Source: Leeuwenhoekiella blandensis MED217
Lineage (GTDB): Bacteria > Bacteroidota > Bacteroidia > Flavobacteriales > Flavobacteriaceae
NCBI RefSeq assembly: GCF_000152985.1
Contig: NZ_CH672395.1
Span: 769,778 to 833,777 of the forward strand
Reading direction: 5' to 3'
DNA length: 64,000 nt
Both the position numbers and the translations under genes were made by a program. Within the stretch, counting starts at the first letter, position 1; each line of letters opens with the position of its first letter. The notes under the pieces were generated by a model that saw nothing but the letters and a program-made list of their open reading frames with translations, searched no databases and was not told the origin of the DNA. Positions 1 through 64,000 of this stretch are shown piece by piece.

Positions 1-2539
1 ATGAAATTTTGAAAAAGCTTTGTTGGGATTCATTTTCAGGGATTGTGTTCTCTTTATAATGAGCTTCCCAAAGCAAACTATGTTTGTCTTTTCCTAGGCT
101 TCTAAGCGCACCTATTCTAATCAAAATTTCTTGTTGCTCTAGGCTTATCGGAACACGCTGGATAAAGTCGTCATACGATGTGTATTTAGAGTGCACTCGA
201 TTATTTATAATGCCTAGCATAGTTTTCTTTTCTAAGCCCTCTAAGTGCTGAAGTCCTAGATAAATGGTGTTGCCATAAATACTTGTTTGAATCTCACTTT
301 TATTAATACACGGTGCTTCAATACTGGCACCATGCATTTTTGCCTCATGTATGTAAAATTCAGCTTTATAAAAGCCTCCACCGTTATTTAAAGTAGCAAC
401 CATATATTCTAAAGGGAAATAACATTTAAGATAAAGACTCTGATAGCTTTCGACAGCATAGGACGCCGAGTGTCCTTTGGCAAAGGCATAACCTGCAAAA
501 CTTTCTATCTGGCGCCAAATTTCATCTACAACATCTTCGGGTTCGCCATTTGCTATGCAGTTGCTTCTAAACTTATCTTTTACATATTGAAACTCTTCTC
601 TAGATCTAAATTTACCGCTCATTCCGCGCCTAAGAACATCTGCCTCGTCTAACGTGAGTTTTGCATAATGATGTGCTACTTTAATTACATCTTCCTGATA
701 CACCATTATTCCGTAGGTGTCGGGCATAATTTTCCAAAGTACGGGGTGTGCTTCTTTACGGCGTTCAGAATTTCTATGCCGTAAAATATATTCGCGCATC
801 ATTCCGCTTTTAGCAACACCGGGTCTTATTATTGAACTCGCGGCTACTAACGTTTGATAATCATTTACTGCTAATTTTTTCAGGAGCATGCGCATCGCAG
901 GCGATTCAACATAAAAACAGCCTATACATTCTGCACGAGCTATCATCGCATTGATGTTAGGATCTGTAAAAAAAGGTTTTGGGTTGCGTATGTCTAGCAG
1001 TTGGGCTTCGGGTTGATTCTGTTTGATAATGCTAACGGCATCTTTGATTTTGCCTAAACCGCGCTGCCCTAAAATATCAAACTTGCATAAGCCTACATCT
1101 TCAGCGACGTGCATATCAAACTGAACTGTTGGAAAATTTTTAGGCGGCAAGTGCGTTGCAGAAAAGTAATGAATGGGTTTGTCTGAAATTAAAATTCCGC
1201 CGGCATGAATGCTGAGATAATTTGGTTTTTTATGAAAATAAGCAGCATACTTTAAAATAAGCTGTGAAATAGTGTCTAGTTCTGAAGCTTTAAATTTACC
1301 GCTACTCAGTTTATCTATTTCGGTTTTAGGAAGACCAAAAACTTTACCTAATTCTCGTACGGCGCCACTGTGTTTAAAAGTAACGTAAGAACCTAGTAGG
1401 GCGACTTGGTTGTTTTTTCCGAATTCTTCAAAAATGTAAGCCGTGACATCTTCACGGTCCCAAGTTGAAAAGTCGATATCAAAATCTGGCGGACTGCTTC
1501 TGTATTCATTCATAAACCGCTCAAAATAAAGGTCGAGTTCTATAGGGTCAACATCGGTAATGCGCAATAGGTACGCCACAATACTATTGGCACCACTGCC
1601 GCGGCCTACATAAAAATAATCTTTGCTGCGAGCGTACTCAATGATTTTCCAATTGATCAAAAAGAATGAAACAAAGTCTTTCTTTTTAATGAGCTTGAGC
1701 TCTTTTTCTAACCGGTCTGTGATTTCTGTAGTAATCTCCTCATAACGCTCTTTTAAGCCTTTTTTACATAGCGCTAAAAGTTTATTATAATCGTTTTGCT
1801 CACTCCCAAATACGGTTTTTAGGTTTTGATTTTGGCGCTCTTTGGCAAATTTGAAGTTTAAATTGCAACTTTTTAGCACTTCTTGACTGTTTGATACAAT
1901 CTGCGGGTAATCTTTAAAAAGATTTTCGATTTTTTTTGGCGCAAACATTATCTCATCAGGTAAAGCTTGCTCTTCTTTAGGTAGCTTGCTTAATAAGCAG
2001 TTTAAATCAATTGCGCGCAACAACCGATGCGCATTAAAATCTTTTTTAGAATTGAAACTCACCGGAAGCAATAAAACCAGTTTGTCATGATACGTACTGT
2101 ATTGTGAGAAACGAAGTTTATTCAAATCGTGAATGCCAATACCTATAAACTCATTTTCGGTAAAATGCGTTTTGTCTAATTCAAGTGCACGTTCAAAAGC
2201 ATAAATGGTAAATGCATTTTCAAAAGCCGGAGCTATCTCAGGAAAATCAATTTTCTTATGTAGATGTTGTGCCAGAAAATTATTCAGTTCAAGATAGCCT
2301 TCGTTGTTTTTAGCAAGCGTAACATAACACTGCTCGATTCCGTTTCTAAAATCGATACCCAGAACCGGTTTTATATTTTTTTCTTTCGCTTTGCGTACAA
2401 AATTGAGTCCTGCTGAAGTGTTATTAATGTCAGTAAGCGCGATACAATCAAGGTCATAGTGTTCAGCAAGCGCAAGCAACTCTTCTTCAGAAAGAGTGCC
2501 ATAACGTAAGCTGAAAGTGGAATGGCAATTTAAATACAT
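1..2539 (-). CDS. DNA polymerase III alpha-type (DnaE-like) polymerase, partial at left edge
   Basis: C-family DNA polymerase; about 846 residues lie in the window and the frame is open to base 1, so the C-terminus is missing. I translated it from the ATG at 2539. The N-terminus is a PHP domain (NCHSTFSLRYG, then ALTDINN near residue 35). It lacks the first His of the HxH metal motif and has Ile where ALTDH is usual, so PHP phosphoesterase activity is doubtful. The polymerase core is intact: GRGSGANS, then PPDFDIDF with acidic residues D352, D354 and D356, and later SGKFRSREEF and FAKGHSASYA. It starts 24 bp after the stop of the Y-family polymerase gene, so the two are probably co-transcribed. 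This resembles damage-inducible second DnaE copies (DnaE2/ImuC type) more than the replicative enzyme, but the missing C-terminus leaves the subfamily open. Family call strong; mutagenic role inferred. Confidence 0.88.
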   Translation of the reverse strand, partial: MYLNCHSTFSLRYGTLSEEELLALAEHYDLDCIALTDINNTSAGLNFVRKAKEKNIKPVLGIDFRNGIEQCYVTLAKNNEGYLELNNFLAQHLHKKIDFPEIAPAFENAFTIYAFERALELDKTHFTENEFIGIGIHDLNKLRFSQYSTYHDKLVLLLPVSFNSKKDFNAHRLLRAIDLNCLLSKLPKEEQALPDEIMFAPKKIENLFKDYPQIVSNSQEVLKSCNLNFKFAKERQNQNLKTVFGSEQNDYNKLLALCKKGLKERYEEITTEITDRLEKELKLIKKKDFVSFFLINWKIIEYARSKDYFYVGRGSGANSIVAYLLRITDVDPIELDLYFERFMNEYRSSPPDFDIDFSTWDREDVTAYIFEEFGKNNQVALLGSYVTFKHSGAVRELGKVFGLPKTEIDKLSSGKFKASELDTISQLILKYAAYFHKKPNYLSIHAGGILISDKPIHYFSATHLPPKNFPTVQFDMHVAEDVGLCKFDILGQRGLGKIKDAVSIIKQNQPEAQLLDIRNPKPFFTDPNINAMIARAECIGCFYVESPAMRMLLKKLAVNDYQTLVAASSIIRPGVAKSGMMREYILRHRNSERRKEAHPVLWKIMPDTYGIMVYQEDVIKVAHHYAKLTLDEADVLRRGMSGKFRSREEFQYVKDKFRSNCIANGEPEDVVDEIWRQIESFAGYAFAKGHSASYAVESYQSLYLKCYFPLEYMVATLNNGGGFYKAEFYIHEAKMHGASIEAPCINKSEIQTSIYGNTIYLGLQHLEGLEKKTMLGIINNRVHSKYTSYDDFIQRVPISLEQQEILIRIGALRSLGKDKHSLLWEAHYKENTIPENESQQSFFKIS

Positions 2540-2563
2540 AAGATGTTTAGGTTTCTATACATG

Positions 2564-3784
2564 CTACTGGTGTCTGTGCGCTAAAACGATAGGAGGTTGC
2601 CCGTTAAACGGATTGCCTTGTCCGCCTATGGTACGCGAGCCTTCGCCCAACGTTGCAGCACGCATAATGCTGCGATCACCATAACGCAGGCGTATCGCAT
2701 CCATCGCTTTGTAGAGATTAACGGTGCGGTTAGTATTCTCAAAAAGATCTATTTGATAGTGGCCTTCGGTCAAACCACTATAGCGCACGCCAACTAAGCG
2801 TATGAGCAGTCTGCGCTGATATAATTTTTCAAAAAGCTCTAAAACCTGTGGAATCAAATTATGATCTGCTGCCGTATATGGGATTTTAAGCTGTTTTGAA
2901 TAGGTCTGAAAATCTGAATACCTAACTTTTACCGTGATGCAAGAGGTTAGTTTATTACCTGCTCGTAATTGAAAAGCCAGATTTTCTGCCATTGCGCGCA
3001 GCGTAGTTTTGAGTTTGACCAAGTCTGTAGTGTCTCTCCCATACGTGCGCTCACTGGAGATCGATTTGCGCTCGTGATATTGTATGATGGGTGTGCGATC
3101 TATGCCGTTAGCACGTTCCCAAATTGTTCTGCCGTTTTTACCAAATGCCGAAACCATCATCTCTACAGGCATCTGCTGCACGAGGCCTATTTTTTTTACG
3201 CCGAGGTGGCAAAACCTACGAAAGGTTTTTTCTCCCACCATAGGGATTTTTTTTATGGAAAGCGGCTCGAGGAAAATTTTTTCAAAACCGGCGTCTACTT
3301 TGAGTTGGCTGTCTGGTTTAGCCTCATTAGTAGCAACTTTTGAAACCGTTTTATTTACTGAAAGTCCAAAAGAAATAGGTAATCCTGTTTCTTTGATAAT
3401 TTTAGTTCTAAGCTCTTTAGCAAACCTGTAGCAACCAAAAAACCGATCCATCCCGGTGAGATCTGCATAAAACTCATCTACACTTGATTTTTCTAAAACC
3501 GGGACCTGTTCTTGTAAAATTTCGGTTACCATTTTAGAGAATTTGGTGTAAACACTCGCGTTACCACGTATGTATGTAGCTTGTGGGCAAAGCTGTCTTG
3601 CCATTCTCATCGCCATTCCTGAGTGCACACCAAAAGCACGACACTCGTAGCTTGCGGCGCTTACAACGCCACGATCTCCTGTGCCACCTACAATGACAGG
3701 TTTGCCTATAAGGCTGCTGTTTAATCTTCGTTCACAGGAAACGAAAAACGTATCTAGATCAAGGTGTAAAATATTTCGATTCAT
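2564..3784 (-). CDS. dinB: Y-family DNA polymerase IV (DinB type)
   Basis: Translesion polymerase of 406 residues, a little longer than E. coli Pol IV. Catalytic acidic residues are D9 and D11 (HLDLDTFF) and D103-E104 (SVDEFY). The palm and fingers are followed by helix-hairpin-helix sequence (KKIPMVGEKT, 178-187) and a little-finger domain. QIDLF at 344-348 matches the QxxLF sliding-clamp binding motif, but it sits about 60 residues before the end instead of at the tip, leaving a Gly/Pro-rich tail (GGQGNPFNGQPP). The dnaE-like gene follows 24 bp downstream. Pairing with a DnaE-type polymerase suggests a damage-response cassette. Because the clamp motif and catalytic residues are present, this is an active-looking DinB and not an inactive ImuB. 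Confidence 0.93.
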   Translation of the reverse strand: MNRNILHLDLDTFFVSCERRLNSSLIGKPVIVGGTGDRGVVSAASYECRAFGVHSGMAMRMARQLCPQATYIRGNASVYTKFSKMVTEILQEQVPVLEKSSVDEFYADLTGMDRFFGCYRFAKELRTKIIKETGLPISFGLSVNKTVSKVATNEAKPDSQLKVDAGFEKIFLEPLSIKKIPMVGEKTFRRFCHLGVKKIGLVQQMPVEMMVSAFGKNGRTIWERANGIDRTPIIQYHERKSISSERTYGRDTTDLVKLKTTLRAMAENLAFQLRAGNKLTSCITVKVRYSDFQTYSKQLKIPYTAADHNLIPQVLELFEKLYQRRLLIRLVGVRYSGLTEGHYQIDLFENTNRTVNLYKAMDAIRLRYGDRSIMRAATLGEGSRTIGGQGNPFNGQPPIVLAHRHQ

Positions 3785-3802
3785 AATAATTTGGAATTAA
3801 TA

Positions 3803-3822
3803 CAAAATTATGGAAATATTCC
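3803..3822 (-). promoter_or_regulatory. dinB -7 element with adjacent palindrome (candidate damage-response operator)
   Basis: On the minus strand TAATTTTG (3803-3810) fits the Bacteroidota -7 consensus TAnnTTTG, 19 bp before the dinB ATG. One base upstream lies GGAATATTTCC (3812-3822), a GGAA-N3-TTCC inverted repeat that would fill the spacer between -33 and -7. No good TTG is seen at -33. An operator placed here could block RNA polymerase. The identity of the repressor is inference; no repressor gene lies in the window. Confidence 0.4.
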
Positions 3823-3884
3823 TAATTTTAGCGAATCGAAAAAAATCGGTGTGTTAAAATTTTGAAGAACGTGATTGCTCTTCT

Positions 3885-3980
3885 ATTGGCACCGGCAAAG
3901 ATTTTAGTATTCTAAAGCTTCTGCGAAATTGAAAATTTGGTTCTAAAAAATGCGTTTTGAGCTTGTCTCGAGGAAGTTTA
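3885..3980 (-). repeat. Dispersed structured repeat, copy R1
   Basis: One of five related elements of about 95 bp; the others are at 13391, 16894, 41051 and 58751. Sense is defined here as running from a GTAAAC/ACTACCTC-like end to a GCCAAT end. R1 begins at the base next to the ecsC stop codon and is read in the same direction as ecsC, so it would be the first part of that transcript's 3' tail. Shared blocks are AATTTTCAATTTC in the middle and CTTTGC..GCCAAT at the end. R1 is the most diverged copy: the final hairpin has a mismatch and the first stem is poorly kept. Confidence 0.7.
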
Positions 3981-4817
3981 CTATTGCTGTAGTTGCAAGT
4001 GCTCGTAGGTTTCTTGAATCAAGTCTTTAGAATATTTGCGCTCTAAACGTATCAACGTAAAATGTGCCGTTGCCATTTTCTGAAAATGCGAGATGAATAA
4101 TACATTTATCGAAGCGCCTCCCACAGCGCCAATTACAGGAATGGCTTGAGCAGCAAATTTTTCTCCTACTTGTACACTAAAACGAGCAGCCACTTGATTG
4201 ATGAGACGTGCAATTGGGGCAGCAGTTTGAGAAGTGATAGTTTCTATTATTTTCTTTGTGCCATTTTCGGCGATATAGGCGCTGGCTTGATTCATTGTGG
4301 TGTGTAAAGCAGCACGCGTAGCATAATAGCTGGTGTCTAGTTCGTCATCGTATTCAGAAGTTCCGCCAAGGGCAAAAACTTGTAAGCACGCCAATTGGGT
4401 TTCAATATTATGAATGTCTTCTCCTTGGCTTCGAGCTATATCCATTATAGAACGCATCATAAACTTAGTAGAAAACAGCAAATCTGCTGTAAAACCTGCT
4501 ACTCCAAAAAAGCCACTTGTAGCTCCTGAAATTCCGGTAGCCAATTTATAGGTTAAGTTTGAAGAAGGTAAACTTCGTTTTTCTGGTCTTAATGTTTTTA
4601 AGTTGGCTTTTACTGCTAGCTGTAGTGCTTTTTGAATAGTGTCGCTTACTTTGTGTTGGATGTTTTCTGGCAAGAGTTCTAGGCCCTGATCAATAGGAGT
4701 TCCTATGGTATTTAGTGCACGCATTAAGAACGAAACTTCATCTAGATTTTTACGTGATATTTTGATAAGCGCTAAATCTTCAAGCGAAATTTTATCTGTT
4801 TTTACGAGTTGCGTCAT
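3981..4817 (-). CDS. EcsC family protein
   Basis: 278-residue protein resembling the EcsC family (named from Bacillus subtilis EcsC; molecular function unclear). Typical are the glycine-rich hydrophobic stretch near residue 93 (ATGISGATSGFFG), the following AGFTADLLFSTKFMMRSI, and the second small-residue stretch AIPVIGAVGGASINVLF near 225-241 before a final helix. There is no signal peptide; the hydrophobic segments suggest membrane association. It appears monocistronic, with TAATTTTG (minus, 4868-4875) as a possible -7 element. Repeat R1 begins right after its stop codon. A further weak hairpin (GAAGAGC/GTTCTTC, minus, around 3865-3884) lies beyond R1 and could help end the transcript. Confidence 0.8.
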   Translation of the reverse strand: MTQLVKTDKISLEDLALIKISRKNLDEVSFLMRALNTIGTPIDQGLELLPENIQHKVSDTIQKALQLAVKANLKTLRPEKRSLPSSNLTYKLATGISGATSGFFGVAGFTADLLFSTKFMMRSIMDIARSQGEDIHNIETQLACLQVFALGGTSEYDDELDTSYYATRAALHTTMNQASAYIAENGTKKIIETITSQTAAPIARLINQVAARFSVQVGEKFAAQAIPVIGAVGGASINVLFISHFQKMATAHFTLIRLERKYSKDLIQETYEHLQLQQ

Positions 4818-5002
4818 AAATCGTGTTCTTAATTGATACTTCTAATTAAAGCCAGAAGGACTATTTCCAAAATTACAAATTAATATAAGTAACCACGTTT
4901 GAATAGTGGCGGTTTTGATGGTATAACGCTTTGTGTGTATTTAGTCTTAGCGCTTATGTAATTGAAAGCAATCTTAGGGAGTAAGATTTTAGAAAGGTAT
5001 TA

Positions 5003-5037
5003 AAAACAAAAAACCCCGAAACAAAAGTTTCAGGGTT
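5003..5037 (-). terminator. Rho-independent terminator, duplicate copy A
   Basis: On the minus strand this reads AACCCTGAAAC, loop TTTT, GTTTCGGGGTT, then a T-rich tail. It is an exact copy of the terminator behind tRNA-Phe (5373-5407), 370 bp away, and now lies downstream of the decayed GIY-YIG gene. Confidence 0.85.
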
Positions 5038-5080
5038 TGTAAGTGGTACCTCCAGCCCCGAGGCTTCGGGGGAACCAGGG
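5038..5080 (-). repeat. tRNA-Phe 3'-end fragment (duplicate, altered)
   Basis: On the minus strand this contains the end of tRNA-Phe: CCCTGGTTC (5072-5080), then CTGGAGGTACCACTTACA (from 5055 downwards), identical to the real gene's 3' end. Between the two parts the gene's five bases GATTC are replaced by a 16-base GC-rich hairpin, CCCCGA-AGCC-TCGGGG (5056-5071). The fragment begins at the base after the GIY-YIG stop codon. With copy A of the terminator it forms the far end of a 53-bp exact repeat (5003-5055 equals 5373-5425). Confidence 0.85.
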
Positions 5081-5364
5081 TTATCTTTTGTTCAGAATGT
5101 TAAACAATAAATTGGGGTTGTCTATTATTTTTTGAATGAATTTCTTACTCTTCATGCGTTTTATAAAGCGTTCGAGAAATAAGGCTTCGGTTCTATCCTT
5201 ACAGGGAAAAGATAGCATCAGTTTCCAGTCATTTCGGCTTTTGTGTAAGCATTTTTAATTGCGTGGGCGTTGTGTAAAGTAATACGCTCTTCAATATTTG
5301 ATGTTTCACCTGTATAGAATTTATCTAGACTCTTTGAATATATGATGTATAGATAGTGCTTCAT
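5081..5364 (-). pseudogene. GIY-YIG nuclease family gene, frameshifted
   Basis: Read from the ATG at 5364, the first 44 codons give a GIY-YIG domain start (KHYLYIIYSKSLDKFYTGET, then SNIEERITLHN). The frame then breaks at about 5230-5234 and hits TGA. Restoring one base (GCCGAA[G]ATGAC) rejoins the second part: DWKLMLSFPCKDRTEA, LFLERFIKRMKSKKFIQ, ending LLFNILNKR and stop at 5081. The mended product would be 94 residues, normal for the short GIY-YIG proteins common in Bacteroidota. The length of 284 bases (3n+2) agrees with one deleted base. The catalytic Glu of the full family falls in the second half (EALFLERFIK), so the present product would be inactive. It lies 8 bases beyond the tRNA-Phe terminator, flanked by duplicated tRNA tails. 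Confidence 0.85.
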
Positions 5365-5372
5365 TTTGGTCT

Positions 5373-5407
5373 AAAACAAAAAACCCCGAAACAAAAGTTT
5401 CAGGGTT
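5373..5407 (-). terminator. Rho-independent terminator of tRNA-Phe, copy B
   Basis: Minus-strand hairpin AACCCTGAAAC-TTTT-GTTTCGGGGTT followed by TTTTGTTTT, six bases after the tRNA discriminator base. Identical to copy A at 5003-5037. Confidence 0.9.
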
Positions 5408-5413
5408 TGTAAG

Positions 5414-5486
<73 letters not shown>

Positions 5487-5501
5487 TCGCTAAAGCGGCT
5501 G

Positions 5502-5532
5502 CAAATATAAAATCAATTTTTAGATTGCACAA
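5502..5532 (-). promoter_or_regulatory. tRNA-Phe promoter
   Basis: Minus strand: TTG (5530-5532), 20-bp spacer, TATATTTG (5502-5509), matching the Bacteroidota TTG/TAnnTTTG consensus. The -7 element is 15 bp before the tRNA 5' end. It diverges from the coaX promoter. Confidence 0.7.
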
Positions 5533-5586
5533 CAGTTAGATGAAAAAATCTTCTAATAATTTTTAGACCTTTTTGTAATTGTATGA

Positions 5587-5615
5587 TTGCGAGGTCTTAG
5601 GTATTTGTATTTTTG
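5587..5615 (+). promoter_or_regulatory. coaX operon promoter
   Basis: TTG (5587-5589), 18-bp spacer, TATTTTTG (5608-5615), 15 bp before the coaX ATG. Fits the Bacteroidota housekeeping consensus. Probably drives the closely packed genes that follow. Confidence 0.65.
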
Positions 5616-5630
5616 CAAAAAAAATAGCTA

Positions 5631-6362
5631 ATGGTAAATCTTGCTGTCGATTTTGGAAATACCCGAGTGAAATATGGAGTATTTCAGGATTCTAAATTGA
5701 TAGAAACCTGGAGTGGCGATGTAGCAGCAGCAAAAGCACAAATATCAAAACTGCAACAAACCTATGTCATAGACCAGGTGATGATCTGTTCTACGGGCAA
5801 TTCAAAAGATTTTGTCACGTTTGCAGAAAAAGCAGGTCTTTCAATTGAGGTTTTATCATCAAAAACAAAATTACCGTTCAGCAATGCTTATGAAACTCCA
5901 GAAACATTAGGCGTAGACAGGATGGCTTTAGTGGCAGGTGCTCAAAAAATGTACCCCGGGAAGCATGTTTTGGTCATCGATGCCGGTACTTGTGTGACGT
6001 ATGACTTTAAAGACACTGCAGATGTTTATCAAGGTGGAGCAATATCGCCTGGTTTGGGTATGCGTTTTAGAGCGATGCACGAATTTACAGCCGGATTACC
6101 GTTGGTAGACTATCCTGAAATGCCTGAAAATGTTATAGGTAAGAATACAAAAAGTGCCATGCGATCAGGAGCAATCCACGGTATTTTGGCCGAAATAGAA
6201 GGGGTAATTAGTTGGTATAAATCAAATTATGAGCCGTTAACGATTATTTTAACAGGAGGAGATGGGCAATTTTTGTCTAGTAGGCTAAAAAATGGCATCT
6301 TTGCGAATTCTAATTTTCTCCTGGAAGGACTGAATTATATAATAGAATTTAATAGAGATTAA
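5631..6362 (+). CDS. coaX: Type III pantothenate kinase
   Basis: Cytosolic enzyme that phosphorylates pantothenate, the first step of coenzyme A synthesis. The 243 residues carry the acetate-kinase-fold signatures of CoaX: N-terminal phosphate motif AVDFGNTRVKYG, the substrate region GVDRMALVAGA (near 98-108), the catalytic motif IDAGTCVTYDF, GAISPGLGMR, and a C-terminal ILTGGDG nucleotide motif. Length is normal for the family. First gene of the run; its TAA shares one base with the ATG of the next gene (TAATG). Confidence 0.96.
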   Translation: MVNLAVDFGNTRVKYGVFQDSKLIETWSGDVAAAKAQISKLQQTYVIDQVMICSTGNSKDFVTFAEKAGLSIEVLSSKTKLPFSNAYETPETLGVDRMALVAGAQKMYPGKHVLVIDAGTCVTYDFKDTADVYQGGAISPGLGMRFRAMHEFTAGLPLVDYPEMPENVIGKNTKSAMRSGAIHGILAEIEGVISWYKSNYEPLTIILTGGDGQFLSSRLKNGIFANSNFLLEGLNYIIEFNRD

Positions 6363-7618
6363 TGATAAAAAGGATATTAGTAGTTGTTTTAATCACCATT
6401 ACAACTTCTGCATTTGCTCAGGAAGGAAATTCATCACCATACTCATTTTATGGTTTAGGGCTCTCTAACTTTAAAGGGTCTATAGAGAATCAAGCGATGG
6501 GAGGTATAAGTATCTTAGGTGATAGTATACATACCAATTTTCAAAACCCGGCAGGTTTTGGAGCATTAAAGCTTACCAATTTTACCATCGCCGGAAGTCA
6601 TCGCGAGACGAACCTAGAGGCGAGCGGAGAGACCGGTTCTACGACTTCAACCACTATAGATTATTTGTCGCTTTCATTTCCCGTTTCAAAACGTTTGGGT
6701 TTTGGCTTTGGATTAATTCCAGAAACCTCTGTTGATTATGAGATTTTTGATGGTGATGATGAGTCGCTGTCGCAATATTCAGGAAGAGGTGGTGTGAACC
6801 GTGCTTTTCTAGCAGCCGGTATTGAACTGTTTAAAGGCTTTAGAATAGGGGCTGAAGGAAGCTATAACTTCGGAAATATCAGAAATGAAAACATTCAGGC
6901 AGATGCAAATCAGCAGTATAGTGTACGCGAGATCGAACAATCTGATGTAAGCGGATTTACGTATAATCTTGGTGCGCAGTACGAATTGACATTTGCAAAA
7001 AAGTATAAAATTTATTCTTCAGCAAGTTTTCAGCCTGAAACCAGCCTTACTTTAGAAAATGAGCGTTCGCTGCAATCTGTGATTTATTCTAGATTGGATA
7101 ACGCCGTCGTAGGAGTGGTAGATTCTCAGGATTTTCCAGTAGGTGATACGGAGTCAATTATTCCAAATAAATATAGTTTTGGATTAGGAGCCGGGCAAGT
7201 AAACAAGTGGTTTGCCGGTGGTCAGGTTGAGTTTGCAGAAACCAGTAACACCTCAAACAGAGGTTTTAATATTGCTAATGCAAGCTATGAAGATTCGTTT
7301 AAGTATCGTTTAGGAGGTTATTTTGTTCCTGATTATAATTCGATAACAAGTTACTGGGGTAGAGTTACTTATAGGTTAGGTGCTCGTTACGAAGAATCAG
7401 GTTTATTGATAGAAAATCAGTCGATTGATGAGTTTGGCATATCTTTTGGACTTGGATTACCGTTAGGAAGAGGATTCAGTAATGCCAACTTAACTTTTGA
7501 GTACGGGCAGCGTGGTACAACCACCGCCGGACTGGTAAAAGAAGATTTTTTCAAAGTTGGTCTTAGTTTATCGCTTAACCCGCTTAGACCGTGGTTTGTT
7601 CCTAACAAATACAACTAA
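6362..7618 (+). CDS. Outer-membrane beta-barrel protein (uncharacterised)
   Basis: 418 residues with an N-terminal signal peptide ending around TSAFAQ (residues 1-19). The mature start SPYSFYGLG and the NFQNPAGFG segment resemble Bacteroidota outer-membrane proteins of the FadL/PorV-like kind. The rest is alternating hydrophobic and polar strands with many Gly, Tyr and Phe, as in a barrel, and no cytoplasmic domain. Starts in the stop codon of coaX, so the two are translationally coupled. Cargo or partner is unknown. It sits in a run that also encodes lptC and a periplasmic chaperone, consistent with an envelope role. Confidence 0.75.
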   Translation: MIKRILVVVLITITTSAFAQEGNSSPYSFYGLGLSNFKGSIENQAMGGISILGDSIHTNFQNPAGFGALKLTNFTIAGSHRETNLEASGETGSTTSTTIDYLSLSFPVSKRLGFGFGLIPETSVDYEIFDGDDESLSQYSGRGGVNRAFLAAGIELFKGFRIGAEGSYNFGNIRNENIQADANQQYSVREIEQSDVSGFTYNLGAQYELTFAKKYKIYSSASFQPETSLTLENERSLQSVIYSRLDNAVVGVVDSQDFPVGDTESIIPNKYSFGLGAGQVNKWFAGGQVEFAETSNTSNRGFNIANASYEDSFKYRLGGYFVPDYNSITSYWGRVTYRLGARYEESGLLIENQSIDEFGISFGLGLPLGRGFSNANLTFEYGQRGTTTAGLVKEDFFKVGLSLSLNPLRPWFVPNKYN

Positions 7619-7649
7619 AATTCTTAATATTGCTTTTTTAAACCTTACA

Positions 7650-9026
7650 ATGATGAAAACTAAACTGACATTACTTTTTATAGCCCTTGTGGGAGCTGTA
7701 AACTTCGTAAGCGCTCAAGCGACTGAAGAATGCATCACCACAATGTCTATATTTTCAGAACACGCAAAAGTTAAAAACTACGATGCGGCTTATGAACCAT
7801 TTATGAAACTGCGTAAAGACTGTCCTACCACGTCTTACGCTCTTTACCAATATGGAGAGCGCATTCTTCACTATAAAATTGAAAACTCGTCTGGTGCAGA
7901 GCAAAAAGCATTTCTTGATGATTTAAAGAAATTATATAAAGAGAAAAAAACACACTTCGCAAGTAAAGCCAAAGAAGGTGATGATATCGCTGATGTTGCG
8001 CTTGTGATGAACGAAAATAAAATTGGTACTGCTCAAGAGCAATATGCAATGTTTAATGAAGCTTGGGAGACTGATAAGGAAACTTTCAATAATGCAAAGG
8101 GTCTTTATGTATATTTCAACTTGGCTGTAGAATTGCAGGAAGCAGGTGCGATCGAATTGCAAGAAGTATTTGATCTTTATGATGCATTGCAAACAAAAAT
8201 AACTGATGTTCAAAACAATTATGCAGAGCGTCTTCAGAAGATTTTGGAGAAAAAAGAAGCAGGTACAGCTTTAACTTCTCAGGAAAAACGCGTAGAGCAG
8301 GTTTCTGAAGTTAACCTTTCTAACTATTCAAAAATTTCTGCAGGTATCAATCAGAAATTAGGAGCTCTTGCAGATTGTGATCGTTTGATTCCTTTCTATG
8401 AGGCAGATTATGAAGCTAAGAAAAATGATGTTGCTTGGGTAAGAGGTGCAGCTGGTCGTCTTGTTGCTAAAGAGTGTACAGATAGTGAATTGTTTGTGAC
8501 ACTTGTAGAGCAGTTAAACACTTTAGAGCCTTCAGCAAAAACTTCTTTCTACTTAGGTCGTCTTGCTGAGCAAAGAGGTGAGGATGCTAAAGCTATCGAG
8601 TATTATGAAGAGTCTGCAGAGCGTCAAACAGAGCCTGCTGAAAAAGCTAAAGTATACTATAGACTTGGGGAAAACTTTAGAGAAAAAGGAAGCTACGGTA
8701 GAGCTCGTGGTTACTACCAGAAAGCGGTGGCAGCACAGCCTTCTATGGGTATTGTTTACTTGAGAATTGCAGATATGTATGCTAAAAGCGCTAACAGCTG
8801 TGGAGACTCTGTTTTCAACAAAAGAGCGATCTACTGGTTAGCAGCAGATATGGCTGAGCGTGCAGGTCGTATAGACCCTTCGCTATCTAGTACAGCACAA
8901 AAAACTGCAGCAGCATATAGAGGTCTTGCTCCTGATAGAACAATGATTTTTAATGCAGGTAATGCAGGTCAACGTATTACTTTTAACTGTTGGGTAGGCG
9001 GTAGTGTAACCGTACCGAATCTATAG
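7650..9026 (+). CDS. Secreted TPR-repeat protein
   Basis: About 458 residues. I chose the adjacent ATGs at 7650/7653 because the signal peptide (KTKLTLLFIALVGAVNFVSA) follows at once; a longer frame from 7557 would overlap the upstream gene and put untypical sequence before the signal. The protein is helical, rich in Ala, Glu and Lys, and holds tetratricopeptide-like units in the C-terminal half: FYLGRLAEQRGEDAKAIEYY, then YYRLGENFREKGSYGRARGYY, then IVYLRIADMYAKS. Such proteins mediate protein contacts in the periplasm or at the outer membrane. Its stop codon overlaps the GTG start of lptC. Confidence 0.78.
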   Translation: MMKTKLTLLFIALVGAVNFVSAQATEECITTMSIFSEHAKVKNYDAAYEPFMKLRKDCPTTSYALYQYGERILHYKIENSSGAEQKAFLDDLKKLYKEKKTHFASKAKEGDDIADVALVMNENKIGTAQEQYAMFNEAWETDKETFNNAKGLYVYFNLAVELQEAGAIELQEVFDLYDALQTKITDVQNNYAERLQKILEKKEAGTALTSQEKRVEQVSEVNLSNYSKISAGINQKLGALADCDRLIPFYEADYEAKKNDVAWVRGAAGRLVAKECTDSELFVTLVEQLNTLEPSAKTSFYLGRLAEQRGEDAKAIEYYEESAERQTEPAEKAKVYYRLGENFREKGSYGRARGYYQKAVAAQPSMGIVYLRIADMYAKSANSCGDSVFNKRAIYWLAADMAERAGRIDPSLSSTAQKTAAAYRGLAPDRTMIFNAGNAGQRITFNCWVGGSVTVPNL

Positions 9027-9616
9027 TGCGTATAAAATCAAGACATATAATCTTAAACTTAGTCACAGCATTTGCTGTGACTTTGTTTTTTAGCTGCGGG
9101 AATGACACCGGCGAGATTCAAAAGTTCAATCAGCGCTCAGAAGGTCCTTCGGCAGAAGGAGAAGGTGTGCTTTTAAAGTATACCGATTCAGGTAAGGTTG
9201 TGGCGACATTAAAAACTCCACTCATTATCGAGTATGGCTTGGTAGATTTTCCTTATGAAGAGTTTCCTCAAGGTGTATCGGTGACGTTTATAGATGATAA
9301 TCAAAAGGAGAATTATGTCACTTCTGACTATGCGATACGTTATAAACGTACTAATTTGATTGATCTGCGCAAAAATGTGGTGTTGATCACCAGCGACTCT
9401 ACGCGGCTTGATGCTTCACAATTGTATTGGGATCAAAAAAACAAATGGGTTTTTACAGATAAACCCTATACCATAAAGTTTCCTGACGATTCTTATAATA
9501 ATGGAGACTTGTTTGACAGCAGTGAAGACTTCAAAAATTTTATATCTTTAGATAATCAAGCCCGTATGTATGTGAGTGAAACTGCTACAGCGGCACCTAA
9601 TGATAGTATACAATAA
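9026..9616 (+). CDS. lptC: LPS export ABC transporter periplasmic protein LptC
   Basis: 196 residues, GTG start in a TAGTG overlap with the TPR gene. The N-terminus is a lipoprotein signal with lipobox FFSCG (Cys24), so this LptC is probably lipid-anchored rather than held by a transmembrane helix as in E. coli. The OstA-like beta-jellyroll region follows (EGVLLKYTDSGKVVATL, then YEEFPQGVSVTFID, YVTSDYAIRYKRTNLIDLRKNVV). LptC passes LPS from LptB2FG to the LptA bridge; none of those genes is in the window, but lptE is at 46837-47355. Confidence 0.85.
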   Translation: MRIKSRHIILNLVTAFAVTLFFSCGNDTGEIQKFNQRSEGPSAEGEGVLLKYTDSGKVVATLKTPLIIEYGLVDFPYEEFPQGVSVTFIDDNQKENYVTSDYAIRYKRTNLIDLRKNVVLITSDSTRLDASQLYWDQKNKWVFTDKPYTIKFPDDSYNNGDLFDSSEDFKNFISLDNQARMYVSETATAAPNDSIQ

Positions 9617-9810
9617 TGTCAAAATATTTTAAATACTTCGAGTACGCTTACTTATTTTTTGCAGCCCTATTTTTATTTGAGGCTTTCAGAATTTGGGGGA
9701 CAGAGCGTAATAAAGCCTATGTGTTTCTGTTTTTTGTGGCAGTAGCAATAGGAATGTATTTTTTCAAACGCAGGTTTAGGAAAAAATACGAGCAACGCAA
9801 CCAGAATTAA
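9616..9810 (+). CDS. Small membrane protein (uncharacterised, 64 aa)
   Basis: Two predicted transmembrane helices (about 10-24 and 34-49) followed by a basic tail FKRRFRKKYEQRNQN. Its ATG shares a base with the lptC stop, and the next gene starts 3 bp after it, so it is part of the operon. The strict packing supports a real gene. No function can be assigned. Confidence 0.7.
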   Translation: MSKYFKYFEYAYLFFAALFLFEAFRIWGTERNKAYVFLFFVAVAIGMYFFKRRFRKKYEQRNQN

Positions 9811-9813
9811 TTT

Positions 9814-11100
9814 ATGGAGACCGAGATTCTCATAATCATTGTTTCTTTAATTCTTTCGGCGTTCTTTTCTGGGATGGAGATCGCCTATGTTTCTTCAAAT
9901 AAAATTCATATTGAAATAGAGAAGAAACAAAATGATCTTATAGCAAAAGTACTTACCAAGCTTACTGAAAAGCCTTCCAAATTCATCGCTACCATGCTGG
10001 TGGGGAATAATCTGGCGCTTGTGGTTTATGCCTATTATATGGGCGGTTTATTGCAAACCTGGGTTGAAGGCGCAGATTTTGGTTACCCATGGCTGACTAA
10101 TTTTTTTGTGGAATTCAGCCTGCTTACGCAAACCTTGATTTCTACACTTGTGGTGCTGATTACTGCAGAATTTCTCCCTAAAGTGTTTTTTCAGATTTAT
10201 GCAAATTCGTTGCTAAAGGTCTTTGCCGTGCCGGCTTATCTTTTTTATGTAGCCTTCAGTTTGATCTCTTCTTTTATTATCTGGATTTCAGATAAAGTGC
10301 TGAAGAAATTCTTTAAGACCGAAGGAGACGAGGTGCAATTGGCATTTACCAAAGTTGAACTAGGAAATTATATAACCGAACAAATAGAGTCGGTTGAAAC
10401 CAATGAAGAGCTGGATTCTGAGATTCAGATCTTTCAAAATGCATTGGAATTTTCAGAAGTAAAATCCAGAGAAGTGATGATTCCGCGCACCGAGATCGTG
10501 GCGGTGGAGAAGGAGGAATCATTAGATGCGCTTAATGCGATGTTTACCGAAACCGGTCTTTCAAAAATTTTGATCTTTCAGGATTCTATTGATGATATTG
10601 TAGGATATGTGCACTCGTTTGAGCTGTTTAAAAAACCACAGAGTATCACCGATGTTTTGCGACCTGTGATTTTTGTGCCCGAAACTATGCTCGTTAAAGA
10701 TGTGCTGAACGTCTTGATCAAAAAACGTAAAAGTATTGCCGTAGTTATAGATGAATATGGCGGTACTAGCGGGATGATGACGGTTGAAGATATTGTAGAA
10801 GAATTATTTGGGGAGATTGAAGACGAGCATGATAGTGTTGTCTTGATCGAAGAAGAAGTTGCAGAAGGCGTTTATAAATTTTCGGCACGTCTTGAAGTCG
10901 ATTACATCAATGAAACGTATAAGTTAGAACTTCCTGAAGATGAGAACTATGAAACCTTGGGCGGACTCATTGTTAATCATACCGAAGGTATTCCTGAAGA
11001 GAACGACGTCGTCGATATAGAAGGCTATCAATTTCATATTATTCAAACTTCAAATACCAAGATAGAATTGGTGCAGGTGCGCGTTGTAGAAAACGACTAA
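9814..11100 (+). CDS. CNNM/CorC-family protein (hemolysin-like, DUF21 + CBS pair + CorC_HlyC)
   Basis: 428 residues. The N-terminal DUF21 membrane domain has about four helices (SLILSAFFSGMEIAYVSSN at the start, then TMLVGNNLALVVYAYY). Residues 210-330 hold paired CBS domains (SREVMIPRTEIVAVE, then KSIAVVIDEYGGTSGMMTVEDIVEELFGEIEDEHD), and a C-terminal transporter-associated domain ends in the EGIPEENDVVDIEGYQF segment. The family includes Mg2+ exporters/transport regulators and the gliding-associated GldE of flavobacteria. Whether this copy is GldE cannot be decided from the sequence alone, so no symbol is given. Confidence 0.88.
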   Translation: METEILIIIVSLILSAFFSGMEIAYVSSNKIHIEIEKKQNDLIAKVLTKLTEKPSKFIATMLVGNNLALVVYAYYMGGLLQTWVEGADFGYPWLTNFFVEFSLLTQTLISTLVVLITAEFLPKVFFQIYANSLLKVFAVPAYLFYVAFSLISSFIIWISDKVLKKFFKTEGDEVQLAFTKVELGNYITEQIESVETNEELDSEIQIFQNALEFSEVKSREVMIPRTEIVAVEKEESLDALNAMFTETGLSKILIFQDSIDDIVGYVHSFELFKKPQSITDVLRPVIFVPETMLVKDVLNVLIKKRKSIAVVIDEYGGTSGMMTVEDIVEELFGEIEDEHDSVVLIEEEVAEGVYKFSARLEVDYINETYKLELPEDENYETLGGLIVNHTEGIPEENDVVDIEGYQFHIIQTSNTKIELVQVRVVEND

Positions 11101-11208
11101 AATGCGGTACTAATTTCCTTTAACATTACTTTTTATTTTGGCGATTTTAGATTTTATTTTTTCATTTAAAATGGTATTTTCGCCCACTATTTGACAAACA
11201 CATAAAAA

Positions 11209-13332
11209 ATGGCAGTTTTAAACAAAATTAGACAGCGCTCTGTATTTTTAATTGCGATCATCGCTTTGGCATTATTTGCCTTCGTATTGGCTGATGTATT
11301 TAAAAACGGAGGTTTTTCTACAGAAAAGTCTCAGAGAGTTCTAGGATCTGTAAACGATACAGATATTGAGCAACAAGAATTTGCACAATTAGTAGACCAG
11401 CAGACAGCGCGTTACGGTAATAATATTACAAATACACAAGCGGTTAATGCAGCTTGGGAGCAAGAAGTGAGTCGTATCATTCTTGACGAGCAGTATGAAG
11501 AGTTAGGAATTAGTATCGAGCAAGACCGTATTAATGATTTGCTTAAAGAAGCACTACAAACCGATCCTAATTTTCAGAATGAAAACGGAGTTTTTAGTGA
11601 GCAAAAATTAAAAGAATACATCGCGACATTGAAGTCTACAAATCCGCAGATGTATCAGCAGTGGGTTGCTTACGAGCAGCAGCTGGCAAAAAATGAGCAA
11701 CGTCAAATCTATTTCAGCTTGATTAAAGCAGGTTTAAACACAAGCTTTAAAGAAGGTCAAATGGCTTTTGAAATGGAAAATAACCTGCGTGATCTAGAAT
11801 ACGTGCAAGTGCCTTACACTTCTATTCCTGATGAAGAGGTTTCTGTGTCAAAAGAAGAAATTACTGCATACATCAAAGAACATTCAAATGAATTTCAAAC
11901 TGAAGCTGCCCGTAACATTCGTTATGTGAAATTCAATGAAGATCCTACTTTAAAAGATGAAGAAGCGGTAAAAGAAAGTCTGACGCAATTACTTGAAAAA
12001 CGAGTTGAATATACTGCGGCTACAAAAACTAACGATACGGTTGCAGGATTAGCAACAACTACAAATCCTGAAGATTTTGTAAACGAATATTCAGATGAGC
12101 GTTATACTGATGCATATTTATTCAAGAACGAATTGCCTTCTGCAGCTGCAGATGAACTTTGGGCTCTTGATGAAGGAGCGGTTTACGGTCCTTACAAAGA
12201 CGGCGAAACCTTTAAAATTTCAAAAGTTGTTGCGGTAACTCAAATTCCTGATTCCGTTCAATCATCGCACATTTTATTAACCTATCAAGGTCTTGCTAAT
12301 GCAGGAGCGCAAACACGTACTAAGGCAGAAGCAAAAGCACTTGCTGATAGTCTTGCAGGTGTGATCAAAGCTGCTCCATCTAAATTAGCAGACTTAGCTC
12401 CTGAGTTTTCAGCTGATGGAAGCAAAGAAAAAGGTGGTGATTTAGGTTACGCGACAAAAGGTCGTTTTGTAAAACCTTTCAACGATTTCATTTTTGACGG
12501 AAAAACCGGAGATGTAGGTGTTGTTGAATCGCGTTTTGGATATCACGTGATCCGCATTACAGATCAAAAGAATGTACAACGTGCGATCAAATTGGCTACG
12601 GTAACTAAAGCTGTGGAGCCTTCTCAGGAAACCATCAATAATGTTTTTAATGAGACTACCAAATTTCAAATGGCAGTTACTGAAGATAAAAACGGTTTTG
12701 ATGATATCGCAAAAGAAGGCGGTTACAATGTACGCCCGGTAAACAACATCAATGCTTTAGATGAAACCTTACCTGGACAAGGAAGCCAGCGTGAAATCAT
12801 CAGATGGGCATTTGATGAAGAGCGCAAGACTGGAGATGTAGAGCGTTTTAATGTTGAAGGTGGTTATTTAGTAGTACAAGTTACCAAGAAGACCGAAAAA
12901 GGTCTGCTTCCTGCAGATGAAGCTTCACCACGTGTGACGCCTGTTTTACGCAATCAAAAGAAAGCAGAACAAATCAAGAAGAACATCAGTGGTTCTGATC
13001 TAAGTGCTATTGCAAGTGCAAACAATACTACTGTTCAAACCTCTCCTGGTGTTAACCTTAAAAATCCAACTCTTGCAGGTTCTGGAACCGAGCCTAAAGT
13101 TGTAGGTAAGGCTTTTGGTCTTGAAGAAGGAGAAGTTTCTGAGCCTATTGAAGGAAATCGCGGAGTATATGTTGTGAAAGTAACTAAGATCACTCCGGCA
13201 CGTGAACTAGATAACTACGCTAGTTTTGCTGTGCAGAAACAAAATGCTGACCGTGCTACTGTTAATATGAGAATAATACAAGCGCTTAAGGATGCAGCAG
13301 AAATTGAAGATAGAAGATCTAACTTTTACTAG
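11209..13332 (+). CDS. PpiD-like peptidylprolyl isomerase / periplasmic chaperone
   Basis: 707 residues, one N-terminal transmembrane helix (SVFLIAIIALALFAFVLADV, about 10-29) with the bulk in the periplasm. A SurA_N-like helical chaperone region comes first, then a parvulin domain (about 350-460: SSHILLTYQG, KEKGGDLGYATKGRFVKPF, GVVESRFGYHVIRITD), then a second, diverged isomerase-like region and a C-terminal helix. This matches PpiD/SurA family folding factors that assist outer-membrane proteins. It lies 108 bp after the CNNM gene and ends at a strong terminator. Confidence 0.9.
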   Translation: MAVLNKIRQRSVFLIAIIALALFAFVLADVFKNGGFSTEKSQRVLGSVNDTDIEQQEFAQLVDQQTARYGNNITNTQAVNAAWEQEVSRIILDEQYEELGISIEQDRINDLLKEALQTDPNFQNENGVFSEQKLKEYIATLKSTNPQMYQQWVAYEQQLAKNEQRQIYFSLIKAGLNTSFKEGQMAFEMENNLRDLEYVQVPYTSIPDEEVSVSKEEITAYIKEHSNEFQTEAARNIRYVKFNEDPTLKDEEAVKESLTQLLEKRVEYTAATKTNDTVAGLATTTNPEDFVNEYSDERYTDAYLFKNELPSAAADELWALDEGAVYGPYKDGETFKISKVVAVTQIPDSVQSSHILLTYQGLANAGAQTRTKAEAKALADSLAGVIKAAPSKLADLAPEFSADGSKEKGGDLGYATKGRFVKPFNDFIFDGKTGDVGVVESRFGYHVIRITDQKNVQRAIKLATVTKAVEPSQETINNVFNETTKFQMAVTEDKNGFDDIAKEGGYNVRPVNNINALDETLPGQGSQREIIRWAFDEERKTGDVERFNVEGGYLVVQVTKKTEKGLLPADEASPRVTPVLRNQKKAEQIKKNISGSDLSAIASANNTTVQTSPGVNLKNPTLAGSGTEPKVVGKAFGLEEGEVSEPIEGNRGVYVVKVTKITPARELDNYASFAVQKQNADRATVNMRIIQALKDAAEIEDRRSNFY

Positions 13333-13355
13333 GAGATACCTATTCTTAATAGTAT

Positions 13356-13390
13356 AAAAAAGCGCCGCACATTTGTGCGGCGCTTTTTTT
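13356..13390. terminator. Bidirectional Rho-independent terminator
   Basis: AAAAAAGCGCCGCAC-ATTT-GTGCGGCGCTTTTTTT: 9 GC-rich pairs flanked by A and T runs, so it can work for the ppiD-like gene (+) and for the mevalonate cluster (-). Repeat R2 abuts it on the right. Confidence 0.93.
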
Positions 13391-13490
13391 ATTGGCATCA
13401 CCAAAGGGTTAAGTAACCCGAGGCTTGCCTAGAAATTGAAAACTCGTTTCCTAGCAATGCCTCCTGGGCCTGCCCCGAGGTAGTTTACGG
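13391..13490 (-). repeat. Dispersed structured repeat, copy R2
   Basis: Second copy of the repeat family. In the sense of the convergent GHMP kinase gene it begins 16 bp after the stop codon and ends at the terminator. Visible pairing: CCTC/GAGG near the start, CTAG(G)AAA/TTTCTAG in the middle, TTGGT/GCCAA (loop GAT) at the end. Blocks shared with the other copies include TTTTCAATTTC and CCCTTTGG. Confidence 0.8.
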
Positions 13491-13506
13491 GAATATGTTC
13501 TAAAGC

Positions 13507-14427
13507 TTAGCCTTTAAAAATCATTTCTTCAAAAGAAAGAATCGTGGTGTAGCCTTTAGCGCTAAAATATTCTTGAGCATCTGCGCCTCCGGTTGCTAAA
13601 ATAAAGTCGCCGCCCCATGCGCCAAGGCTCTTGATGCTTCCTTTAAAATCAGGAAATAATTGTTGCTTGACTGTCGGGATATTTAAAACGGAAGCAATAA
13701 TGCGTTCGTGAGTGTCTATAAGCGCGTTGAAACTAAAAATGCTATCTGTAGTCAATAAAGTTTCTGTAATGCCTGAAATCTTCTGTATAGCCTCTTTTTT
13801 ACGTTCCTCAGGTTGTTTACGGTAATTGGCGATAGCTTCTCTGCTGTTTTGCTTTTTGTTGAGATACACAAAGAAAAGTTGATCGCTAAACTCCGGATAG
13901 AAATTCGTCTGAAAAACTTTAGGAACACCATCTGTGATTTGATACAAGATAGGGCTGTCATTTCCTGCGCAAGCGATATCATAGCCGCTTCCGCCAAAGG
14001 TGAGTTCGAGTAACCTATACGGGTCGACTTCCGCCCACTGCGCAAGCATAAAGATTAAGGTCGAAGAGCTGCCCAATCCCCATTTCTGATTAAATTCTAA
14101 TTGCGTAGTCACCTTTAAATTGGGTTGGTCTTTTAAAAAATCAGGATTGAGTTTTTGAGCGGCCAGTAGTATTTGAAGAAGGCGAACTTCCGGATTTTCT
14201 GAATTTGCTGCCTGTGTTTGTTCAAACATCTTATAATTCAGATGAAAAGTGAACCAAACCTCTCCAGATTCTTTGAGGCCTTCCCAGGTGATCCCTGGGG
14301 TTGTAGTTTCTGATACTGTGAGCTTTTGTCCTTTTTGGGTTGGAATGGCTAGTGCTAAAGCGCCATCCAGAACGAGATACTCTCCGGTGATTAAAAGTTT
14401 TCCGTGGCCATAAAAATGCTGTGGCAT
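13507..14427 (-). CDS. GHMP kinase, GYDIA family (mevalonate pathway)
   Basis: 306 residues. Motifs: GHGKLLITGEYLVLDGA at the N-terminus, ATP-binding GLGSSST (117-123), and GGSGYDIACAG (145-155), which gives the family its name. The Gly-rich C-terminal motif is SLGAWGGDFILATG. GHMP kinases of this group occur in Bacteroidota beside HMG-CoA reductase and probably phosphorylate mevalonate or phosphomevalonate on the way to isopentenyl diphosphate; which of the two is not clear from sequence. The gene is last in the cluster, 1 bp after the serine hydrolase gene, with repeat R2 and the shared terminator downstream. Confidence 0.88.
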   Translation of the reverse strand: MPQHFYGHGKLLITGEYLVLDGALALAIPTQKGQKLTVSETTTPGITWEGLKESGEVWFTFHLNYKMFEQTQAANSENPEVRLLQILLAAQKLNPDFLKDQPNLKVTTQLEFNQKWGLGSSSTLIFMLAQWAEVDPYRLLELTFGGSGYDIACAGNDSPILYQITDGVPKVFQTNFYPEFSDQLFFVYLNKKQNSREAIANYRKQPEERKKEAIQKISGITETLLTTDSIFSFNALIDTHERIIASVLNIPTVKQQLFPDFKGSIKSLGAWGGDFILATGGADAQEYFSAKGYTTILSFEEMIFKG

Positions 14428-14428
14428 A

Positions 14429-15517
14429 TTACTTTATTACAGTTTTGGGATTGTCTGATATGGTTTTTTGAAGCTCATAAAGCGCCTTTACGGCTTCTTG
14501 TGAAGCGGTGTTTGCCATAAGTACAACAGCTATTTTTTTCTCAGGAAAGACAACAGTATGGCAATAATAGGTACCTGTGCTGCCGTCGTGATAACTTAAT
14601 TGTGCGCCGTCTTTAACGATGTTCCCCCAGCCATAAGCATAAGAGGCTTTGCCAAAGTGTAGCGTTTTATAGTCTTCTGATGTTAAGTAGTTGTCAGTGC
14701 CCAGAAGTCCGTTTAAATTCAATTGAATAAACTTGGCATAATCTGCACTGTTCATAGAAAGGTCTCCGGCGCTTGACATATAACTGGGTAATTTGTAGGG
14801 ATGGTTGGGATCGAGCGCAATAAAACTTCCATTTTCTTCAATATGTCCCCAAGGAAACATTTCATTTTCTTTGTTGGGAAAACCTATAAAATAGTCTAGG
14901 TCGAGCTCGTTCATAGTCTCATCAAGAAGTTGTTTGAAGGTCTTTCCGGAAGCTTTCTCTAGCATCAACGCAGCAAGTACATAACCTGCATTTGAATACG
15001 TTCCGGTTTTTGCCGGTGTTTCAGCTAACACAGCTTTGGAGAATGCATAACGTTTTTCTGAAGTAGTGCCTGCAAGGCTGTTGAATTTCGCCAAAGCGGT
15101 ACCTGTTGTATACGGTTTGATCCTGGCGTTATGTGAGAGCAAATCACTTAAAGTAATCGCCTCATAAGCTTTGTCGCTTGAAGCTTTGAGTTCCGGGAAA
15201 AGTTCAAAAAAGGAAGTATCCCAAGTGATGCTATTATTTTCAGAAAGATGCATTGCGATAAAAGAGGTGATAGCTTTCGAATTTGAACCTAAGTGAAATT
15301 TAGCCTCTGGCGTAATACGTTCTTTTTTGGTTGTGCGTACTTTTCCGTTTACGAAAGTGTAGATAGTATCTGGAGTAATCAGATTAACCGAAATTGCAGG
15401 GATCTGATGTTCTTGTTGCGCTTTCTTTATTTGTTCTTGAAAAGCCGTTGAGAATTCCTGACCAAAACAAATCAAGCCGTTTGTAAAAAGAAGTAAAATG
15501 CCTAGCGCCTTTTTCAT
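14429..15517 (-). CDS. Serine hydrolase, class C beta-lactamase/transpeptidase-like
   Basis: 362 residues with a signal peptide (KKALGILLLFTNGLICFGQ). Penicillin-recognising fold: nucleophile motif S78-N-S-K81, Y174-S-N176, and a third-motif equivalent near YHDGSTGTYY. The family includes DD-peptidases, esterases and lactamases; sequence does not settle the substrate. Its position is odd: it lies between HMG-CoA reductase (4-bp overlap) and the GHMP kinase (1-bp gap), so it is translated with isoprenoid genes although it is exported. Confidence 0.88.
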   Translation of the reverse strand: MKKALGILLLFTNGLICFGQEFSTAFQEQIKKAQQEHQIPAISVNLITPDTIYTFVNGKVRTTKKERITPEAKFHLGSNSKAITSFIAMHLSENNSITWDTSFFELFPELKASSDKAYEAITLSDLLSHNARIKPYTTGTALAKFNSLAGTTSEKRYAFSKAVLAETPAKTGTYSNAGYVLAALMLEKASGKTFKQLLDETMNELDLDYFIGFPNKENEMFPWGHIEENGSFIALDPNHPYKLPSYMSSAGDLSMNSADYAKFIQLNLNGLLGTDNYLTSEDYKTLHFGKASYAYGWGNIVKDGAQLSYHDGSTGTYYCHTVVFPEKKIAVVLMANTASQEAVKALYELQKTISDNPKTVIK

Positions 15518-16842
15518 GCGTTTTCAGATTTGCGCAAGTCTGCCAAAAAATGATTTACAGCACTGTGACTTACTTTGTGTGTCTTAAAGTAATGAATTGC
15601 CATCTTTTTTTCTTCTTCTGAAGCGTCAAATTGATTCAGGATATTCATCAAATGCATTTTCATATGCCCTTTTTGAATTCCGGTCGTCGTCAAAGACTTT
15701 ACAGCACCAAAGTTTTGTGCAAGGCCAGCCACTGCGATGATTTCCATCAATTGCGGAGCACTCGGATTACCCAGCATTTCAAGATTCAGTTTTACTAAAG
15801 GATGCAATTTTGTGAGTCCGCCCACGGTTCCCAATGCCAATGGAATCTCGATCCAAAATTTAAAAATCCCATCTTCAATACTTGCGTGCGTTAAGCTCGA
15901 GTAGCTTCCACCTTTGGCCGCATAGGCGTGAGCAGCTGCTTCAATCGCTCTAAAATCGTTGCCGGTAGCGAGGACTACAGCATCAATGCCATTCATAATC
16001 CCTTTGTTGTGCGTGACTGCGCGATAGGGTTCAACTTCTGCAATGCGCACGGCTTGCACAAATTTGTTTGCAAATACCTCCGGGTCAATTCCGTCTGCTT
16101 CAGAAAGTTCAGAAACCGGGCAGCTTACTTCAGCGCGTACCACGCAACCGGGAACATAATTGCTTAGAATACTCATAACCACGACCATTTCAGCATTTGT
16201 GGTTTTAAAAGAATCTTCGGCATTATAAAGGCGTTGCCAGCTTTCAGCGATCTGCTCAAGACAAGTGTTTATAAAATTGGCACCCATTGCATCAAGCGTT
16301 TCAAATGTGGCGTGCAGTTGATAGTAATGTTCAAGTGAATCGGTCTTATCTACCAGAATAAGATCGGTCAATCCGCCGCCGCGACTTTTCATCGATTGTG
16401 TGTGCGGCTCCAGATCTTCTAGGATTTCATCTTTTACCCGATTAAAAAAGGATAGCAACGCTTTGGTATCTCCGGTATAGGTAAAATGAACCTGGCCTAT
16501 TTTTTCAGTACCTAAAATCCTTGCTTTAAATCCGCCGCGAGACATCCAGAATTTGGCTGCTTTACTCGCTGCTGCGACTACTGAGCTTTCTTCGATCGCC
16601 ATAGGGATCGCAAAACTCTTATTGTTGATCACAAAATTGGGCGCGATCCCTAGCGGAAGATAATAGTTGGAGATGGTGTTTTCTATAAACTCATCGTGTA
16701 ACTGCTGCAATTTTTTATCATCATTCCAATACTGCTTTAATATAGTCGAAGCATTGGGGTTGTCTGCTAAGAAGTTTTCAGTCAACCAATTGATCTTTTC
16801 TTCCTTTGTTAAACGAGAAAAACCTTGAACGGTACGAGACAT
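15514..16842 (-). CDS. mvaA: Hydroxymethylglutaryl-CoA reductase, class II
   Basis: 442 residues, the length of class II (Pseudomonas mevalonii-type) reductases. Catalytic set visible: Glu84/85 in AIEESSVVAAASKAAKFW, DAMGANFINT (184-193) for the cofactor site, Lys280 in VTHNKGIMNGIDAV, Asp296 in ATGNDFRA, and His393 in QKGHMKMHL on the flap domain. With the GHMP kinase downstream, the biosynthetic direction (HMG-CoA to mevalonate) is more likely than the degradative one often written in annotations of this class. First gene of a three-gene operon; repeat R3 lies 51 bp upstream. Confidence 0.93.
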   Translation of the reverse strand: MSRTVQGFSRLTKEEKINWLTENFLADNPNASTILKQYWNDDKKLQQLHDEFIENTISNYYLPLGIAPNFVINNKSFAIPMAIEESSVVAAASKAAKFWMSRGGFKARILGTEKIGQVHFTYTGDTKALLSFFNRVKDEILEDLEPHTQSMKSRGGGLTDLILVDKTDSLEHYYQLHATFETLDAMGANFINTCLEQIAESWQRLYNAEDSFKTTNAEMVVVMSILSNYVPGCVVRAEVSCPVSELSEADGIDPEVFANKFVQAVRIAEVEPYRAVTHNKGIMNGIDAVVLATGNDFRAIEAAAHAYAAKGGSYSSLTHASIEDGIFKFWIEIPLALGTVGGLTKLHPLVKLNLEMLGNPSAPQLMEIIAVAGLAQNFGAVKSLTTTGIQKGHMKMHLMNILNQFDASEEEKKMAIHYFKTHKVSHSAVNHFLADLRKSENA

Positions 16843-16893
16843 AGTCTTAAAAATATTGATAACGCAAGTCTATATTAGGATCTTGTGTGTTTT

Positions 16894-16990
16894 ATTGGCG
16901 CCGCCAAAGGGTGTAATTCCCAGAAGCTTAGCTCGAAATTAAAAATTTGTTTTCAACCACTACCTCGTGAGCGTGCCCCGAGGTAATTTA
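16894..16990 (-). repeat. Dispersed structured repeat, copy R3
   Basis: Third copy, in the 410-bp space between mvaA and the DPP IV gene. It has the clearest first stem: TACCTCG/CGAGGTA, 7 pairs with an 11-base loop. The terminal hairpin TTGGC-GGC-GCCAA is perfect. Unlike the other copies it is not next to a gene's 3' end; in sense orientation it points into mvaA and could lie in its leader. Confidence 0.8.
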
Positions 16991-17252
16991 AAGAAGCAAT
17001 TTAACCGAAATCTTCATTTTTAATAGGGGATTCTTGAGATTAAAATAAGTTCAGCATTTTTAATCAGATGGTTTTTGTGTAAACGCACTTAAAAAATCAT
17101 AGTTCAAATCGAAGCCTGTCGTCAAATGGATTGAAGAATTGTAAACGTTAGGGTTCTTTTGCGCAAAACACTGCGTATTTAACAACGAAATTGACGCTTC
17201 TTTAGTTAATTTTTAGTAAAATTGGCGGTCTATTTTTTACGAAATAATAACT
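16991..17252. other. Intergenic stretch before DPP IV gene
   Basis: AT-rich and without a credible ORF. TAAAATTG just before 17227, with a TTG about 23 bp upstream, is a one-mismatch fit to the -7 consensus and may be the DPP IV promoter. Nothing else recognised. Confidence 0.4.
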
Positions 17253-19424
17253 ATGAATATTAGAAAAACTGCCCTTTTGCTATTATTGCTGGTAGCGGGA
17301 GTGGTCACTGCACAGCAAAAGAATATCACCCTTGAAGAAATTTACGACGGCACCTTTAGAATGCAATATCTTGACCGACTGCATTCTATGAATAATGGGA
17401 AAGAATATGCCGTTCTCAATACAGACCGAAATACAGGAACAAAAACACTTGATGTTTATAGCTATAAAACGGGAGAAAAGGTCAATACCTTGATCAACTC
17501 AAGCGAAATTGATGGGCTTGATTATTTTATAGGTTATACCCTAAGTGCAGATGAAAGCAAGGCTTTGTTAAGCACAAAAATGCGTTCGATCTATCGTCGC
17601 TCGTCTTTAGGTGTTTATTATGTTTACGATTTGGAGACCAAAGAATTGGTTCAAGTTGCCGAAGAAGCCATTCAAGAGCCAACCTTCTCACCAGATGCTT
17701 CAAAAGTGGCTTACGGTCTTGATAATAATATTTACATTAAAGATTTAGCTAGTGGAACAACCACTCAGGTTACTACAGACGGAGCTAAGAATAAAGTGAT
17801 CAACGGAATCACAGACTGGGTTTATGAAGAAGAATTTGCCTTTGTAAGAGCCTTTGACTGGAATGCAGACGGAGATAAAATCGCGTACATCCGTTTTGAT
17901 GAAAGCGAAGTTCCTGAATTTTCAATGGATGTCTTCGGAAATGAATTATACCCTTCAAAAGATACATTCAAGTATCCAAAAGCCGGAGAAACCAATGCAA
18001 CCGTAAGCCTTCATATTTACGATGTGACTTCTGCTGATACAAAAGCGGTAGACTTAAGTGGTTTTCAAAACTATTATATCCCACGTCTGGAGTGGACACC
18101 TGAGGCAAATGTGCTTGCAGTGCAAACCACAAACAGAAAACAAAACGACGTCAACTTATTATTTGTTGACGGTACTTCTGGCGAAGCAAAACTCATTCTT
18201 TCAGACAAAGATGATGCTTATGTAGACATCACCAATAACCTGACGTTTTTAGAGGATAATGACTTTATCTGGACCAGCGAAAAGGACGGCTGGAATCATA
18301 TTTATCTTTATGACAAAGACGGGAAGTTAAAGAATCAGGTTACCCAAGGTCCTTGGGAAGTGACCAGTTATTACGGCTATGATCCTAAAAGCAAACGTGT
18401 TTTTTACCAGAGTTCAGAAAACGGTTCAATAAATCGCGGTGTGTATTCGGTTAAAGTAAACGGAAAAAGCAAAAAAGCCCTTGCCACTGAAGCCGGAACC
18501 AACTCGGCTAATTTCAGTACAGATTTCACGTATTTCATAAAGAGTTTTTCTGATGCTGAAACTCCGTATGTGTTTACCTTGAATGCTGCCGATGATGGTG
18601 ATTTAGTGCGAAAGATCAAAGACAATCAGGCGCTAAAAGATCAATTTGCCGATTATGTGATTTCAGAAAAAGAATTCTTTACGCTTCCTATAAACGGCGA
18701 AGAGCTTAACGCATATATGATCAAACCGAAGGATTTTGATCCTAATAAAAAATATCCGGTGTTTATGACCCAATATTCCGGGCCGGGATCGCAAAGTGTG
18801 GCAAACAGCTGGAGTGGTGGAAACGGATATTGGTTTCAAATGCTTGCTCAGGAAGGCTATATCATTGTTTGTGTAGACCCACGCGGAACCGGATTAAAAG
18901 GCCGTGACTTTAAGAAAATGACCCAGAAAGAATTGGGTAAATATGAGGTTGAAGATCAAATCGCTGCAGCACAAGCACTAGGACAGCGCGATTATGTAGA
19001 TGCAGACCGTATTGGGATTTGGGGATGGAGCTACGGAGGTTTTATGGCTTCTAACTGTATTTTTCAAGGCGCAGACACCTTTAAAATGGCGATCGCTGTT
19101 GCTCCGGTAACCAGCTGGAGGTTTTATGATTCGATTTATACTGAGCGTTATATGACGACGCCACAGGAAAATGCTTCGGGCTATGATAACAATTCGCCAC
19201 TTTCTCATGTAGATAAATTAGAAGGAAAGTTTTTATTGGTACACGGTAGCGCAGATGATAACGTGCACGTTCAAAACAGTATGCGTTTGATCGAGGCTTT
19301 GGTACAGGCCAATAAACAATTTGACTGGGCGATATATCCTGATAAAAATCACAGTATTTACGGGGGTAACACACGCTTACACTTGTATACTAAAATGACG
19401 AATTTTATTAAAGAAAATCTATAA
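17253..19424 (+). CDS. Dipeptidyl peptidase IV (S9B family serine peptidase)
   Basis: 723 residues with a signal peptide ending at VVTAQ. An N-terminal beta-propeller (DPPIV_N) carries the Glu pair motif DWVYEEEFAF that anchors the substrate's free N-terminus. The alpha/beta hydrolase domain has Ser593 in GWSYGG, Asp668 in GSADDNVH and His700 in DKNHSIYGG; the Asp-His spacing of 32 equals that of human DPP IV. It releases X-Pro or X-Ala dipeptides from oligopeptides in the periplasm. Two POT dipeptide transporters follow directly (6-bp gap to the first), which makes a cut-and-import module. Confidence 0.95.
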   Translation: MNIRKTALLLLLLVAGVVTAQQKNITLEEIYDGTFRMQYLDRLHSMNNGKEYAVLNTDRNTGTKTLDVYSYKTGEKVNTLINSSEIDGLDYFIGYTLSADESKALLSTKMRSIYRRSSLGVYYVYDLETKELVQVAEEAIQEPTFSPDASKVAYGLDNNIYIKDLASGTTTQVTTDGAKNKVINGITDWVYEEEFAFVRAFDWNADGDKIAYIRFDESEVPEFSMDVFGNELYPSKDTFKYPKAGETNATVSLHIYDVTSADTKAVDLSGFQNYYIPRLEWTPEANVLAVQTTNRKQNDVNLLFVDGTSGEAKLILSDKDDAYVDITNNLTFLEDNDFIWTSEKDGWNHIYLYDKDGKLKNQVTQGPWEVTSYYGYDPKSKRVFYQSSENGSINRGVYSVKVNGKSKKALATEAGTNSANFSTDFTYFIKSFSDAETPYVFTLNAADDGDLVRKIKDNQALKDQFADYVISEKEFFTLPINGEELNAYMIKPKDFDPNKKYPVFMTQYSGPGSQSVANSWSGGNGYWFQMLAQEGYIIVCVDPRGTGLKGRDFKKMTQKELGKYEVEDQIAAAQALGQRDYVDADRIGIWGWSYGGFMASNCIFQGADTFKMAIAVAPVTSWRFYDSIYTERYMTTPQENASGYDNNSPLSHVDKLEGKFLLVHGSADDNVHVQNSMRLIEALVQANKQFDWAIYPDKNHSIYGGNTRLHLYTKMTNFIKENL

Positions 19425-19430
19425 GCACTT

Positions 19431-20843
19431 ATGGCACAATCAGCACAACTTCCTAAACAAAAAGAATTGTTTGGGCATCCGGTAGGACTGTATATTTTAT
19501 TCTTCACAGAAATGTGGGAGCGTTTTTCCTATTACGGGATGCGCGCGATTTTAGTATTGTATTTGGTTGCAGAAACTGCATCTGGAAACCCTGGTTTGGG
19601 ATGGACAAATGCCGAAGCACTTTCGCTTTATGGTACCTACACGATGCTTGTTTATGTTTCTTCCATTCCGGGAGGATGGATCGCTGATAAATATTTAGGT
19701 CAGAAAAAATCGGTTCTTTACGGTGGAATTCTTCTTGTTGCCGGTCACGGTATCTTAGCAGTTGAACAAATGTGGGCGTTTTACACGGGTCTTGGTTTGA
19801 TTATCGCCGGAGTTGGGATGTTGAAGCCAAATATCTCTACAATGGTTGGAGGTCTGTATAAGCAAGGAGACATTCGTCGTGATAAAGGATTTACCATTTT
19901 TTACATCGGAATCAACCTGGGAGCCTTCATTTCAAGTTTAGTGGTTGGTACTGTTGGTGAAGTTTACGGCTGGCATTATGGTTTTGGTCTCGCAGGAATT
20001 GGTATGGCTTTAGGATTATTACAATATATGTTAGGTCAAAAATACCTGAAGCGTGTAGGTAACTTTTTGGGTTCGTCTACAGATCCTGAAGAACTTGCAG
20101 CAAGTAAGCGCCCACTAAGTAAAATTGAAAAAGACCGCGTGATTGTTTTATTGGTTTCCTTCTTAATGGTAATCGTTTTTTGGGGAGCTTTTGAGCAAGC
20201 GGGTGGTTTGATGAATATCTATGCTTCAGAAAAGACAGATAGAACCCTTTCTTTTGCACTACCATTTATAGGCAATGAGGTGCCGGCATCTTGGTTTCAA
20301 TCACTAAATGCGATGTTTATTATTTTGCTAGGGACAACGGTAGCAGGTTTTTGGGCAAAGCGTAAACTGAAAGGAAAGACTGCAACGTCATTATTCAAAA
20401 TGATTATGGGACTCATTATTATGGGATCAGGATTCTTTTTTATGACTGCGGCTTCTGCACAGTTTCAAGCAAACGGAGCGTCAGCAATGTACTGGTTGGT
20501 TTTGGCTTATTTATTCCATACGGTAGGAGAACTTTGCTTATCGCCGGTTGCGCTTTCATATATTACTAAACTTGCTCCATTGAAATATGCTTCTATAATG
20601 ATGGGAGTTTATTTTGCGATGACTGGTTTTGGTAATAAAGTAGCCGGACTTTTAGGAGAGTCTGCTTCAGAGTTAGGAGAGTATACCATTTTTACCGGAA
20701 TTGCAGTTTTCTGTATTGCTTTTGCTTTGCTGGTTTTACTTTTCAGAAAGAAATTAGAAAAGCTCACTCACGGTGCCGAAGATAACGAGCGCGAGATGTT
20801 GGAGCAAGAGGAGTACGAACTAGCAGATCCTGATATCAACTAA
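19431..20843 (+). CDS. POT-family peptide MFS transporter (first copy)
   Basis: 470 residues, about 12-14 transmembrane helices. The proton-coupled oligopeptide transporter signature is present: ExxER in TEMWERFSYYGMRA (about 27-40), GGWIADKYLG between helices, and the FYIGINLGAF motif. GELCLSPVALSYITKLAP in the C-terminal half fits the second PTR2 signature. Imports di- and tripeptides with protons across the inner membrane. Lies between DPP IV and a longer paralogue, so it probably takes up DPP IV products. Confidence 0.93.
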   Translation: MAQSAQLPKQKELFGHPVGLYILFFTEMWERFSYYGMRAILVLYLVAETASGNPGLGWTNAEALSLYGTYTMLVYVSSIPGGWIADKYLGQKKSVLYGGILLVAGHGILAVEQMWAFYTGLGLIIAGVGMLKPNISTMVGGLYKQGDIRRDKGFTIFYIGINLGAFISSLVVGTVGEVYGWHYGFGLAGIGMALGLLQYMLGQKYLKRVGNFLGSSTDPEELAASKRPLSKIEKDRVIVLLVSFLMVIVFWGAFEQAGGLMNIYASEKTDRTLSFALPFIGNEVPASWFQSLNAMFIILLGTTVAGFWAKRKLKGKTATSLFKMIMGLIIMGSGFFFMTAASAQFQANGASAMYWLVLAYLFHTVGELCLSPVALSYITKLAPLKYASIMMGVYFAMTGFGNKVAGLLGESASELGEYTIFTGIAVFCIAFALLVLLFRKKLEKLTHGAEDNEREMLEQEEYELADPDIN

Positions 20844-20858
20844 TAGCAACTAGTTTTT

Positions 20859-22601
20859 ATGGCTACTTCTTCTACAGAACAATTTTTCAAAAATCCGGTG
20901 TTGGGTCATCCCGCCGGATTATTTGTTTTATTTTTTACCGAAATGTGGGAGCGCTTTTCGTATTACGGGATGCGCGCACTGCTGGTTTTATTTTTAACGG
21001 CATCGCTGTTTGAAGAAGGCTGGGCGTGGCCAAGAGAACACGCGTTGTCGCTCTACGGGACCTATACTTCTATGGTGTATCTAACACCTATTTTGGGCGG
21101 TTATATTGCCGACAGAATCATAGGGTATCGAATGGCTGTGGTTGTAGGGGCTTTGTTGATGACTTTGGGGCACGCTTCAATGGCGGTTGACAGTGAGTTT
21201 GCATTGTACTTAGGTTTATTTCTTCTCTGTGCAGGGAATGGTTTTTTTAAGCCTACAATGACCTCGATCATTTCTGAAATGTACGCCAATCACGAGCACA
21301 AAAAAGATGGCGCATACACCATTTATTATATGGGTGTTAATGCCGGCGCTTTTTTAGGGATTTTATTGTGTGGATATCTCGGTGAGCAATGGGGTTGGCA
21401 TTGGGGCTTTGGTTTGGCTGGAGTTTTTATGTTTGCCGGAATGCTTCAGTTTTATTTTGCTCAAGGAATATTTGGCGAAGTAGGCAAGAAGCCGGTTAAG
21501 ATTGAAAGTGGCAAAATTGCCGAAGATCCTTCGGTTAAAAGAAATCCGTTTACGGCAATTGATAAAATTTTTATTGCAGCGAGTGCTTTGATCGGTTTGG
21601 TGTGGATTATCAATGACCCCATGTCAAAAATTGCAGGAACCGATGTTTTTGCGTTTGAAGTGGGCAGCCTTTCCGGAAGCAATTTTATGATCCTTCTTGC
21701 GCTGTTGGTGTTTCTGGTTTTAGTGATCTCTAGGATTGTACGCTATACCGCTATCGTAAGAGATAGAATGGTCGCGGTATCTATTTTTGCATTTTTCACC
21801 ATCTTTTTCTGGGCGGCTTTTGAACAAGCCGGTGGCTCGATGACCATTTTTGCAAATGATTATACAGACCGCGTATTAGAAGGAAGCGCTGGAACGATCT
21901 TTAGAATCGCAAATACGTTGATTACTATCATTCCGCTGGGCGTGATCACTTGGGTGTTGTACTTATTATTCAAGCAAACGTTCAAGAATTATAAGTGGGC
22001 AAATATCATTTTAGGAGCAAGCTTTTTAATAATCTGGGGGCTTGTAATCACTATGCTTTACGAGCAGTACACTGCAGAATCTCCAGAAGTTCCTGCTTCT
22101 TGGTTTAGTGTTTTGAACTCCTTGTTCATTATTATTTTTGCGCCGCTCTTTTCTAAGATTTGGGAATCCAAATACAATCCGAGTGTGGCGGTAAAATATG
22201 GAATCGGACTCATACTTTTAGGAACTGGTTTTGCAGCCTTGGCATACGGTGCCAGCGATATTCCTCAGGGAGCACAGACCGCCGCTGTAAGTATAATTTG
22301 GTTGATTCTTGCCTACTACTTTCATACGATGGGAGAACTTTGTTTGTCGCCGGTGGGGCTTTCTTACGTAAGTAAACTGGTGCCCGGTAGGATGATCGCG
22401 ATGATGTATGGGGTGTGGTATCTTGCTATCGCTATAGGAAATAAACTCGCTGGTAGTACTGGAGGAATGATCGATCAAGTCACCCAAGAATACAGTTTGT
22501 CTACCTTCTTTTTATTGTTCTTTTTAATTCCCGGAGGAGCCGGAGTTTTAATAATTTTGCTTCATCCATTGCTTAAAAAACTAATGCACGGCATTCATTA
22601 A
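20859..22601 (+). CDS. POT-family peptide MFS transporter (second copy, longer)
   Basis: 580 residues, 15 bp after its paralogue. Shares HPAGLFVLFFTEMWERFSYYG at the N-terminus and GELCLSPVGLSYVSKLVPG in the C-terminal half, and has FWAAFEQAGGSMTIFA where copy one has FWGAFEQAGGLMNIYA. The extra 110 residues are mainly a hydrophobic insertion in the middle (about 240-400, with additional helices). This points to an old tandem duplication followed by divergence, perhaps giving different peptide preference. Confidence 0.93.
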   Translation: MATSSTEQFFKNPVLGHPAGLFVLFFTEMWERFSYYGMRALLVLFLTASLFEEGWAWPREHALSLYGTYTSMVYLTPILGGYIADRIIGYRMAVVVGALLMTLGHASMAVDSEFALYLGLFLLCAGNGFFKPTMTSIISEMYANHEHKKDGAYTIYYMGVNAGAFLGILLCGYLGEQWGWHWGFGLAGVFMFAGMLQFYFAQGIFGEVGKKPVKIESGKIAEDPSVKRNPFTAIDKIFIAASALIGLVWIINDPMSKIAGTDVFAFEVGSLSGSNFMILLALLVFLVLVISRIVRYTAIVRDRMVAVSIFAFFTIFFWAAFEQAGGSMTIFANDYTDRVLEGSAGTIFRIANTLITIIPLGVITWVLYLLFKQTFKNYKWANIILGASFLIIWGLVITMLYEQYTAESPEVPASWFSVLNSLFIIIFAPLFSKIWESKYNPSVAVKYGIGLILLGTGFAALAYGASDIPQGAQTAAVSIIWLILAYYFHTMGELCLSPVGLSYVSKLVPGRMIAMMYGVWYLAIAIGNKLAGSTGGMIDQVTQEYSLSTFFLLFFLIPGGAGVLIILLHPLLKKLMHGIH

Positions 22602-22641
22602 CTGTGGCCTGCTTTTTGCCCTAAATTATTTAAAAGTAAAC

Positions 22642-23193
22642 ATGAAAAAACTAGTTACCCTTATATTTTTTGTATTTGTTGGTTTTGGAGGAAGCCTTCT
22701 CGCTCAAGATAAAATCAACTGGATGAGCTTTAATGAAGCTTTAGAAGCACAAGAAAAAGAACCTCGTAAAATCTTTATGGATGTCTATACTGATTGGTGT
22801 GGGCCTTGTAAATTACTAGATAAAAACACCTTTCAAAATGCAGATGTTGCAAAGTATGTAAATGAAAACTACTACGCGGTTAAGTTTAATGCTGAAGGGA
22901 CGGAGTCTATAGATTATCAGGATTTTGTGTATACCAATCCCAATTACGATCCTAACAGAGAAGGTAGAAATAGCCAACATTTATTTGCACACGCGATGAA
23001 GATCAACGCGTACCCCAGTGTTGTCTTTTTTGATGAGGAAGGCAATCTTATTCAACCTTTGCCGGGCTACAAAACCCCACAACAATTAGAGATTTTTCTA
23101 AAAATGATAGAAAGTGATGACTATTTAGAAATCACGACCGCTGAAGCCTGGCAAGAATATCAATCTAATTTTGAAAGTACGTTTAAGAGTTAA
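22642..23193 (+). CDS. Thioredoxin-like periplasmic protein
   Basis: 183 residues: signal peptide ending SLLAQ, then a thioredoxin fold with active site Cys53-Gly-Pro-Cys56 (DWCGPCKLLD) and cis-Pro in NAYPSVVFFDEEG. The CGPC motif is that of reducing thioredoxins, and the pattern resembles thioredoxin_7/DUF255-like proteins of Bacteroidota. It lies 40 bp after the POT pair, ahead of a terminator that overlaps comEC. Likely substrate not evident. Confidence 0.87.
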   Translation: MKKLVTLIFFVFVGFGGSLLAQDKINWMSFNEALEAQEKEPRKIFMDVYTDWCGPCKLLDKNTFQNADVAKYVNENYYAVKFNAEGTESIDYQDFVYTNPNYDPNREGRNSQHLFAHAMKINAYPSVVFFDEEGNLIQPLPGYKTPQQLEIFLKMIESDDYLEITTAEAWQEYQSNFESTFKS

Positions 23194-23200
23194 AATGCAA

Positions 23201-25252
23201 TTACTCTATCTTATAAAATCCCTTTTCATACGTGTTGTGAAAAGGGATTTTCTTTTTGAGACAAGTCGATTCCCAGCGATCAACATAACTTTTATAATTG
23301 CTCCCGTCTGCGATGATCCTAGTATTTGGGAACCGCTTGAGCACGCGCTCCAAATTGATCTTAGGAGATTGACTGAGTACAATATAATCGGGTTTAAAAG
23401 CTTTCAGATCATAAACGCCTAAGCTGTCAATTCTTAAAATATAGCTTTCGTTTACTTTAAAAATCGGTTTTAGTTCTTCGTGATACATTTCCGCTATGCG
23501 TTGTTCAGATTTAAAATTTGCGATGAGGTTTTCTGGTACTTGCTGATTTTTCTCGGTGTAGAATGTATAATCGAGATCAGCACTACGATACGTAAATAAA
23601 CTGGTTTTATATAAATGATGGATGTAAAGTGCGGGTGTTGCTTGATTGTATTCGATAAGCGCCAAGCTTAAAGGAAATGCTATAAGAACTGTTAGCGAAC
23701 CCACTAGGTTTATGAAGTTTTTCTTTTGAGCAAGTTGAACCATAAAGAATAACAGCAAGTAACTCAAAATCACCAACGGAATAGAAAAATAGATATTTTT
23801 AAAAAGTAATGCGTCAAATTGAGCAAGCGTACTTACAAATTGGTTTAGGGTATTGAGCAAGGTATTGTAAAAGCTTGCGATAAATTCTGGGAGTATTCCG
23901 GCTGCTGCAAGCATGAGAAGGATCAAACCATAAATAAGTAAAAAGCCTAAGGCCGGAAGGACTACAATGTTGGCTATAAGAAATAAGCCGGGGAATTGAT
24001 GAAAATAATACAAACTTAAGGGAAGCACGCCCAGCTGTGCTGATATACTTACTGCAATGAGTTGCCAGTAATATCTAAGAATTTTGTTCTTGGGATTCCA
24101 AAGCGGTTCTAATTTGGGGTATAGCCACATTATGGCAAATACAGCCGCATAACTCAGTTGAAACCCCACTTCATATATCAAACTTGGATTGATTACCAAT
24201 AAGATCACTGCGGAAGTAAGAAGTGCATTAAATCCGGCCTGCCGCTGATGAAGTAAAGTCCCTAATTGTATGAATGTAAACATCGTAGCTGCACGCAAAA
24301 CCGAAGGAGAAAGTCCGGTGATAAACGCAAAAATCCAAATGACAGCAATGATGAGCAATGTGCGCAACAGGCGCGCATATCGATAATTTCCAATGGGTTT
24401 GAGTAAGAACTGCAGCACAAGCATCAAAATACCCACGTGTAATCCAGAAACTGCTAGAATATGCATAACTCCGGCATTTGCATAATCATCGCGAAGTGTG
24501 GTGGAAAGCTCCTGACGTTGCCCAAGCAACAAAGCGTTGAGAACTGCCTTAGCATCTTTGCTAAAGGCAAATTCGTTTAAATCGGTATTGAGTTTAGTCC
24601 GTAATGCATCTGCATAACCGCTTAAGCTGTTTGGACCGCGCTTTATTAGGTAAACTTCTGGGGTTGATGTGGTGATCTGGTGATAGATGCCTGCTTTTCT
24701 CAAATATTCTTGATAATCAAATTGGAAAGGATTTCGCGGAGGGATAATTTCAGCTAAAGCAGTTTTTACAAGAATTTGATCGTCTACATGCAAACTTAAA
24801 AGCGGGGAGGCGCTATCTTTTTCAATATTCAAAATAAGCTTTCCCGAAGTCGTTTTTGTGTCAATTTGTGTGACCGTAACCACAAATCGAGCAGCATAGA
24901 AGGCGGGCCGGAGTTTTTCTTCAATTCGTAGGTAGAAATTGTTTTCAGGTTTTTGATTCTGTATCCTATGGGTATAATGGCTTTTCTGATTCTTGGGATC
25001 GCTAAGGCTGAATAAAAGATTTCCGAGGGAAACAAAAAGAAAAAATACCGCTAGTGCGCTGATTGTACTTTGCGTCTGTTTGAGTTTCAGTATAAAATGA
25101 AGAGTTGTAGCAAATAAAAATAATGCACAGAATACGTATACACTCTCAGAAAGTGTGATATGGAATAGTGGCGTAATCACAATTCCCAGAATTAAAGCGG
25201 GAAGTGCGATCAAAAAAGTTGGGTTGATGCCTTTCATAGGTTTCGGCAGCAA
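23201..25252 (-). CDS. comEC: ComEC/Rec2-family competence protein
   Basis: 683 residues, inner-membrane DNA channel family. Order: N-terminal helices, a soluble DUF4131/OB-like region (about 100-215), then the Competence domain with many helices, including VLNALLLGQRQELST, GVMHILAVSGLHVGI and FAFITGLSPSVLRAATMF. The C-terminal part is short and lacks the metallo-beta-lactamase motif HxHxDH, as in many Bacteroidota ComEC proteins. Its last 17 codons overlap a terminator hairpin of the convergent thioredoxin gene. Role in natural transformation is inferred from family. Confidence 0.9.
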   Translation of the reverse strand: MLPKPMKGINPTFLIALPALILGIVITPLFHITLSESVYVFCALFLFATTLHFILKLKQTQSTISALAVFFLFVSLGNLLFSLSDPKNQKSHYTHRIQNQKPENNFYLRIEEKLRPAFYAARFVVTVTQIDTKTTSGKLILNIEKDSASPLLSLHVDDQILVKTALAEIIPPRNPFQFDYQEYLRKAGIYHQITTSTPEVYLIKRGPNSLSGYADALRTKLNTDLNEFAFSKDAKAVLNALLLGQRQELSTTLRDDYANAGVMHILAVSGLHVGILMLVLQFLLKPIGNYRYARLLRTLLIIAVIWIFAFITGLSPSVLRAATMFTFIQLGTLLHQRQAGFNALLTSAVILLVINPSLIYEVGFQLSYAAVFAIMWLYPKLEPLWNPKNKILRYYWQLIAVSISAQLGVLPLSLYYFHQFPGLFLIANIVVLPALGFLLIYGLILLMLAAAGILPEFIASFYNTLLNTLNQFVSTLAQFDALLFKNIYFSIPLVILSYLLLFFMVQLAQKKNFINLVGSLTVLIAFPLSLALIEYNQATPALYIHHLYKTSLFTYRSADLDYTFYTEKNQQVPENLIANFKSEQRIAEMYHEELKPIFKVNESYILRIDSLGVYDLKAFKPDYIVLSQSPKINLERVLKRFPNTRIIADGSNYKSYVDRWESTCLKKKIPFHNTYEKGFYKIE
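23215..23257 (+). terminator. Terminator of the peptide cluster, inside the comEC coding end
   Basis: 12-bp stem AAAATCCCTTTT/AAAAGGGATTTT with a loop of about 13 bases, followed by a T-rich stretch on the plus strand, 22 bp after the thioredoxin stop. The same bases encode the last residues of ComEC (KKIPFHNTYEKGFYKIE) on the other strand. Confidence 0.85.
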
Positions 25253-25296
25253 GAAACAGGTTAGTATTTTGCAATACTAGTCAAAAAATCAATGAG

Positions 25297-25875
25297 TTAC
25301 ATAATTCTTCGAGCTTCTTTAAACGCGTTGTTCCAATAACCTTCATTGAGCGAAGAAACGATTACCCCTTGAGAGGTAGAAGAGTGAATGAAAAGAATTT
25401 GACCGGGTAGCACATCGACAACGATCCCAACATGATTGATTTGTTTACTGCGTCTTCCGGTAATGAAGAACAATAAATCGCCGGGAATCACATCGTTGGT
25501 TTTTATGCGTTTACCTTCTTCAGCAATATGGCGGCTTACGCGCGGAATGCTAATGCCTTCTTCAAGAAACGCGGTGTAGACAAGTCCGCTGCAATCCATT
25601 CCCTTCGGTGTGGTTCCGCCATATTTATACGGAGTGCCTTCGTATTGACGCGCATTTTTAATGATGTTAAACCGAATTTGATTTTCTTCACTAGGTTTGA
25701 TTTCAGACAAATACATAAGCTCTCGCGTAGAAGGGCTGGACGTAGCGATAGGTTTTTTTTCTGGAGCTGTGTATCGTGTGCTTTCGGTAGAGGCTTTAGC
25801 GCGTGCAGCTTTTTTACTGCCGCCACAACTTATTAAAACGAAACTTGCCACAATGCAGAAAATTATTCTTGTCAT
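25297..25875 (-). CDS. C40 family peptidase (NlpC/P60), lipoprotein
   Basis: 192 residues with lipobox LISC (Cys17), so an outer- or inner-membrane-anchored periplasmic protein. The NlpC/P60 domain spans about 72-190: nucleophile Cys95 in GMDCSGLV, His148 in NHVGIVV and polar residue His164 in FIHSSTSQG. It probably cuts peptidoglycan stem peptides (gamma-D-Glu-diaminopimelate bond). Lies 6 bp downstream of lpxB. Confidence 0.92.
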   Translation of the reverse strand: MTRIIFCIVASFVLISCGGSKKAARAKASTESTRYTAPEKKPIATSSPSTRELMYLSEIKPSEENQIRFNIIKNARQYEGTPYKYGGTTPKGMDCSGLVYTAFLEEGISIPRVSRHIAEEGKRIKTNDVIPGDLLFFITGRRSKQINHVGIVVDVLPGQILFIHSSTSQGVIVSSLNEGYWNNAFKEARRIM

Positions 25876-25881
25876 AAAAAT

Positions 25882-27012
25882 TTAAACCGGTGTTGAGGTT
25901 GATTGTATAGCGTTAACAATAAGTTTTGCTGTGTTGGCACTTGCTCCTACACCGCCTAACTTTTGCTCTAATTTATAATATTCATCAAAAAGCGCCTTTC
26001 TTTTTTCTTCTTCTAAAATTTCGGTTAATGCTTTTTTTAGCGTTTTGGTATTGAATTCGGTTTGAATAAGTTCCTTTACCACCTCTTTATCCATTATAAG
26101 ATTTACGAGTGAAATGTAATCTAGATTGATAACGCGTTTAGCAATCTCATAAGAGATTCTTCCGCCTTTGTAACAAACCACTTCCGGAACTTTAAACAGC
26201 GCCGTTTCCAACGTAGCTGTTCCCGAAGTGACCAAGGCTGCGTGTGCTACATCAAGCAAGTTGTACGTTTGATTCATAACGATATGAATCCTGTTCTTTT
26301 TTAGGAATGGCTCGTAAAACTCCAAATCCTGACTTGGTGCACCCGCTATTACAAATTGATGATCTGGAAAGTCTGAGGTAATGCTCAACATAATTTCAAG
26401 CATTTTTTGAATTTCCTGCTTTCGGCTACCAGGCAATAAGGCGATTATAGGGCGGTCATCAAGTTGGTGTTCTTTTCTAAAATTTTCTGGAACAACCGGA
26501 GTGCGCGCGCTGATCTCATCAATTAACGGATGCCCAACAAAATGAACCGGGAAGTTATGTTTCTCCTCATAAAATGCTTTCTCAAACGGAAGAATCACAT
26601 ACATCTCGTCAACATCTTTTTTGATGGCCTTGATACGGCCTTCTTTCCAGGCCCAGATCTGAGGTGAGATGTAATAATGATTTTTATAGCCCTCTTGGCG
26701 TGCCCATTTAGCGATGCGCATATTAAAGCCGGGATAATCTATATAGATGATCACATCAGGAGCAAAGCGAGCAATATCTTTCTTGCAAAAAGCGAGGTTT
26801 TTTGTGATGGTGCGCAGATTCATTAGAACTTCGAGAAAGCCCATAAATGCCAGGTCACGGTAGTGTTTTACCAGTGTGCCACCAACTTTTTTCATGAGAT
26901 CGCCGCCCCAAAATCTAAAATCTGCTTGAGGATCTTCAGCTACGATCGCCTTCATCAAATTTGCAGCGTGTAAATCGCCGCTGGCTTCTCCTGCTATGAT
27001 GTAATACTTCAC
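25882..27012 (-). CDS. lpxB: Lipid-A-disaccharide synthase
   Basis: 376 residues, normal for LpxB. Glycosyltransferase family 19 motifs: AGEASGDLHAANLM at the N-terminus, IYIDYPGFNMR, YYISPQIWAWKEGRI, VGHPLIDE, LLPGSRKQEI, and VTSGTATLETAL near the C-terminus. Joins UDP-2,3-diacylglucosamine and lipid X to make the lipid A disaccharide at the inner membrane. surE lies 33 bp upstream on the same strand, a gene order common in Bacteroidota. Confidence 0.97.
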   Translation of the reverse strand: MKYYIIAGEASGDLHAANLMKAIVAEDPQADFRFWGGDLMKKVGGTLVKHYRDLAFMGFLEVLMNLRTITKNLAFCKKDIARFAPDVIIYIDYPGFNMRIAKWARQEGYKNHYYISPQIWAWKEGRIKAIKKDVDEMYVILPFEKAFYEEKHNFPVHFVGHPLIDEISARTPVVPENFRKEHQLDDRPIIALLPGSRKQEIQKMLEIMLSITSDFPDHQFVIAGAPSQDLEFYEPFLKKNRIHIVMNQTYNLLDVAHAALVTSGTATLETALFKVPEVVCYKGGRISYEIAKRVINLDYISLVNLIMDKEVVKELIQTEFNTKTLKKALTEILEEEKRKALFDEYYKLEQKLGGVGASANTAKLIVNAIQSTSTPV

Positions 27013-27045
27013 AACTTACTTGGTTTGTTTTCGTAGAACGAAAAG

Positions 27046-27828
27046 TTAAGCATTAAATTTCCAGCCATTGAGTTTTTCTATAAAATGATGTGCAGTAAGG
27101 TCAAACTGAACCGGAACTACCGAAACATAACCGTTGGCCAACGCCCACTCATCGGTATCTTCCCCTTTATCTTCATTAACAAATTCACCACTTAACCAGT
27201 AGTAATCTCTACCCATAGGATTGGTGCGCTTGTCAAAATCCTCTACCCACTGTGCATTGGCTTGACGTCCCACTTTAATGCCACGTATTTCGCTGGCCTT
27301 AAGTTTTGGGATGTTCACATTGAGTACCACGCCTTTCGGAAGTCCGTTTTGCAATACTTCTTGGGTGATCTTTTTTACATAGGTCTCGCAATGCGAAAAA
27401 TCAGCATCTATAGAATAATCGAGAAGAGAGAACCCAATAGCGGGAATTCCTTCTACACCAGCTTCAACAGCTGCGCTCATGGTTCCACTATAAATCACAT
27501 TTATTGAAGAGTTAGAACCGTGATTGATGCCGCTTACACAAATGTCGGGTTTACGCTGCATGATTTCCTGAACTGCAATTTTTACGCAGTCTGCCGGTGT
27601 TCCTGAGCAGCGATACTCTTTATGGGCATCCGCTTGAAATTCTTTTATAGGGTCGCAATAAATCGTGTCATTAACGGTTATAGCATGGCCCATGCCGCTC
27701 TGCGGACTGTCTGGCGCTACAACGACCACGTCTCCAAGCTCTTGCATTATGCTTATTAACGTGCGTATGCCGGGAGCGGTGATGCCATCGTCATTCGTGA
27801 CGAGTATTAGCGGTTTTTGTTTCTCCAT
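27046..27828 (-). CDS. surE: 5'/3'-nucleotidase SurE
   Basis: 260 residues. Metal-binding motif NDDGI (Asp13, Asp14), PDSPQSGMGHAIT and SGINHGSN match the SurE phosphatase family. Dephosphorylates nucleoside monophosphates, with a role in stress survival in other bacteria. First gene of the surE-lpxB-NlpC group; divergent from the processing protease. Confidence 0.95.
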   Translation of the reverse strand: MEKQKPLILVTNDDGITAPGIRTLISIMQELGDVVVVAPDSPQSGMGHAITVNDTIYCDPIKEFQADAHKEYRCSGTPADCVKIAVQEIMQRKPDICVSGINHGSNSSINVIYSGTMSAAVEAGVEGIPAIGFSLLDYSIDADFSHCETYVKKITQEVLQNGLPKGVVLNVNIPKLKASEIRGIKVGRQANAQWVEDFDKRTNPMGRDYYWLSGEFVNEDKGEDTDEWALANGYVSVVPVQFDLTAHHFIEKLNGWKFNA

Positions 27829-27918
27829 TTGGTTTTGCTTTCTGGCGCTAAAATACTAAATTACCAAGCCATTGCTGGGCTTAACGTTTAACAAATTGTT
27901 AGCTGAAAAAATGAGCCG

Positions 27919-27933
27919 TGGCACGGTTTTTAA
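27919..27933 (+). promoter_or_regulatory. Sigma-54-like -24 element before the processing protease
   Basis: TGGCACG at 27919 is a perfect -24 box of the sigma-54 consensus, but the -12 GC expected ten bases later is AA. It lies 20 bp before the first possible ATG of the S41 gene. Offered only as a candidate; the window does encode a sigma-54 activator (47406-48662). Confidence 0.25.
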
Positions 27934-27952
27934 TGTAGATTGCTAGTAAAAG

Positions 27953-30100
27953 ATGAAAATGCAACGTATTATGATAAAAAATGTAAAGGTTCTAGTTTTG
28001 GCCTTACTTTTAGCTGCAGCCTCTTGCAGTTTTACCACAAGTGATGAAGATCCCGGAAAAGATAAAGTCCTAGTAAGCTTGATCTCTTATGTTCTTGAAA
28101 AAGGACATTATGATGCAAAAGAATTCAATGATGCTTTTTCTGAAGAAGTATTTGATGATTTTGTGACTTCATTAGATCCGCTTAAACGCTATTTTTTAAA
28201 GAGTGATATCAAAGAGTTTGAAGCATACAAGACACAGATTGATGATCAAATTCGCAATGAAGATATTAGCTTTTTCGATTTAGCATACACGCGTTTACGA
28301 GAGCGTATGGAAGAGTCAAAGGCAATTTATGCAGAGGTTTTAGAAACGCCATTTGACTATTCAAAACAGGAGAGTATAGATACCGATTATGAAAATTTGG
28401 ATTATGCTAAAAATCAGAAGGAATTAAAAGAGCGTTGGGCAAACCAAATGAAATTCAACACGATCGGGACGTACTACGATCGTCTTGAAGAAGAAGCTAA
28501 AAAGGTTGAAGATTCAGTAGGATACACAGCGCTTTCTAATGCAGAGATCGAAGAAGAAACCAGAGCTACTACAAAGCAATCCCTTAAAGAATATTTTGAA
28601 TTTGCAGAGGAATTAGATCGCGAAGATTACTTTTCAGTTTATATCAATGCTATTGTAGAAGAGTTTGATCCGCACACGACTTATTTTGCCCCGGTTGATA
28701 AAGATCGTTTTGATATGCAAATGAGCGGACAGTTTCAAGGAATTGGTGCTCGTCTTCAAAAGAAAAGTAATGAGATCAGTATTACAGAAATCATTTCTGG
28801 CGGACCTGCCTGGAGAGGTGAAGAGCTAGAGGAAGGAGATGTCATTCTAAAAGTAAAACAAGCAGATGAAGATGTTGCTACAAGCGTTGTAGGAATGCGT
28901 TTAGATGATGCTGTTGAATTGATCAAAGGCCCTAAAGGAACTGTTGTTACTTTAAACGTGAAAAAGAAAGACGGTTCTATTAAAAACGTGGCGATCACTC
29001 GTGACGTTGTAGAACTTGAAGAGACGTATGCAAAAACCACGACGGTTGATAAAGATGATAGAACATATGGGGTAATTAACTTGCCTAAGTTTTATTTTGA
29101 TATGCAAAATGCAGAGCAACGCAACGCAGCTACCGATGTTAAAAAAGAAATCATTCGTCTTAAAGAACAAGATGTAGATGGTCTTGTAATTGATTTGCGT
29201 AACAATGGAGGAGGTTCACTTTCTACGGTTGTTGATATCGCAGGTTTATTCATTAAAGAAGGCCCTATCGTACAGGTGAAGTCCAATGGTGCTGACAGCG
29301 AAATCTTGAAAGATAAAGATCCTGATATTTTATGGGATAAGCCGCTTGTGATTATGGTGAATGAAATTTCAGCATCTGCGAGTGAGATTCTTGCAGCTGC
29401 AATGCAAGATTATAAGAGAGCAGTGATCATAGGTAGTAAACAAACTTATGGTAAGGGAACAGTGCAGAATGTATATGATTTAAATCGCTGGTTGCGTCAA
29501 AATGATCTTGGAGATATGGGAGCTTTAAAAATCACCACCCAAAAGTTCTACAGAATTAATGGTGGTTCAACACAATTGGAAGGTGTAAAAAGTGATGTGG
29601 TGGTTCCAGACCGTTTCAGCTATATTGATATTGGTGAGAAAGATCTAGATAACCCGTTGCCTTGGGATAAAATTGCTGCTGCAGATTATGAAGTTTGGGA
29701 CGGTTATATTGACTATGATCAAACCATTAGCAATAGTAACGAGCGTATGGCAAAGAATAAGCAACTACAGCTTATTGAAGAAAACGCAAAATGGATCAAA
29801 AGTAAGCAAGATGATTCTGTTTGGCCATTAAATATTGATGCTTACGCAGCCAAGATGGAACAAAATGAAGCCGAAGCAAAACGCTTTGACGACCTGCGTA
29901 ATTATGAGTCTGGCCTTACTTTTAAGTCCTTGCCTTATGAAATTAAGAAATTTGAAAACGACACTGTTTTAAAGCAAAAACGTGAGCGTTGGCACGAAGA
30001 TCTGGCTAAAGATGTTTATATGGATGAGGCCATAAACGTGTTAGAAGATCTTAAAGTAAATAATATTAGAAGAGGTAAATTGGCTGACGTTAGGGATTAA
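27953..30100 (+). CDS. Carboxy-terminal processing peptidase (Prc/Tsp-like, S41)
   Basis: 715 residues. Lipoprotein signal with lipobox AAASC. The ATG at 27971 would give a neater signal peptide than 27953; both are in frame. Domains: N-terminal helical region; PDZ about 265-340 (GARLQKKSNEISITEIISGGPAW); S41 core with YGVINLPKFYFDMQ, LRNNGGGSL, catalytic Ser475 in ISASASEIL and Lys501 in QTYGKGT; C-terminal DUF3340-like region. Degrades or trims periplasmic proteins. Followed 3 bp later by an ABC permease gene. Confidence 0.93.
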   Translation: MKMQRIMIKNVKVLVLALLLAAASCSFTTSDEDPGKDKVLVSLISYVLEKGHYDAKEFNDAFSEEVFDDFVTSLDPLKRYFLKSDIKEFEAYKTQIDDQIRNEDISFFDLAYTRLRERMEESKAIYAEVLETPFDYSKQESIDTDYENLDYAKNQKELKERWANQMKFNTIGTYYDRLEEEAKKVEDSVGYTALSNAEIEEETRATTKQSLKEYFEFAEELDREDYFSVYINAIVEEFDPHTTYFAPVDKDRFDMQMSGQFQGIGARLQKKSNEISITEIISGGPAWRGEELEEGDVILKVKQADEDVATSVVGMRLDDAVELIKGPKGTVVTLNVKKKDGSIKNVAITRDVVELEETYAKTTTVDKDDRTYGVINLPKFYFDMQNAEQRNAATDVKKEIIRLKEQDVDGLVIDLRNNGGGSLSTVVDIAGLFIKEGPIVQVKSNGADSEILKDKDPDILWDKPLVIMVNEISASASEILAAAMQDYKRAVIIGSKQTYGKGTVQNVYDLNRWLRQNDLGDMGALKITTQKFYRINGGSTQLEGVKSDVVVPDRFSYIDIGEKDLDNPLPWDKIAAADYEVWDGYIDYDQTISNSNERMAKNKQLQLIEENAKWIKSKQDDSVWPLNIDAYAAKMEQNEAEAKRFDDLRNYESGLTFKSLPYEIKKFENDTVLKQKRERWHEDLAKDVYMDEAINVLEDLKVNNIRRGKLADVRD

Positions 30101-30103
30101 CCT

Positions 30104-31225
30104 ATGGCAGAACATTCAAGCTCATTAACTCATTTAGCGCTCCAGAAATTCAAACGAAATTTCTGGGGCGTTTTGAGTTTTATATATATTGTACTCTGTG
30201 GTCTCGTAGCGCTCTTTGCGTACCTCATCGCCCCGGATGATTCTCGTAATGCCAATCAAATGCATTTGGCAATTCATTCTAAAAAACCGGGATTTACCGT
30301 AAAAATGCTTACAGTTCCCGGTCCGGAACAAAGTGATCAAAGTACCTGGAGTTCATTTTTTACGGGAACAGTTAACACCGATACCGAAATCCCCATTTTA
30401 GATTTTAAATTACTCAAGGAGGAGATTGAGTATACGCCCTATTCTGAAGATGAAGAACTTCAGCTTACTAAAGCCATTTCGATCAAGGAGTTTCCTAAGT
30501 TGTCTAATCCTTCTAAAAGTACCTTTGAAGAACTCTATGTAAACGAAAGAACGTTCCTGCTAGGAACCGACAAATACGGAAGAGACTTGCTGAGCAGAAT
30601 GCTTATAGGTACGCGTATTTCGTTTAGTATAGGTTTTGTAGCGGTATTGATCTCTTTATTGATTGGCGTGTTTTTGGGTGCTGTTGCCGGATATTACGGC
30701 GGTAAAGTAGATACGTTTATTATGTGGGTGATCAATGTGACGTGGTCGATCCCAACACTGTTGCTGGTGATTGCAATTACTTTGGCTTTAGGAAAAGGGT
30801 TCTGGCAGGTTTTTATTGCCGTCGGACTCACAATGTGGGTTGAGGTTGCGCGTGTCGTGAGAGGGCAGGTTTTGAGCGTTAAAGAGGCGCAGTATGTGAC
30901 TGCAGCAAGAGCTTTAGGTTACGGGAATATGCGTATTCTTTTTCGACATATTATTCCAAATATATTGGCACCTGTGATTGTGATTAGCGCTGCCAATTTT
31001 GCCAGTGCAATTCTAATCGAAAGCGGGCTGAGCTTTTTAGGAATAGGTGCACAACCACCTATTCCTAGCTGGGGAGCGATGATCAAAGATCATTATTCTT
31101 ATATCATTTTAGGAAAAGCCTACCTGGCGATAATTCCCGGGTTAGCGATTATGAGTCTGGTGATGGCGTTTATGCTTATGGGAAATGCATTACGTGATGC
31201 GCTGGATGTAAAAGGAGTACAATAA
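30104..31225 (+). CDS. ABC transporter permease, DppC/OppC type
   Basis: 373 residues. An N-terminal helix (VLSFIYIVLCGLVALFAYLIAP) is followed by a 130-residue periplasmic stretch and a BPD_transp_1 domain with about five helices. The cytoplasmic EAA-like loop is AARALGYGNMRILFRHIIPNILAP; LGTDKYGRDLLSRMLIGTRISF precedes the domain as in OppC proteins. No partner permease, ATPase or binding protein is adjacent, so they must be encoded elsewhere. Substrate (peptide or nickel in related systems) not determinable. Confidence 0.88.
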   Translation: MAEHSSSLTHLALQKFKRNFWGVLSFIYIVLCGLVALFAYLIAPDDSRNANQMHLAIHSKKPGFTVKMLTVPGPEQSDQSTWSSFFTGTVNTDTEIPILDFKLLKEEIEYTPYSEDEELQLTKAISIKEFPKLSNPSKSTFEELYVNERTFLLGTDKYGRDLLSRMLIGTRISFSIGFVAVLISLLIGVFLGAVAGYYGGKVDTFIMWVINVTWSIPTLLLVIAITLALGKGFWQVFIAVGLTMWVEVARVVRGQVLSVKEAQYVTAARALGYGNMRILFRHIIPNILAPVIVISAANFASAILIESGLSFLGIGAQPPIPSWGAMIKDHYSYIILGKAYLAIIPGLAIMSLVMAFMLMGNALRDALDVKGVQ

Positions 31226-31228
31226 ACT

Positions 31229-32038
31229 ATGCGAAGAAAATATACCTATCCACTTTTGATGATGGTGGCTATCACGTTGATTTATTTAACGAATGATTAT
31301 TTAGATCAAAAGGAAAAGGAAGCTCAGGTTTCAGCAGGAGCTGAAGTTAAGTCCACTTCATTGAGTTTTCTACTTCCTGAAGCATCACCGGAGACGCTCG
31401 TGCATCATCAATATTTCAGTCTTGCCTATAACGAAGAAGCAGAGCAGGCGTCGTGGGTCGCTTATACGTTAGACTATTCACAGTTAACCAGTAGTAAAGC
31501 CTTGAGTCGGCCTTATTTTATGGTAGACGATGCAGTAAAAACGGGAGCAGCAGATTGGCGAAATTATAAGAATAGTGGCTATGATCGCGGACATTTGTGT
31601 CCGGCCGCAGATCGAAGCTTCAGTACGCAGGCGTACAATGAAACTTTTTTAACGAGTAATATTAGTCCGCAGTTGAATGCGTTCAATGCTGGTGTGTGGA
31701 ACCGTCTAGAGCATCAGGTACGAGAATGGGCCTCGATCTATACTAAAGTTACTGTGGTAACAGGAGGCGTTTTTGAAAACAACTTAGGGAAAATAGGAGA
31801 GGAAGAGGTAGTCGTGCCCGGAGCATTTTATAAATTAATCCTTCGGAAAAATGAACTGGGGTATTCCTGCTTGGCATTTTTGATTCCGCATAGCGAAAGT
31901 GATGCACCGCTTCAGCAATTTGTAGTAGCTGTTGATCAGGTAGAGCAAGTTACCGGTATTGATTTCTTTCCGCAGTTAGAAGATTCCATAGAGCAGAAAA
32001 TTGAAGCTGAAAAACCGCTAGCTAATTGGGTGTTTTAA
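31229..32038 (+). CDS. DNA/RNA non-specific endonuclease (beta-beta-alpha metal type)
   Basis: 269 residues, N-terminal membrane anchor or signal (YPLLMMVAITLIYLTNDY), then an NUC1/Serratia-nuclease-type domain. The active-site motif is D119-R-G-H122, and the metal-binding Asn/Glu helix is NISPQLNAFNAGVWNRLE. Exported nuclease that could digest extracellular nucleic acid. Its stop codon touches the stop codon of the convergent rodA gene with no space between. Confidence 0.92.
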   Translation: MRRKYTYPLLMMVAITLIYLTNDYLDQKEKEAQVSAGAEVKSTSLSFLLPEASPETLVHHQYFSLAYNEEAEQASWVAYTLDYSQLTSSKALSRPYFMVDDAVKTGAADWRNYKNSGYDRGHLCPAADRSFSTQAYNETFLTSNISPQLNAFNAGVWNRLEHQVREWASIYTKVTVVTGGVFENNLGKIGEEEVVVPGAFYKLILRKNELGYSCLAFLIPHSESDAPLQQFVVAVDQVEQVTGIDFFPQLEDSIEQKIEAEKPLANWVF

Positions 32039-33304
32039 TTACCACTCATTTACACGATTGCTATCGAGCTTAATAAAAATAAACAGCAAAATCGTAAAGC
32101 CCCAAAGTCCCGAGCCACCATAACTGAAGAAGGGAAGTGGAATACCTACCGTGGGAAAAACTCCGGTAACCATACCGATGTTAACCAAAAAGTGGATGAA
32201 TAAAATACCCGCAATGCTGTAACCGTAAATACGACTGAATTGATTCTTTTGCCGCTCAGAAAGAATAATAATGCGGAGCATAAGTGCTACAAATAAAAAG
32301 ATGACAAGCGTACTTCCTAAAAAGCCCCATTCTTCTCCTACGGTGCTAAAAATATAGTCTGTGTGTTGCTCGGGTACAAAGTTTCCTTTGGTCTGAGTTC
32401 CTTTTAAAAAACCTTTCCCTGTGAGTCCGCCATTACCAATTGCGATTTCTGATTGATAGGTATTGTAGCCAATACTTTTCATATCAACATCTTTACCCAA
32501 AACAACATTAAATCGATCACGATGGCGCTGCTCAAAGACATTTTGAAAGATATAGTTGACTGAAAAAACAAACAGAATCGCGACAACCGGAAGCATATAA
32601 AAGTAGCGTTTCCCGAATCGCTTTTTGCGATTTTTAATAAGCAGAATAAGTGCGATCAATACGATCGCTGCAATAATATATAACGGTCCAAATGCGAGGG
32701 TTAAGACAAAAAGTGCAATGGTGATCGAGCCGATGATTAAATAAATACCGGAAAGTCCTTCGCGATATAGCGGAAAGAAAAAAGCCGCATAAACAAGGGC
32801 GCTTCCTGGGTCAGGCTGTGGAACAATACAAATTGCCGGAAGTGCAATGATTATAAAAGCTCTAAACTGATGGGTGAACGATTTTACATCGGTTTGTATG
32901 TCGCTGAGGTATTTGGCTAAAGCAAGTGCTGTAGCGGCTTTTGCAAACTCACTAGGCTGTAAGCCGAAGCTTCCAAAAGAATACCAACTTGTTGCGCCGC
33001 TTATGTTTTTTCCGAAGACAAAAAGCCCCAAAAGTGATAAAATGGAAACCACATAAATGAGGCTGGCAAAGCGCTCAAAGAATTTAGCCTCCAGCGATAG
33101 TATGAAAATGATGAGCAGCAAACTCAAGCCGATGAAAAGCAATTGCTTGGTGTATAAATTGCTCAAATCAAAAAAATCTGCAACACCGGAAGGATCTATA
33201 GATGCAGAATAAATATTCACCCACCCAATGCCTACAAGCGCCATATAGATCAAGATCAACAGCCAGTCAAAATTACCGCGTGCATTGCGTGAGGTGCTTC
33301 GCAT
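32039..33304 (-). CDS. rodA: Rod shape-determining protein RodA
   Basis: SEDS-family peptidoglycan glycosyltransferase, 421 residues, about ten helices. Motifs: FGLQPSEFAKAATALALAKYL, IVPQPDPGSALVYAAFF (with the catalytic Asp of the family), RFNVVLGKDVDMKSIGYNTYQSEIAIGNGG in the large loop, and VGIPLPFFSYGGSGLWG near the end. Works with the PBP2 encoded just upstream (stop and start share a base at 33304). Last gene of the shape operon. Confidence 0.96.
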   Translation of the reverse strand: MRSTSRNARGNFDWLLILIYMALVGIGWVNIYSASIDPSGVADFFDLSNLYTKQLLFIGLSLLLIIFILSLEAKFFERFASLIYVVSILSLLGLFVFGKNISGATSWYSFGSFGLQPSEFAKAATALALAKYLSDIQTDVKSFTHQFRAFIIIALPAICIVPQPDPGSALVYAAFFFPLYREGLSGIYLIIGSITIALFVLTLAFGPLYIIAAIVLIALILLIKNRKKRFGKRYFYMLPVVAILFVFSVNYIFQNVFEQRHRDRFNVVLGKDVDMKSIGYNTYQSEIAIGNGGLTGKGFLKGTQTKGNFVPEQHTDYIFSTVGEEWGFLGSTLVIFLFVALMLRIIILSERQKNQFSRIYGYSIAGILFIHFLVNIGMVTGVFPTVGIPLPFFSYGGSGLWGFTILLFIFIKLDSNRVNEW

Positions 33305-35220
33305 TAGCTTTTAAGCTTTTCTTCGATTTGACCACTTATTTTTTTACCATCATTAATTGGGAATGGCTTGCCACTTAATGGTTTTGCATATTCCTCTTCG
33401 AGGCTATGTGAAAGAATCCAGTCTTCAAGATCTGTACGGGTAATTTCGCCTTTAATGTGTTTTTCAATCATTAAGCTGGCAATTTTACCTCCGTATCTTC
33501 CGCCCCAATAACCGTTTTCGACAAAGACTGCAATGGCGATCTTGGGATTGTCTTTTGGAGCAAAAGCCACAAAAATAGAGTGATCTGTTAATTGTTGACG
33601 TTTACCGTCTATTTTGGTGTAGTTTTCAGCAGTTCCTGTTTTTCCGCAGATCTCAATTCCCGGTATTTGAACGCCGGCAGCGGTACCGTAATTATAAGCG
33701 CCAAACATTCCTTCAACCACCGGTTCAAAGTTAGCCGGGTCTATAGTCGTCTTGTTTTTAGTTCGATATTTCTCCGGAATCGCATCTGTTTCTCCTTCAA
33801 TACCCTTCACGATATGCGGTGTGTAAAACCAGCCTCTATTCGCGATGGTAGCCGTAACATTGGCTAATTGAATCGGAGTCAAGATGATTTCGCCTTGTCC
33901 TATCGAGTTGGAAATGGTTGCAGTACTAAACCATTTGTATTTTGGGTACTGATAAGCTCTATTGTAATAGTCGCTATCAGGTATATGGCCAGGTTTGCCG
34001 GTAGGCAAGTCGGTGCCCATATATTGTCCAAGTCCAAAACTAGCCAGGTGATCGTGCCAAGTATCCATTCCTTCTTGAGGAGTGTCATATTTTTCAATGA
34101 CGCGGCGATAAACGTTAGCAAAATAAGCATTGCAAGAGTTTGCAATCCCGGGAACCATACTCAACGGACTGGGGTGACTATGGCAACCCAGCTTACGTCC
34201 TCTAGAGCCGTAGTAATAGCCCATATGACATGAAAAACTTTCTTCCTCATCAACAACACCTTCTTGTAAAGCGATAAGAGCATTAAGAGTTTTGAACGGT
34301 GATCCCGGTGGATATTGTGCTTGCAAACCACGATCAAAAAGTGGCTTTGAAATCGAATCGTAATAGAGCTCGGTAAAGTTGCGTGAACGCTCACGACCAA
34401 CTAAGAGCGAAGGGTCAAAATTCGGCGCGCTTACTAAAGCGAGAATTTCTCCGGTGGAAGGTTCGAGAGCGACAATTCCACCGCGTTTATTAACCATGAG
34501 TTCTTCCCCGTATTTCTGAAGTTCTGCATCAATGGTAAGCGTAAGATCTTTTCCCGGTGTGGGAAGCGTATCTAAAGTTCCATTTTTGTAGGCGCCAATA
34601 TCACGGTTAAAACGATCTTTTTGAATGTATTTTACACCTTTGACTCCACGTAAAACTTCTTCATACTGTCGTTCTACACCGGTACGTCCCTTTAAATCTC
34701 CAGATTGATAATAAGGATTATCTTCAATGTCAGCACGGTTAACTTCAGCGATATATCCCAAAAAGTTAGCGCCATAATCTACCTGATAGTCACGTAGCGA
34801 ACGTTTTTGAATATAAAAGCCTTCGTATTTACGCATTTTTTCCTGTAAGTATGCATATTCAGATTTTGTAAGCTGCGGGATAACAATCGAAGGCAATCGT
34901 GGAGAATATACTCTTGCCTTATTCAGTCTTTTGACCAGGGCCTCTTTAGTCATCTTTAGCAGACTGCAAAATTCTGTGGTGTCAAAGGGCTTGACCTCGC
35001 GCGGAATGACCATTACGTCATACGACGGTTGGTTGCTTACCAGAAGTTCGCCATTGCGATCATAAATATGACCGCGCTGTGGGTAATCGTAAATCCTCTT
35101 AATGGCGTTGTTTGCAGACAAGCCTGCGTAGGAAGTATCTAGAATTTGGAGATAGAACAGGCGTCCCGTAAATAAAATACCGGAAATTAAAACAATAGAA
35201 AAAAGCAAAATTTTTCTCAT
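33304..35220 (-). CDS. mrdA: Penicillin-binding protein 2 (transpeptidase)
   Basis: 638 residues. N-terminal membrane helix, PBP dimerisation domain (RIYDYPQRGHIYDRNGELL), then a transpeptidase with Ser307-x-x-Lys310 (PGSPFK), Ser362-Cys-Asn364 and Lys527-Thr-Gly529 (CGKTGTAENY). Cross-links lateral-wall peptidoglycan with RodA. 4-bp overlap with mreD upstream. Confidence 0.96.
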   Translation of the reverse strand: MRKILLFSIVLISGILFTGRLFYLQILDTSYAGLSANNAIKRIYDYPQRGHIYDRNGELLVSNQPSYDVMVIPREVKPFDTTEFCSLLKMTKEALVKRLNKARVYSPRLPSIVIPQLTKSEYAYLQEKMRKYEGFYIQKRSLRDYQVDYGANFLGYIAEVNRADIEDNPYYQSGDLKGRTGVERQYEEVLRGVKGVKYIQKDRFNRDIGAYKNGTLDTLPTPGKDLTLTIDAELQKYGEELMVNKRGGIVALEPSTGEILALVSAPNFDPSLLVGRERSRNFTELYYDSISKPLFDRGLQAQYPPGSPFKTLNALIALQEGVVDEEESFSCHMGYYYGSRGRKLGCHSHPSPLSMVPGIANSCNAYFANVYRRVIEKYDTPQEGMDTWHDHLASFGLGQYMGTDLPTGKPGHIPDSDYYNRAYQYPKYKWFSTATISNSIGQGEIILTPIQLANVTATIANRGWFYTPHIVKGIEGETDAIPEKYRTKNKTTIDPANFEPVVEGMFGAYNYGTAAGVQIPGIEICGKTGTAENYTKIDGKRQQLTDHSIFVAFAPKDNPKIAIAVFVENGYWGGRYGGKIASLMIEKHIKGEITRTDLEDWILSHSLEEEYAKPLSGKPFPINDGKKISGQIEEKLKS

Positions 35221-35723
35221 CTACGTTTTACGCTAAAAAGGGTTATAAAAATTAAACAGAGAAGCACAGTAAAGGCTCCACTAAACAACGTCTTTTTAAG
35301 TATATAGATTATGTCTGAAAAGTTAAAACTTTCGAGTAAAAATAATAGTAAATGATGCGTGAAAACCAGAATGGTGATAAAAAGCAAACGCTGCCCAAAA
35401 CCAGCTTTAACTACCTTCACAGCATTATATTCATAAGCCAGGCCAAAAATCGACTGCAGAATCCAAGGGCGTATGTAGGCGATGGTAACGCAGCTTGCGG
35501 CGTGCATCCCACCGCTGTTGCAAAACATATCTACTGTAAGACCAAGCAAAAAACTGGTAAAGAGAAGTAGAGCTCTGTTGTCACCAATAGGAAACAATAC
35601 GATAAACAACACGTAGGGGTATGGGTTGATGTATCCCAGAAAGTTGATGTTGTTGAAAATGGCAATTTGAATAAGTACTAAAAAAACAAATCGCAGGATG
35701 TTATGTGTGATGCTATTGTTCAT
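35217..35723 (-). CDS. mreD: Rod shape-determining protein MreD
   Basis: 168-residue integral membrane protein with about five or six helices and the charged motif GLTVDMFCNSGGMHAASC typical of Bacteroidota MreD. Overlaps mreC by 11 bp and mrdA by 4 bp, indicating translational coupling. Links MreC to the elongasome. Confidence 0.9.
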   Translation of the reverse strand: MNNSITHNILRFVFLVLIQIAIFNNINFLGYINPYPYVLFIVLFPIGDNRALLLFTSFLLGLTVDMFCNSGGMHAASCVTIAYIRPWILQSIFGLAYEYNAVKVVKAGFGQRLLFITILVFTHHLLLFLLESFNFSDIIYILKKTLFSGAFTVLLCLIFITLFSVKRR

Positions 35724-36537
35724 CTGCTGTTTGTTGCTCTAGCGTTTGTATTTCTTCTCGGTCAAGGTTTTCAATAACATACACATAACCAATATTTGTC
35801 ATATCATTAAAAAGCTCTACTTTGATGCTGTAAAAATTTTCACTGGGATCAAGCTCAAAAGACTTGATCGTGCCAATGCCAATACCTTCTGGGAAAATGG
35901 TAGACTTTCCGCCGGTGACTATGGTATCGCCCTTTTGTACAGGTGCTTTTGATTGTACATCAATAAGGTCTACTATGTTCGGGTCACCACCACGCCATAC
36001 TAAAATCCCAAAATGATTACTTTTTTTAAGTTTTGCGTTTATTTGAGAATTGCTGTTAAGAATACTTATAACCGTAGCATAGTTTGTGGAAGTACGGTCT
36101 ACAATCCCCACGATTCCTTTGCTGGTTATAACCCCAAGATCTTGCTTTAGACCGTCTTTGCTTCCGGCGCGTAAGGTGAGAAAGTTGTCTTTAAAGGTGT
36201 AATTGTTGTTGATGGTTTTTGCAGTGATAAACCGAAAGCGTTTATGAAACGTAGCCGTATCAATTTTCTGCGAAATGCTATCGCGAGTGTTTAATAGTTT
36301 GGTGCGTAACCTGTTGTTTTCTTCAACCAGCTGCGCATTGTGTACTTTTAAATCGAAATATGCTGTGATGTTATCTAGACCACTATAAATTCCTCCGCTT
36401 AAAAAGTTAGCGGAATTGACAAACTTACTGCGATGATACGAGTGCGACTGAATCGTAAAAACCAGTGAAATAAACAGCAAAAGCACATAGAGCAGAAAGT
36501 TTCTGTACTTTATGAAAAAATTGACGATTTGCTGCAT
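35713..36537 (-). CDS. mreC: Rod shape-determining protein MreC
   Basis: 274 residues: one N-terminal membrane helix (FLLYVLLLFISLVFTIQ), a coiled coil (about 60-95, KVHNAQLVEENNRLRTKLLN), then two beta-barrel subdomains (GSKDGLKQDLGVITSKGIVGIVDR; VQKGDTIVTGGKSTIFPEGIGIGTI). Periplasmic scaffold that activates PBP2-RodA. 14 bp after mreB. Confidence 0.95.
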   Translation of the reverse strand: MQQIVNFFIKYRNFLLYVLLLFISLVFTIQSHSYHRSKFVNSANFLSGGIYSGLDNITAYFDLKVHNAQLVEENNRLRTKLLNTRDSISQKIDTATFHKRFRFITAKTINNNYTFKDNFLTLRAGSKDGLKQDLGVITSKGIVGIVDRTSTNYATVISILNSNSQINAKLKKSNHFGILVWRGGDPNIVDLIDVQSKAPVQKGDTIVTGGKSTIFPEGIGIGTIKSFELDPSENFYSIKVELFNDMTNIGYVYVIENLDREEIQTLEQQTADEQ

Positions 36538-36551
36538 GAATCACGATGCTA

Positions 36552-37580
36552 TTATTTGATGAGTACGCTTTTGAACTTATTAAGGTTTTTAAGCGTGATC
36601 CCTGTACCACGCACTACAGCGCGCAATGGATCTTCAGCAATATACACCGGCAAGTCAGTTTTTTGAGATAAACGCTTGTCCAGACCACGTAGCATACTAC
36701 CACCACCGGCAAGATAAATCCCGGTATTGTAAATATCGGCAGCAAGTTCTGGTGGCGTTTGAGAAAGCGTTTCCATCACTGCATCTTCAATACGTAAAAT
36801 GGACTTATCTAAAGCTTTAGCGATCTCTCTGAAAGAGATTTGAACCTGTTTCGGTTTACCGGTAAGCAAATCACGTCCTTGAACGCTCATATCCTCTGGT
36901 GGAACCTCTAAATCTTCGGTAGCGGCTCCTATTTGAATCTTTATCTTTTCCGCACTGCGCTCTCCAACATACAAGTTGTGTTGCGTGCGCATATAATAAA
37001 TGATATCATTGGTAAAGACATCACCTGCGATTTTAACCGATTTATCACATACAATTCCTCCTAAAGCGATTACAGCGATTTCTGTGGTACCACCACCTAT
37101 GTCGACGATCATATTTCCTTTAGGCTGCATGATGTCTACTCCGATACCAATTGCAGCGGCCATGGGTTCGTGAATAAGGTAAACCTCTTTACCGTTAACA
37201 CGCTCGGCACTTTCTTTTACCGCACGCATTTCTACCTCTGTAATTCCTGACGGAATACACACCACCATTCTTAGCGCGGGAGCAAACATACGTTTCTTAA
37301 GCGCCGGGATTTCTTTGATGAACATACTCATCATTTGTTCACTAGCGTCAAAATCTGCAATTACCCCATCTTTAAGCGGACGTATGGTTTTGATGTTTTC
37401 GTGTGTTTTTCCCTGCATCATTGCAGCATCTTTACCGGCAGCAATGATTTTATTGCTCATACGGTCACGGGCAACAATAGACGGACTGTCAACCACAACT
37501 TTGTCATTGTGAATAATAAGTGTGTTTGCGGTACCAAGATCTATCGCTATTTCTTCGGTAAGAAAATCAAAAAAGCCCAT
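36552..37580 (-). CDS. mreB: Rod shape-determining protein MreB
   Basis: 342 residues, actin fold. Phosphate-1 motif AIDLGTANTLI, VDIGGGTTEIAVIALGGIV for phosphate-2, and YLAGGGSMLRGLD for the adenosine site. The N-terminal MGFFDFLTEEI is the membrane-binding amphipathic end. Organises lateral wall growth. The gene follows purH by 71 bp, the usual order in Bacteroidota. Confidence 0.97.
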   Translation of the reverse strand: MGFFDFLTEEIAIDLGTANTLIIHNDKVVVDSPSIVARDRMSNKIIAAGKDAAMMQGKTHENIKTIRPLKDGVIADFDASEQMMSMFIKEIPALKKRMFAPALRMVVCIPSGITEVEMRAVKESAERVNGKEVYLIHEPMAAAIGIGVDIMQPKGNMIVDIGGGTTEIAVIALGGIVCDKSVKIAGDVFTNDIIYYMRTQHNLYVGERSAEKIKIQIGAATEDLEVPPEDMSVQGRDLLTGKPKQVQISFREIAKALDKSILRIEDAVMETLSQTPPELAADIYNTGIYLAGGGSMLRGLDKRLSQKTDLPVYIAEDPLRAVVRGTGITLKNLNKFKSVLIK

Positions 37581-37651
37581 ATGCGCTGCTGGAGATTAGG
37601 GTGAGTATGCTAAAAGGTTAAATATTAAATCTAGTTAAAAAATATGACTTT

Positions 37652-39178
37652 TTAATGTTTAAAATGTCTGGTACCGGTCATTACCATTGCCAGATCATTT
37701 TCATTACAATAATCGATGCTCAGCTGATCTTTGATAGAACCACCCGGCTGAATTACCGCAGTAATCCCGGCTTTGTCTGCGAGCTCAACACAATCCGGAA
37801 ATGGGAAAAATGCGTCACTTGCCATCACAGCACCTTTAAGGTCAAAGCCAAAAGAAACCGCTTTGTCCACAGCTTGACGTAAAGCATCAACACGTGAGGT
37901 TTGACCGGTTCCGCTGGCGCAAAGTTGCTTACCTTTTGCAAATACAATCGTATTTGATTTGGTGTGTTTACAAATCTTAGAAGCAAAGATTAAATCACTT
38001 AACTCTTCTTCTGTAGGTTTATTGTTTGTAACGGTAGAAAGATCTTCAAGGCTATCGGTTTTGGCATCCTTATCCTGAACCAAAATACCGTTCAAGCAAC
38101 TGCGTACCTGATCATTAGGAAGCGCTATTGGCTTTTGAATTAAAAGCACACGATTTTTCTTTCCTTTTAAAATTTCAAGTGCTTCTTCAGAATAGCTTGG
38201 AGCAATAACTACCTCACAAAATAATTTGTGAATCTCTTCAGCAGTAGCTTTATCAATTTCTTTATTTGCGATCAAAATTCCACCGAAAGCAGAAACAGGA
38301 TCTCCCGCTAAAGCATCTACATAAGCTTGATGTAAGGTATCACGTTGCGCAAGACCACAAGCATTATTATGTTTTAAGATCGCAAAAGTGGGCGCTTCAT
38401 TTTGAAATTCTGCCATTAAATTGACCGCAGCATCTACATCAAGCAGGTTGTTGTACGATAATTCTTTACCGTGAAGTTGATCAAACATCGCATCAAAATC
38501 CCCAAAGAAAGTTCCTTTTTGATGTGGGTTTTCTCCGTAGCGTAAAGACTTTCCTTGCGTGTAGCTGGCTTTGTAAACTACCTCTTCTTCATTAAAGTAG
38601 TTGAAAATAGCAGTGTCATAATGTGATGAAACATTGAATGCTTTTGCAGCAAAACGTTTACGATCTGCTAGCGTGGTCGTTCCTTCATTAGCGCTGATGA
38701 GCTCTAGAACTTCTTCATAATCATCAACCGAAGAAACGCAAAGCGTATCCTTAAAGTTCTTAGCAGCGGCACGAATTAATGAAATTCCGCCGATATCAAT
38801 CTTTTCAACAATATCTTGTTCTGAAGCTCCTGAAGCAACTGTTTTTTCAAAAGGATACAAGTCAACGATCACAATATCAAGTTGCGGGATATCATATTCT
38901 TTCATTTCTGCAACGTCACTCTCATTGTCCTGACGGTTCAAAATTCCACCAAAAACTTTTGGATGAAGTGTTTTTACTCTTCCTCCTAGAATCGAAGGAT
39001 AGGAAGTTACATCTTCAACGGGTACCACCGGCACCCCTAGATCTTTGATAAATTTCTCGGTGCCTCCCGTAGAATAAAGGGTTATACCTAGTTCGTCAAA
39101 CTTTTTAATTAGTGGCTCTAGGCCTTCTTTACTAAAAACAGAAATCAGCGCGGCTTTTGCCTTAATGGGAGTACTCAT
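37652..39178 (-). CDS. purH: Bifunctional AICAR formyltransferase / IMP cyclohydrolase
   Basis: 508 residues. The N-terminal MGS-like cyclohydrolase domain has STGGTEKFIKDLGV and GGRVKTLHPKVFGGIL; the C-terminal formyltransferase domain has SLRYGENPHQKGTFF, ILKHNNACGLA, and the ending AVIQPGGSIKDQLSIDYCNENDLAMVMTGTRHFKH. Last two steps of IMP synthesis. Probable promoter: TACTTTTG on the minus strand at 39201-39208. Confidence 0.97.
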   Translation of the reverse strand: MSTPIKAKAALISVFSKEGLEPLIKKFDELGITLYSTGGTEKFIKDLGVPVVPVEDVTSYPSILGGRVKTLHPKVFGGILNRQDNESDVAEMKEYDIPQLDIVIVDLYPFEKTVASGASEQDIVEKIDIGGISLIRAAAKNFKDTLCVSSVDDYEEVLELISANEGTTTLADRKRFAAKAFNVSSHYDTAIFNYFNEEEVVYKASYTQGKSLRYGENPHQKGTFFGDFDAMFDQLHGKELSYNNLLDVDAAVNLMAEFQNEAPTFAILKHNNACGLAQRDTLHQAYVDALAGDPVSAFGGILIANKEIDKATAEEIHKLFCEVVIAPSYSEEALEILKGKKNRVLLIQKPIALPNDQVRSCLNGILVQDKDAKTDSLEDLSTVTNNKPTEEELSDLIFASKICKHTKSNTIVFAKGKQLCASGTGQTSRVDALRQAVDKAVSFGFDLKGAVMASDAFFPFPDCVELADKAGITAVIQPGGSIKDQLSIDYCNENDLAMVMTGTRHFKH

Positions 39179-39200
39179 GAAGAAATATTTAATTTGGGTG

Positions 39201-39208
39201 CAAAAGTA
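39201..39208 (-). promoter_or_regulatory. purH -7 element
   Basis: TACTTTTG, exact TAnnTTTG, 22 bp before the purH ATG. No TTG at the matching -33 place. Diverges from a TAATTTTG at 39257-39264 on the plus strand. Confidence 0.45.
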
Positions 39209-39256
39209 TGAATTTGTGTACTAAAATTGGTTGCTAATTTTCGTAATTTCTTAGTA

Positions 39257-39264
39257 TAATTTTG
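39257..39264 (+). promoter_or_regulatory. -7 element of the FtsX-like permease gene
   Basis: TAATTTTG, exact TAnnTTTG, about 52 bp before the ATG, with a TTG about 23 bp upstream. Confidence 0.4.
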
Positions 39265-39316
39265 TAACACATTCTAGGCTTTTGCGTCATACTTGTATTC
39301 AAATTAAAACGCCTTT

Positions 39317-40570
39317 ATGCTCATCTATCTTAGGGTATTAAAAGAAAGTCTTGCTTTTGCAATTAATGCGTTGCGCAATAACAAGTTGCGTACCTTGTTG
39401 TCATTGCTGGGCGTTACCATTGGTATTTTTTCAATTATCGGTGTTCTGGCCGCTGTAGATTCACTTAAACAAGAGATTAAGGGAAGCTTATCTTCATTAG
39501 ATAACAATACGATCATTTTGATGCGCTTTTCATTTGGTCCTACCGATATTCCTCAGTGGAAACGGGAGCAGTTTCCAGATGTGACCTATGAGGAATATCA
39601 ATACATCAAGCGGAATGTGCCGGATGTGGAGGCGGCGTCGTTCAGTTTGAATGTAGGCGCAGAATCTATAAAATATGATGATAAACTGGTGACAGGAGTG
39701 AATATCGCTCCGGTGACCGACGGTTATTATAATATTGAAGCACTAAAATTGGCTGAAGGAAGATTTTTTAATGAATCAGAATCCAACAGTGGTTCTAATG
39801 TTTTGGTTTTAGGAAGTGAAATTGCAGACGGACTTTTTGGTAGTTTTGATCCTATAGGCAAGCAGGTGCGTTTACTTGGACAACGCTTTACTGTGATTGG
39901 GGTGTTGGAAAAGGAGGGAAGCAGTTTTATTGGTCCGTCAAAAGATGGAGTTGCAGTGCTTCCGGTTAATGTGGTGCGCCGTATTTATGGAAGTAACAAC
40001 AAATCGGCTTTTCCGCAAATTACGATCAAGCCAAAAGATGGTGTTGATATCGCAGAGTTTAATGCTATTTTAGAACAGCGTTTACGTCAATTAAGAGGCT
40101 TGCGTCCTGAGGAAACCAATACTTTCTTTATTAATCAATTGTCAGGTCTTACCGATTTTATAGATAATATTACAGGAACTATGTCAACCATCGGCGGTTT
40201 TATTGGTCTGTTTTCTTTGCTCGTGGGAGGCTTTGGTATTGCAAATATTATGTTTGTGAGCGTGAAAGAACGCACCAATTTAATAGGGATTCAAAAAGCG
40301 CTTGGAGCTAAAAACCGCTTTATTTTACTTCAGTTTTTATTTGAATCGGTTATTCTGGCTACCATTGGTGGATTGATAGGTCTCACGCTCGTGTGGATCA
40401 TTGCACAGGTAATGTCACAATTTACAGGGGATTTTGAGTTTGTGCTTTCAGCAACCAACGTTATTTTTGGTCTTAGCAGCTCTATAATAATCGGGCTAAT
40501 CGCCGGTATCGTTCCTGCATTTATGGCTTCACGACTTGATCCTGTAGAAGCGATACGAACCGGAATGTAA
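39317..40570 (+). CDS. ABC transporter permease, MacB/FtsX type
   Basis: 417 residues: an N-terminal helix (LRTLLSLLGVTIGIFSIIGVLAAV), a MacB_PCD periplasmic domain (about 45-255), and a C-terminal FtsX domain with three helices (STIGGFIGLFSLLVGGFGIANIMFVSVKERTNLIGIQKALGA, ending ASRLDPVEAIRTGM). No ATPase or adaptor gene adjoins it, so it is an orphan in this window. Type VII ABC proteins drive lipoprotein release or small-molecule efflux; this one's job is not clear. Confidence 0.9.
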   Translation: MLIYLRVLKESLAFAINALRNNKLRTLLSLLGVTIGIFSIIGVLAAVDSLKQEIKGSLSSLDNNTIILMRFSFGPTDIPQWKREQFPDVTYEEYQYIKRNVPDVEAASFSLNVGAESIKYDDKLVTGVNIAPVTDGYYNIEALKLAEGRFFNESESNSGSNVLVLGSEIADGLFGSFDPIGKQVRLLGQRFTVIGVLEKEGSSFIGPSKDGVAVLPVNVVRRIYGSNNKSAFPQITIKPKDGVDIAEFNAILEQRLRQLRGLRPEETNTFFINQLSGLTDFIDNITGTMSTIGGFIGLFSLLVGGFGIANIMFVSVKERTNLIGIQKALGAKNRFILLQFLFESVILATIGGLIGLTLVWIIAQVMSQFTGDFEFVLSATNVIFGLSSSIIIGLIAGIVPAFMASRLDPVEAIRTGM

Positions 40571-40573
40571 GCG

Positions 40574-41038
40574 CTATAGGTCTAAAAACACTTTGTAGCT
40601 GAAAAGCGCTTCGTTAACCACTTCGATAGTAGTATCACCAAAAGAGATGTTTTCTATTAGGGTGTTGGGGCAGCAAACGTTTGTTGCAGTGTCAGGTTCT
40701 GAATAAAAACTTACCTCAAAAAGCAATTCTTCATTCGTAGAAATTTGATACGTAATTTGTGAAGGTCCGTCAACGTAGCTGGCTAGAGGAATATTGAGTA
40801 TATCCTGGTAAAGCATCAATGGCACTTCATCGCTAGTCTCAATAATTGTGATGGTCAGCTCTTCTTCGGTTAGAGTTCCATTCTCAAAAAGATTTTCTCC
40901 GCTTGAGGCTGAGATGAGTTCTAGATTTAAATCATTAATTGCGCAATCCACCAAGCTGCAGTCGGGTAGATTTTGGTCATCATTGTTGTTGCAGCTGAGC
41001 ACTGAAAGGCTTAGGGCCAGTAAAATAAAAAATCTCAT
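40574..41038 (-). CDS. Hypothetical lipoprotein
   Basis: 154 residues with lipobox LSVLSC (Cys16) followed by an acidic NNNDDQNLPDC stretch. It has three further pairs of Cys positions (LVDC, VCCPN) and a beta-rich body. No family recognised. Convergent with the permease gene with only 3 bp between stops. Repeat R4 lies just upstream, beyond its start. Confidence 0.65.
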   Translation of the reverse strand: MRFFILLALSLSVLSCNNNDDQNLPDCSLVDCAINDLNLELISASSGENLFENGTLTEEELTITIIETSDEVPLMLYQDILNIPLASYVDGPSQITYQISTNEELLFEVSFYSEPDTATNVCCPNTLIENISFGDTTIEVVNEALFSYKVFLDL

Positions 41039-41050
41039 AATAGGTTGTTT

Positions 41051-41150
41051 ATTGGCGCCACCAAAGGCTTAGTACTACTGAGTTTGTCTTGAAATTATAC
41101 ATTTGTTTCTAACAAATGTCTCGAGGACTCGCCCTGAGGTAGTCTACTAT
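41051..41150 (-). repeat. Dispersed structured repeat, copy R4
   Basis: Fourth copy, 33 bp after the stop of the GAF gene and read in its direction. The central hairpin is perfect here: CATTTGT-TAGAA-ACAAATG. The terminal hairpin is TTGGT-GGC-GCCAA (one G-U pair). The same central stem in R5 has a paired C-G in place of T-A. Confidence 0.8.
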
Positions 41151-41183
41151 GAGATGTGTATTTTTAAAAAAGGTTGCGTAAAA

Positions 41184-41642
41184 CTAGTCTAAGATTTGAG
41201 CAACTTGCTCATTTACCCATTCTAAAAAGCGCTCGTCTGCCTCGGTAAAAGGATCTGGAGTGTTAGAGTCGATGTCGATCTGACCAATATTCTCACCATT
41301 AATAAAAAGCGGAACCACAATTTCAGCCTTTACAGTAATACTACACGCAATGTAGTTGTCTTGCGCAGCAACATCAGGAACAACAAAGTTTTGATTAGAA
41401 ACCGCTACTTGACCACAAATTCCTTTGCCAAAAGGGATGATGGTGTGGTCTGTTGGAGCGCCTGCATACGAACTCAATTTCAATTCGTTTTTATCTCCAT
41501 TTTTAAAGTAAAAACCAACCCAGTCATAGTATGCTACATTGTCTTTAAGTAAAGAACATACTTCTTCTAAGCGGTGCTCAACCGAAAGCGCACTGCTTTC
41601 TAAAATTTTTGATACTTGAGGTTTTAGGGTTTCAAGAGCCAT
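41184..41642 (-). CDS. GAF-domain protein (free methionine-R-sulfoxide reductase-like)
   Basis: 152 residues, a single GAF domain: AYYDWVGFYFKNGDKNELKL, IPFGKGICGQVA, AEIVVPLFINGENIGQIDIDSNTPDPFTEADERFLE. It resembles the fRMsr family (E. coli YebR), which uses three cysteines. Two are present, Cys76 (GICG) and Cys100 (YIAC); the third is replaced by His66, so the redox cycle may differ or activity be lost. Divergent from the XrtF gene with 38 bp between starts. Confidence 0.82.
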   Translation of the reverse strand: MALETLKPQVSKILESSALSVEHRLEEVCSLLKDNVAYYDWVGFYFKNGDKNELKLSSYAGAPTDHTIIPFGKGICGQVAVSNQNFVVPDVAAQDNYIACSITVKAEIVVPLFINGENIGQIDIDSNTPDPFTEADERFLEWVNEQVAQILD

Positions 41643-41680
41643 TTTTCTCGTATTTTAGGGCGGTCTAAACCGTTGTAAAA

Positions 41681-42223
41681 TTGATTCAGTTAATTCGCAA
41701 ATATAAGTCGGTAATCTTATTTATCCTTACATTTTTAGGAGTGTATGTGGTGCTGAGTATGATTTATGGTTTTTACCTGCGTACAGCGGCTTCAGAAACA
41801 TATTATCCCGAGTACATAACGCATCAGGTTGCGGTTCAGAGCGAGTGGTTGGTTAACTTTTTGGGATATGATGCTACAATAGAACCTCATCCCGATGAAG
41901 CATCGATGAAGCTGAGTGTAGAAAATGTATTTGTTTCCCGCATCGTTGAAGGTTGCAATGCAATTAGCGTCATCATTTTGTTTATAGCTTTTGTGGTTGC
42001 CTTTTTTCAGGGCTGGCGCGCTACTCTGTTGTTTGTGTTGGGCGGAAGTCTGTTGATTTATTTGATCAATATTGTTCGTATCGCCATTTTAAGTATCGGT
42101 TTTTATTGGTATCCCGAGCATAAAATGATCTTGCATGATATCGTCTTTCCCGGGATTATTTATGGTTTAGTGATCGTTCTTTGGTTGCTTTGGGTTCGAA
42201 ATTTTAAAAAGCAACGGCTTTGA
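41681..42223 (+). CDS. xrtF: Exosortase, XrtF family
   Basis: 180 residues, TTG start; no in-frame ATG occurs until after the first helix, and the N-terminal KYKSVILFILTFLGVYVVL fits the family. Integral membrane cysteine protease/transpeptidase fold with Cys92 (VEGCNAIS), Arg133 (NIVRIA) and His152 (LHDIVFPGIIYG), the catalytic triad of exosortases. XrtF is the short flavobacterial class, always paired with the small protein that follows here. It presumably processes sorting-signal proteins; no candidate substrate with a C-terminal sorting tail is seen in the window. Confidence 0.88.
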   Translation: MIQLIRKYKSVILFILTFLGVYVVLSMIYGFYLRTAASETYYPEYITHQVAVQSEWLVNFLGYDATIEPHPDEASMKLSVENVFVSRIVEGCNAISVIILFIAFVVAFFQGWRATLLFVLGGSLLIYLINIVRIAILSIGFYWYPEHKMILHDIVFPGIIYGLVIVLWLLWVRNFKKQRL

Positions 42224-42657
42224 AAAAGATCCTATCTGCAATCCTTGTTTTGTTGTTGGTACTTGGTTTGGTGAGTGTGCGCTACTGGGAAACCACTTTG
42301 TTTTACGATCCGTTACTGGTGTTTTTTGAGGGAGCATATTTAAACGCTACACGTTTGCCGAAGCTTGATTTTTTCAGTTTACTGCTGAATATTTCTTTGC
42401 GTTATTGGCTCAATTCGGCATTGTCTATCCTCACGTTAGTTGTGCTTTTTCCCAGAAAAGGAATCTTTAAAATCAGCTTACTTTTATACGTTGCACTATT
42501 CGTATTGCTTATCATAGGATTTAGTGTGATCGTGATGACATACGATCAACACCTGAGTATGTTGTTGTTTTATGTACGACGCTTTTTAATTCAGCCTATA
42601 TTTTTACTGGTTTTGGTGCCTGCTTTTTACTATCACCATGTTCTGAGCAAAGCTTAG
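42220..42657 (+). CDS. Exosortase F system-associated membrane protein
   Basis: 145 residues, TTG start in a 4-bp overlap with xrtF (TTGA). About four helices; the features RYWETTLFYDPLLVFFEGAY and FFSLLLNISLRYWLNSALS agree with the protein family that always neighbours XrtF in flavobacteria. The C-terminal part has FYVRRFLIQPIFLLVLVPAFYY. Role unknown; the constant pairing suggests a subunit or membrane partner. Confidence 0.85.
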   Translation: MKKILSAILVLLLVLGLVSVRYWETTLFYDPLLVFFEGAYLNATRLPKLDFFSLLLNISLRYWLNSALSILTLVVLFPRKGIFKISLLLYVALFVLLIIGFSVIVMTYDQHLSMLLFYVRRFLIQPIFLLVLVPAFYYHHVLSKA

Positions 42658-42696
42658 GTTGTATATTTACCCTGTAATTTGTCAAATTGATTTAAA

Positions 42697-43236
42697 ATGA
42701 AAAAAATAGTTTTAAGCGCTCTAGTATTGGCCTTCTTGGCTTGTGGTGAGCAAAAATCAAAACAAGAAACGGTAACGGTTAATCAGGAAGCTACAGAGCA
42801 AACTAAAGCAGAATACCCTTCAGCAGCACGTGAAGCTGAATTTGAGAATGCTGAAATCGCTCAAATTTATGATGACTACAATTTACTGAAAACAGCACTG
42901 GTGAATACCAATCCGCAAAAAGCACAGGCTGCTGCCAGTACCTTACACGAATCGATGCAGGCTAGTGAATTGGAACTTGGTTTTACCGAAGCGGTGCAGA
43001 AGATCTCAAGTGAAGAAGATGTAAATGTTCAACGTGAATACTTTGAAGCGGTGACGGCCGGAGTAAAGGCTTTAGTTGAAGAGTATATAACTTCAGGAAC
43101 CTTATATTATCAATATTGTCCAATGGCCTTTGAAGGTAAAGGTGCCTATTGGATTTCTAATGAGAAAGAGGTTTTTAACCCGTATTTTGGTGATGTTATG
43201 CTACACTGTGGAACCGTAGATGCTGAAATTAACTAA
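42697..43236 (+). CDS. DUF3347-domain lipoprotein
   Basis: 179 residues, lipobox AFLACG (Cys16). The DUF3347 region (about 55-175) has YDDYNLLKTALVNTNPQKAQAAA and the ending YYQYCPMAFEGKGAYWIS, NPYFGDVMLHCG. That Cys-Pro-Met and Met/Cys-rich end occurs in proteins tied to copper handling (CusB-associated), so metal binding is possible. No copper genes adjoin it. Followed by a terminator. Confidence 0.85.
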   Translation: MKKIVLSALVLAFLACGEQKSKQETVTVNQEATEQTKAEYPSAAREAEFENAEIAQIYDDYNLLKTALVNTNPQKAQAAASTLHESMQASELELGFTEAVQKISSEEDVNVQREYFEAVTAGVKALVEEYITSGTLYYQYCPMAFEGKGAYWISNEKEVFNPYFGDVMLHCGTVDAEIN

Positions 43237-43253
43237 GAAAAAAGTAGAGTTAT

Positions 43254-43289
43254 AAAAAAATCCCTTCGGAATACTCTGAAGGGATTTTT
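43254..43289. terminator. Bidirectional terminator between DUF3347 gene and groEL
   Basis: AAAAATCCCTTC/GAAGGGATTTTT stem with an 11-base loop and A/T runs on both sides; serves converging transcripts. Confidence 0.9.
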
Positions 43290-43320
43290 GCTTTATAAGG
43301 TTTGCCTGTTCGGCATGTAC

Positions 43321-45009
<1,689 letters not shown>

Positions 45010-45031
45010 TTATTAAAGTTAAATAGAAGAA

Positions 45032-45307
45032 TTATAAGATTGTGCCTAAAATATCCTCAACTTTCAATATGAGATATTCAATGCCATCCTGATTATACGG
45101 AGTGCCAGAGAATTTGCCATAAACTACCATATCTCCTTCTTTAAAAGAAGCTTGATCTTCTTTAGCATCCCCAACAGCAACAACTTTACCTTGTTGAGGT
45201 TTTTCTTTTGCTGTGTCAGGAATATAGAGTCCTGAAGCTGTCTTGGTTTCAGCGGCCTTAGGCTCAATTAAAACCATTCCCTGGTTGGGTTTAAAATTTA
45301 CTCCCAT
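45032..45307 (-). CDS. groES: Co-chaperonin GroES
   Basis: 91 residues. Mobile loop region ETKTASGLYIPDTAKEKPQQGKVVAVG, then GDMVVYGKFSGTPYNQDGIEYLILK. Lid of GroEL. Transcribed with groEL; an inverted repeat lies upstream at 45358-45389. Confidence 0.97.
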   Translation of the reverse strand: MGVNFKPNQGMVLIEPKAAETKTASGLYIPDTAKEKPQQGKVVAVGDAKEDQASFKEGDMVVYGKFSGTPYNQDGIEYLILKVEDILGTIL

Positions 45308-45357
45308 TTTTAATATAAATTTTTAGTTAACAATTTTCTTAGTTGTGCTGCTGTATA

Positions 45358-45389
45358 GTCAGAAATTATGCCATCAAAATTTCACTGAC
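45358..45389 (-). promoter_or_regulatory. Inverted repeat upstream of groES (candidate heat-shock control site)
   Basis: GTCAGAAATT and AATTT-CA-CTGAC flank a 10-bp centre; an imperfect dyad (2-base bulge) located 51-82 bp before the groES ATG. The centre plus arm on the minus strand contains TGGCAT, like a sigma-54 -24 box, but the -12 GC is missing. It is not a CIRCE element. Function inferred from position only. Confidence 0.35.
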
Positions 45390-45397
45390 AAAACGGC

Positions 45398-45428
45398 AAA
45401 AAAAAGACCGCTATATTGCGGTCTTTTT
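45398..45428 (-). terminator. Terminator after secG
   Basis: Minus strand AAAAAGACCGC-AATATA-GCGGTCTTTTT followed by more T. It ends the miaB-to-secG transcript 25 bp after secG, so groESL needs its own promoter. Confidence 0.9.
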
Positions 45429-45453
45429 AAATTGTATATGTCTAAACTGTCAT

Positions 45454-45801
45454 TTAGTTTGTAGTGCTGTCTGCAGCCGGAGCCATATCAGCCGGTGCTG
45501 CATCTTGAACAGGCATAATGTTTTCTACATCTTCACCGTCAATCAATTTAGATTCGGTGTTTGCAGAGCGTCCGCCAAAAATAGTCACATTAGAGATCAA
45601 AATTAGGATCAATAATGCAGTAGCTAAGCCCCAAGTACTTTTGTCTAAGAAATCGCCGGTCTTTTTAACACCACCAATTTGCTGAGAACCGCCTCCTCCA
45701 AAAGAAGAAGAAAGACCACCACCTTTTGGGTTTTGAACCATAATTACAACAATAAGTAAGAAGGCTACAATTACGATTAAAACTAAAAATATAAAAAACA
45801 T
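45454..45801 (-). CDS. secG: Preprotein translocase subunit SecG
   Basis: 115 residues, two helices (FLVLIVIVAFLLIVVIMVQNPKGGGLSSSFGGGG, then ALLILILISNVTIFG), the SecG pattern, with a longer acidic Ala-rich periplasmic or cytoplasmic tail common in Bacteroidota. Accessory part of SecYEG. Confidence 0.93.
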   Translation of the reverse strand: MFFIFLVLIVIVAFLLIVVIMVQNPKGGGLSSSFGGGGSQQIGGVKKTGDFLDKSTWGLATALLILILISNVTIFGGRSANTESKLIDGEDVENIMPVQDAAPADMAPAADSTTN

Positions 45802-45855
45802 AGTTTTGACTTTATAATATGCGGTTTGAAGCTATGGCTTTTGCCGCTAAGTTGT

Positions 45856-46800
45856 TTATTTATTTTCTTGCAATTTTTCTATTGCCCGAATTTGGTCTGC
45901 AAAGAAACCACTTTTTTCCGGATATTTCAAACTTAAAATTCTATAAGCTTGTTTGGCTTTTGAAAAGTTTTTTTGCTCTACATAAACACGAGCCAAAGTC
46001 TCCGTCATTAGGCTATCACTGGGTTGAAAGCGATCTTCTAAATTGGGCTTTTTGAAATTGCTGTCAGGAGTGCTCACTTTTATCTTAGGATTACTCTCAA
46101 TAAATTTATCGATGAGCTCTAATCTGCGAGCGCGTTCGGGATCCTGATCTACCTCAATAGAAGGGATCGTAGTTTCTAATTCTAGAGGCGTTTCAGAAGC
46201 TGTTTCTTCAATTATAGTATTTTCTGAAGACGCCTCGGTTTTATCAGAAGCAGAAGCTGAAATTGTTTCTTTCACTTCTTTTGAACGATCGATTTTATTA
46301 AAAGCCGTTAGCTTGAGCCATTCGCTAAAGGAATGCGTTTCCGCTTTATTGAAATCTAGCGGTTTGCCTAGTTGGAGCTGTTCTTCAGGTTGTGTTTCTT
46401 CAGATGCTTCTTTGCGAACGAAAAACTCCGGGTCCAAAACGCGATTGGCCTTTTGTAGTTCTTCGGCTTCCATTTCAGAAGAAACATCTACAAACTCGTG
46501 AACCGGCATATTGCGCAAGTGATCTTCCTGAGCTTTTATCTGAGCGCTTATCGCGGTCTGATTGAAAATTTCAGAAGTGATAAAATCAAAAAGAACGGTG
46601 CGGTCTTGGGTGTGTGCAGCTGTTTTTTTGAGATAGGTGTTGTACAGAAAACTATCTTCATTCTTTAAACCTTTGAGGTGCAAAGCGCGCGCAGCCTGAA
46701 AAAACGGAAACTCCTCAACAACAGTTCTGAGCTGCGTTGTTTCCTCTGAAGTTATCTTGTCAGGGTGTTCTAAAAGATATGTGAGTGTTTCTGTATTCAT
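45856..46800 (-). CDS. Conserved hypothetical protein with C-terminal TPR-like helices
   Basis: 314 residues, no signal peptide. The N-terminal 100 residues form helices (TYLLEHPDKITSEETTQLR, FPFFQAARALHLKGLKNEDSFLYNTYLKKTAAHT). The middle (about 150-225) is acidic and low-complexity (Glu, Ser, Thr), probably disordered. The C-terminal TETLARVYVEQKNFSKAKQAYRILSLKYPEKSGFF is one clear TPR unit. Lies between lptE and secG in an order conserved in flavobacteria. Possible adaptor in envelope biogenesis, from context only. Confidence 0.72.
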   Translation of the reverse strand: MNTETLTYLLEHPDKITSEETTQLRTVVEEFPFFQAARALHLKGLKNEDSFLYNTYLKKTAAHTQDRTVLFDFITSEIFNQTAISAQIKAQEDHLRNMPVHEFVDVSSEMEAEELQKANRVLDPEFFVRKEASEETQPEEQLQLGKPLDFNKAETHSFSEWLKLTAFNKIDRSKEVKETISASASDKTEASSENTIIEETASETPLELETTIPSIEVDQDPERARRLELIDKFIESNPKIKVSTPDSNFKKPNLEDRFQPSDSLMTETLARVYVEQKNFSKAKQAYRILSLKYPEKSGFFADQIRAIEKLQENK

Positions 46801-46836
46801 ATACTCGATCTACGAGAATTTAGTGTACTCTTAAGC

Positions 46837-47355
46837 TTACCAGTTTGCCAGTGATTCTTGAAAAATATCCTGAGTAATGCGCTCAAATATTTCTTCGATA
46901 GCTCCATCAAGTACTGCACCTACCGGTTGTGCGGTGCCGGGAATATCTACAAAAAATGAAAAGCGTTTCTCAAAATCCTGACTTCCGTCTTCGACAGATT
47001 TATTGGTGAATCTACAAAGGATCACAATGGTTAATCGGGTTTGCGCGGCGACATTGTCTGAAGTTGCTGTTTGTGGAGCAAAATAGTAATCAATGATTTC
47101 ACCTTCATAAATCAGATCTGCGCTCTCTGCTGTAGTCGCCAGGTTTAAGCTGGTCTGGTTTTGTACAAGATCTGAAAGTGCAAAAGAGAAATCACGGTCG
47201 ATACCCGGCTCAACGATAGGAGCGTTATTTTGAAAATAGCGCACATAAAACGATTCTGCATTACCAATATCTACACCGGTAAAAGAGTAGGTGATGCCGC
47301 AGCTGTTAAAGCATAGGAGGCTTAAAAAAAGAAATGCGACTTGTAGTTTTTTCAT
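46837..47355 (-). CDS. lptE: LptE family LPS-assembly lipoprotein
   Basis: 172 residues. Lipobox CFNSCG (Cys19) and GITYSFTGVDIGNAESFYV, the Bacteroidota LptE start. The core follows with DFSFALSDLVQNQTSLNLA and ADLIYEGEIIDYYFAP. Plug subunit of the outer-membrane LptD-LptE LPS inserter; lptD is not in the window. Directly follows the sigma-54 activator gene. Confidence 0.85.
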   Translation of the reverse strand: MKKLQVAFLFLSLLCFNSCGITYSFTGVDIGNAESFYVRYFQNNAPIVEPGIDRDFSFALSDLVQNQTSLNLATTAESADLIYEGEIIDYYFAPQTATSDNVAAQTRLTIVILCRFTNKSVEDGSQDFEKRFSFFVDIPGTAQPVGAVLDGAIEEIFERITQDIFQESLANW

Positions 47356-47405
47356 AAAAGTTGAACTTCGTTATGGTGCTATAACGCGCGATGTTGTGAA
47401 ATCGT

Positions 47406-48662
47406 TTATAGATCGTATTGTTTGATTTTGCGATACAGCGTACGCTCGCTGATCCCAAGTTCTTTTGCCGCAGCTTTGCGTTTGCCGTTATGGCGCTCCA
47501 AAGATTTTTCGATCAGTTCGAGTTCTTTTTCTTGAAGTGAAAGGGTTTCTTCTTCCTCTACATCTTCAGCAAAGTGATATTTGTCTTTCATTGGCGCACT
47601 TACCACCGATTCTTCAGGAAGCTGAAGCACTTCGGTAATATCTTCGGCGCTTTCATAAGCATCGGTGTCGTCTTCGCTATAAATCTTTTTGATCAACGAT
47701 TTGTTCTCCTCTTGAACGGTGGCGTTGTTTCCGTTCTCCATCAATTCAAGCGTAAGTTTTTTAAGATCGTTCAAGTCGCTTTTCATATCAAAAAGCACTT
47801 TGTAAAGAATCTCGCGCTCGCTGCTAAAATCGCTTTCACTCTTTTTGTTTTGTCCTACAACAGCAGGAAGATTAGCCCCTGTATCAGGTAAATAAGCTCT
47901 TAATTTTTCTGCAGAAATACTTCTGTTTTGTTCTAATACCGAAATTTGCTCGGCAACATTACGTAGCTGTCTAATATTTCCTGACCAGCGATACTTCAGT
48001 AAATTTTGAACAGCATCTTCTTCTAACCGAATCGTTGGCATCTTGTATTTTGTAGCAAAATCTGAAGCGAATTTTCTAAATAGAAGATGAATATCGTTTT
48101 TACGATCGCGCAACGGAGGCAGGTTAATTTCTACTGTGCTCAATCTATAATAAAGGTCTTCTCTAAAACGCTCGTTTTTTATTGCTTCAAACATCTTTAC
48201 GTTGGTGGCCGCAACGATGCGTACATCTGTCTTTTGGGTTTTAGACGAACCTACTTTTAGAAACTCGCCGTTTTCTAAAACGCGTAATAGGCGTACTTGT
48301 GTAGGTAAAGGCAATTCGCCTACTTCGTCTAAAAAGATGGTTCCGCCGTCTGCTTCTTCAAAATAACCGCTACGCGTAGATGTTGCGCCGGTAAAAGCAC
48401 CTTTCTCGTGACCAAAAAGTTCACTATCAATCGTTCCTTCAGGAATCGCACCACAGTTTACGGCTATATATTTATTGTGCTTGCGGTGAGATAACGAGTG
48501 AATAATGCGCGGAATACTTTCTTTTCCTACACCGCTTTCACCGGTTACTAAAACCGAAATATCGGTAGGAGCAACTTGAATTGCTTTTTCAATCGATCTG
48601 TTGAGTTTTGGGTCATCTCCAATAATCCCAAAACGCTGTTTAATTGCGTGAACTGATTCCAT
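47406..48662 (-). CDS. Sigma-54-dependent transcriptional activator (AAA+ and Fis-type HTH)
   Basis: 418 residues. It starts almost directly with the AAA+ domain: Walker A GESGVGKE, the sigma-54-contacting GAFTGA loop (GHEKGAFTGATSTRSG), Walker B GGTIFLDEVGELP and the arginine-finger region. There is no N-terminal receiver or sensor domain. A linker of about 110 residues, rich in Asp and Glu, leads to a Fis-type helix-turn-helix (LERHNGKRKAAAKELGISERTLYRKIKQYDL). Lack of a sensor implies control by expression level or a partner. Sits between miaB and lptE, so it may adjust envelope or stress genes. Confidence 0.93.
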   Translation of the reverse strand: MESVHAIKQRFGIIGDDPKLNRSIEKAIQVAPTDISVLVTGESGVGKESIPRIIHSLSHRKHNKYIAVNCGAIPEGTIDSELFGHEKGAFTGATSTRSGYFEEADGGTIFLDEVGELPLPTQVRLLRVLENGEFLKVGSSKTQKTDVRIVAATNVKMFEAIKNERFREDLYYRLSTVEINLPPLRDRKNDIHLLFRKFASDFATKYKMPTIRLEEDAVQNLLKYRWSGNIRQLRNVAEQISVLEQNRSISAEKLRAYLPDTGANLPAVVGQNKKSESDFSSEREILYKVLFDMKSDLNDLKKLTLELMENGNNATVQEENKSLIKKIYSEDDTDAYESAEDITEVLQLPEESVVSAPMKDKYHFAEDVEEEETLSLQEKELELIEKSLERHNGKRKAAAKELGISERTLYRKIKQYDL

Positions 48663-48672
48663 TTAAAATCGA

Positions 48673-50118
48673 TTAATTATTTTCTGAATATCCAACAGCT
48701 TTGCCTAAAAGTGTGGTGCTGGTGCAATCTAAAATTTCAACATTTACAAAATCACCAACTTTATAGTGTTCTTTTGGGAACACCACTACGGTGTTTTGAG
48801 AATTACGGCCAGCCCATTCTGCGTCACTCTTTTTTGAGGCTTTCTCGATAAGCACTTCGACGGTCTTGCCTACTTGTTTTTGGGTGTTATATAAAGAGTG
48901 CTCTTGTTGCAACGCGATCACTTCAGCAAGACGGCGTTTTTTTACATCTAATGGAATGTCGTCTTCAAGTTTACGTGCGGCTAAAGTTCCCGGGCGTTCA
49001 CTATATGCAAACATAAAACCGAAGTCATATTTTACATATTCCATCAAACTTAAGGTGTCTTGATGATCTTCTTCAGTTTCTGTAGGGAAACCGGTGATCA
49101 TATCTTGAGAAATAGCACAATCTGGCATAATCTCACGAATGTTGTCGATAAGCTCAAAATATTCTTGACGGGTATGCAGGCGGTTCATTTCCTTTAAAAT
49201 ACGATCGCTACCACTTTGAACCGGTAGGTGAATGTATTTACAGATATTAGGATATTTTGCCATAGTTCTAATCACATCAAGCGTCATATCTTGAGGGTTA
49301 GAAGTAGAGAAACGTATGCGCATTTTGGGTTGAGCTTCTGCAACAAGACTTAATAAGCCGGCAAAATTCACTGCTGTGGCTTTTGCCATATCGCTGGCTT
49401 TTTCAAAATCTTTTTTAAGACCACCGCCGTACCAAAGGTAACTGTCAACATTTTGCCCAAGAAGCGTAACTTCTTTAAAGCCTTTTGCTGCAAGATCATT
49501 CACTTCTTCAACAATACTCTGAGGATCTCTACTGCGTTCGCGACCGCGTGTAAAAGGAACTACGCAAAACGTACACATATTATCACAACCTCTGGTGATG
49601 CTCACAAAGGCGGTCACCCCGTTGCTTTGGAGGCGTACCGGTGCGATATCTCCATACGTCTCTTCTTTAGAAAGAATAACATTTATCGCATCGCGACCTT
49701 CTTCAACTTCGCCTAGTAGATTAGGTAAATCTTTATAAGCGTCTGGTCCTACAACCAGGTCAACGATTTTTTCTTCCTCTAAGAATTTGCTTTTTAAACG
49801 CTCAGCCATACAGCCTAAGACACCAACTTTCATCGTTGGGTTGTCCTTTTTTACGGCGTTGTATTTTTCTAAGCGTTTGCGCACCGTTTGCTCGGCTTTA
49901 TCTCGAATCGAACAGGTGTTAACCAGAACCAAATCTGCATCTTCAAGTTGCTGCGTGGTGTTGTAGCCTTCCTTAGCCAAAATAGAAGCGACGATCTCAC
50001 TGTCGCTAAAATTCATTTGGCAACCGTAACTTTCAATAAATAATTTTTTGCTGTTAGCGGCTTGAGGTTCTAGAACCAGTGCTTCACCTTGTTTGTTTTC
50101 GTCAATGATCTTCTCCAT
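48673..50118 (-). CDS. miaB: tRNA-2-methylthio-N6-dimethylallyladenosine synthase MiaB
   Basis: 481 residues. UPF0004 domain cysteines ([35 protein letters not shown]), radical-SAM cluster [20 protein letters not shown], and a C-terminal TRAM domain. Adds the methylthio group at A37 of tRNAs reading U-codons, which would include the tRNA-Phe of this window. First gene of a minus-strand operon with a near-perfect promoter. Confidence 0.97.
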
Positions 50119-50147
50119 AATACGTACTGCTACCTAAAAATAGTGGG

Positions 50148-50177
50148 CAAAGATACGATTAACAAAAGTTGTGACAA
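50148..50177 (-). promoter_or_regulatory. miaB operon promoter
   Basis: Minus strand TTTG/TTG (50175-50177), 19-bp spacer, TATCTTTG (50148-50155), 29 bp before the ATG. Best match to the Bacteroidota consensus in the window. Confidence 0.75.
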
Positions 50178-50300
50178 AGTGTCATTTGGTTGAAATTGAA
50201 AAAAGAAAAATTACAATTTTGAGGTGTTTATCGGTGTGGTATGCGCTGCCTTATTTATAGGTATACGTGTGATTTCAATACCGAATAATAAAATTTCTAC

Positions 50301-50308
50301 TACTTTTG
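50301..50308 (+). promoter_or_regulatory. Candidate topA -7 element
   Basis: TACTTTTG, exact TAnnTTTG, 75 bp before the topA ATG; no TTG at the expected upstream distance. The rest of the 265-bp miaB-topA space shows nothing recognised. Confidence 0.35.
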
Positions 50309-50383
50309 CCAATCTAAAGTCAGAAAAAATGTAGACTTGTGCAGTCTTTATCGTTTTAATGACAAATTTTTGAAAAGAGCATT

Positions 50384-52894
50384 ATGGCAAAAAATCTGGT
50401 AATTGTTGAGTCACCTGCAAAGGCAAAAACTATAGAAAAGTTTCTTGGTAAGGAATTTAAGGTAGAAAGTAGTTTTGGTCATATTGCAGATTTGCCAACA
50501 AAAGAACTCGGAGTTGATGTAGATGGTGATTTTTCGCCAAAGTATACGGTAAATAAGGATAAGAAATCGGTTGTAAAAAAGCTGAAGGATTTAGCAAACA
50601 AAGCAGAGACCGTTTGGCTGGCGAGTGATGAGGACCGGGAAGGAGAAGCGATCGCCTGGCACCTTGCTGAAGAGTTGAAACTTGATAAAGATAAGACCAA
50701 ACGTATCGTCTTTTCAGAAATTACCAAAAAAGCCATTCTACGAGCGATCGAAAATCCTCGTGATATAGATTATAACTTGGTCAACGCGCAACAGGCACGT
50801 CGTGTTCTGGATCGTTTAGTAGGTTATGAGATTTCTCCGGTTCTTTGGAGAAAAGTAAAAGGCGGACTCAGTGCGGGTAGAGTGCAGTCGGTTTCTGTGC
50901 GTCTTATAGTAGAGCGTGAGCGAGAAATTCAAGCCTTCAATACCGAAGACTATTTTAGAGTAGATGCAGAATTTGCAAATGCCGATGGTAAAACGCTAAA
51001 AGCAAAACTTCCGAAGAATTTAGATACTAAAAAAGAGGCAGAAGATTTTCTTCAGGCAAATTCGGATGCTACCTTTACGGTAGAAGCACTAACCACTAAG
51101 CCGGCTAAGAAGAATCCGGCACCGCCGTTTACGACTTCAACCTTACAGCAGGAAGCAGCGCGTAAATTATATTTTTCGGTAAGTAAGACCATGAATATGG
51201 CGCAACGTTTATATGAAGCGGGTCTTATAACGTATATGAGAACCGATAGTGTAAACCTTTCTCAGGATGCTAAACAAGGTGCGGCAAACGAGATTGTTTC
51301 TGCTTACGGCGAAAAATACCATAAAGAGCGTAATTATAAAGGAAAGAGTAAAGGAGCGCAAGAAGCTCACGAAGCGATACGCCCAACAGATTTTAGTCGT
51401 CATACCGTAAATATGGAGCGCGATCAAGCGCGTTTGTACGAATTGATCTGGAAACGAGCAATCGCTTCGCAAATGAGTGAAGCTAAATTAGAACGTACAA
51501 ATGTTCAAATCGCTTCTTCAAACCATCCTTCTAATTTTACAGCAAACGGAGAGGTGATCAAGTTTGATGGTTTCTTAAAAGTATATCTTGAAGGAACTGA
51601 TGATGAAGATCAAGAAGAAAGCGGAATTCTTCCTCCGTTAAAAGAAGGAGAGACGCTTAATAATCTTTGGATCACGGCGACAGAACGTTTTACAAGAGCG
51701 CCTTACCGTTATACGGAAGCTTCTCTGGTTAAAAAATTAGAAGAGCTCGGTATTGGTAGACCGTCTACCTACGCGCCTACAATTACCACGATTCAGAATA
51801 GAAAATATATAGAGAAAGGGAATGTTGAAGGAACTGAGCGTGAGTATGATCTATTAACGCTCAAAAAAGGTCAGATCAAAGCCAAAAAGCTTACCGAAAA
51901 AGTAGGTTCAGATAAAGGGAAGTTGGTTCCTACTGATGTTGGGATGGTTGTAAATGACTTTTTGGTGAATCATTTTGAGAACATTCTTGATTACAATTTT
52001 ACAGCTAAAGTTGAGGAGAATTTTGACGAGATCGCTGAAGGGAATGAGGAGTGGACCAAAATGATGAAGGACTTTTATAAAGACTTTCATCCTCACGTAA
52101 AAGATGTTGCTGAGAATGCCGAACGTGAAGTTGGAGAGCGTGTTTTGGGTACCGATCCTAAAACCGGAAAGCCGGTGAGTGTACGCTTAGGTAAATACGG
52201 TGCGATGGTGCAAATAGGTTCTGTTGAAGACGAAGAAAAGCCGCAATTTGCCGGATTACTTCCAGATCAGCAATTAGAAAGTATCACCTTTGAGGAGGCG
52301 ATGGATTTGTTTAAGCTTCCTAAAGATTTAGGTGAGTTTGAAGGCGAACCTGTTCAGGTAAATAATGGACGTTTTGGTCCTTATGTGAAATTTGGTAAAA
52401 CCTATGTTTCGCTTCCAAAAGGAAGAGATCCGTTGGAGGTTGAGTATGATGAGGCGGTAAAATATATCAAGGAAAAGCAAAAAGCTGATGCGCCAATTTA
52501 TCATTACGAAGATAAGCCGGTTCAAAAAGGTGTAGGGCGTTTTGGTCCTTATATAAAATGGAACAGTATGTTTATCAATGTCAATAAAAAGTATGACTTT
52601 GATAATTTGTCTGATGAAGATATTGTTCAGCTTATTGAAGATAAAAAGCAGAAAGAAAAAGATAAAGTTATTCACGACTTTAAAGAAGAAGGAATTCGTG
52701 TTGAAAAGGCACGTTGGGGGCGCTCTAATATTATAAAAGGTAAGGTGAAGATCGAATTGCCTAAAACTGTTGATGCTCAAAAACTAACACTAGAAGAGGT
52801 TAAGGATATTTTAGAAAAGCAAGGGCCAAAACCTAAAAAGAAAGCGACCAAGAAAAAGACTACGCGTAAAAAATCAACAGCTAAAAAGAAGTAA
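50384..52894 (+). CDS. topA: Type I DNA topoisomerase (TopA)
   Basis: 836 residues. Toprim domain at the start (VIVESPAKAKTIEKFLG, then SDEDREGEAIAWHL with the DxDxE-like acidic set), then catalytic Tyr in GLITYMRTDSVNLS and the SxGRxQ motif GLSAGRVQSVSVR. Instead of zinc ribbons, the C-terminal third has three TopoI_C_Rpt-like repeats (GKPVSVRLGKYGAMVQIG; VQVNNGRFGPYVKFG; KGVGRFGPYIKWN) and a Lys-rich tail (KKKATKKKTTRKKSTAKKK). Relaxes negative supercoils. Next gene starts 3 bp later. Confidence 0.97.
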   Translation: MAKNLVIVESPAKAKTIEKFLGKEFKVESSFGHIADLPTKELGVDVDGDFSPKYTVNKDKKSVVKKLKDLANKAETVWLASDEDREGEAIAWHLAEELKLDKDKTKRIVFSEITKKAILRAIENPRDIDYNLVNAQQARRVLDRLVGYEISPVLWRKVKGGLSAGRVQSVSVRLIVEREREIQAFNTEDYFRVDAEFANADGKTLKAKLPKNLDTKKEAEDFLQANSDATFTVEALTTKPAKKNPAPPFTTSTLQQEAARKLYFSVSKTMNMAQRLYEAGLITYMRTDSVNLSQDAKQGAANEIVSAYGEKYHKERNYKGKSKGAQEAHEAIRPTDFSRHTVNMERDQARLYELIWKRAIASQMSEAKLERTNVQIASSNHPSNFTANGEVIKFDGFLKVYLEGTDDEDQEESGILPPLKEGETLNNLWITATERFTRAPYRYTEASLVKKLEELGIGRPSTYAPTITTIQNRKYIEKGNVEGTEREYDLLTLKKGQIKAKKLTEKVGSDKGKLVPTDVGMVVNDFLVNHFENILDYNFTAKVEENFDEIAEGNEEWTKMMKDFYKDFHPHVKDVAENAEREVGERVLGTDPKTGKPVSVRLGKYGAMVQIGSVEDEEKPQFAGLLPDQQLESITFEEAMDLFKLPKDLGEFEGEPVQVNNGRFGPYVKFGKTYVSLPKGRDPLEVEYDEAVKYIKEKQKADAPIYHYEDKPVQKGVGRFGPYIKWNSMFINVNKKYDFDNLSDEDIVQLIEDKKQKEKDKVIHDFKEEGIRVEKARWGRSNIIKGKVKIELPKTVDAQKLTLEEVKDILEKQGPKPKKKATKKKTTRKKSTAKKK

Positions 52895-52897
52895 TGC

Positions 52898-54064
52898 ATG
52901 GCTTTTGAAAACTTGATCCCAATTTCAGATGCTGTTGTGGCTCATGCAGCTTTATTCAATGAGCAAAGTCTTTTTAATCAAATTAAATTGCATACCCGGC
53001 AAAATGGAATGCCTGAACTTCAGGAGCTTCAAATTGCTATTATAGGTGTGCGCGAAAATCGGGGCGCAAGCGAGCAGGAAGATGCTTTGATTGATTTCGC
53101 TCCTATACGTAAAGCTTTATATCGATTATTTCCTGGCAATTGGCATACGCTTATTGGTGATTTAGGTGATTTAGAGCCTGGTGCGTCGCTTTCAGATACG
53201 TTTTATGCGCTTCAAGATATCGTGGGGCAGTTAGTCAAACATAATGTCATCCCTCTTATTATAGGCGGGAGTCAGGATTTGACCTACGCGTTGTATCGTG
53301 CTTTTGATAATCTGGATCAGATGGTCAATTTGGTGAATGTAGACAGCTGCTTTGATTTGGGTGATAGCAGTTTGCCAATGACGCATAAATCGTTTGTAGG
53401 TAAGATCATCGTAGATCAGCCTTACAACCTGTTTAACTATTCTAATGTAGGTTTTCAGACGTATTACAACAGTCAGGAAGAAATCGATTTGATGGAAAAG
53501 CTTTATTTTGACGCTTTTCGTCTGGGTAATACCGTCTCCAATTTAAGCAGTGTAGAGCCGGTAATGCGCGATGCAGATGTGGTGAGTTTTGACCTCTCAT
53601 CAATGCAAAGTGAAGTGCTTGGGTATATGCATCCTGAGCACGTGAATGGTTTTACAGGACGAGAAGCTTGTGCAATTGCACGTTATGCTGGTCTTAGTGA
53701 TCGCGTGAGTGTTTTTGGGATATTTGAGTATTTACTATCGGGAAAAACAGAGACTGCATCGGCTCTTGTGGCACAATTAATATGGTATTTTATTGAAGGT
53801 GTAAATTACAGGATAGAAGAATCTTTAGCAGACCGAGGAACAGCATTTTTGCATTATAATGTGCCGGTTGAAGATGAGGTTTTAAGCTTTTATAAGAGTA
53901 CAAAATCAGAACGCTGGTGGATAGAGATTCCTTTCTTAGAGGGAGTTAATAATAAATTAAAGCGACATACGTTATTACCTTGCACGCAAGAAGATTATGA
54001 GAATGCTTGTAATCAGGAGATTCCCGAGCGTTGGTATAAGGCAAAACGAAAGAACGAAGTTTAA
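52898..54064 (+). CDS. Ureohydrolase-fold (arginase/formimidoylglutamase-like) protein with altered metal ligands
   Basis: 388 residues with the arginase fold pattern. In active family members the Mn ligands come from GGDHS, DAHxD and DxDxxD. Here they read GGSQD (123-127), D149-S-C-F-D153 and D232-L-S-S-M-Q237, so the His of the first two motifs and two later Asp are changed. Catalysis of the standard kind is unlikely. The gene stands between topA and gldK, as in other flavobacteria, with a 107-bp gap to gldK. It may be a structural or binding protein linked to the gliding/T9SS locus. Automatic annotation as formimidoylglutamase would be misleading. Confidence 0.8.
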   Translation: MAFENLIPISDAVVAHAALFNEQSLFNQIKLHTRQNGMPELQELQIAIIGVRENRGASEQEDALIDFAPIRKALYRLFPGNWHTLIGDLGDLEPGASLSDTFYALQDIVGQLVKHNVIPLIIGGSQDLTYALYRAFDNLDQMVNLVNVDSCFDLGDSSLPMTHKSFVGKIIVDQPYNLFNYSNVGFQTYYNSQEEIDLMEKLYFDAFRLGNTVSNLSSVEPVMRDADVVSFDLSSMQSEVLGYMHPEHVNGFTGREACAIARYAGLSDRVSVFGIFEYLLSGKTETASALVAQLIWYFIEGVNYRIEESLADRGTAFLHYNVPVEDEVLSFYKSTKSERWWIEIPFLEGVNNKLKRHTLLPCTQEDYENACNQEIPERWYKAKRKNEV

Positions 54065-54107
54065 CAAATAAAAAATTCTGGGTTTGAATGTTATTTTTAT
54101 CAAAAAA

Positions 54108-54138
54108 TTGCTTTTTAGCTTTTTTATAGATAGGTTTA
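54108..54138 (+). promoter_or_regulatory. Candidate gldK operon promoter
   Basis: TTG (54108-54110), 20-bp spacer, TAGGTTTA (54131-54138, one mismatch to TAnnTTTG), 34 bp before gldK. Confidence 0.4.
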
Positions 54139-54171
54139 CTGTCTCAAATCTAGATTTAACCTAATCTACTT

Positions 54172-55545
54172 ATGAAGAAGTTTATTGCATTTATTGCGAT
54201 GGTAAGCTTATTGGTGAGTTGTGGTCGTAACGACCGTGGCGAGCTTGTTGGAGTGAAAGGCAAAAAATGGAATCCTGAAAAACCCTACGGAATGACTTTA
54301 GTTTCTGGTGGGGCTTTTATCATGGGTAAAAGTGATGATGATATCGCCGCCATCAAAGATGCGCCAACTAAAACGGTTACTGTACGTTCTTTTTATATGG
54401 ACGAAACCGAAATTACCAACTCAGAATACCGTCAATTTGTTAAATGGGTACGTGACTCAGTAATTCGTGCACGTCTTGCCATAGAAGCTGACCTTATGGG
54501 AGAAACTCCAGGGTCTGGTGGGATTGGTGAGTTTGCGTTTCAGGATTATGATCCTGATGATATGACTCCTTATGAGCAATATATGTACGATAACTACTAT
54601 AGTCTAAGTGATGATTATAGTGATCGTAAGTTGAATTGGGATGTCGATCTTTTTGAAGATCCTATGGATTATCCTGACGAATACTACGTTTCTGTAATGG
54701 ATACGATGTACATTCCATTAGAAGAAGCTTATAACGGTCAGCGTACGGTTGATGTGGAGAAGCTTGTGTTCAAATACAAGTATCTCGATATGGAAGCAGC
54801 CGCTCGCGAGAAAAATGGTTCGCGTAGAGATTTTATTAGAACTGAAGAGACTAAGATTTATCCTGATACCACGGTATGGATTAAAGATTTTGCTTATTCG
54901 TACAATGAGCCGATGCATAATGATTACTTCTGGCATAGTGCTTACGACGATTATCCTGTTGTGGGGGTGAGCTGGCAGCAGGCAAAGGCATTCTGTCAAT
55001 GGCGTACAGACAACAAAAACTCATATAAAAAGCAAAGAGGTCAAGAGCTTGTGAACCGTTTTAGACTTCCTAGTGAAGCCGAGTGGGAATATGCTGCGCG
55101 TGGTGGTTTAGAAGGAGCAACCTATCCTTGGGGTGGCCCTTATACCAAAAATGATCGTGGTTGTTTTATGGCAAACTTTAAGCCTTTGCGTGGTGATTAT
55201 GCTGCAGATCAGGCGCTTTATACCGTTGAGGCCGATTCTTATGAGCCTAATGATTATGATTTATACAATATGGCGGGTAATGTTTCAGAATGGGTAGGTT
55301 CATCATATGATCCTAATGCTTATGAATACATTTCTACAATGAACCCTAACGTAAGTGACAGTAAGAACGAGCGTAAGGTTGTTCGTGGTGGCTCTTGGAA
55401 AGATGTGGCATACCTTATTCAAGTAAGTACCCGTGATTATGAATATGCAGATTCTGCACGTAGTTATATTGGTTTTAGAACCGTACAAGACTACTTAGGA
55501 GTAGAACAGGACGTCAATATGAGAAATGGTCCATCTCGTCGTTAA
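54172..55545 (+). CDS. gldK: Gliding motility/T9SS lipoprotein GldK
   Basis: 457 residues. Lipobox LLVSCG (Cys16), then a formylglycine-generating-enzyme-like (sulfatase-modifying) domain: MTLVSGGAFIMGKSDDD, FYMDETEITNSEYRQFV, VVGVSWQQAKAFCQWR, RLPSEAEWEYAARGG, YNMAGNVSEWVGSSY, RKVVRGGSWKD, ending YIGFRTVQ. Forms an outer-membrane-associated periplasmic ring with GldN in the type IX secretion system. Followed by gldL, gldM and gldN. Confidence 0.97.
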   Translation: MKKFIAFIAMVSLLVSCGRNDRGELVGVKGKKWNPEKPYGMTLVSGGAFIMGKSDDDIAAIKDAPTKTVTVRSFYMDETEITNSEYRQFVKWVRDSVIRARLAIEADLMGETPGSGGIGEFAFQDYDPDDMTPYEQYMYDNYYSLSDDYSDRKLNWDVDLFEDPMDYPDEYYVSVMDTMYIPLEEAYNGQRTVDVEKLVFKYKYLDMEAAAREKNGSRRDFIRTEETKIYPDTTVWIKDFAYSYNEPMHNDYFWHSAYDDYPVVGVSWQQAKAFCQWRTDNKNSYKKQRGQELVNRFRLPSEAEWEYAARGGLEGATYPWGGPYTKNDRGCFMANFKPLRGDYAADQALYTVEADSYEPNDYDLYNMAGNVSEWVGSSYDPNAYEYISTMNPNVSDSKNERKVVRGGSWKDVAYLIQVSTRDYEYADSARSYIGFRTVQDYLGVEQDVNMRNGPSRR

Positions 55546-55551
55546 CCTCTA

Positions 55552-55571
55552 ATATATTTCCCCAAATATAT
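55552..55571. other. Intercistronic hairpin gldK-gldL
   Basis: ATATATTT-CCCC-AAATATAT: 8 perfect but AU-only pairs, 6 bp after the gldK stop; no T run follows, so it is not a terminator. May affect mRNA stability. Confidence 0.4.
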
Positions 55572-55608
55572 CTTAACCTAATTTCACTAAACAAAAAATC
55601 TATTTAAA

Positions 55609-56247
55609 ATGGCAAAAAAAGGAAAACTTTCAGTGACTAACATGATTTACGGTCTAGGAGCGGCAGTAGTAATTGTAGGTGCACTATTTAAAATTCAACA
55701 CTGGCCTTTTGGTTCAGAAATTCTTACCCTAGGAATGGTTGTTGAAGCTTTGGTTTTCGGTTATTCAGCATTTGAGAGACCATCACAAGAATTAGATTGG
55801 TCTTTGGTTTATCCTGAGCTTGCAGGTGATAGCCCGGCGGTTGTAAAGCCTAAAAAACAAGAAGAGCTTACCGAAACAAAAGGTTTGCTTTCAGAAAAAT
55901 TAGATGCGATGCTTAAAGATGCGCGTATTGACTCTGAGTTGATGACAAGTTTAAGTACAAGCATTAGAAGCTTTGAAGGGGCGGCAAAAGGAATGGCGCC
56001 TACTGCAGAAGCAATGAACTCAACTAAAAAGTACAGCCAAGAGATGTCTCTTGCAGCTGCACAATTAGAATCTCTAAACAGTCTTTACAAAGTGCAGGTT
56101 GAAGCTGCAGGGCGTCAGGCTGAGGTTAACAAGGAGGTTGCTGATAATGCCGGAAAGCTTAAAGAGCAAATGGAGAGTCTGGCAACAAATCTTTCTTCTC
56201 TTAATGGTGTTTATGGCGGAATGCTTTCTGCAATGAATAAGCGCTAA
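55609..56247 (+). CDS. gldL: Gliding motility/T9SS inner-membrane protein GldL
   Basis: 212 residues. Two helices close to the N-terminus (MIYGLGAAVVIVGALFKIQHWPFG with the conserved KxxHWP, then ILTLGMVVEALVFGYSAF), then a long cytoplasmic coiled coil. With GldM forms the proton-driven motor of T9SS. Confidence 0.96.
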   Translation: MAKKGKLSVTNMIYGLGAAVVIVGALFKIQHWPFGSEILTLGMVVEALVFGYSAFERPSQELDWSLVYPELAGDSPAVVKPKKQEELTETKGLLSEKLDAMLKDARIDSELMTSLSTSIRSFEGAAKGMAPTAEAMNSTKKYSQEMSLAAAQLESLNSLYKVQVEAAGRQAEVNKEVADNAGKLKEQMESLATNLSSLNGVYGGMLSAMNKR

Positions 56248-56283
56248 CTGAATTCTTTTAAACTAAATATTAAATAATTCAGT
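56247..56283. other. Intercistronic inverted repeat gldL-gldM
   Basis: ACTGAATT (56247-56254) pairs with AATTCAGT (56276-56283) across a 21-base AT-rich loop, starting in the gldL stop codon. No T run. Confidence 0.4.
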
Positions 56284-56297
56284 AGAAAAAATACATT

Positions 56298-57830
56298 ATG
56301 GCAGGAGGAACACAGTCGCCAAGACAGAAAATGATCAATCTCATGTACCTTGTATTTATCGCAATGATCGCGATGACTACAGACAAAGAGATTTTAAATG
56401 CTTTTAAAATATTTGACGTAAAATTCACCAGTTCTAATACACGTTTAGAACAAGAGAATGAATTGGCAATGGCCGGCTTAGAAGAGAAGGCTGTTGAGCA
56501 ACCGGCAAAATATGAGCCTTTGCTGAGTAAGGCAGAGCGTGTAAAGCAAGTTTCAGATGACTTTTACAGTTATTTAGGAAACATTAAAGACACTTTAACC
56601 GAAGGTGTCGACACCAGCAGTTATGCAAATCTTGATAAAACGGCAGTTCTTGATGAACGCTGGTTTACAGGAGATCGTTATACAAAGAAAGGAGAGGCTT
56701 TCTTAGCTAAAATTGACGAGTATAAGGCAGAGATGAAAGACGCACTTGGGCCAGAATTTAGCCAAGTGAATGCAATTATTGAAAGAACCTTTGCAGTAGA
56801 GCCGCAAACCAACAAAGACGGTAAAGAGATCGCTTGGTTGCGTTATAACTTTGAAGGTTATCCATTAGCAGCATCCATCACACGTTTTACACAAATGCAA
56901 AATGATGTGCGTACGGCTGAGTCAGAAGTGTACTCATCTTTATTACAAGGGCAGTTGAGTAAGGATGTGTCTTTAAGTAACTATCAAGCTATTGTTATTC
57001 CAGACAAAACAGCTTTCTTTTCAGGAGAAAATTTTAAAGGAAAAGTTGTTTTAGGACGTTTTGATAACTCGCTTAATTTTGACAAAGTAATCATAAACGG
57101 AACTGAGGTAGATAACTTGCAAGCTGGTCAGGTAGTATTAGATTTTCCGGCAGGAAATGTTGGTACGCGTAAGATTAGTGGTGAGCTTGTTTATACTGAA
57201 GAAGGAGAGCCAAAATCAATTCCTATCAACAGTGAATACGCAGTAATCAACAAACCAAACTCAGCAACTATTTCTGCAGATAAAATGAATGTGGTGTACC
57301 GTGGAGTTGCAAACCCTATGACCATTAGTTTTGCGGGAGTTGCAGATAACAATGTTACTGCAAGTGCTCCGGGTCTTTCTAGAGCTTCAGGAAGTAGCTA
57401 TGTTATGAATCCAGGGCAAGGGCGTGAAGTAACCATTAATGTTTCAGGAACTTTGGCTGACGGAACTAAAGTGAGCGACTCAAAGCAATTCCGTATTAAA
57501 GATATTCCAAGTCCAATCGGAGCTGTTCGTGGAGAAGATGGAATACTAAAAATGCAACGTAATTCGTTAGAGATATCAGAAGTAAGTGCAAAATTGCCTG
57601 ACTTTGATTTTGAATTGAATCTGCGAGTAACCGGATTTAAATTCAACGTGCCGGGACAGCCTACCGTTCAAGTGAGTGGTAATAAGCTTGATTCTCGAGC
57701 GAAAGATGTACTACGTAGAGCACAGCGTGGTTCTACAGTGCAAATATTTGACATTGATGCTCAGATTGCAGGAAACAGCAGTTACCGACTTAAAAAGGTA
57801 TCACCTGTATTAATTGAGCTCACTAATTAA
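56298..57830 (+). CDS. gldM: Gliding motility/T9SS protein GldM
   Basis: 510 residues. Starts AGGTQSPRQKMINLMYLVFIAMIAMTTDKEILNAF, the single membrane helix typical of GldM, followed by the large periplasmic part: helical bundle then Ig-like beta domains (ISFAGVADNNVTASAPG; LRVTGFKFNVPGQPTVQVSGN). The helix joins the GldL motor and the periplasmic part reaches the GldK-GldN ring. Confidence 0.97.
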   Translation: MAGGTQSPRQKMINLMYLVFIAMIAMTTDKEILNAFKIFDVKFTSSNTRLEQENELAMAGLEEKAVEQPAKYEPLLSKAERVKQVSDDFYSYLGNIKDTLTEGVDTSSYANLDKTAVLDERWFTGDRYTKKGEAFLAKIDEYKAEMKDALGPEFSQVNAIIERTFAVEPQTNKDGKEIAWLRYNFEGYPLAASITRFTQMQNDVRTAESEVYSSLLQGQLSKDVSLSNYQAIVIPDKTAFFSGENFKGKVVLGRFDNSLNFDKVIINGTEVDNLQAGQVVLDFPAGNVGTRKISGELVYTEEGEPKSIPINSEYAVINKPNSATISADKMNVVYRGVANPMTISFAGVADNNVTASAPGLSRASGSSYVMNPGQGREVTINVSGTLADGTKVSDSKQFRIKDIPSPIGAVRGEDGILKMQRNSLEISEVSAKLPDFDFELNLRVTGFKFNVPGQPTVQVSGNKLDSRAKDVLRRAQRGSTVQIFDIDAQIAGNSSYRLKKVSPVLIELTN

Positions 57831-57843
57831 AAGATTAAGAGGT

Positions 57844-58734
57844 ATGAAAAGCCAGATGCAAGCGTTAAGTGTTTTTTGTTTGATGATGTTGGGTACGGCC
57901 GTAATGGCACAAACCAATATTCTCAATGCAAAAATGCCTGGTGAAATGTTTGAGAAGACCGAAAGCCAGAAGCAGCTAGACAATGATAAACCATTACCAT
58001 ACGGTTATGTAGATAGCCGTGATGTGCTATGGGGTAAAAATACTTGGGAGATCGTAGATCTTGATGAGCGTGTCAATTTCCCGCTGTACTATCCTATAGA
58101 TACAAACAATATTGGTTCAGATCGTAGATCGCTTTATGATGTTTTGGTTAAAAATGTTAAAGCAGGTAAGCTTGATATTTATGCAGATTCATACTTTAAT
58201 CAAAAAATTGAATTAAGCGATATTGCTGCAGCAATGTCACGTGTTGATACCACAGATTTAGGTATCGAGCAAATCAATGCAGGTTATGAAGTCGATGAGC
58301 AATACATTGACCGTAGAGATATCTCTGCTGCTGATATTGAACAATATTGGATACGTGGTTATTGGTACTTTGATAAGCGACAGGGAGAATTAAAATATCG
58401 TCTGATTGGTTTAGCTCCGGTTGCACCAGATGTTAACTTTATCGATGATGAAGATCCTGTAATGGTGCCACTTTTTTGGGTTTGGTATCCTACCGCACGT
58501 GATATTTTACACGAGGCTAAGGTGTTTAACCCACAGAACTCTGCACAACCGATCTCTTTTGATCATATCTTGAATTCTCGACGTTTTAATGGCGTTATTT
58601 ATCAGGTTGATAATATTCAAGGAGATCGTGAGGTTAAAGAGTATATCGCAGATAATGCGATGATGCAGTTGCTCGAATCACAACGTATCAAAGAACAAAT
58701 ACGCAACTTTGAAATTGATATGTGGAATTATTAA
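57844..58734 (+). CDS. gldN: Gliding motility/T9SS protein GldN
   Basis: 296 residues from the ATG at 57844; this start puts a signal peptide (KSQMQALSVFCLMMLGTAVMAQ) at the N-terminus, whereas the longer in-frame start at 57814 would overlap gldM. The GldN pattern is seen: KPLPYGYVDSRDVLWGKNTWEIVDLDERVNFPLYYP, IRGYWYFDKRQGELKYRLIGLAP, VPLFWVWYPTARDIL. Partner of GldK. Repeat R5 and a terminator follow. Confidence 0.96.
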   Translation: MKSQMQALSVFCLMMLGTAVMAQTNILNAKMPGEMFEKTESQKQLDNDKPLPYGYVDSRDVLWGKNTWEIVDLDERVNFPLYYPIDTNNIGSDRRSLYDVLVKNVKAGKLDIYADSYFNQKIELSDIAAAMSRVDTTDLGIEQINAGYEVDEQYIDRRDISAADIEQYWIRGYWYFDKRQGELKYRLIGLAPVAPDVNFIDDEDPVMVPLFWVWYPTARDILHEAKVFNPQNSAQPISFDHILNSRRFNGVIYQVDNIQGDREVKEYIADNAMMQLLESQRIKEQIRNFEIDMWNY

Positions 58735-58750
58735 GTTCAAGTTCGCTAAA

Positions 58751-58843
58751 AACTACTTAATGGTAAGCCCAAGAAGCATTCGTTAGAGACGAATTTTCAA
58801 ATTCACGGCTAGCCTAGGTTATTGAGCCTTTGGCGATGCCAAT
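58751..58843 (+). repeat. Dispersed structured repeat, copy R5
   Basis: Fifth copy, 16 bp after gldN, same sense as gldN. Central hairpin ATTCGT-TAGAG-ACGAAT; end hairpin TTGGC-GAT-GCCAA (perfect, 3-base loop). A terminator follows within 6 bp, as with R2. The strand is opposite to the other copies, but the orientation relative to the neighbouring gene is the same as for R1, R2 and R4. Confidence 0.8.
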
Positions 58844-58848
58844 AAATT

Positions 58849-58878
58849 AAAACGCCTTTTTTTAAAGGCGTTTTTTTA
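58849..58878 (+). terminator. Terminator of the gldKLMN operon
   Basis: AAAACGCCTTT/AAAGGCGTTTTTTT stem with short T loop, then T run. Confidence 0.9.
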
Positions 58879-58895
58879 TACCCTATTTTTGCTGA

Positions 58896-59951
58896 ATGAA
58901 AGAAGTAGATTATATCGTAGTGGGTTTTGGTTTAGCTGGAATGGCGTTCTGTGAGCAGCTCGAGCGCAATGGACACAGCTTTGTTGTGATCGATAAGCAA
59001 ACCGAAGCTGCTAGTAGAGTCGCTGCAGGATTGATCAATCCTGTGATCTTGAAACGCTATACGATGCCGTGGCAAGGAGAAGAGCAATTTGATTTGGCTA
59101 AAGCCTTTTTTAAACGTTTACAAAATCGATTAGAAGTTGAGGCGATTCAGGAAATCCCCGTTTATAAATTATTTGCTTCAGTAGAAGATCAAAACAATTG
59201 GTTTGAAGCTTCAGACAAACCTGTGCTTTCGCGTTTTTTAGACGCCACTTTAAAGACCGATGTTTCTTCAGCTGTTGATGCTCGACTACATTGCGGTGAG
59301 GTCAAAGAAACAATCAGAATACACCTTTCAAAACTCTTAGATGCTTATCGAGTCAAGCTCCAAGAAAAGGGGCGATACTTGAACGAATCTTTTGAACACG
59401 ATGCTCTGGTTTTTGATTCAGAAAGCGCAATCACCTATCAAACTTTAAAAGCAAAGCGCATTCTTTTTGCTGAAGGTTTCGGTATAAAGAAAAACCCTTT
59501 TTTAAATAAGCTTCCGCTGGTGGGAAATAAAGGTGAATATATCACCATCGCTGCTCCTGACCTTCAAATGACTAAGGCCTTAAAATCTTCCTTTTTTATT
59601 ATTCCGCTGGGCGATGATTTGTATAAAGTGGGAGCAACCTTTAATTGGCTGGAAAAAGATTGTATTCCCACATCAGCTGCCCGAGAGGAACTTGTACAGA
59701 AGCTAGAAGCGGTAATTAATTGTGATTATAAAATAATGGATCAAGAAGCGGCGGTACGTCCTACTACAGGTGATAGAAGACCCTTGCTAGGCGTGCATCC
59801 TGAGTATCCTCAGTTGGCGCTTCTCAATGGTCTGGGAACGCGTGGTACCATGATGGCTCCTTATCTTGCAGAGCAGCTTTATAAACATTTGGAGTATAAT
59901 GAACCTTTAGATTCAGATGCTCAAATTTTACGCTTTCCAAAGAAATTTTAA
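58896..59951 (+). CDS. FAD-dependent oxidoreductase (D-amino-acid-oxidase fold)
   Basis: 351 residues. Dinucleotide-binding start DYIVVGFGLAGMAFCEQLERNGHSFVVIDK, AAGLINPVILKRY, then a DAO-type C-terminal end with RPTTGDRRPLLGVHPEYPQLALLNGLGTRGTMMAPYLAEQL. Related proteins oxidise amino acids or act in thiamine or tRNA-modification pathways; nothing here picks one. Starts 18 bp after the terminator. Its stop overlaps that of the convergent DUF983 gene. Confidence 0.87.
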   Translation: MKEVDYIVVGFGLAGMAFCEQLERNGHSFVVIDKQTEAASRVAAGLINPVILKRYTMPWQGEEQFDLAKAFFKRLQNRLEVEAIQEIPVYKLFASVEDQNNWFEASDKPVLSRFLDATLKTDVSSAVDARLHCGEVKETIRIHLSKLLDAYRVKLQEKGRYLNESFEHDALVFDSESAITYQTLKAKRILFAEGFGIKKNPFLNKLPLVGNKGEYITIAAPDLQMTKALKSSFFIIPLGDDLYKVGATFNWLEKDCIPTSAAREELVQKLEAVINCDYKIMDQEAAVRPTTGDRRPLLGVHPEYPQLALLNGLGTRGTMMAPYLAEQLYKHLEYNEPLDSDAQILRFPKKF

Positions 59952-60343
59952 GAGGTCTTTTCAGCTTTCTGAACGTCGTAATCAAAAAAGAAATTGATCC
60001 AGATATTTCTACTCAAGCGCATAATTATGGGTGCAAAAACAAAAAGCGTCCCAATGATCGCGACAAAAGCGGTGACCAAGCTAGACCCTAAAAAATAATA
60101 GGAAATGATAAATGCTGCAACCGCAAAAGCGATTCCCACAGCATAACTCACATACATTGCTCCGTAGAAAAACGAGGGCTCAATTTTGTACTTTGTGTCA
60201 CAGTGTGAGCAGCGTTCGTGCATTTTGAGGGTATCAGAAAGTTTGTACGGATTGCTTTCTACATACATACTTTCTTTTTGGCAAACGGGGCAGCTGCCCG
60301 TAAAAATGCTGTATAAAGGATTCCCTTGGAGGATTTTTTTCAT
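59948..60343 (-). CDS. DUF983 family membrane protein
   Basis: 131 residues. Zinc-ribbon-like cysteines at the start (GSCPVCQKESM and HERCSHCDTKYKIEPSFFYGAMYVSYAVGIAF), then two or three helices. Matches the DUF983 family of uncharacterised membrane proteins. 4-bp overlap of convergent stops with the oxidoreductase gene. Confidence 0.87.
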   Translation of the reverse strand: MKKILQGNPLYSIFTGSCPVCQKESMYVESNPYKLSDTLKMHERCSHCDTKYKIEPSFFYGAMYVSYAVGIAFAVAAFIISYYFLGSSLVTAFVAIIGTLFVFAPIIMRLSRNIWINFFFDYDVQKAEKTS

Positions 60344-60434
60344 AAAGCAAAGTTACTTGATTTCTTCTGAAATCTAAGTAACTCTTGTTACCTAAAGCAT
60401 TTAATTTAATCCTTTAAAGTCTCTTATTTAATGA

Positions 60435-60442
60435 TAACTTTG
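60435..60442 (+). promoter_or_regulatory. -7 element of the ABC-F gene
   Basis: TAACTTTG, exact TAnnTTTG, 19 bp before the ATG; TTT instead of TTG at -33. Confidence 0.5.
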
Positions 60443-60461
60443 CGCCTTAAAATTATGCAAG

Positions 60462-62372
60462 ATGCTTAACATACATAACCTTTCTGTTTCTTTTCAGGGA
60501 GAATATTTATTTGAAGAAGTAACCTTTAGGCTAGGGGAAGGAGATCGAGTAGGTCTAGTAGGGAAAAACGGAGCAGGAAAGTCAACGATGTTGCGCATTA
60601 TTTCTCAAGAGCAGGAATATGACACCGGGCAAATTGCAACCGATAAGGATATTGAAATAGGCTTCTTAAAACAGGATATTGATTTTGTTGAAGGACGCAC
60701 CGTTCTTGAAGAGTCTTATCAAGCTTTTGAGTTGATCAAAAAACTAGAAAAGCGCCTGGAAGAGATCAATACACAGCTAGCAGAACGTACCGATTATGAA
60801 AGTGAGTTTTATCACGATTTGATGGTAGAGCTTAATGAGGTGCAGCAGCAATATGAGATTCACGGTGGATATAACTACCAGGGAGAGACCGAGCGTATCT
60901 TAATGGGCTTAGGTTTTAACCGGGAAGATTTTAATAAAATCACAGATACTTTTTCCGGTGGATGGCGTATGCGTATTGAGTTGGCAAAATTACTGCTTCA
61001 AAATAATGATGTGTTACTGCTGGATGAGCCTACAAACCACTTGGATATTGAATCGATAATCTGGCTTGAAGGCTTTTTACGCAATTATGCCGGGGCAGTG
61101 GTTATTGTGTCGCACGATAGAATGTTCTTAGACAATGTAACCAATCGTACCATTGAGATTTCCCTTGGGAAGATCTACGATTACCCCAAGCCTTATTCAG
61201 AATATTTGGTGTTGCGTAAAGAAATGCGTGAGCAACAAATGGCAGCGCAAAAGAATCAGCAAAAAGAGATCGAGCAAACTGAAAAGTTGATCGAGAAATT
61301 TAGAGCCAAAGCATCTAAAGCGACGATGGCGCAGTCGTTGATCAAGAAGCTCAACCGTATGGATGTGATAGAAGTTGATGAGGATGATAACAGTGTGATG
61401 ACGCTTAATTTTCCGGTTTCTATTGTGCCGGGAAAAGTGGTGATCGAAGCAGAAGATGTTAAGAAAAGTTACGGTGAGAAAAAGGTTTTAGAAGGAATCG
61501 ACTTACTCGTAGAGCGCGATAGTAAAACTGCTTTTGTTGGACAAAACGGTCAGGGGAAATCTACATTAGCAAAAATTATTGTAGATGAGATTTCTTATGA
61601 AGGTAAGCTGAAGCTAGGGCATAACGTTCAAATTGGTTATTTCGCCCAAAATCAAGCCGATCACCTTGATGGAAACAAGACCGTATTAGATACGATGATC
61701 GATGCTGCAAATGAAAAGAACAGAAGTAAGGTGCGTGATATTCTAGGCTCCTTCTTATTTCGAGGCGAAGAAGTTGAGAAGTACGTGCGTGTACTTTCGG
61801 GAGGGGAGCGCAACCGCTTGGCTTTAGCAAAATTGATGCTTCAGCCGTTTAATGTTTTGGTAATGGATGAGCCTACAAACCACCTGGATATCAAATCTAA
61901 GAATGTACTTAAAGAAGCTTTGAAACGCTTTGAAGGTACCCTACTTATCGTATCGCACGATAGGGATTTTCTTCAAGGGCTTACTACAACTGTATATGAG
62001 TTTAGAGATCATCAGATCAAAGAATATCTGGGAGATATTGATTATTATCTAGAAAAACGCGCTGTTGAGAATTTACGTGAAATCGAAAAGAAGGATCCTA
62101 AGGTAAAATCGAAAACCACTACGGCTACCAAAGATTCGTATAAAGACCAGAAAAAGATAAAGTCTTTAAATAATCAACTAAGTAATATAGAATCTGAGGT
62201 GAACAAGCTGGAGCGCCAAATGAAAACTATGGACGATGAACTGGCTGCCGACTATGAGAAGACCAGTGCTAATCCTGAGTTTTTTGATAAATACCAAGCT
62301 AAAAAGAAAAAGGTAGAGCAACTCATGGAAAAATGGGAGGCATTATCTTTAGAATTAGAAGACTACAGTTAG
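60462..62372 (+). CDS. ABC-F family ATPase
   Basis: 636 residues, two ABC domains in one chain without membrane helices. First: Walker A GKNGAGKST, signature FSGGWRMR, Walker B VLLLDEPTNHLD. Linker of about 80 basic residues (EQTEKLIEKFRAKASKATMAQ). Second: GQNGQGKST, LSGGERNR, VLVMDEPTNHLD. A coiled-coil C-terminal domain follows (KIKSLNNQLSNIESEVNKLERQM). ABC-F proteins act on the ribosome as translation factors; the layout is like the Uup/YheS/EttA groups and not obviously a resistance type. Confidence 0.93.
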   Translation: MLNIHNLSVSFQGEYLFEEVTFRLGEGDRVGLVGKNGAGKSTMLRIISQEQEYDTGQIATDKDIEIGFLKQDIDFVEGRTVLEESYQAFELIKKLEKRLEEINTQLAERTDYESEFYHDLMVELNEVQQQYEIHGGYNYQGETERILMGLGFNREDFNKITDTFSGGWRMRIELAKLLLQNNDVLLLDEPTNHLDIESIIWLEGFLRNYAGAVVIVSHDRMFLDNVTNRTIEISLGKIYDYPKPYSEYLVLRKEMREQQMAAQKNQQKEIEQTEKLIEKFRAKASKATMAQSLIKKLNRMDVIEVDEDDNSVMTLNFPVSIVPGKVVIEAEDVKKSYGEKKVLEGIDLLVERDSKTAFVGQNGQGKSTLAKIIVDEISYEGKLKLGHNVQIGYFAQNQADHLDGNKTVLDTMIDAANEKNRSKVRDILGSFLFRGEEVEKYVRVLSGGERNRLALAKLMLQPFNVLVMDEPTNHLDIKSKNVLKEALKRFEGTLLIVSHDRDFLQGLTTTVYEFRDHQIKEYLGDIDYYLEKRAVENLREIEKKDPKVKSKTTTATKDSYKDQKKIKSLNNQLSNIESEVNKLERQMKTMDDELAADYEKTSANPEFFDKYQAKKKKVEQLMEKWEALSLELEDYS

Positions 62373-62459
62373 CAGTATTTTTATGTTTTTTTTAACTTAT
62401 CGAGAAGAATAGACGGGTATTTTTGTCAATAGTTAATTTTTTCATAAAAAGTTCTTTAC

Positions 62460-63590
62460 ATGCTCACAGCTGTACGCTCTATTCTAGCTATCCTGATTTT
62501 GGGTATAGCGGTTACCATTGGGTATTTTATCGCAACGCGCGATAAGGAAATACCAACTGAAATTGCCAAAGAGGTAAAAACGGTTTTTGTTCAAGAGGTA
62601 GTCAACGACACAGTCCCTATTATCATTCCTGCAAACGGAAACCTTACTGCAAAAAACAGGTTAGAGTTATATGCTGAAGTACAAGGTGTTTTTAGAAGCA
62701 GTGCACACGATTTTAAGCCGGGCCAGCCCTACAGTAGAGGACAAGTTTTGCTTAACCTTGATTCTTCAGAATATTATGCTTCGGTGCAGGCTGCAAAAAG
62801 TGAGTTGTACAATTTAATTACTTCCATAATGCCGGATTTGCGTTTGGATTATCCGGAGTATTTTGAAAAATGGCAAACTTATTTAGATGGTTTTGACATC
62901 AATAAAAGCACGCCGCAACTTCCGGAAACCGCTTCGGAAAAGGAGCGCTATTTTATAACCGGTCGTGGTATTTTCTCTTCGTATTATAACGTGAAAAATC
63001 TGGAACAACGTCTAGGAAAGTATCGCATTGTAGCACCATTTTCCGGGATATTAACAGAAGCTTTGGTCAATAAAGGAACTTTAGTACGCTCAGGGCAAAA
63101 GCTGGGGGAATTTATAGATACATCGGTTTACGAACTGGAAGTAGCCGTAAGTAAACGTTTTGGCGACCTGTTAGAGTTAGGTGAAGAGGTGATGCTCTCA
63201 GACCGTAATGATATAGAGCAATTTACCGGAAAGGTAGTGCGCATCAATGGCCGCGTAGATCAGGCTACACAGACCATTCGGGTTTTTATAGAAGTTAAAG
63301 GTTCAGATAAGCTCAAAGAAGGCATGTATTTGCAAGCAAATCTTGAGGCTAGAGATGAGCCTAATGCGATTAGTATTCCGCGTCAATTACTCGTAGACAA
63401 TTCACAAATCTACGTAGTACGTGATAGCATTTTGGATTTGGTAGAAATCAATCCGGTTTACTTTTCAGATAAAGAAGCTGTGATAAGCGGTTTGCCTGAC
63501 GGTACGCAATACCTGTCAAAATCTGTTCCCGGAGCTTATGCCGGAATGCGCGTGAAGATTTTTGAAGATCAACAAGAATCAACACAGTAG
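62460..63590 (+). CDS. RND efflux periplasmic adaptor subunit
   Basis: 376 residues. N-terminal anchor helix (ILAILILGIAVTIGYFIA). The biotinyl-lipoyl half-motifs are split around a short helical part (KNRLELYAEVQGVFRSSAHDFKPGQPYSRGQVLLNLDSSEY; YRIVAPFSGILTEALVNKGTLVRSGQKLGEF), then a beta barrel (VVRINGRVDQATQTIRVFIEVKG). HlyD/MexA family. Its stop is 4 bp before the RND permease start. Confidence 0.93.
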   Translation: MLTAVRSILAILILGIAVTIGYFIATRDKEIPTEIAKEVKTVFVQEVVNDTVPIIIPANGNLTAKNRLELYAEVQGVFRSSAHDFKPGQPYSRGQVLLNLDSSEYYASVQAAKSELYNLITSIMPDLRLDYPEYFEKWQTYLDGFDINKSTPQLPETASEKERYFITGRGIFSSYYNVKNLEQRLGKYRIVAPFSGILTEALVNKGTLVRSGQKLGEFIDTSVYELEVAVSKRFGDLLELGEEVMLSDRNDIEQFTGKVVRINGRVDQATQTIRVFIEVKGSDKLKEGMYLQANLEARDEPNAISIPRQLLVDNSQIYVVRDSILDLVEINPVYFSDKEAVISGLPDGTQYLSKSVPGAYAGMRVKIFEDQQESTQ

Positions 63591-63594
63591 GTTT

Positions 63595-64000
63595 ATGAAA
63601 AAAATTATAAGCTACTTCATTAAGTATAGTGTTGCCGTAAATGTGGTGATACTGGCTTTCGTCATTTTTGGGATCATTGGTATTCTAAGAATGCGTTCGT
63701 CGTTCTTTCCACTTATAGACTCACAAATCATTACCATAAGTGTTGCTTATCCGGGTGCTGCACCTCAGGAAATTGAAGAAGGGGTGATCCTAAAAATTGA
63801 AGACAACCTCAAAGGCCTCGTTGGGATAGAACGTGTGACTTCAACTTCACGCGAAAACGGCGGAAGCGTAACAGTAGAGATTGAACAAGGAGAGGATATC
63901 AACGTGATTCTTGCCGAAGTTAAAAATGCGGTCGATCGCGTTCCCAGCTTTCCTACCGGTATGGAACCGCTCGTGGTGGCCAAGCAGGAAGCCATTAGAC
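63595..64000 (+). CDS. RND efflux permease, partial at right edge
   Basis: Open from the ATG at 63595 to the window end, 135 codons. Starts KKIISYFIKYSVAVNVVILA with the first membrane helix, and continues RSSFFPLIDSQIITISVAYPGAAPQEIEEGV, the ACR-type start of the porter domain, and GIERVTSTSRENGGSVTVEIEQGEDIN. Forms a tripartite pump with the adaptor just upstream. Substrate class cannot be told from this part. Confidence 0.92.
   Translation, partial: MKKIISYFIKYSVAVNVVILAFVIFGIIGILRMRSSFFPLIDSQIITISVAYPGAAPQEIEEGVILKIEDNLKGLVGIERVTSTSRENGGSVTVEIEQGEDINVILAEVKNAVDRVPSFPTGMEPLVVAKQEAIR

Follow-up and report, generated by a model that had tools for sequence, protein, structure and literature searches.

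Five copies of a sequence of about 100 bp lie dispersed over a 64,000-nucleotide stretch of the Leeuwenhoekiella blandensis MED217 genome, here called the window, and they raise the question of what kind of element they are. A preliminary description of the window proposed a structured element of 3′ untranslated regions (3′-UTRs) or, alternatively, a REP- or MITE-like mobile unit. Our follow-up leads us to conclude that the repeat is very probably an element of the PATE type, in which the left end (LE) and right end (RE) of an IS200 insertion sequence are fused without tnpA, and which was presumably moved in trans, with an apparent preference for TTTA and the tails of terminators, decayed later and has no evident RNA function.

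Sequence, structure and gene context of the copies

All five full-length copies given in the preliminary description are present, and their boundaries could be defined. We describe them on the strand corresponding to the top strand of IS-type elements, which is the reverse complement of the sense adopted previously. On this strand, the unit consists of TTTA, followed across the left boundary by TTGGC-NNN-GCCAA-AGGG-TTTAATAC-hairpin-...-hairpin-TAG-TTTA, where it ends. With its length of about 100 bp, it is too short for a transposase. The consensus has subterminal hairpins at both ends, about 26 nt past the left TTTA and 3 nt ahead of the right TTTA, and comparison of the two ends (TTTATTGG... 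and ...GGTAGTTTA) revealed no terminal inverted repeats.

R1 (3882–3980, plus strand; genome positions 773659–773757) scored 89.0 bits with nhmmer and 81.9 bits with the covariance model; its left end, at 3882, reads TCTA where TTTA is expected, and the copy is decayed. R2 (13388–13487, plus strand) begins at 13388 with TTTA followed by TTGGC and ends at 13487 with GGTAGTTTA. R3 (16891–16990, plus strand) is flanked by the starts of two divergent genes, one for an HMG-CoA reductase-like protein (15514–16842, minus strand) and the other for a DPP IV-like protein (17253–19424, plus strand). R4 (41048–41146) lies on the plus strand, the previously assigned sense being minus here as in R1–R3, and is possibly contained in the loop of a candidate hairpin with predicted flanking arms at 41032–41039 (ATCTCATA) and 41148–41155 (TATGAGAT). 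R5 lies on the minus strand (previous sense, plus), with its left end at 58846 and its right end at 58749, 14 bp past the stop codon of a GldN-like gene (57814–58734).

A profile built from the five copies recovered them at E values of 7e-33 to 2.6e-26, as expected by construction, and R4 used as a BLAST query against its own genome gave 26 matches including the query itself. The search for further copies with a covariance model, suggested in the preliminary description, was productive: a model of 24 copies gave at least 138 matches at E ≤ 1 (best E, 2e-27) and at least 126 at ≥30 bits, five of them inside the window. The number 126 is a lower bound because 150 of the 1879 first-look candidates were scored, and within that same scope no sixth copy was listed in the window. 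The 126 copies retained a median of 80 (range 46–97) of the 100 consensus positions, and nine of them overlapped an open frame of at least 100 amino acids. In a tree of 81 copies, 17 of which carry a right-hairpin module, this label changed 15 times; the tree is based on about 74 columns, and the number comes without a shuffled expectation.

The first proposal was that the repeat is a structured 3′-UTR RNA, either a stabiliser or a source of small RNAs, kept by selection after genes. Within the window, the same end does point toward the neighbouring stop codon in four of the five copies, as had been stated. Genome-wide, however, this arrangement did not hold. Using mechanical, uncurated open reading frames as gene neighbours, we identified both neighbours for 123 of the 126 copies: 36 lay between tandem genes with the stop codon facing the CTACCTC end, 35 between convergent genes, 28 between tandem genes running the other way and 24 between divergent genes. 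Thus, the CTACCTC end faced a stop codon in 71 of the 123 copies (p = 0.10) and the opposite end in 63 of the 123, and orientation with respect to genes was neither fixed nor demonstrably non-random. Where the CTACCTC end did face a stop codon, the median distance was 19 bp, a proximity that speaks for an RNA function.

The consensus hairpins likewise speak for an RNA, but covariation, including the compensatory changes reported previously, was not above that of shuffled alignments. In the 24-copy alignment, the previously proposed central stem and three hairpins had 82.2% paired cells against 82.0% after shuffling, and 194 of 500 shuffles reached as high a value; 104 of 500 shuffles reached the covariation score, and 120 of 500 had as many pairs with changes on both sides. 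One pair of the central stem was broken in 20 of the 24 copies and another in 13. RNAalifold predicted six pairs from these copies, two of them with one compensatory sequence each. The two subterminal hairpins had 78–85% paired cells without covariation in the same 24 copies, and a separate hairpin adjoining the left end, the best kept of all (96.7% of cells paired), varied too little for a covariation test. Searches of Rfam with the window gave no match to the element at the gathering score. A permissive search of four loci returned six matches, of which a SAM riboswitch above its cut-off lay outside the element and five were below their cut-offs; an overlap of BSnc120 with the element (27.5 bits against a cut-off of 114) was taken as chance. 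Of the three outcomes named in the preliminary description as contradicting its proposal, two were thus obtained, the lack of a fixed orientation to genes and the lack of covariation; the third, an absence of further copies, was not. Together with the evidence on mobility and replication given below, these results make a selected 3′-UTR RNA very improbable.

Kinship with IS200 elements and mobility

We then considered the second proposal, that the repeat is mobile. Two IS200 loci, L197 and L213, had one end resembling that of the element. Their transposases were used as queries in a scan of named genomes, 80 of 414 relatives were kept and the ends of 41 of these 80 were inspected. Two tnpA-bearing loci matched at both ends: L348 of Aquimarina sp. 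RZ0 (LE 39/50, RE 29/32) and L342 of a Flavobacteriaceae metagenome-assembled genome (LE 38/50, RE 32/36). The LE was also matched by L360 (39/50; genome G160, protein 78% identical), whose RE was not found by alignment, and by L368 (40/54; genome G406, broken gene), whose RE match of 25/32 was less clear. At the LE, these four loci scored 38–51, and none of the 19 further loci in the alignment exceeded 34; for the RE, L342 and L348 scored 54 and 45 against at most 34 elsewhere, and L368, with 29, was not above the rest. Because its ends match those of tnpA-bearing loci, the 100-bp unit corresponds to an LE joined to an RE, both of an IS200 clade, with the gene missing.

A search of 397 genomes of the family with the L348 protein found matches at E ≤ 1e-20 in 20 genomes, and 18 of these loci were aligned, L360 and L368 among them. 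The element co-occurred with the L348-type tnpA in 8 of the 20 tnpA genomes, compared with its presence in 62 of the 397 genomes overall (p = 0.006, with the kinship of the genomes ignored). In IS200 elements of another subgroup, present in G004 and G005, TTTA followed by TTGG precedes the gene, and GTGGTTTA comes after it. At another IS200 locus, L204, a weak match to the element (E = 8e-5) lies about 500 bp from the locus's own tnpA.

Y1_Tnp domains (PF01797) were found at E ≤ 0.01 in 10 of 17 genomes examined; none was found in the window's genome (G000) or in G033, a genome of another genus of the same family, and no L348-type tnpA was found in G000. We therefore infer the enzyme from the relatives of the element; that both genomes contain many copies but yielded no transposase prompts the question of the enzyme's source. 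The same search bears on the REP part of the earlier proposal, according to which the repeat would be a REP or REPIN family spread by a domesticated RAYT (TnpA-REP). Many REPs are defined by a GTAG-type tetranucleotide at the 5′ foot of their hairpin. The element is intergenic, palindromic and of high copy number, and Y1 proteins of 186–198 amino acids, RAYT-like by length, occur in the congeners G004, G009, G010 and G011. But the search for a RAYT-type transposase, also suggested previously, gave no Y1 gene in G000 or G033, the RAYT-like loci (L199, L200, L206 and L207) had no match to the element, and an ordered LE and RE pair of 100 bp matches IS200 ends. We consider a RAYT-driven family highly unlikely. 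Of the REP- or MITE-like mobile unit, mobility stands and both family assignments fall: a MITE of the DDE type, not expected to lack terminal inverted repeats as the element does, was dropped once the IS200 ends had been found, as were attC sites and group II intron remnants, which had also been considered.

Mobility is evident from the copies in G033, 17 of which scored above 75 bits, eight with the equal score of 114.4. Fifteen of them were near-identical over the whole unit, with sharp ends at the same base and unrelated flanks; near identity in unrelated places is a further point against an RNA kept after genes. Two G033 copies had an extra hairpin module, and further copies had the same right end with different inner modules and a different left-end hairpin. 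TTTA was present at the LE in 17 of the 17 copies and also closes the RE, where the following base was C in 16 of 17 and the next T in 14 of 17. Because TTTA is found at both ends, target and element cannot be separated at filled sites.

Sites without the element were sought by searching 13 genomes of the genus, G000 among them, with a 4.4-kb piece containing R2 and R3. R3 was absent from G006, G003 and G010, which have GTTTA or ATTTA at this site, and from the more diverged G001 and G009, with no TTTA visible there. R2 was absent from seven aligned congeners, in which a terminator-like hairpin precedes GTTTA, TTTTTTTA or GTTTTA; the terminator at R2 is therefore older than the insertion. In the congener G011, R2 is present at the orthologous place and was thus inherited from before the split of G000 and G011. 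Most element-free sites had a TTTA at the junction or adjoining it; their flanks have diverged, and exact junctions are unproven. The ends shared with IS200, the near-identical G033 copies and the element-free sites in congeners make the mobile nature of the element close to certain. An apparent new RNA family is replaced by a mobile-element family, which was present in 15 of 60 genomes searched and in 62 of the 397 sampled genomes of the family (own included in both), the latter spread over 50 of 237 genera; as the family-wide survey used stricter filters and scored ten candidates per genome, copy numbers from it are minimum values.

Orientation and replication direction

IS200/IS605 elements are described as recapitulating the direction of replication in their orientation (PMC5371812). 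We compared the orientation of the copies with a replication axis fixed from the GC skew over genome stretches, at about 0 and 1.925 Mb. Orientation was concordant with this axis in 100 of the 126 copies (Fisher p = 2e-11) and discordant in 26; at other cut-offs, concordance was 108/138, 60/81 and 36/46. Two freely fitted switch points accounted for 112 of 138 orientations. The four gene-context classes, in the order given above, were similarly concordant (29/36, 29/35, 22/28 and 19/24, or 79–83%), and genes therefore do not explain the orientation. Of the neighbouring genes, 117 of 246 lay on the presumed leading strand; neither strand was preferred, and these genes do not help to tell origin from terminus. 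That orientation tracks replication in every class also argues against the 3′-UTR explanation. In G033, the 17 strong copies formed one minus arc (1.84–2.97 Mb) and one plus arc; of the 33 sites that matched the end pattern exactly, 32 fitted two arcs, and the 44 sites with one or two mismatches looked more mixed by eye.

Small-subunit rRNA genes run with the top strand, and against the previously adopted sense, both in G000 (one complete and two partial places) and in G033 (three complete). From the rRNA genes and the GC skew, the top strand appears to be co-directional with the fork and thus to lie on the lagging-strand template, an assignment with which the position of dnaA conflicts. This gene is located at 1.854 Mb, close to the switch point that would be the terminus according to GC skew and rRNA; were dnaA at the origin, the leading-strand template would carry the top strand, contrary to the IS608 rule.

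These observations are consistent with the following scheme, the enzymatic steps of which are taken from the family. The element itself is very probably an IS200-type LE (about 55 bp) fused to an RE (about 40 bp) with tnpA gone, and thus belongs to the IS200/IS605 superfamily without being autonomous. A Y1 HUH transposase, although none is found in G000 now, would be supplied in trans. It would release the top strand from one lagging-strand template in the form of a single-stranded circle, which it would then integrate 3′ of a TTTA on a second such template. After insertion, copies decay.

Terminator hairpins and relation to known systems

The preliminary description placed a terminator beside R2 and R5, correctly: a terminator-like hairpin lies directly before the left end of both. 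At R2, the hairpin and its T-tract span 13356–13390 on the plus strand (stem 13362–13383), 4 nt separate hairpin and TTTA, and a simple terminator scan did not list the site. At R5, the hairpin spans 58849–58877 on the minus strand (stem 58853–58870), has A/T tracts on both sides and leaves a gap of 6 nt. The terminators proved to be a real clue, to the target site and not to an RNA function.

A hairpin ending at most 10 nt before the left TTTA was found in 37 of the 92 G000 copies of at least 50 bits; the mirror test on the right side gave 8 of 92 (p = 8e-7), and the control set, other noncoding TTTA sites of the same loci, gave 160 of 1580. When a T-rich tail was demanded, the counts were 35/92 against 105/1580. 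With T-runs matched, they were 26/35 against 42/111 for at least three T before the site and 8/48 against 95/1285 for none or one. Up to 150 nt 3′ of a same-strand gene, 26 of 37 copies had the hairpin compared with 70 of 396 control TTTA sites (0/4 against 6/116 at 0–30 nt, 23/26 against 24/97 at 30–60 nt and 3/7 against 39/179 at 60–150 nt). Between the outermost G/C pair and TTTA lay 3–4 nt in 25 of the 37 hairpins against 41 of 182 controls, and in 24/32 against 38/99 when compared with terminator-like controls (p = 4e-4); in the element's own right end this gap is 3 (TAG). One of the 37 hairpins resembled the right end of a neighbouring copy.

The hairpin rules had been chosen after the first cases in G000 and G033, so we used seven other genomes from five genera as an independent test with nearly the same rule; these were picked for many copies, 60 of their 61 listed copies were used, and some of these may be orthologous. 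The hairpin was present at the LE in 13 of the 60 copies, at the RE in 1 of 60 and at 22 of 427 control sites, with a gap of 3–4 nt in 8 of the 13. By genome, LE counts were 3/10 (G291), 3/10 (G335), 2/5 (G383), 4/10 (G135) and 1/6 (G331); the excess was absent in G367 (0/10) and G186 (0/9). In G033 it was slight: 3 of 17 copies, each lying within the T-tail of a strong hairpin. Statistically, then, insertions favour a TTTA 3–4 nt past a hairpin, mostly in the T-tail of an intrinsic terminator, and the hypothesis of a terminator mechanism has statistical support in most, though not all, genomes tested.

Two explanations of this excess deserve weight. Terminators may serve as landing pads, as hairpin, 3–4 nt and TTTA copy the geometry of the RE (hairpin-TAG-TTTA): on the lagging-strand template, the transposase could mistake the terminator for its substrate, which would be readily accepted in single-stranded DNA. 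We put this forward tentatively, at somewhat less than even odds. Insertions past a terminator could instead be harmless and simply persist, a survival bias that needs no target preference and that we regard as a serious though rather doubtful contender; the concentration of the excess 30–60 nt past stop codons, the 3 of 17 young G033 copies and the two genomes with 0 of 19 would fit it. It fits less well with the asymmetry of the sides (37 against 8 of 92), with the excess over other TTTA sites 3′ of genes and over T-run-matched sites, and with the preferred spacing. Target choice can be tested because young, near-identical copies and tnpA-bearing relatives exist; if real, it would be one route by which single-strand transposons reach safe intergenic sites.

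Group IIC introns insert after terminator hairpins. A remnant of such an intron or of another retroelement would share with our element this kind of target and a strand bias, but group IIC introns are ribozyme retroelements of unrelated ends and size, the unit is just 100 bp and both its ends match IS200 elements with tnpA; this origin is hardly credible. With IS608 and ISDra2 (PMC6006769 and PMC5371812), the element shares subterminal hairpins, replication-linked orientation and, apparently, a target tetranucleotide beside the left end. It differs in being 100 bp and not a full insertion sequence, with no tnpA within it and none found in G000. REP/RAYT systems (PMC6006769) are likewise intergenic palindromic repeats linked to Y1 enzymes, whereas our element combines an LE with an RE in fixed polarity, unlike a lone REP or REPs paired in inverted order, and no RAYT was found in G000.

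The closest counterparts are the PATEs of Haloquadratum walsbyi (PMC3119063). Our element is bacterial, from Flavobacteriaceae, and tied to a tnpA-only IS200 clade, and it has a measured replication-strand bias and a terminator T-tail preference, which we did not meet in the available text of the PATE description. The terminator preference is an apparent one, and we found no description of it for IS200/IS605 elements in the open-licence literature. As that same text describes them, PATEs share with our element the lack of terminal inverted repeats, a length too short for a transposase, near-terminal palindromes of the IS605 type that sit closer to the 3′ than to the 5′ end, and further small repeats placed within these palindromes.

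Chromosomal landmarks and a conserved stretch near a DPP IV-like gene

In the genome of L. blandensis MED217, dnaA (L055; 1854390-1854875) lies near the replication terminus, as placed by GC skew and rRNA direction. One complete SSU rRNA gene is accompanied by two partial matches (764821-765455 and 1494993-1495632), which are perhaps fragments or masked stretches.

Window positions 17157-17320, located upstream of and reaching into the DPP IV-like gene that starts at 17253, are 97% identical in one congener (G011) and 90-92% identical in three others (G006, G003, and G010), with ~71-79% identity for the neighbouring genes there. A search of Rfam with this stretch gave no match; it is possibly a conserved leader or promoter.

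Insertion site of R4

The element copy R4 may lie in the loop of a hairpin (window 41032-41155), the predicted arms of which flank it on either side. Such a placement differs from the commoner position of the element, directly after a stem.

Exchangeable hairpin modules

Longer relatives in another Flavobacteriaceae genus (G033; L214-L243, e.g., L216, L234, and L240) share their right end with the element, and their hairpin modules are stacked and interchangeable. A module resembling TCCCGATAGCTAT, known from these relatives, also occurs in L. blandensis copies.

Among the L. blandensis copies (at least 126 in the genome), 27 of 126 carry an insert of at least 10 bp (e.g., at 1623802, 3381820, and 3021509), and most such inserts are variants of one 22-bp palindromic module. 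This module sits at the apex of the hairpin at the right end or, in some copies, of the one at the left end; a single copy has it in both. Its location recalls the PATEs, transposase-less palindromic elements of Haloquadratum walsbyi, whose palindromes are described as carrying inserted small repeats (PMC3119063).
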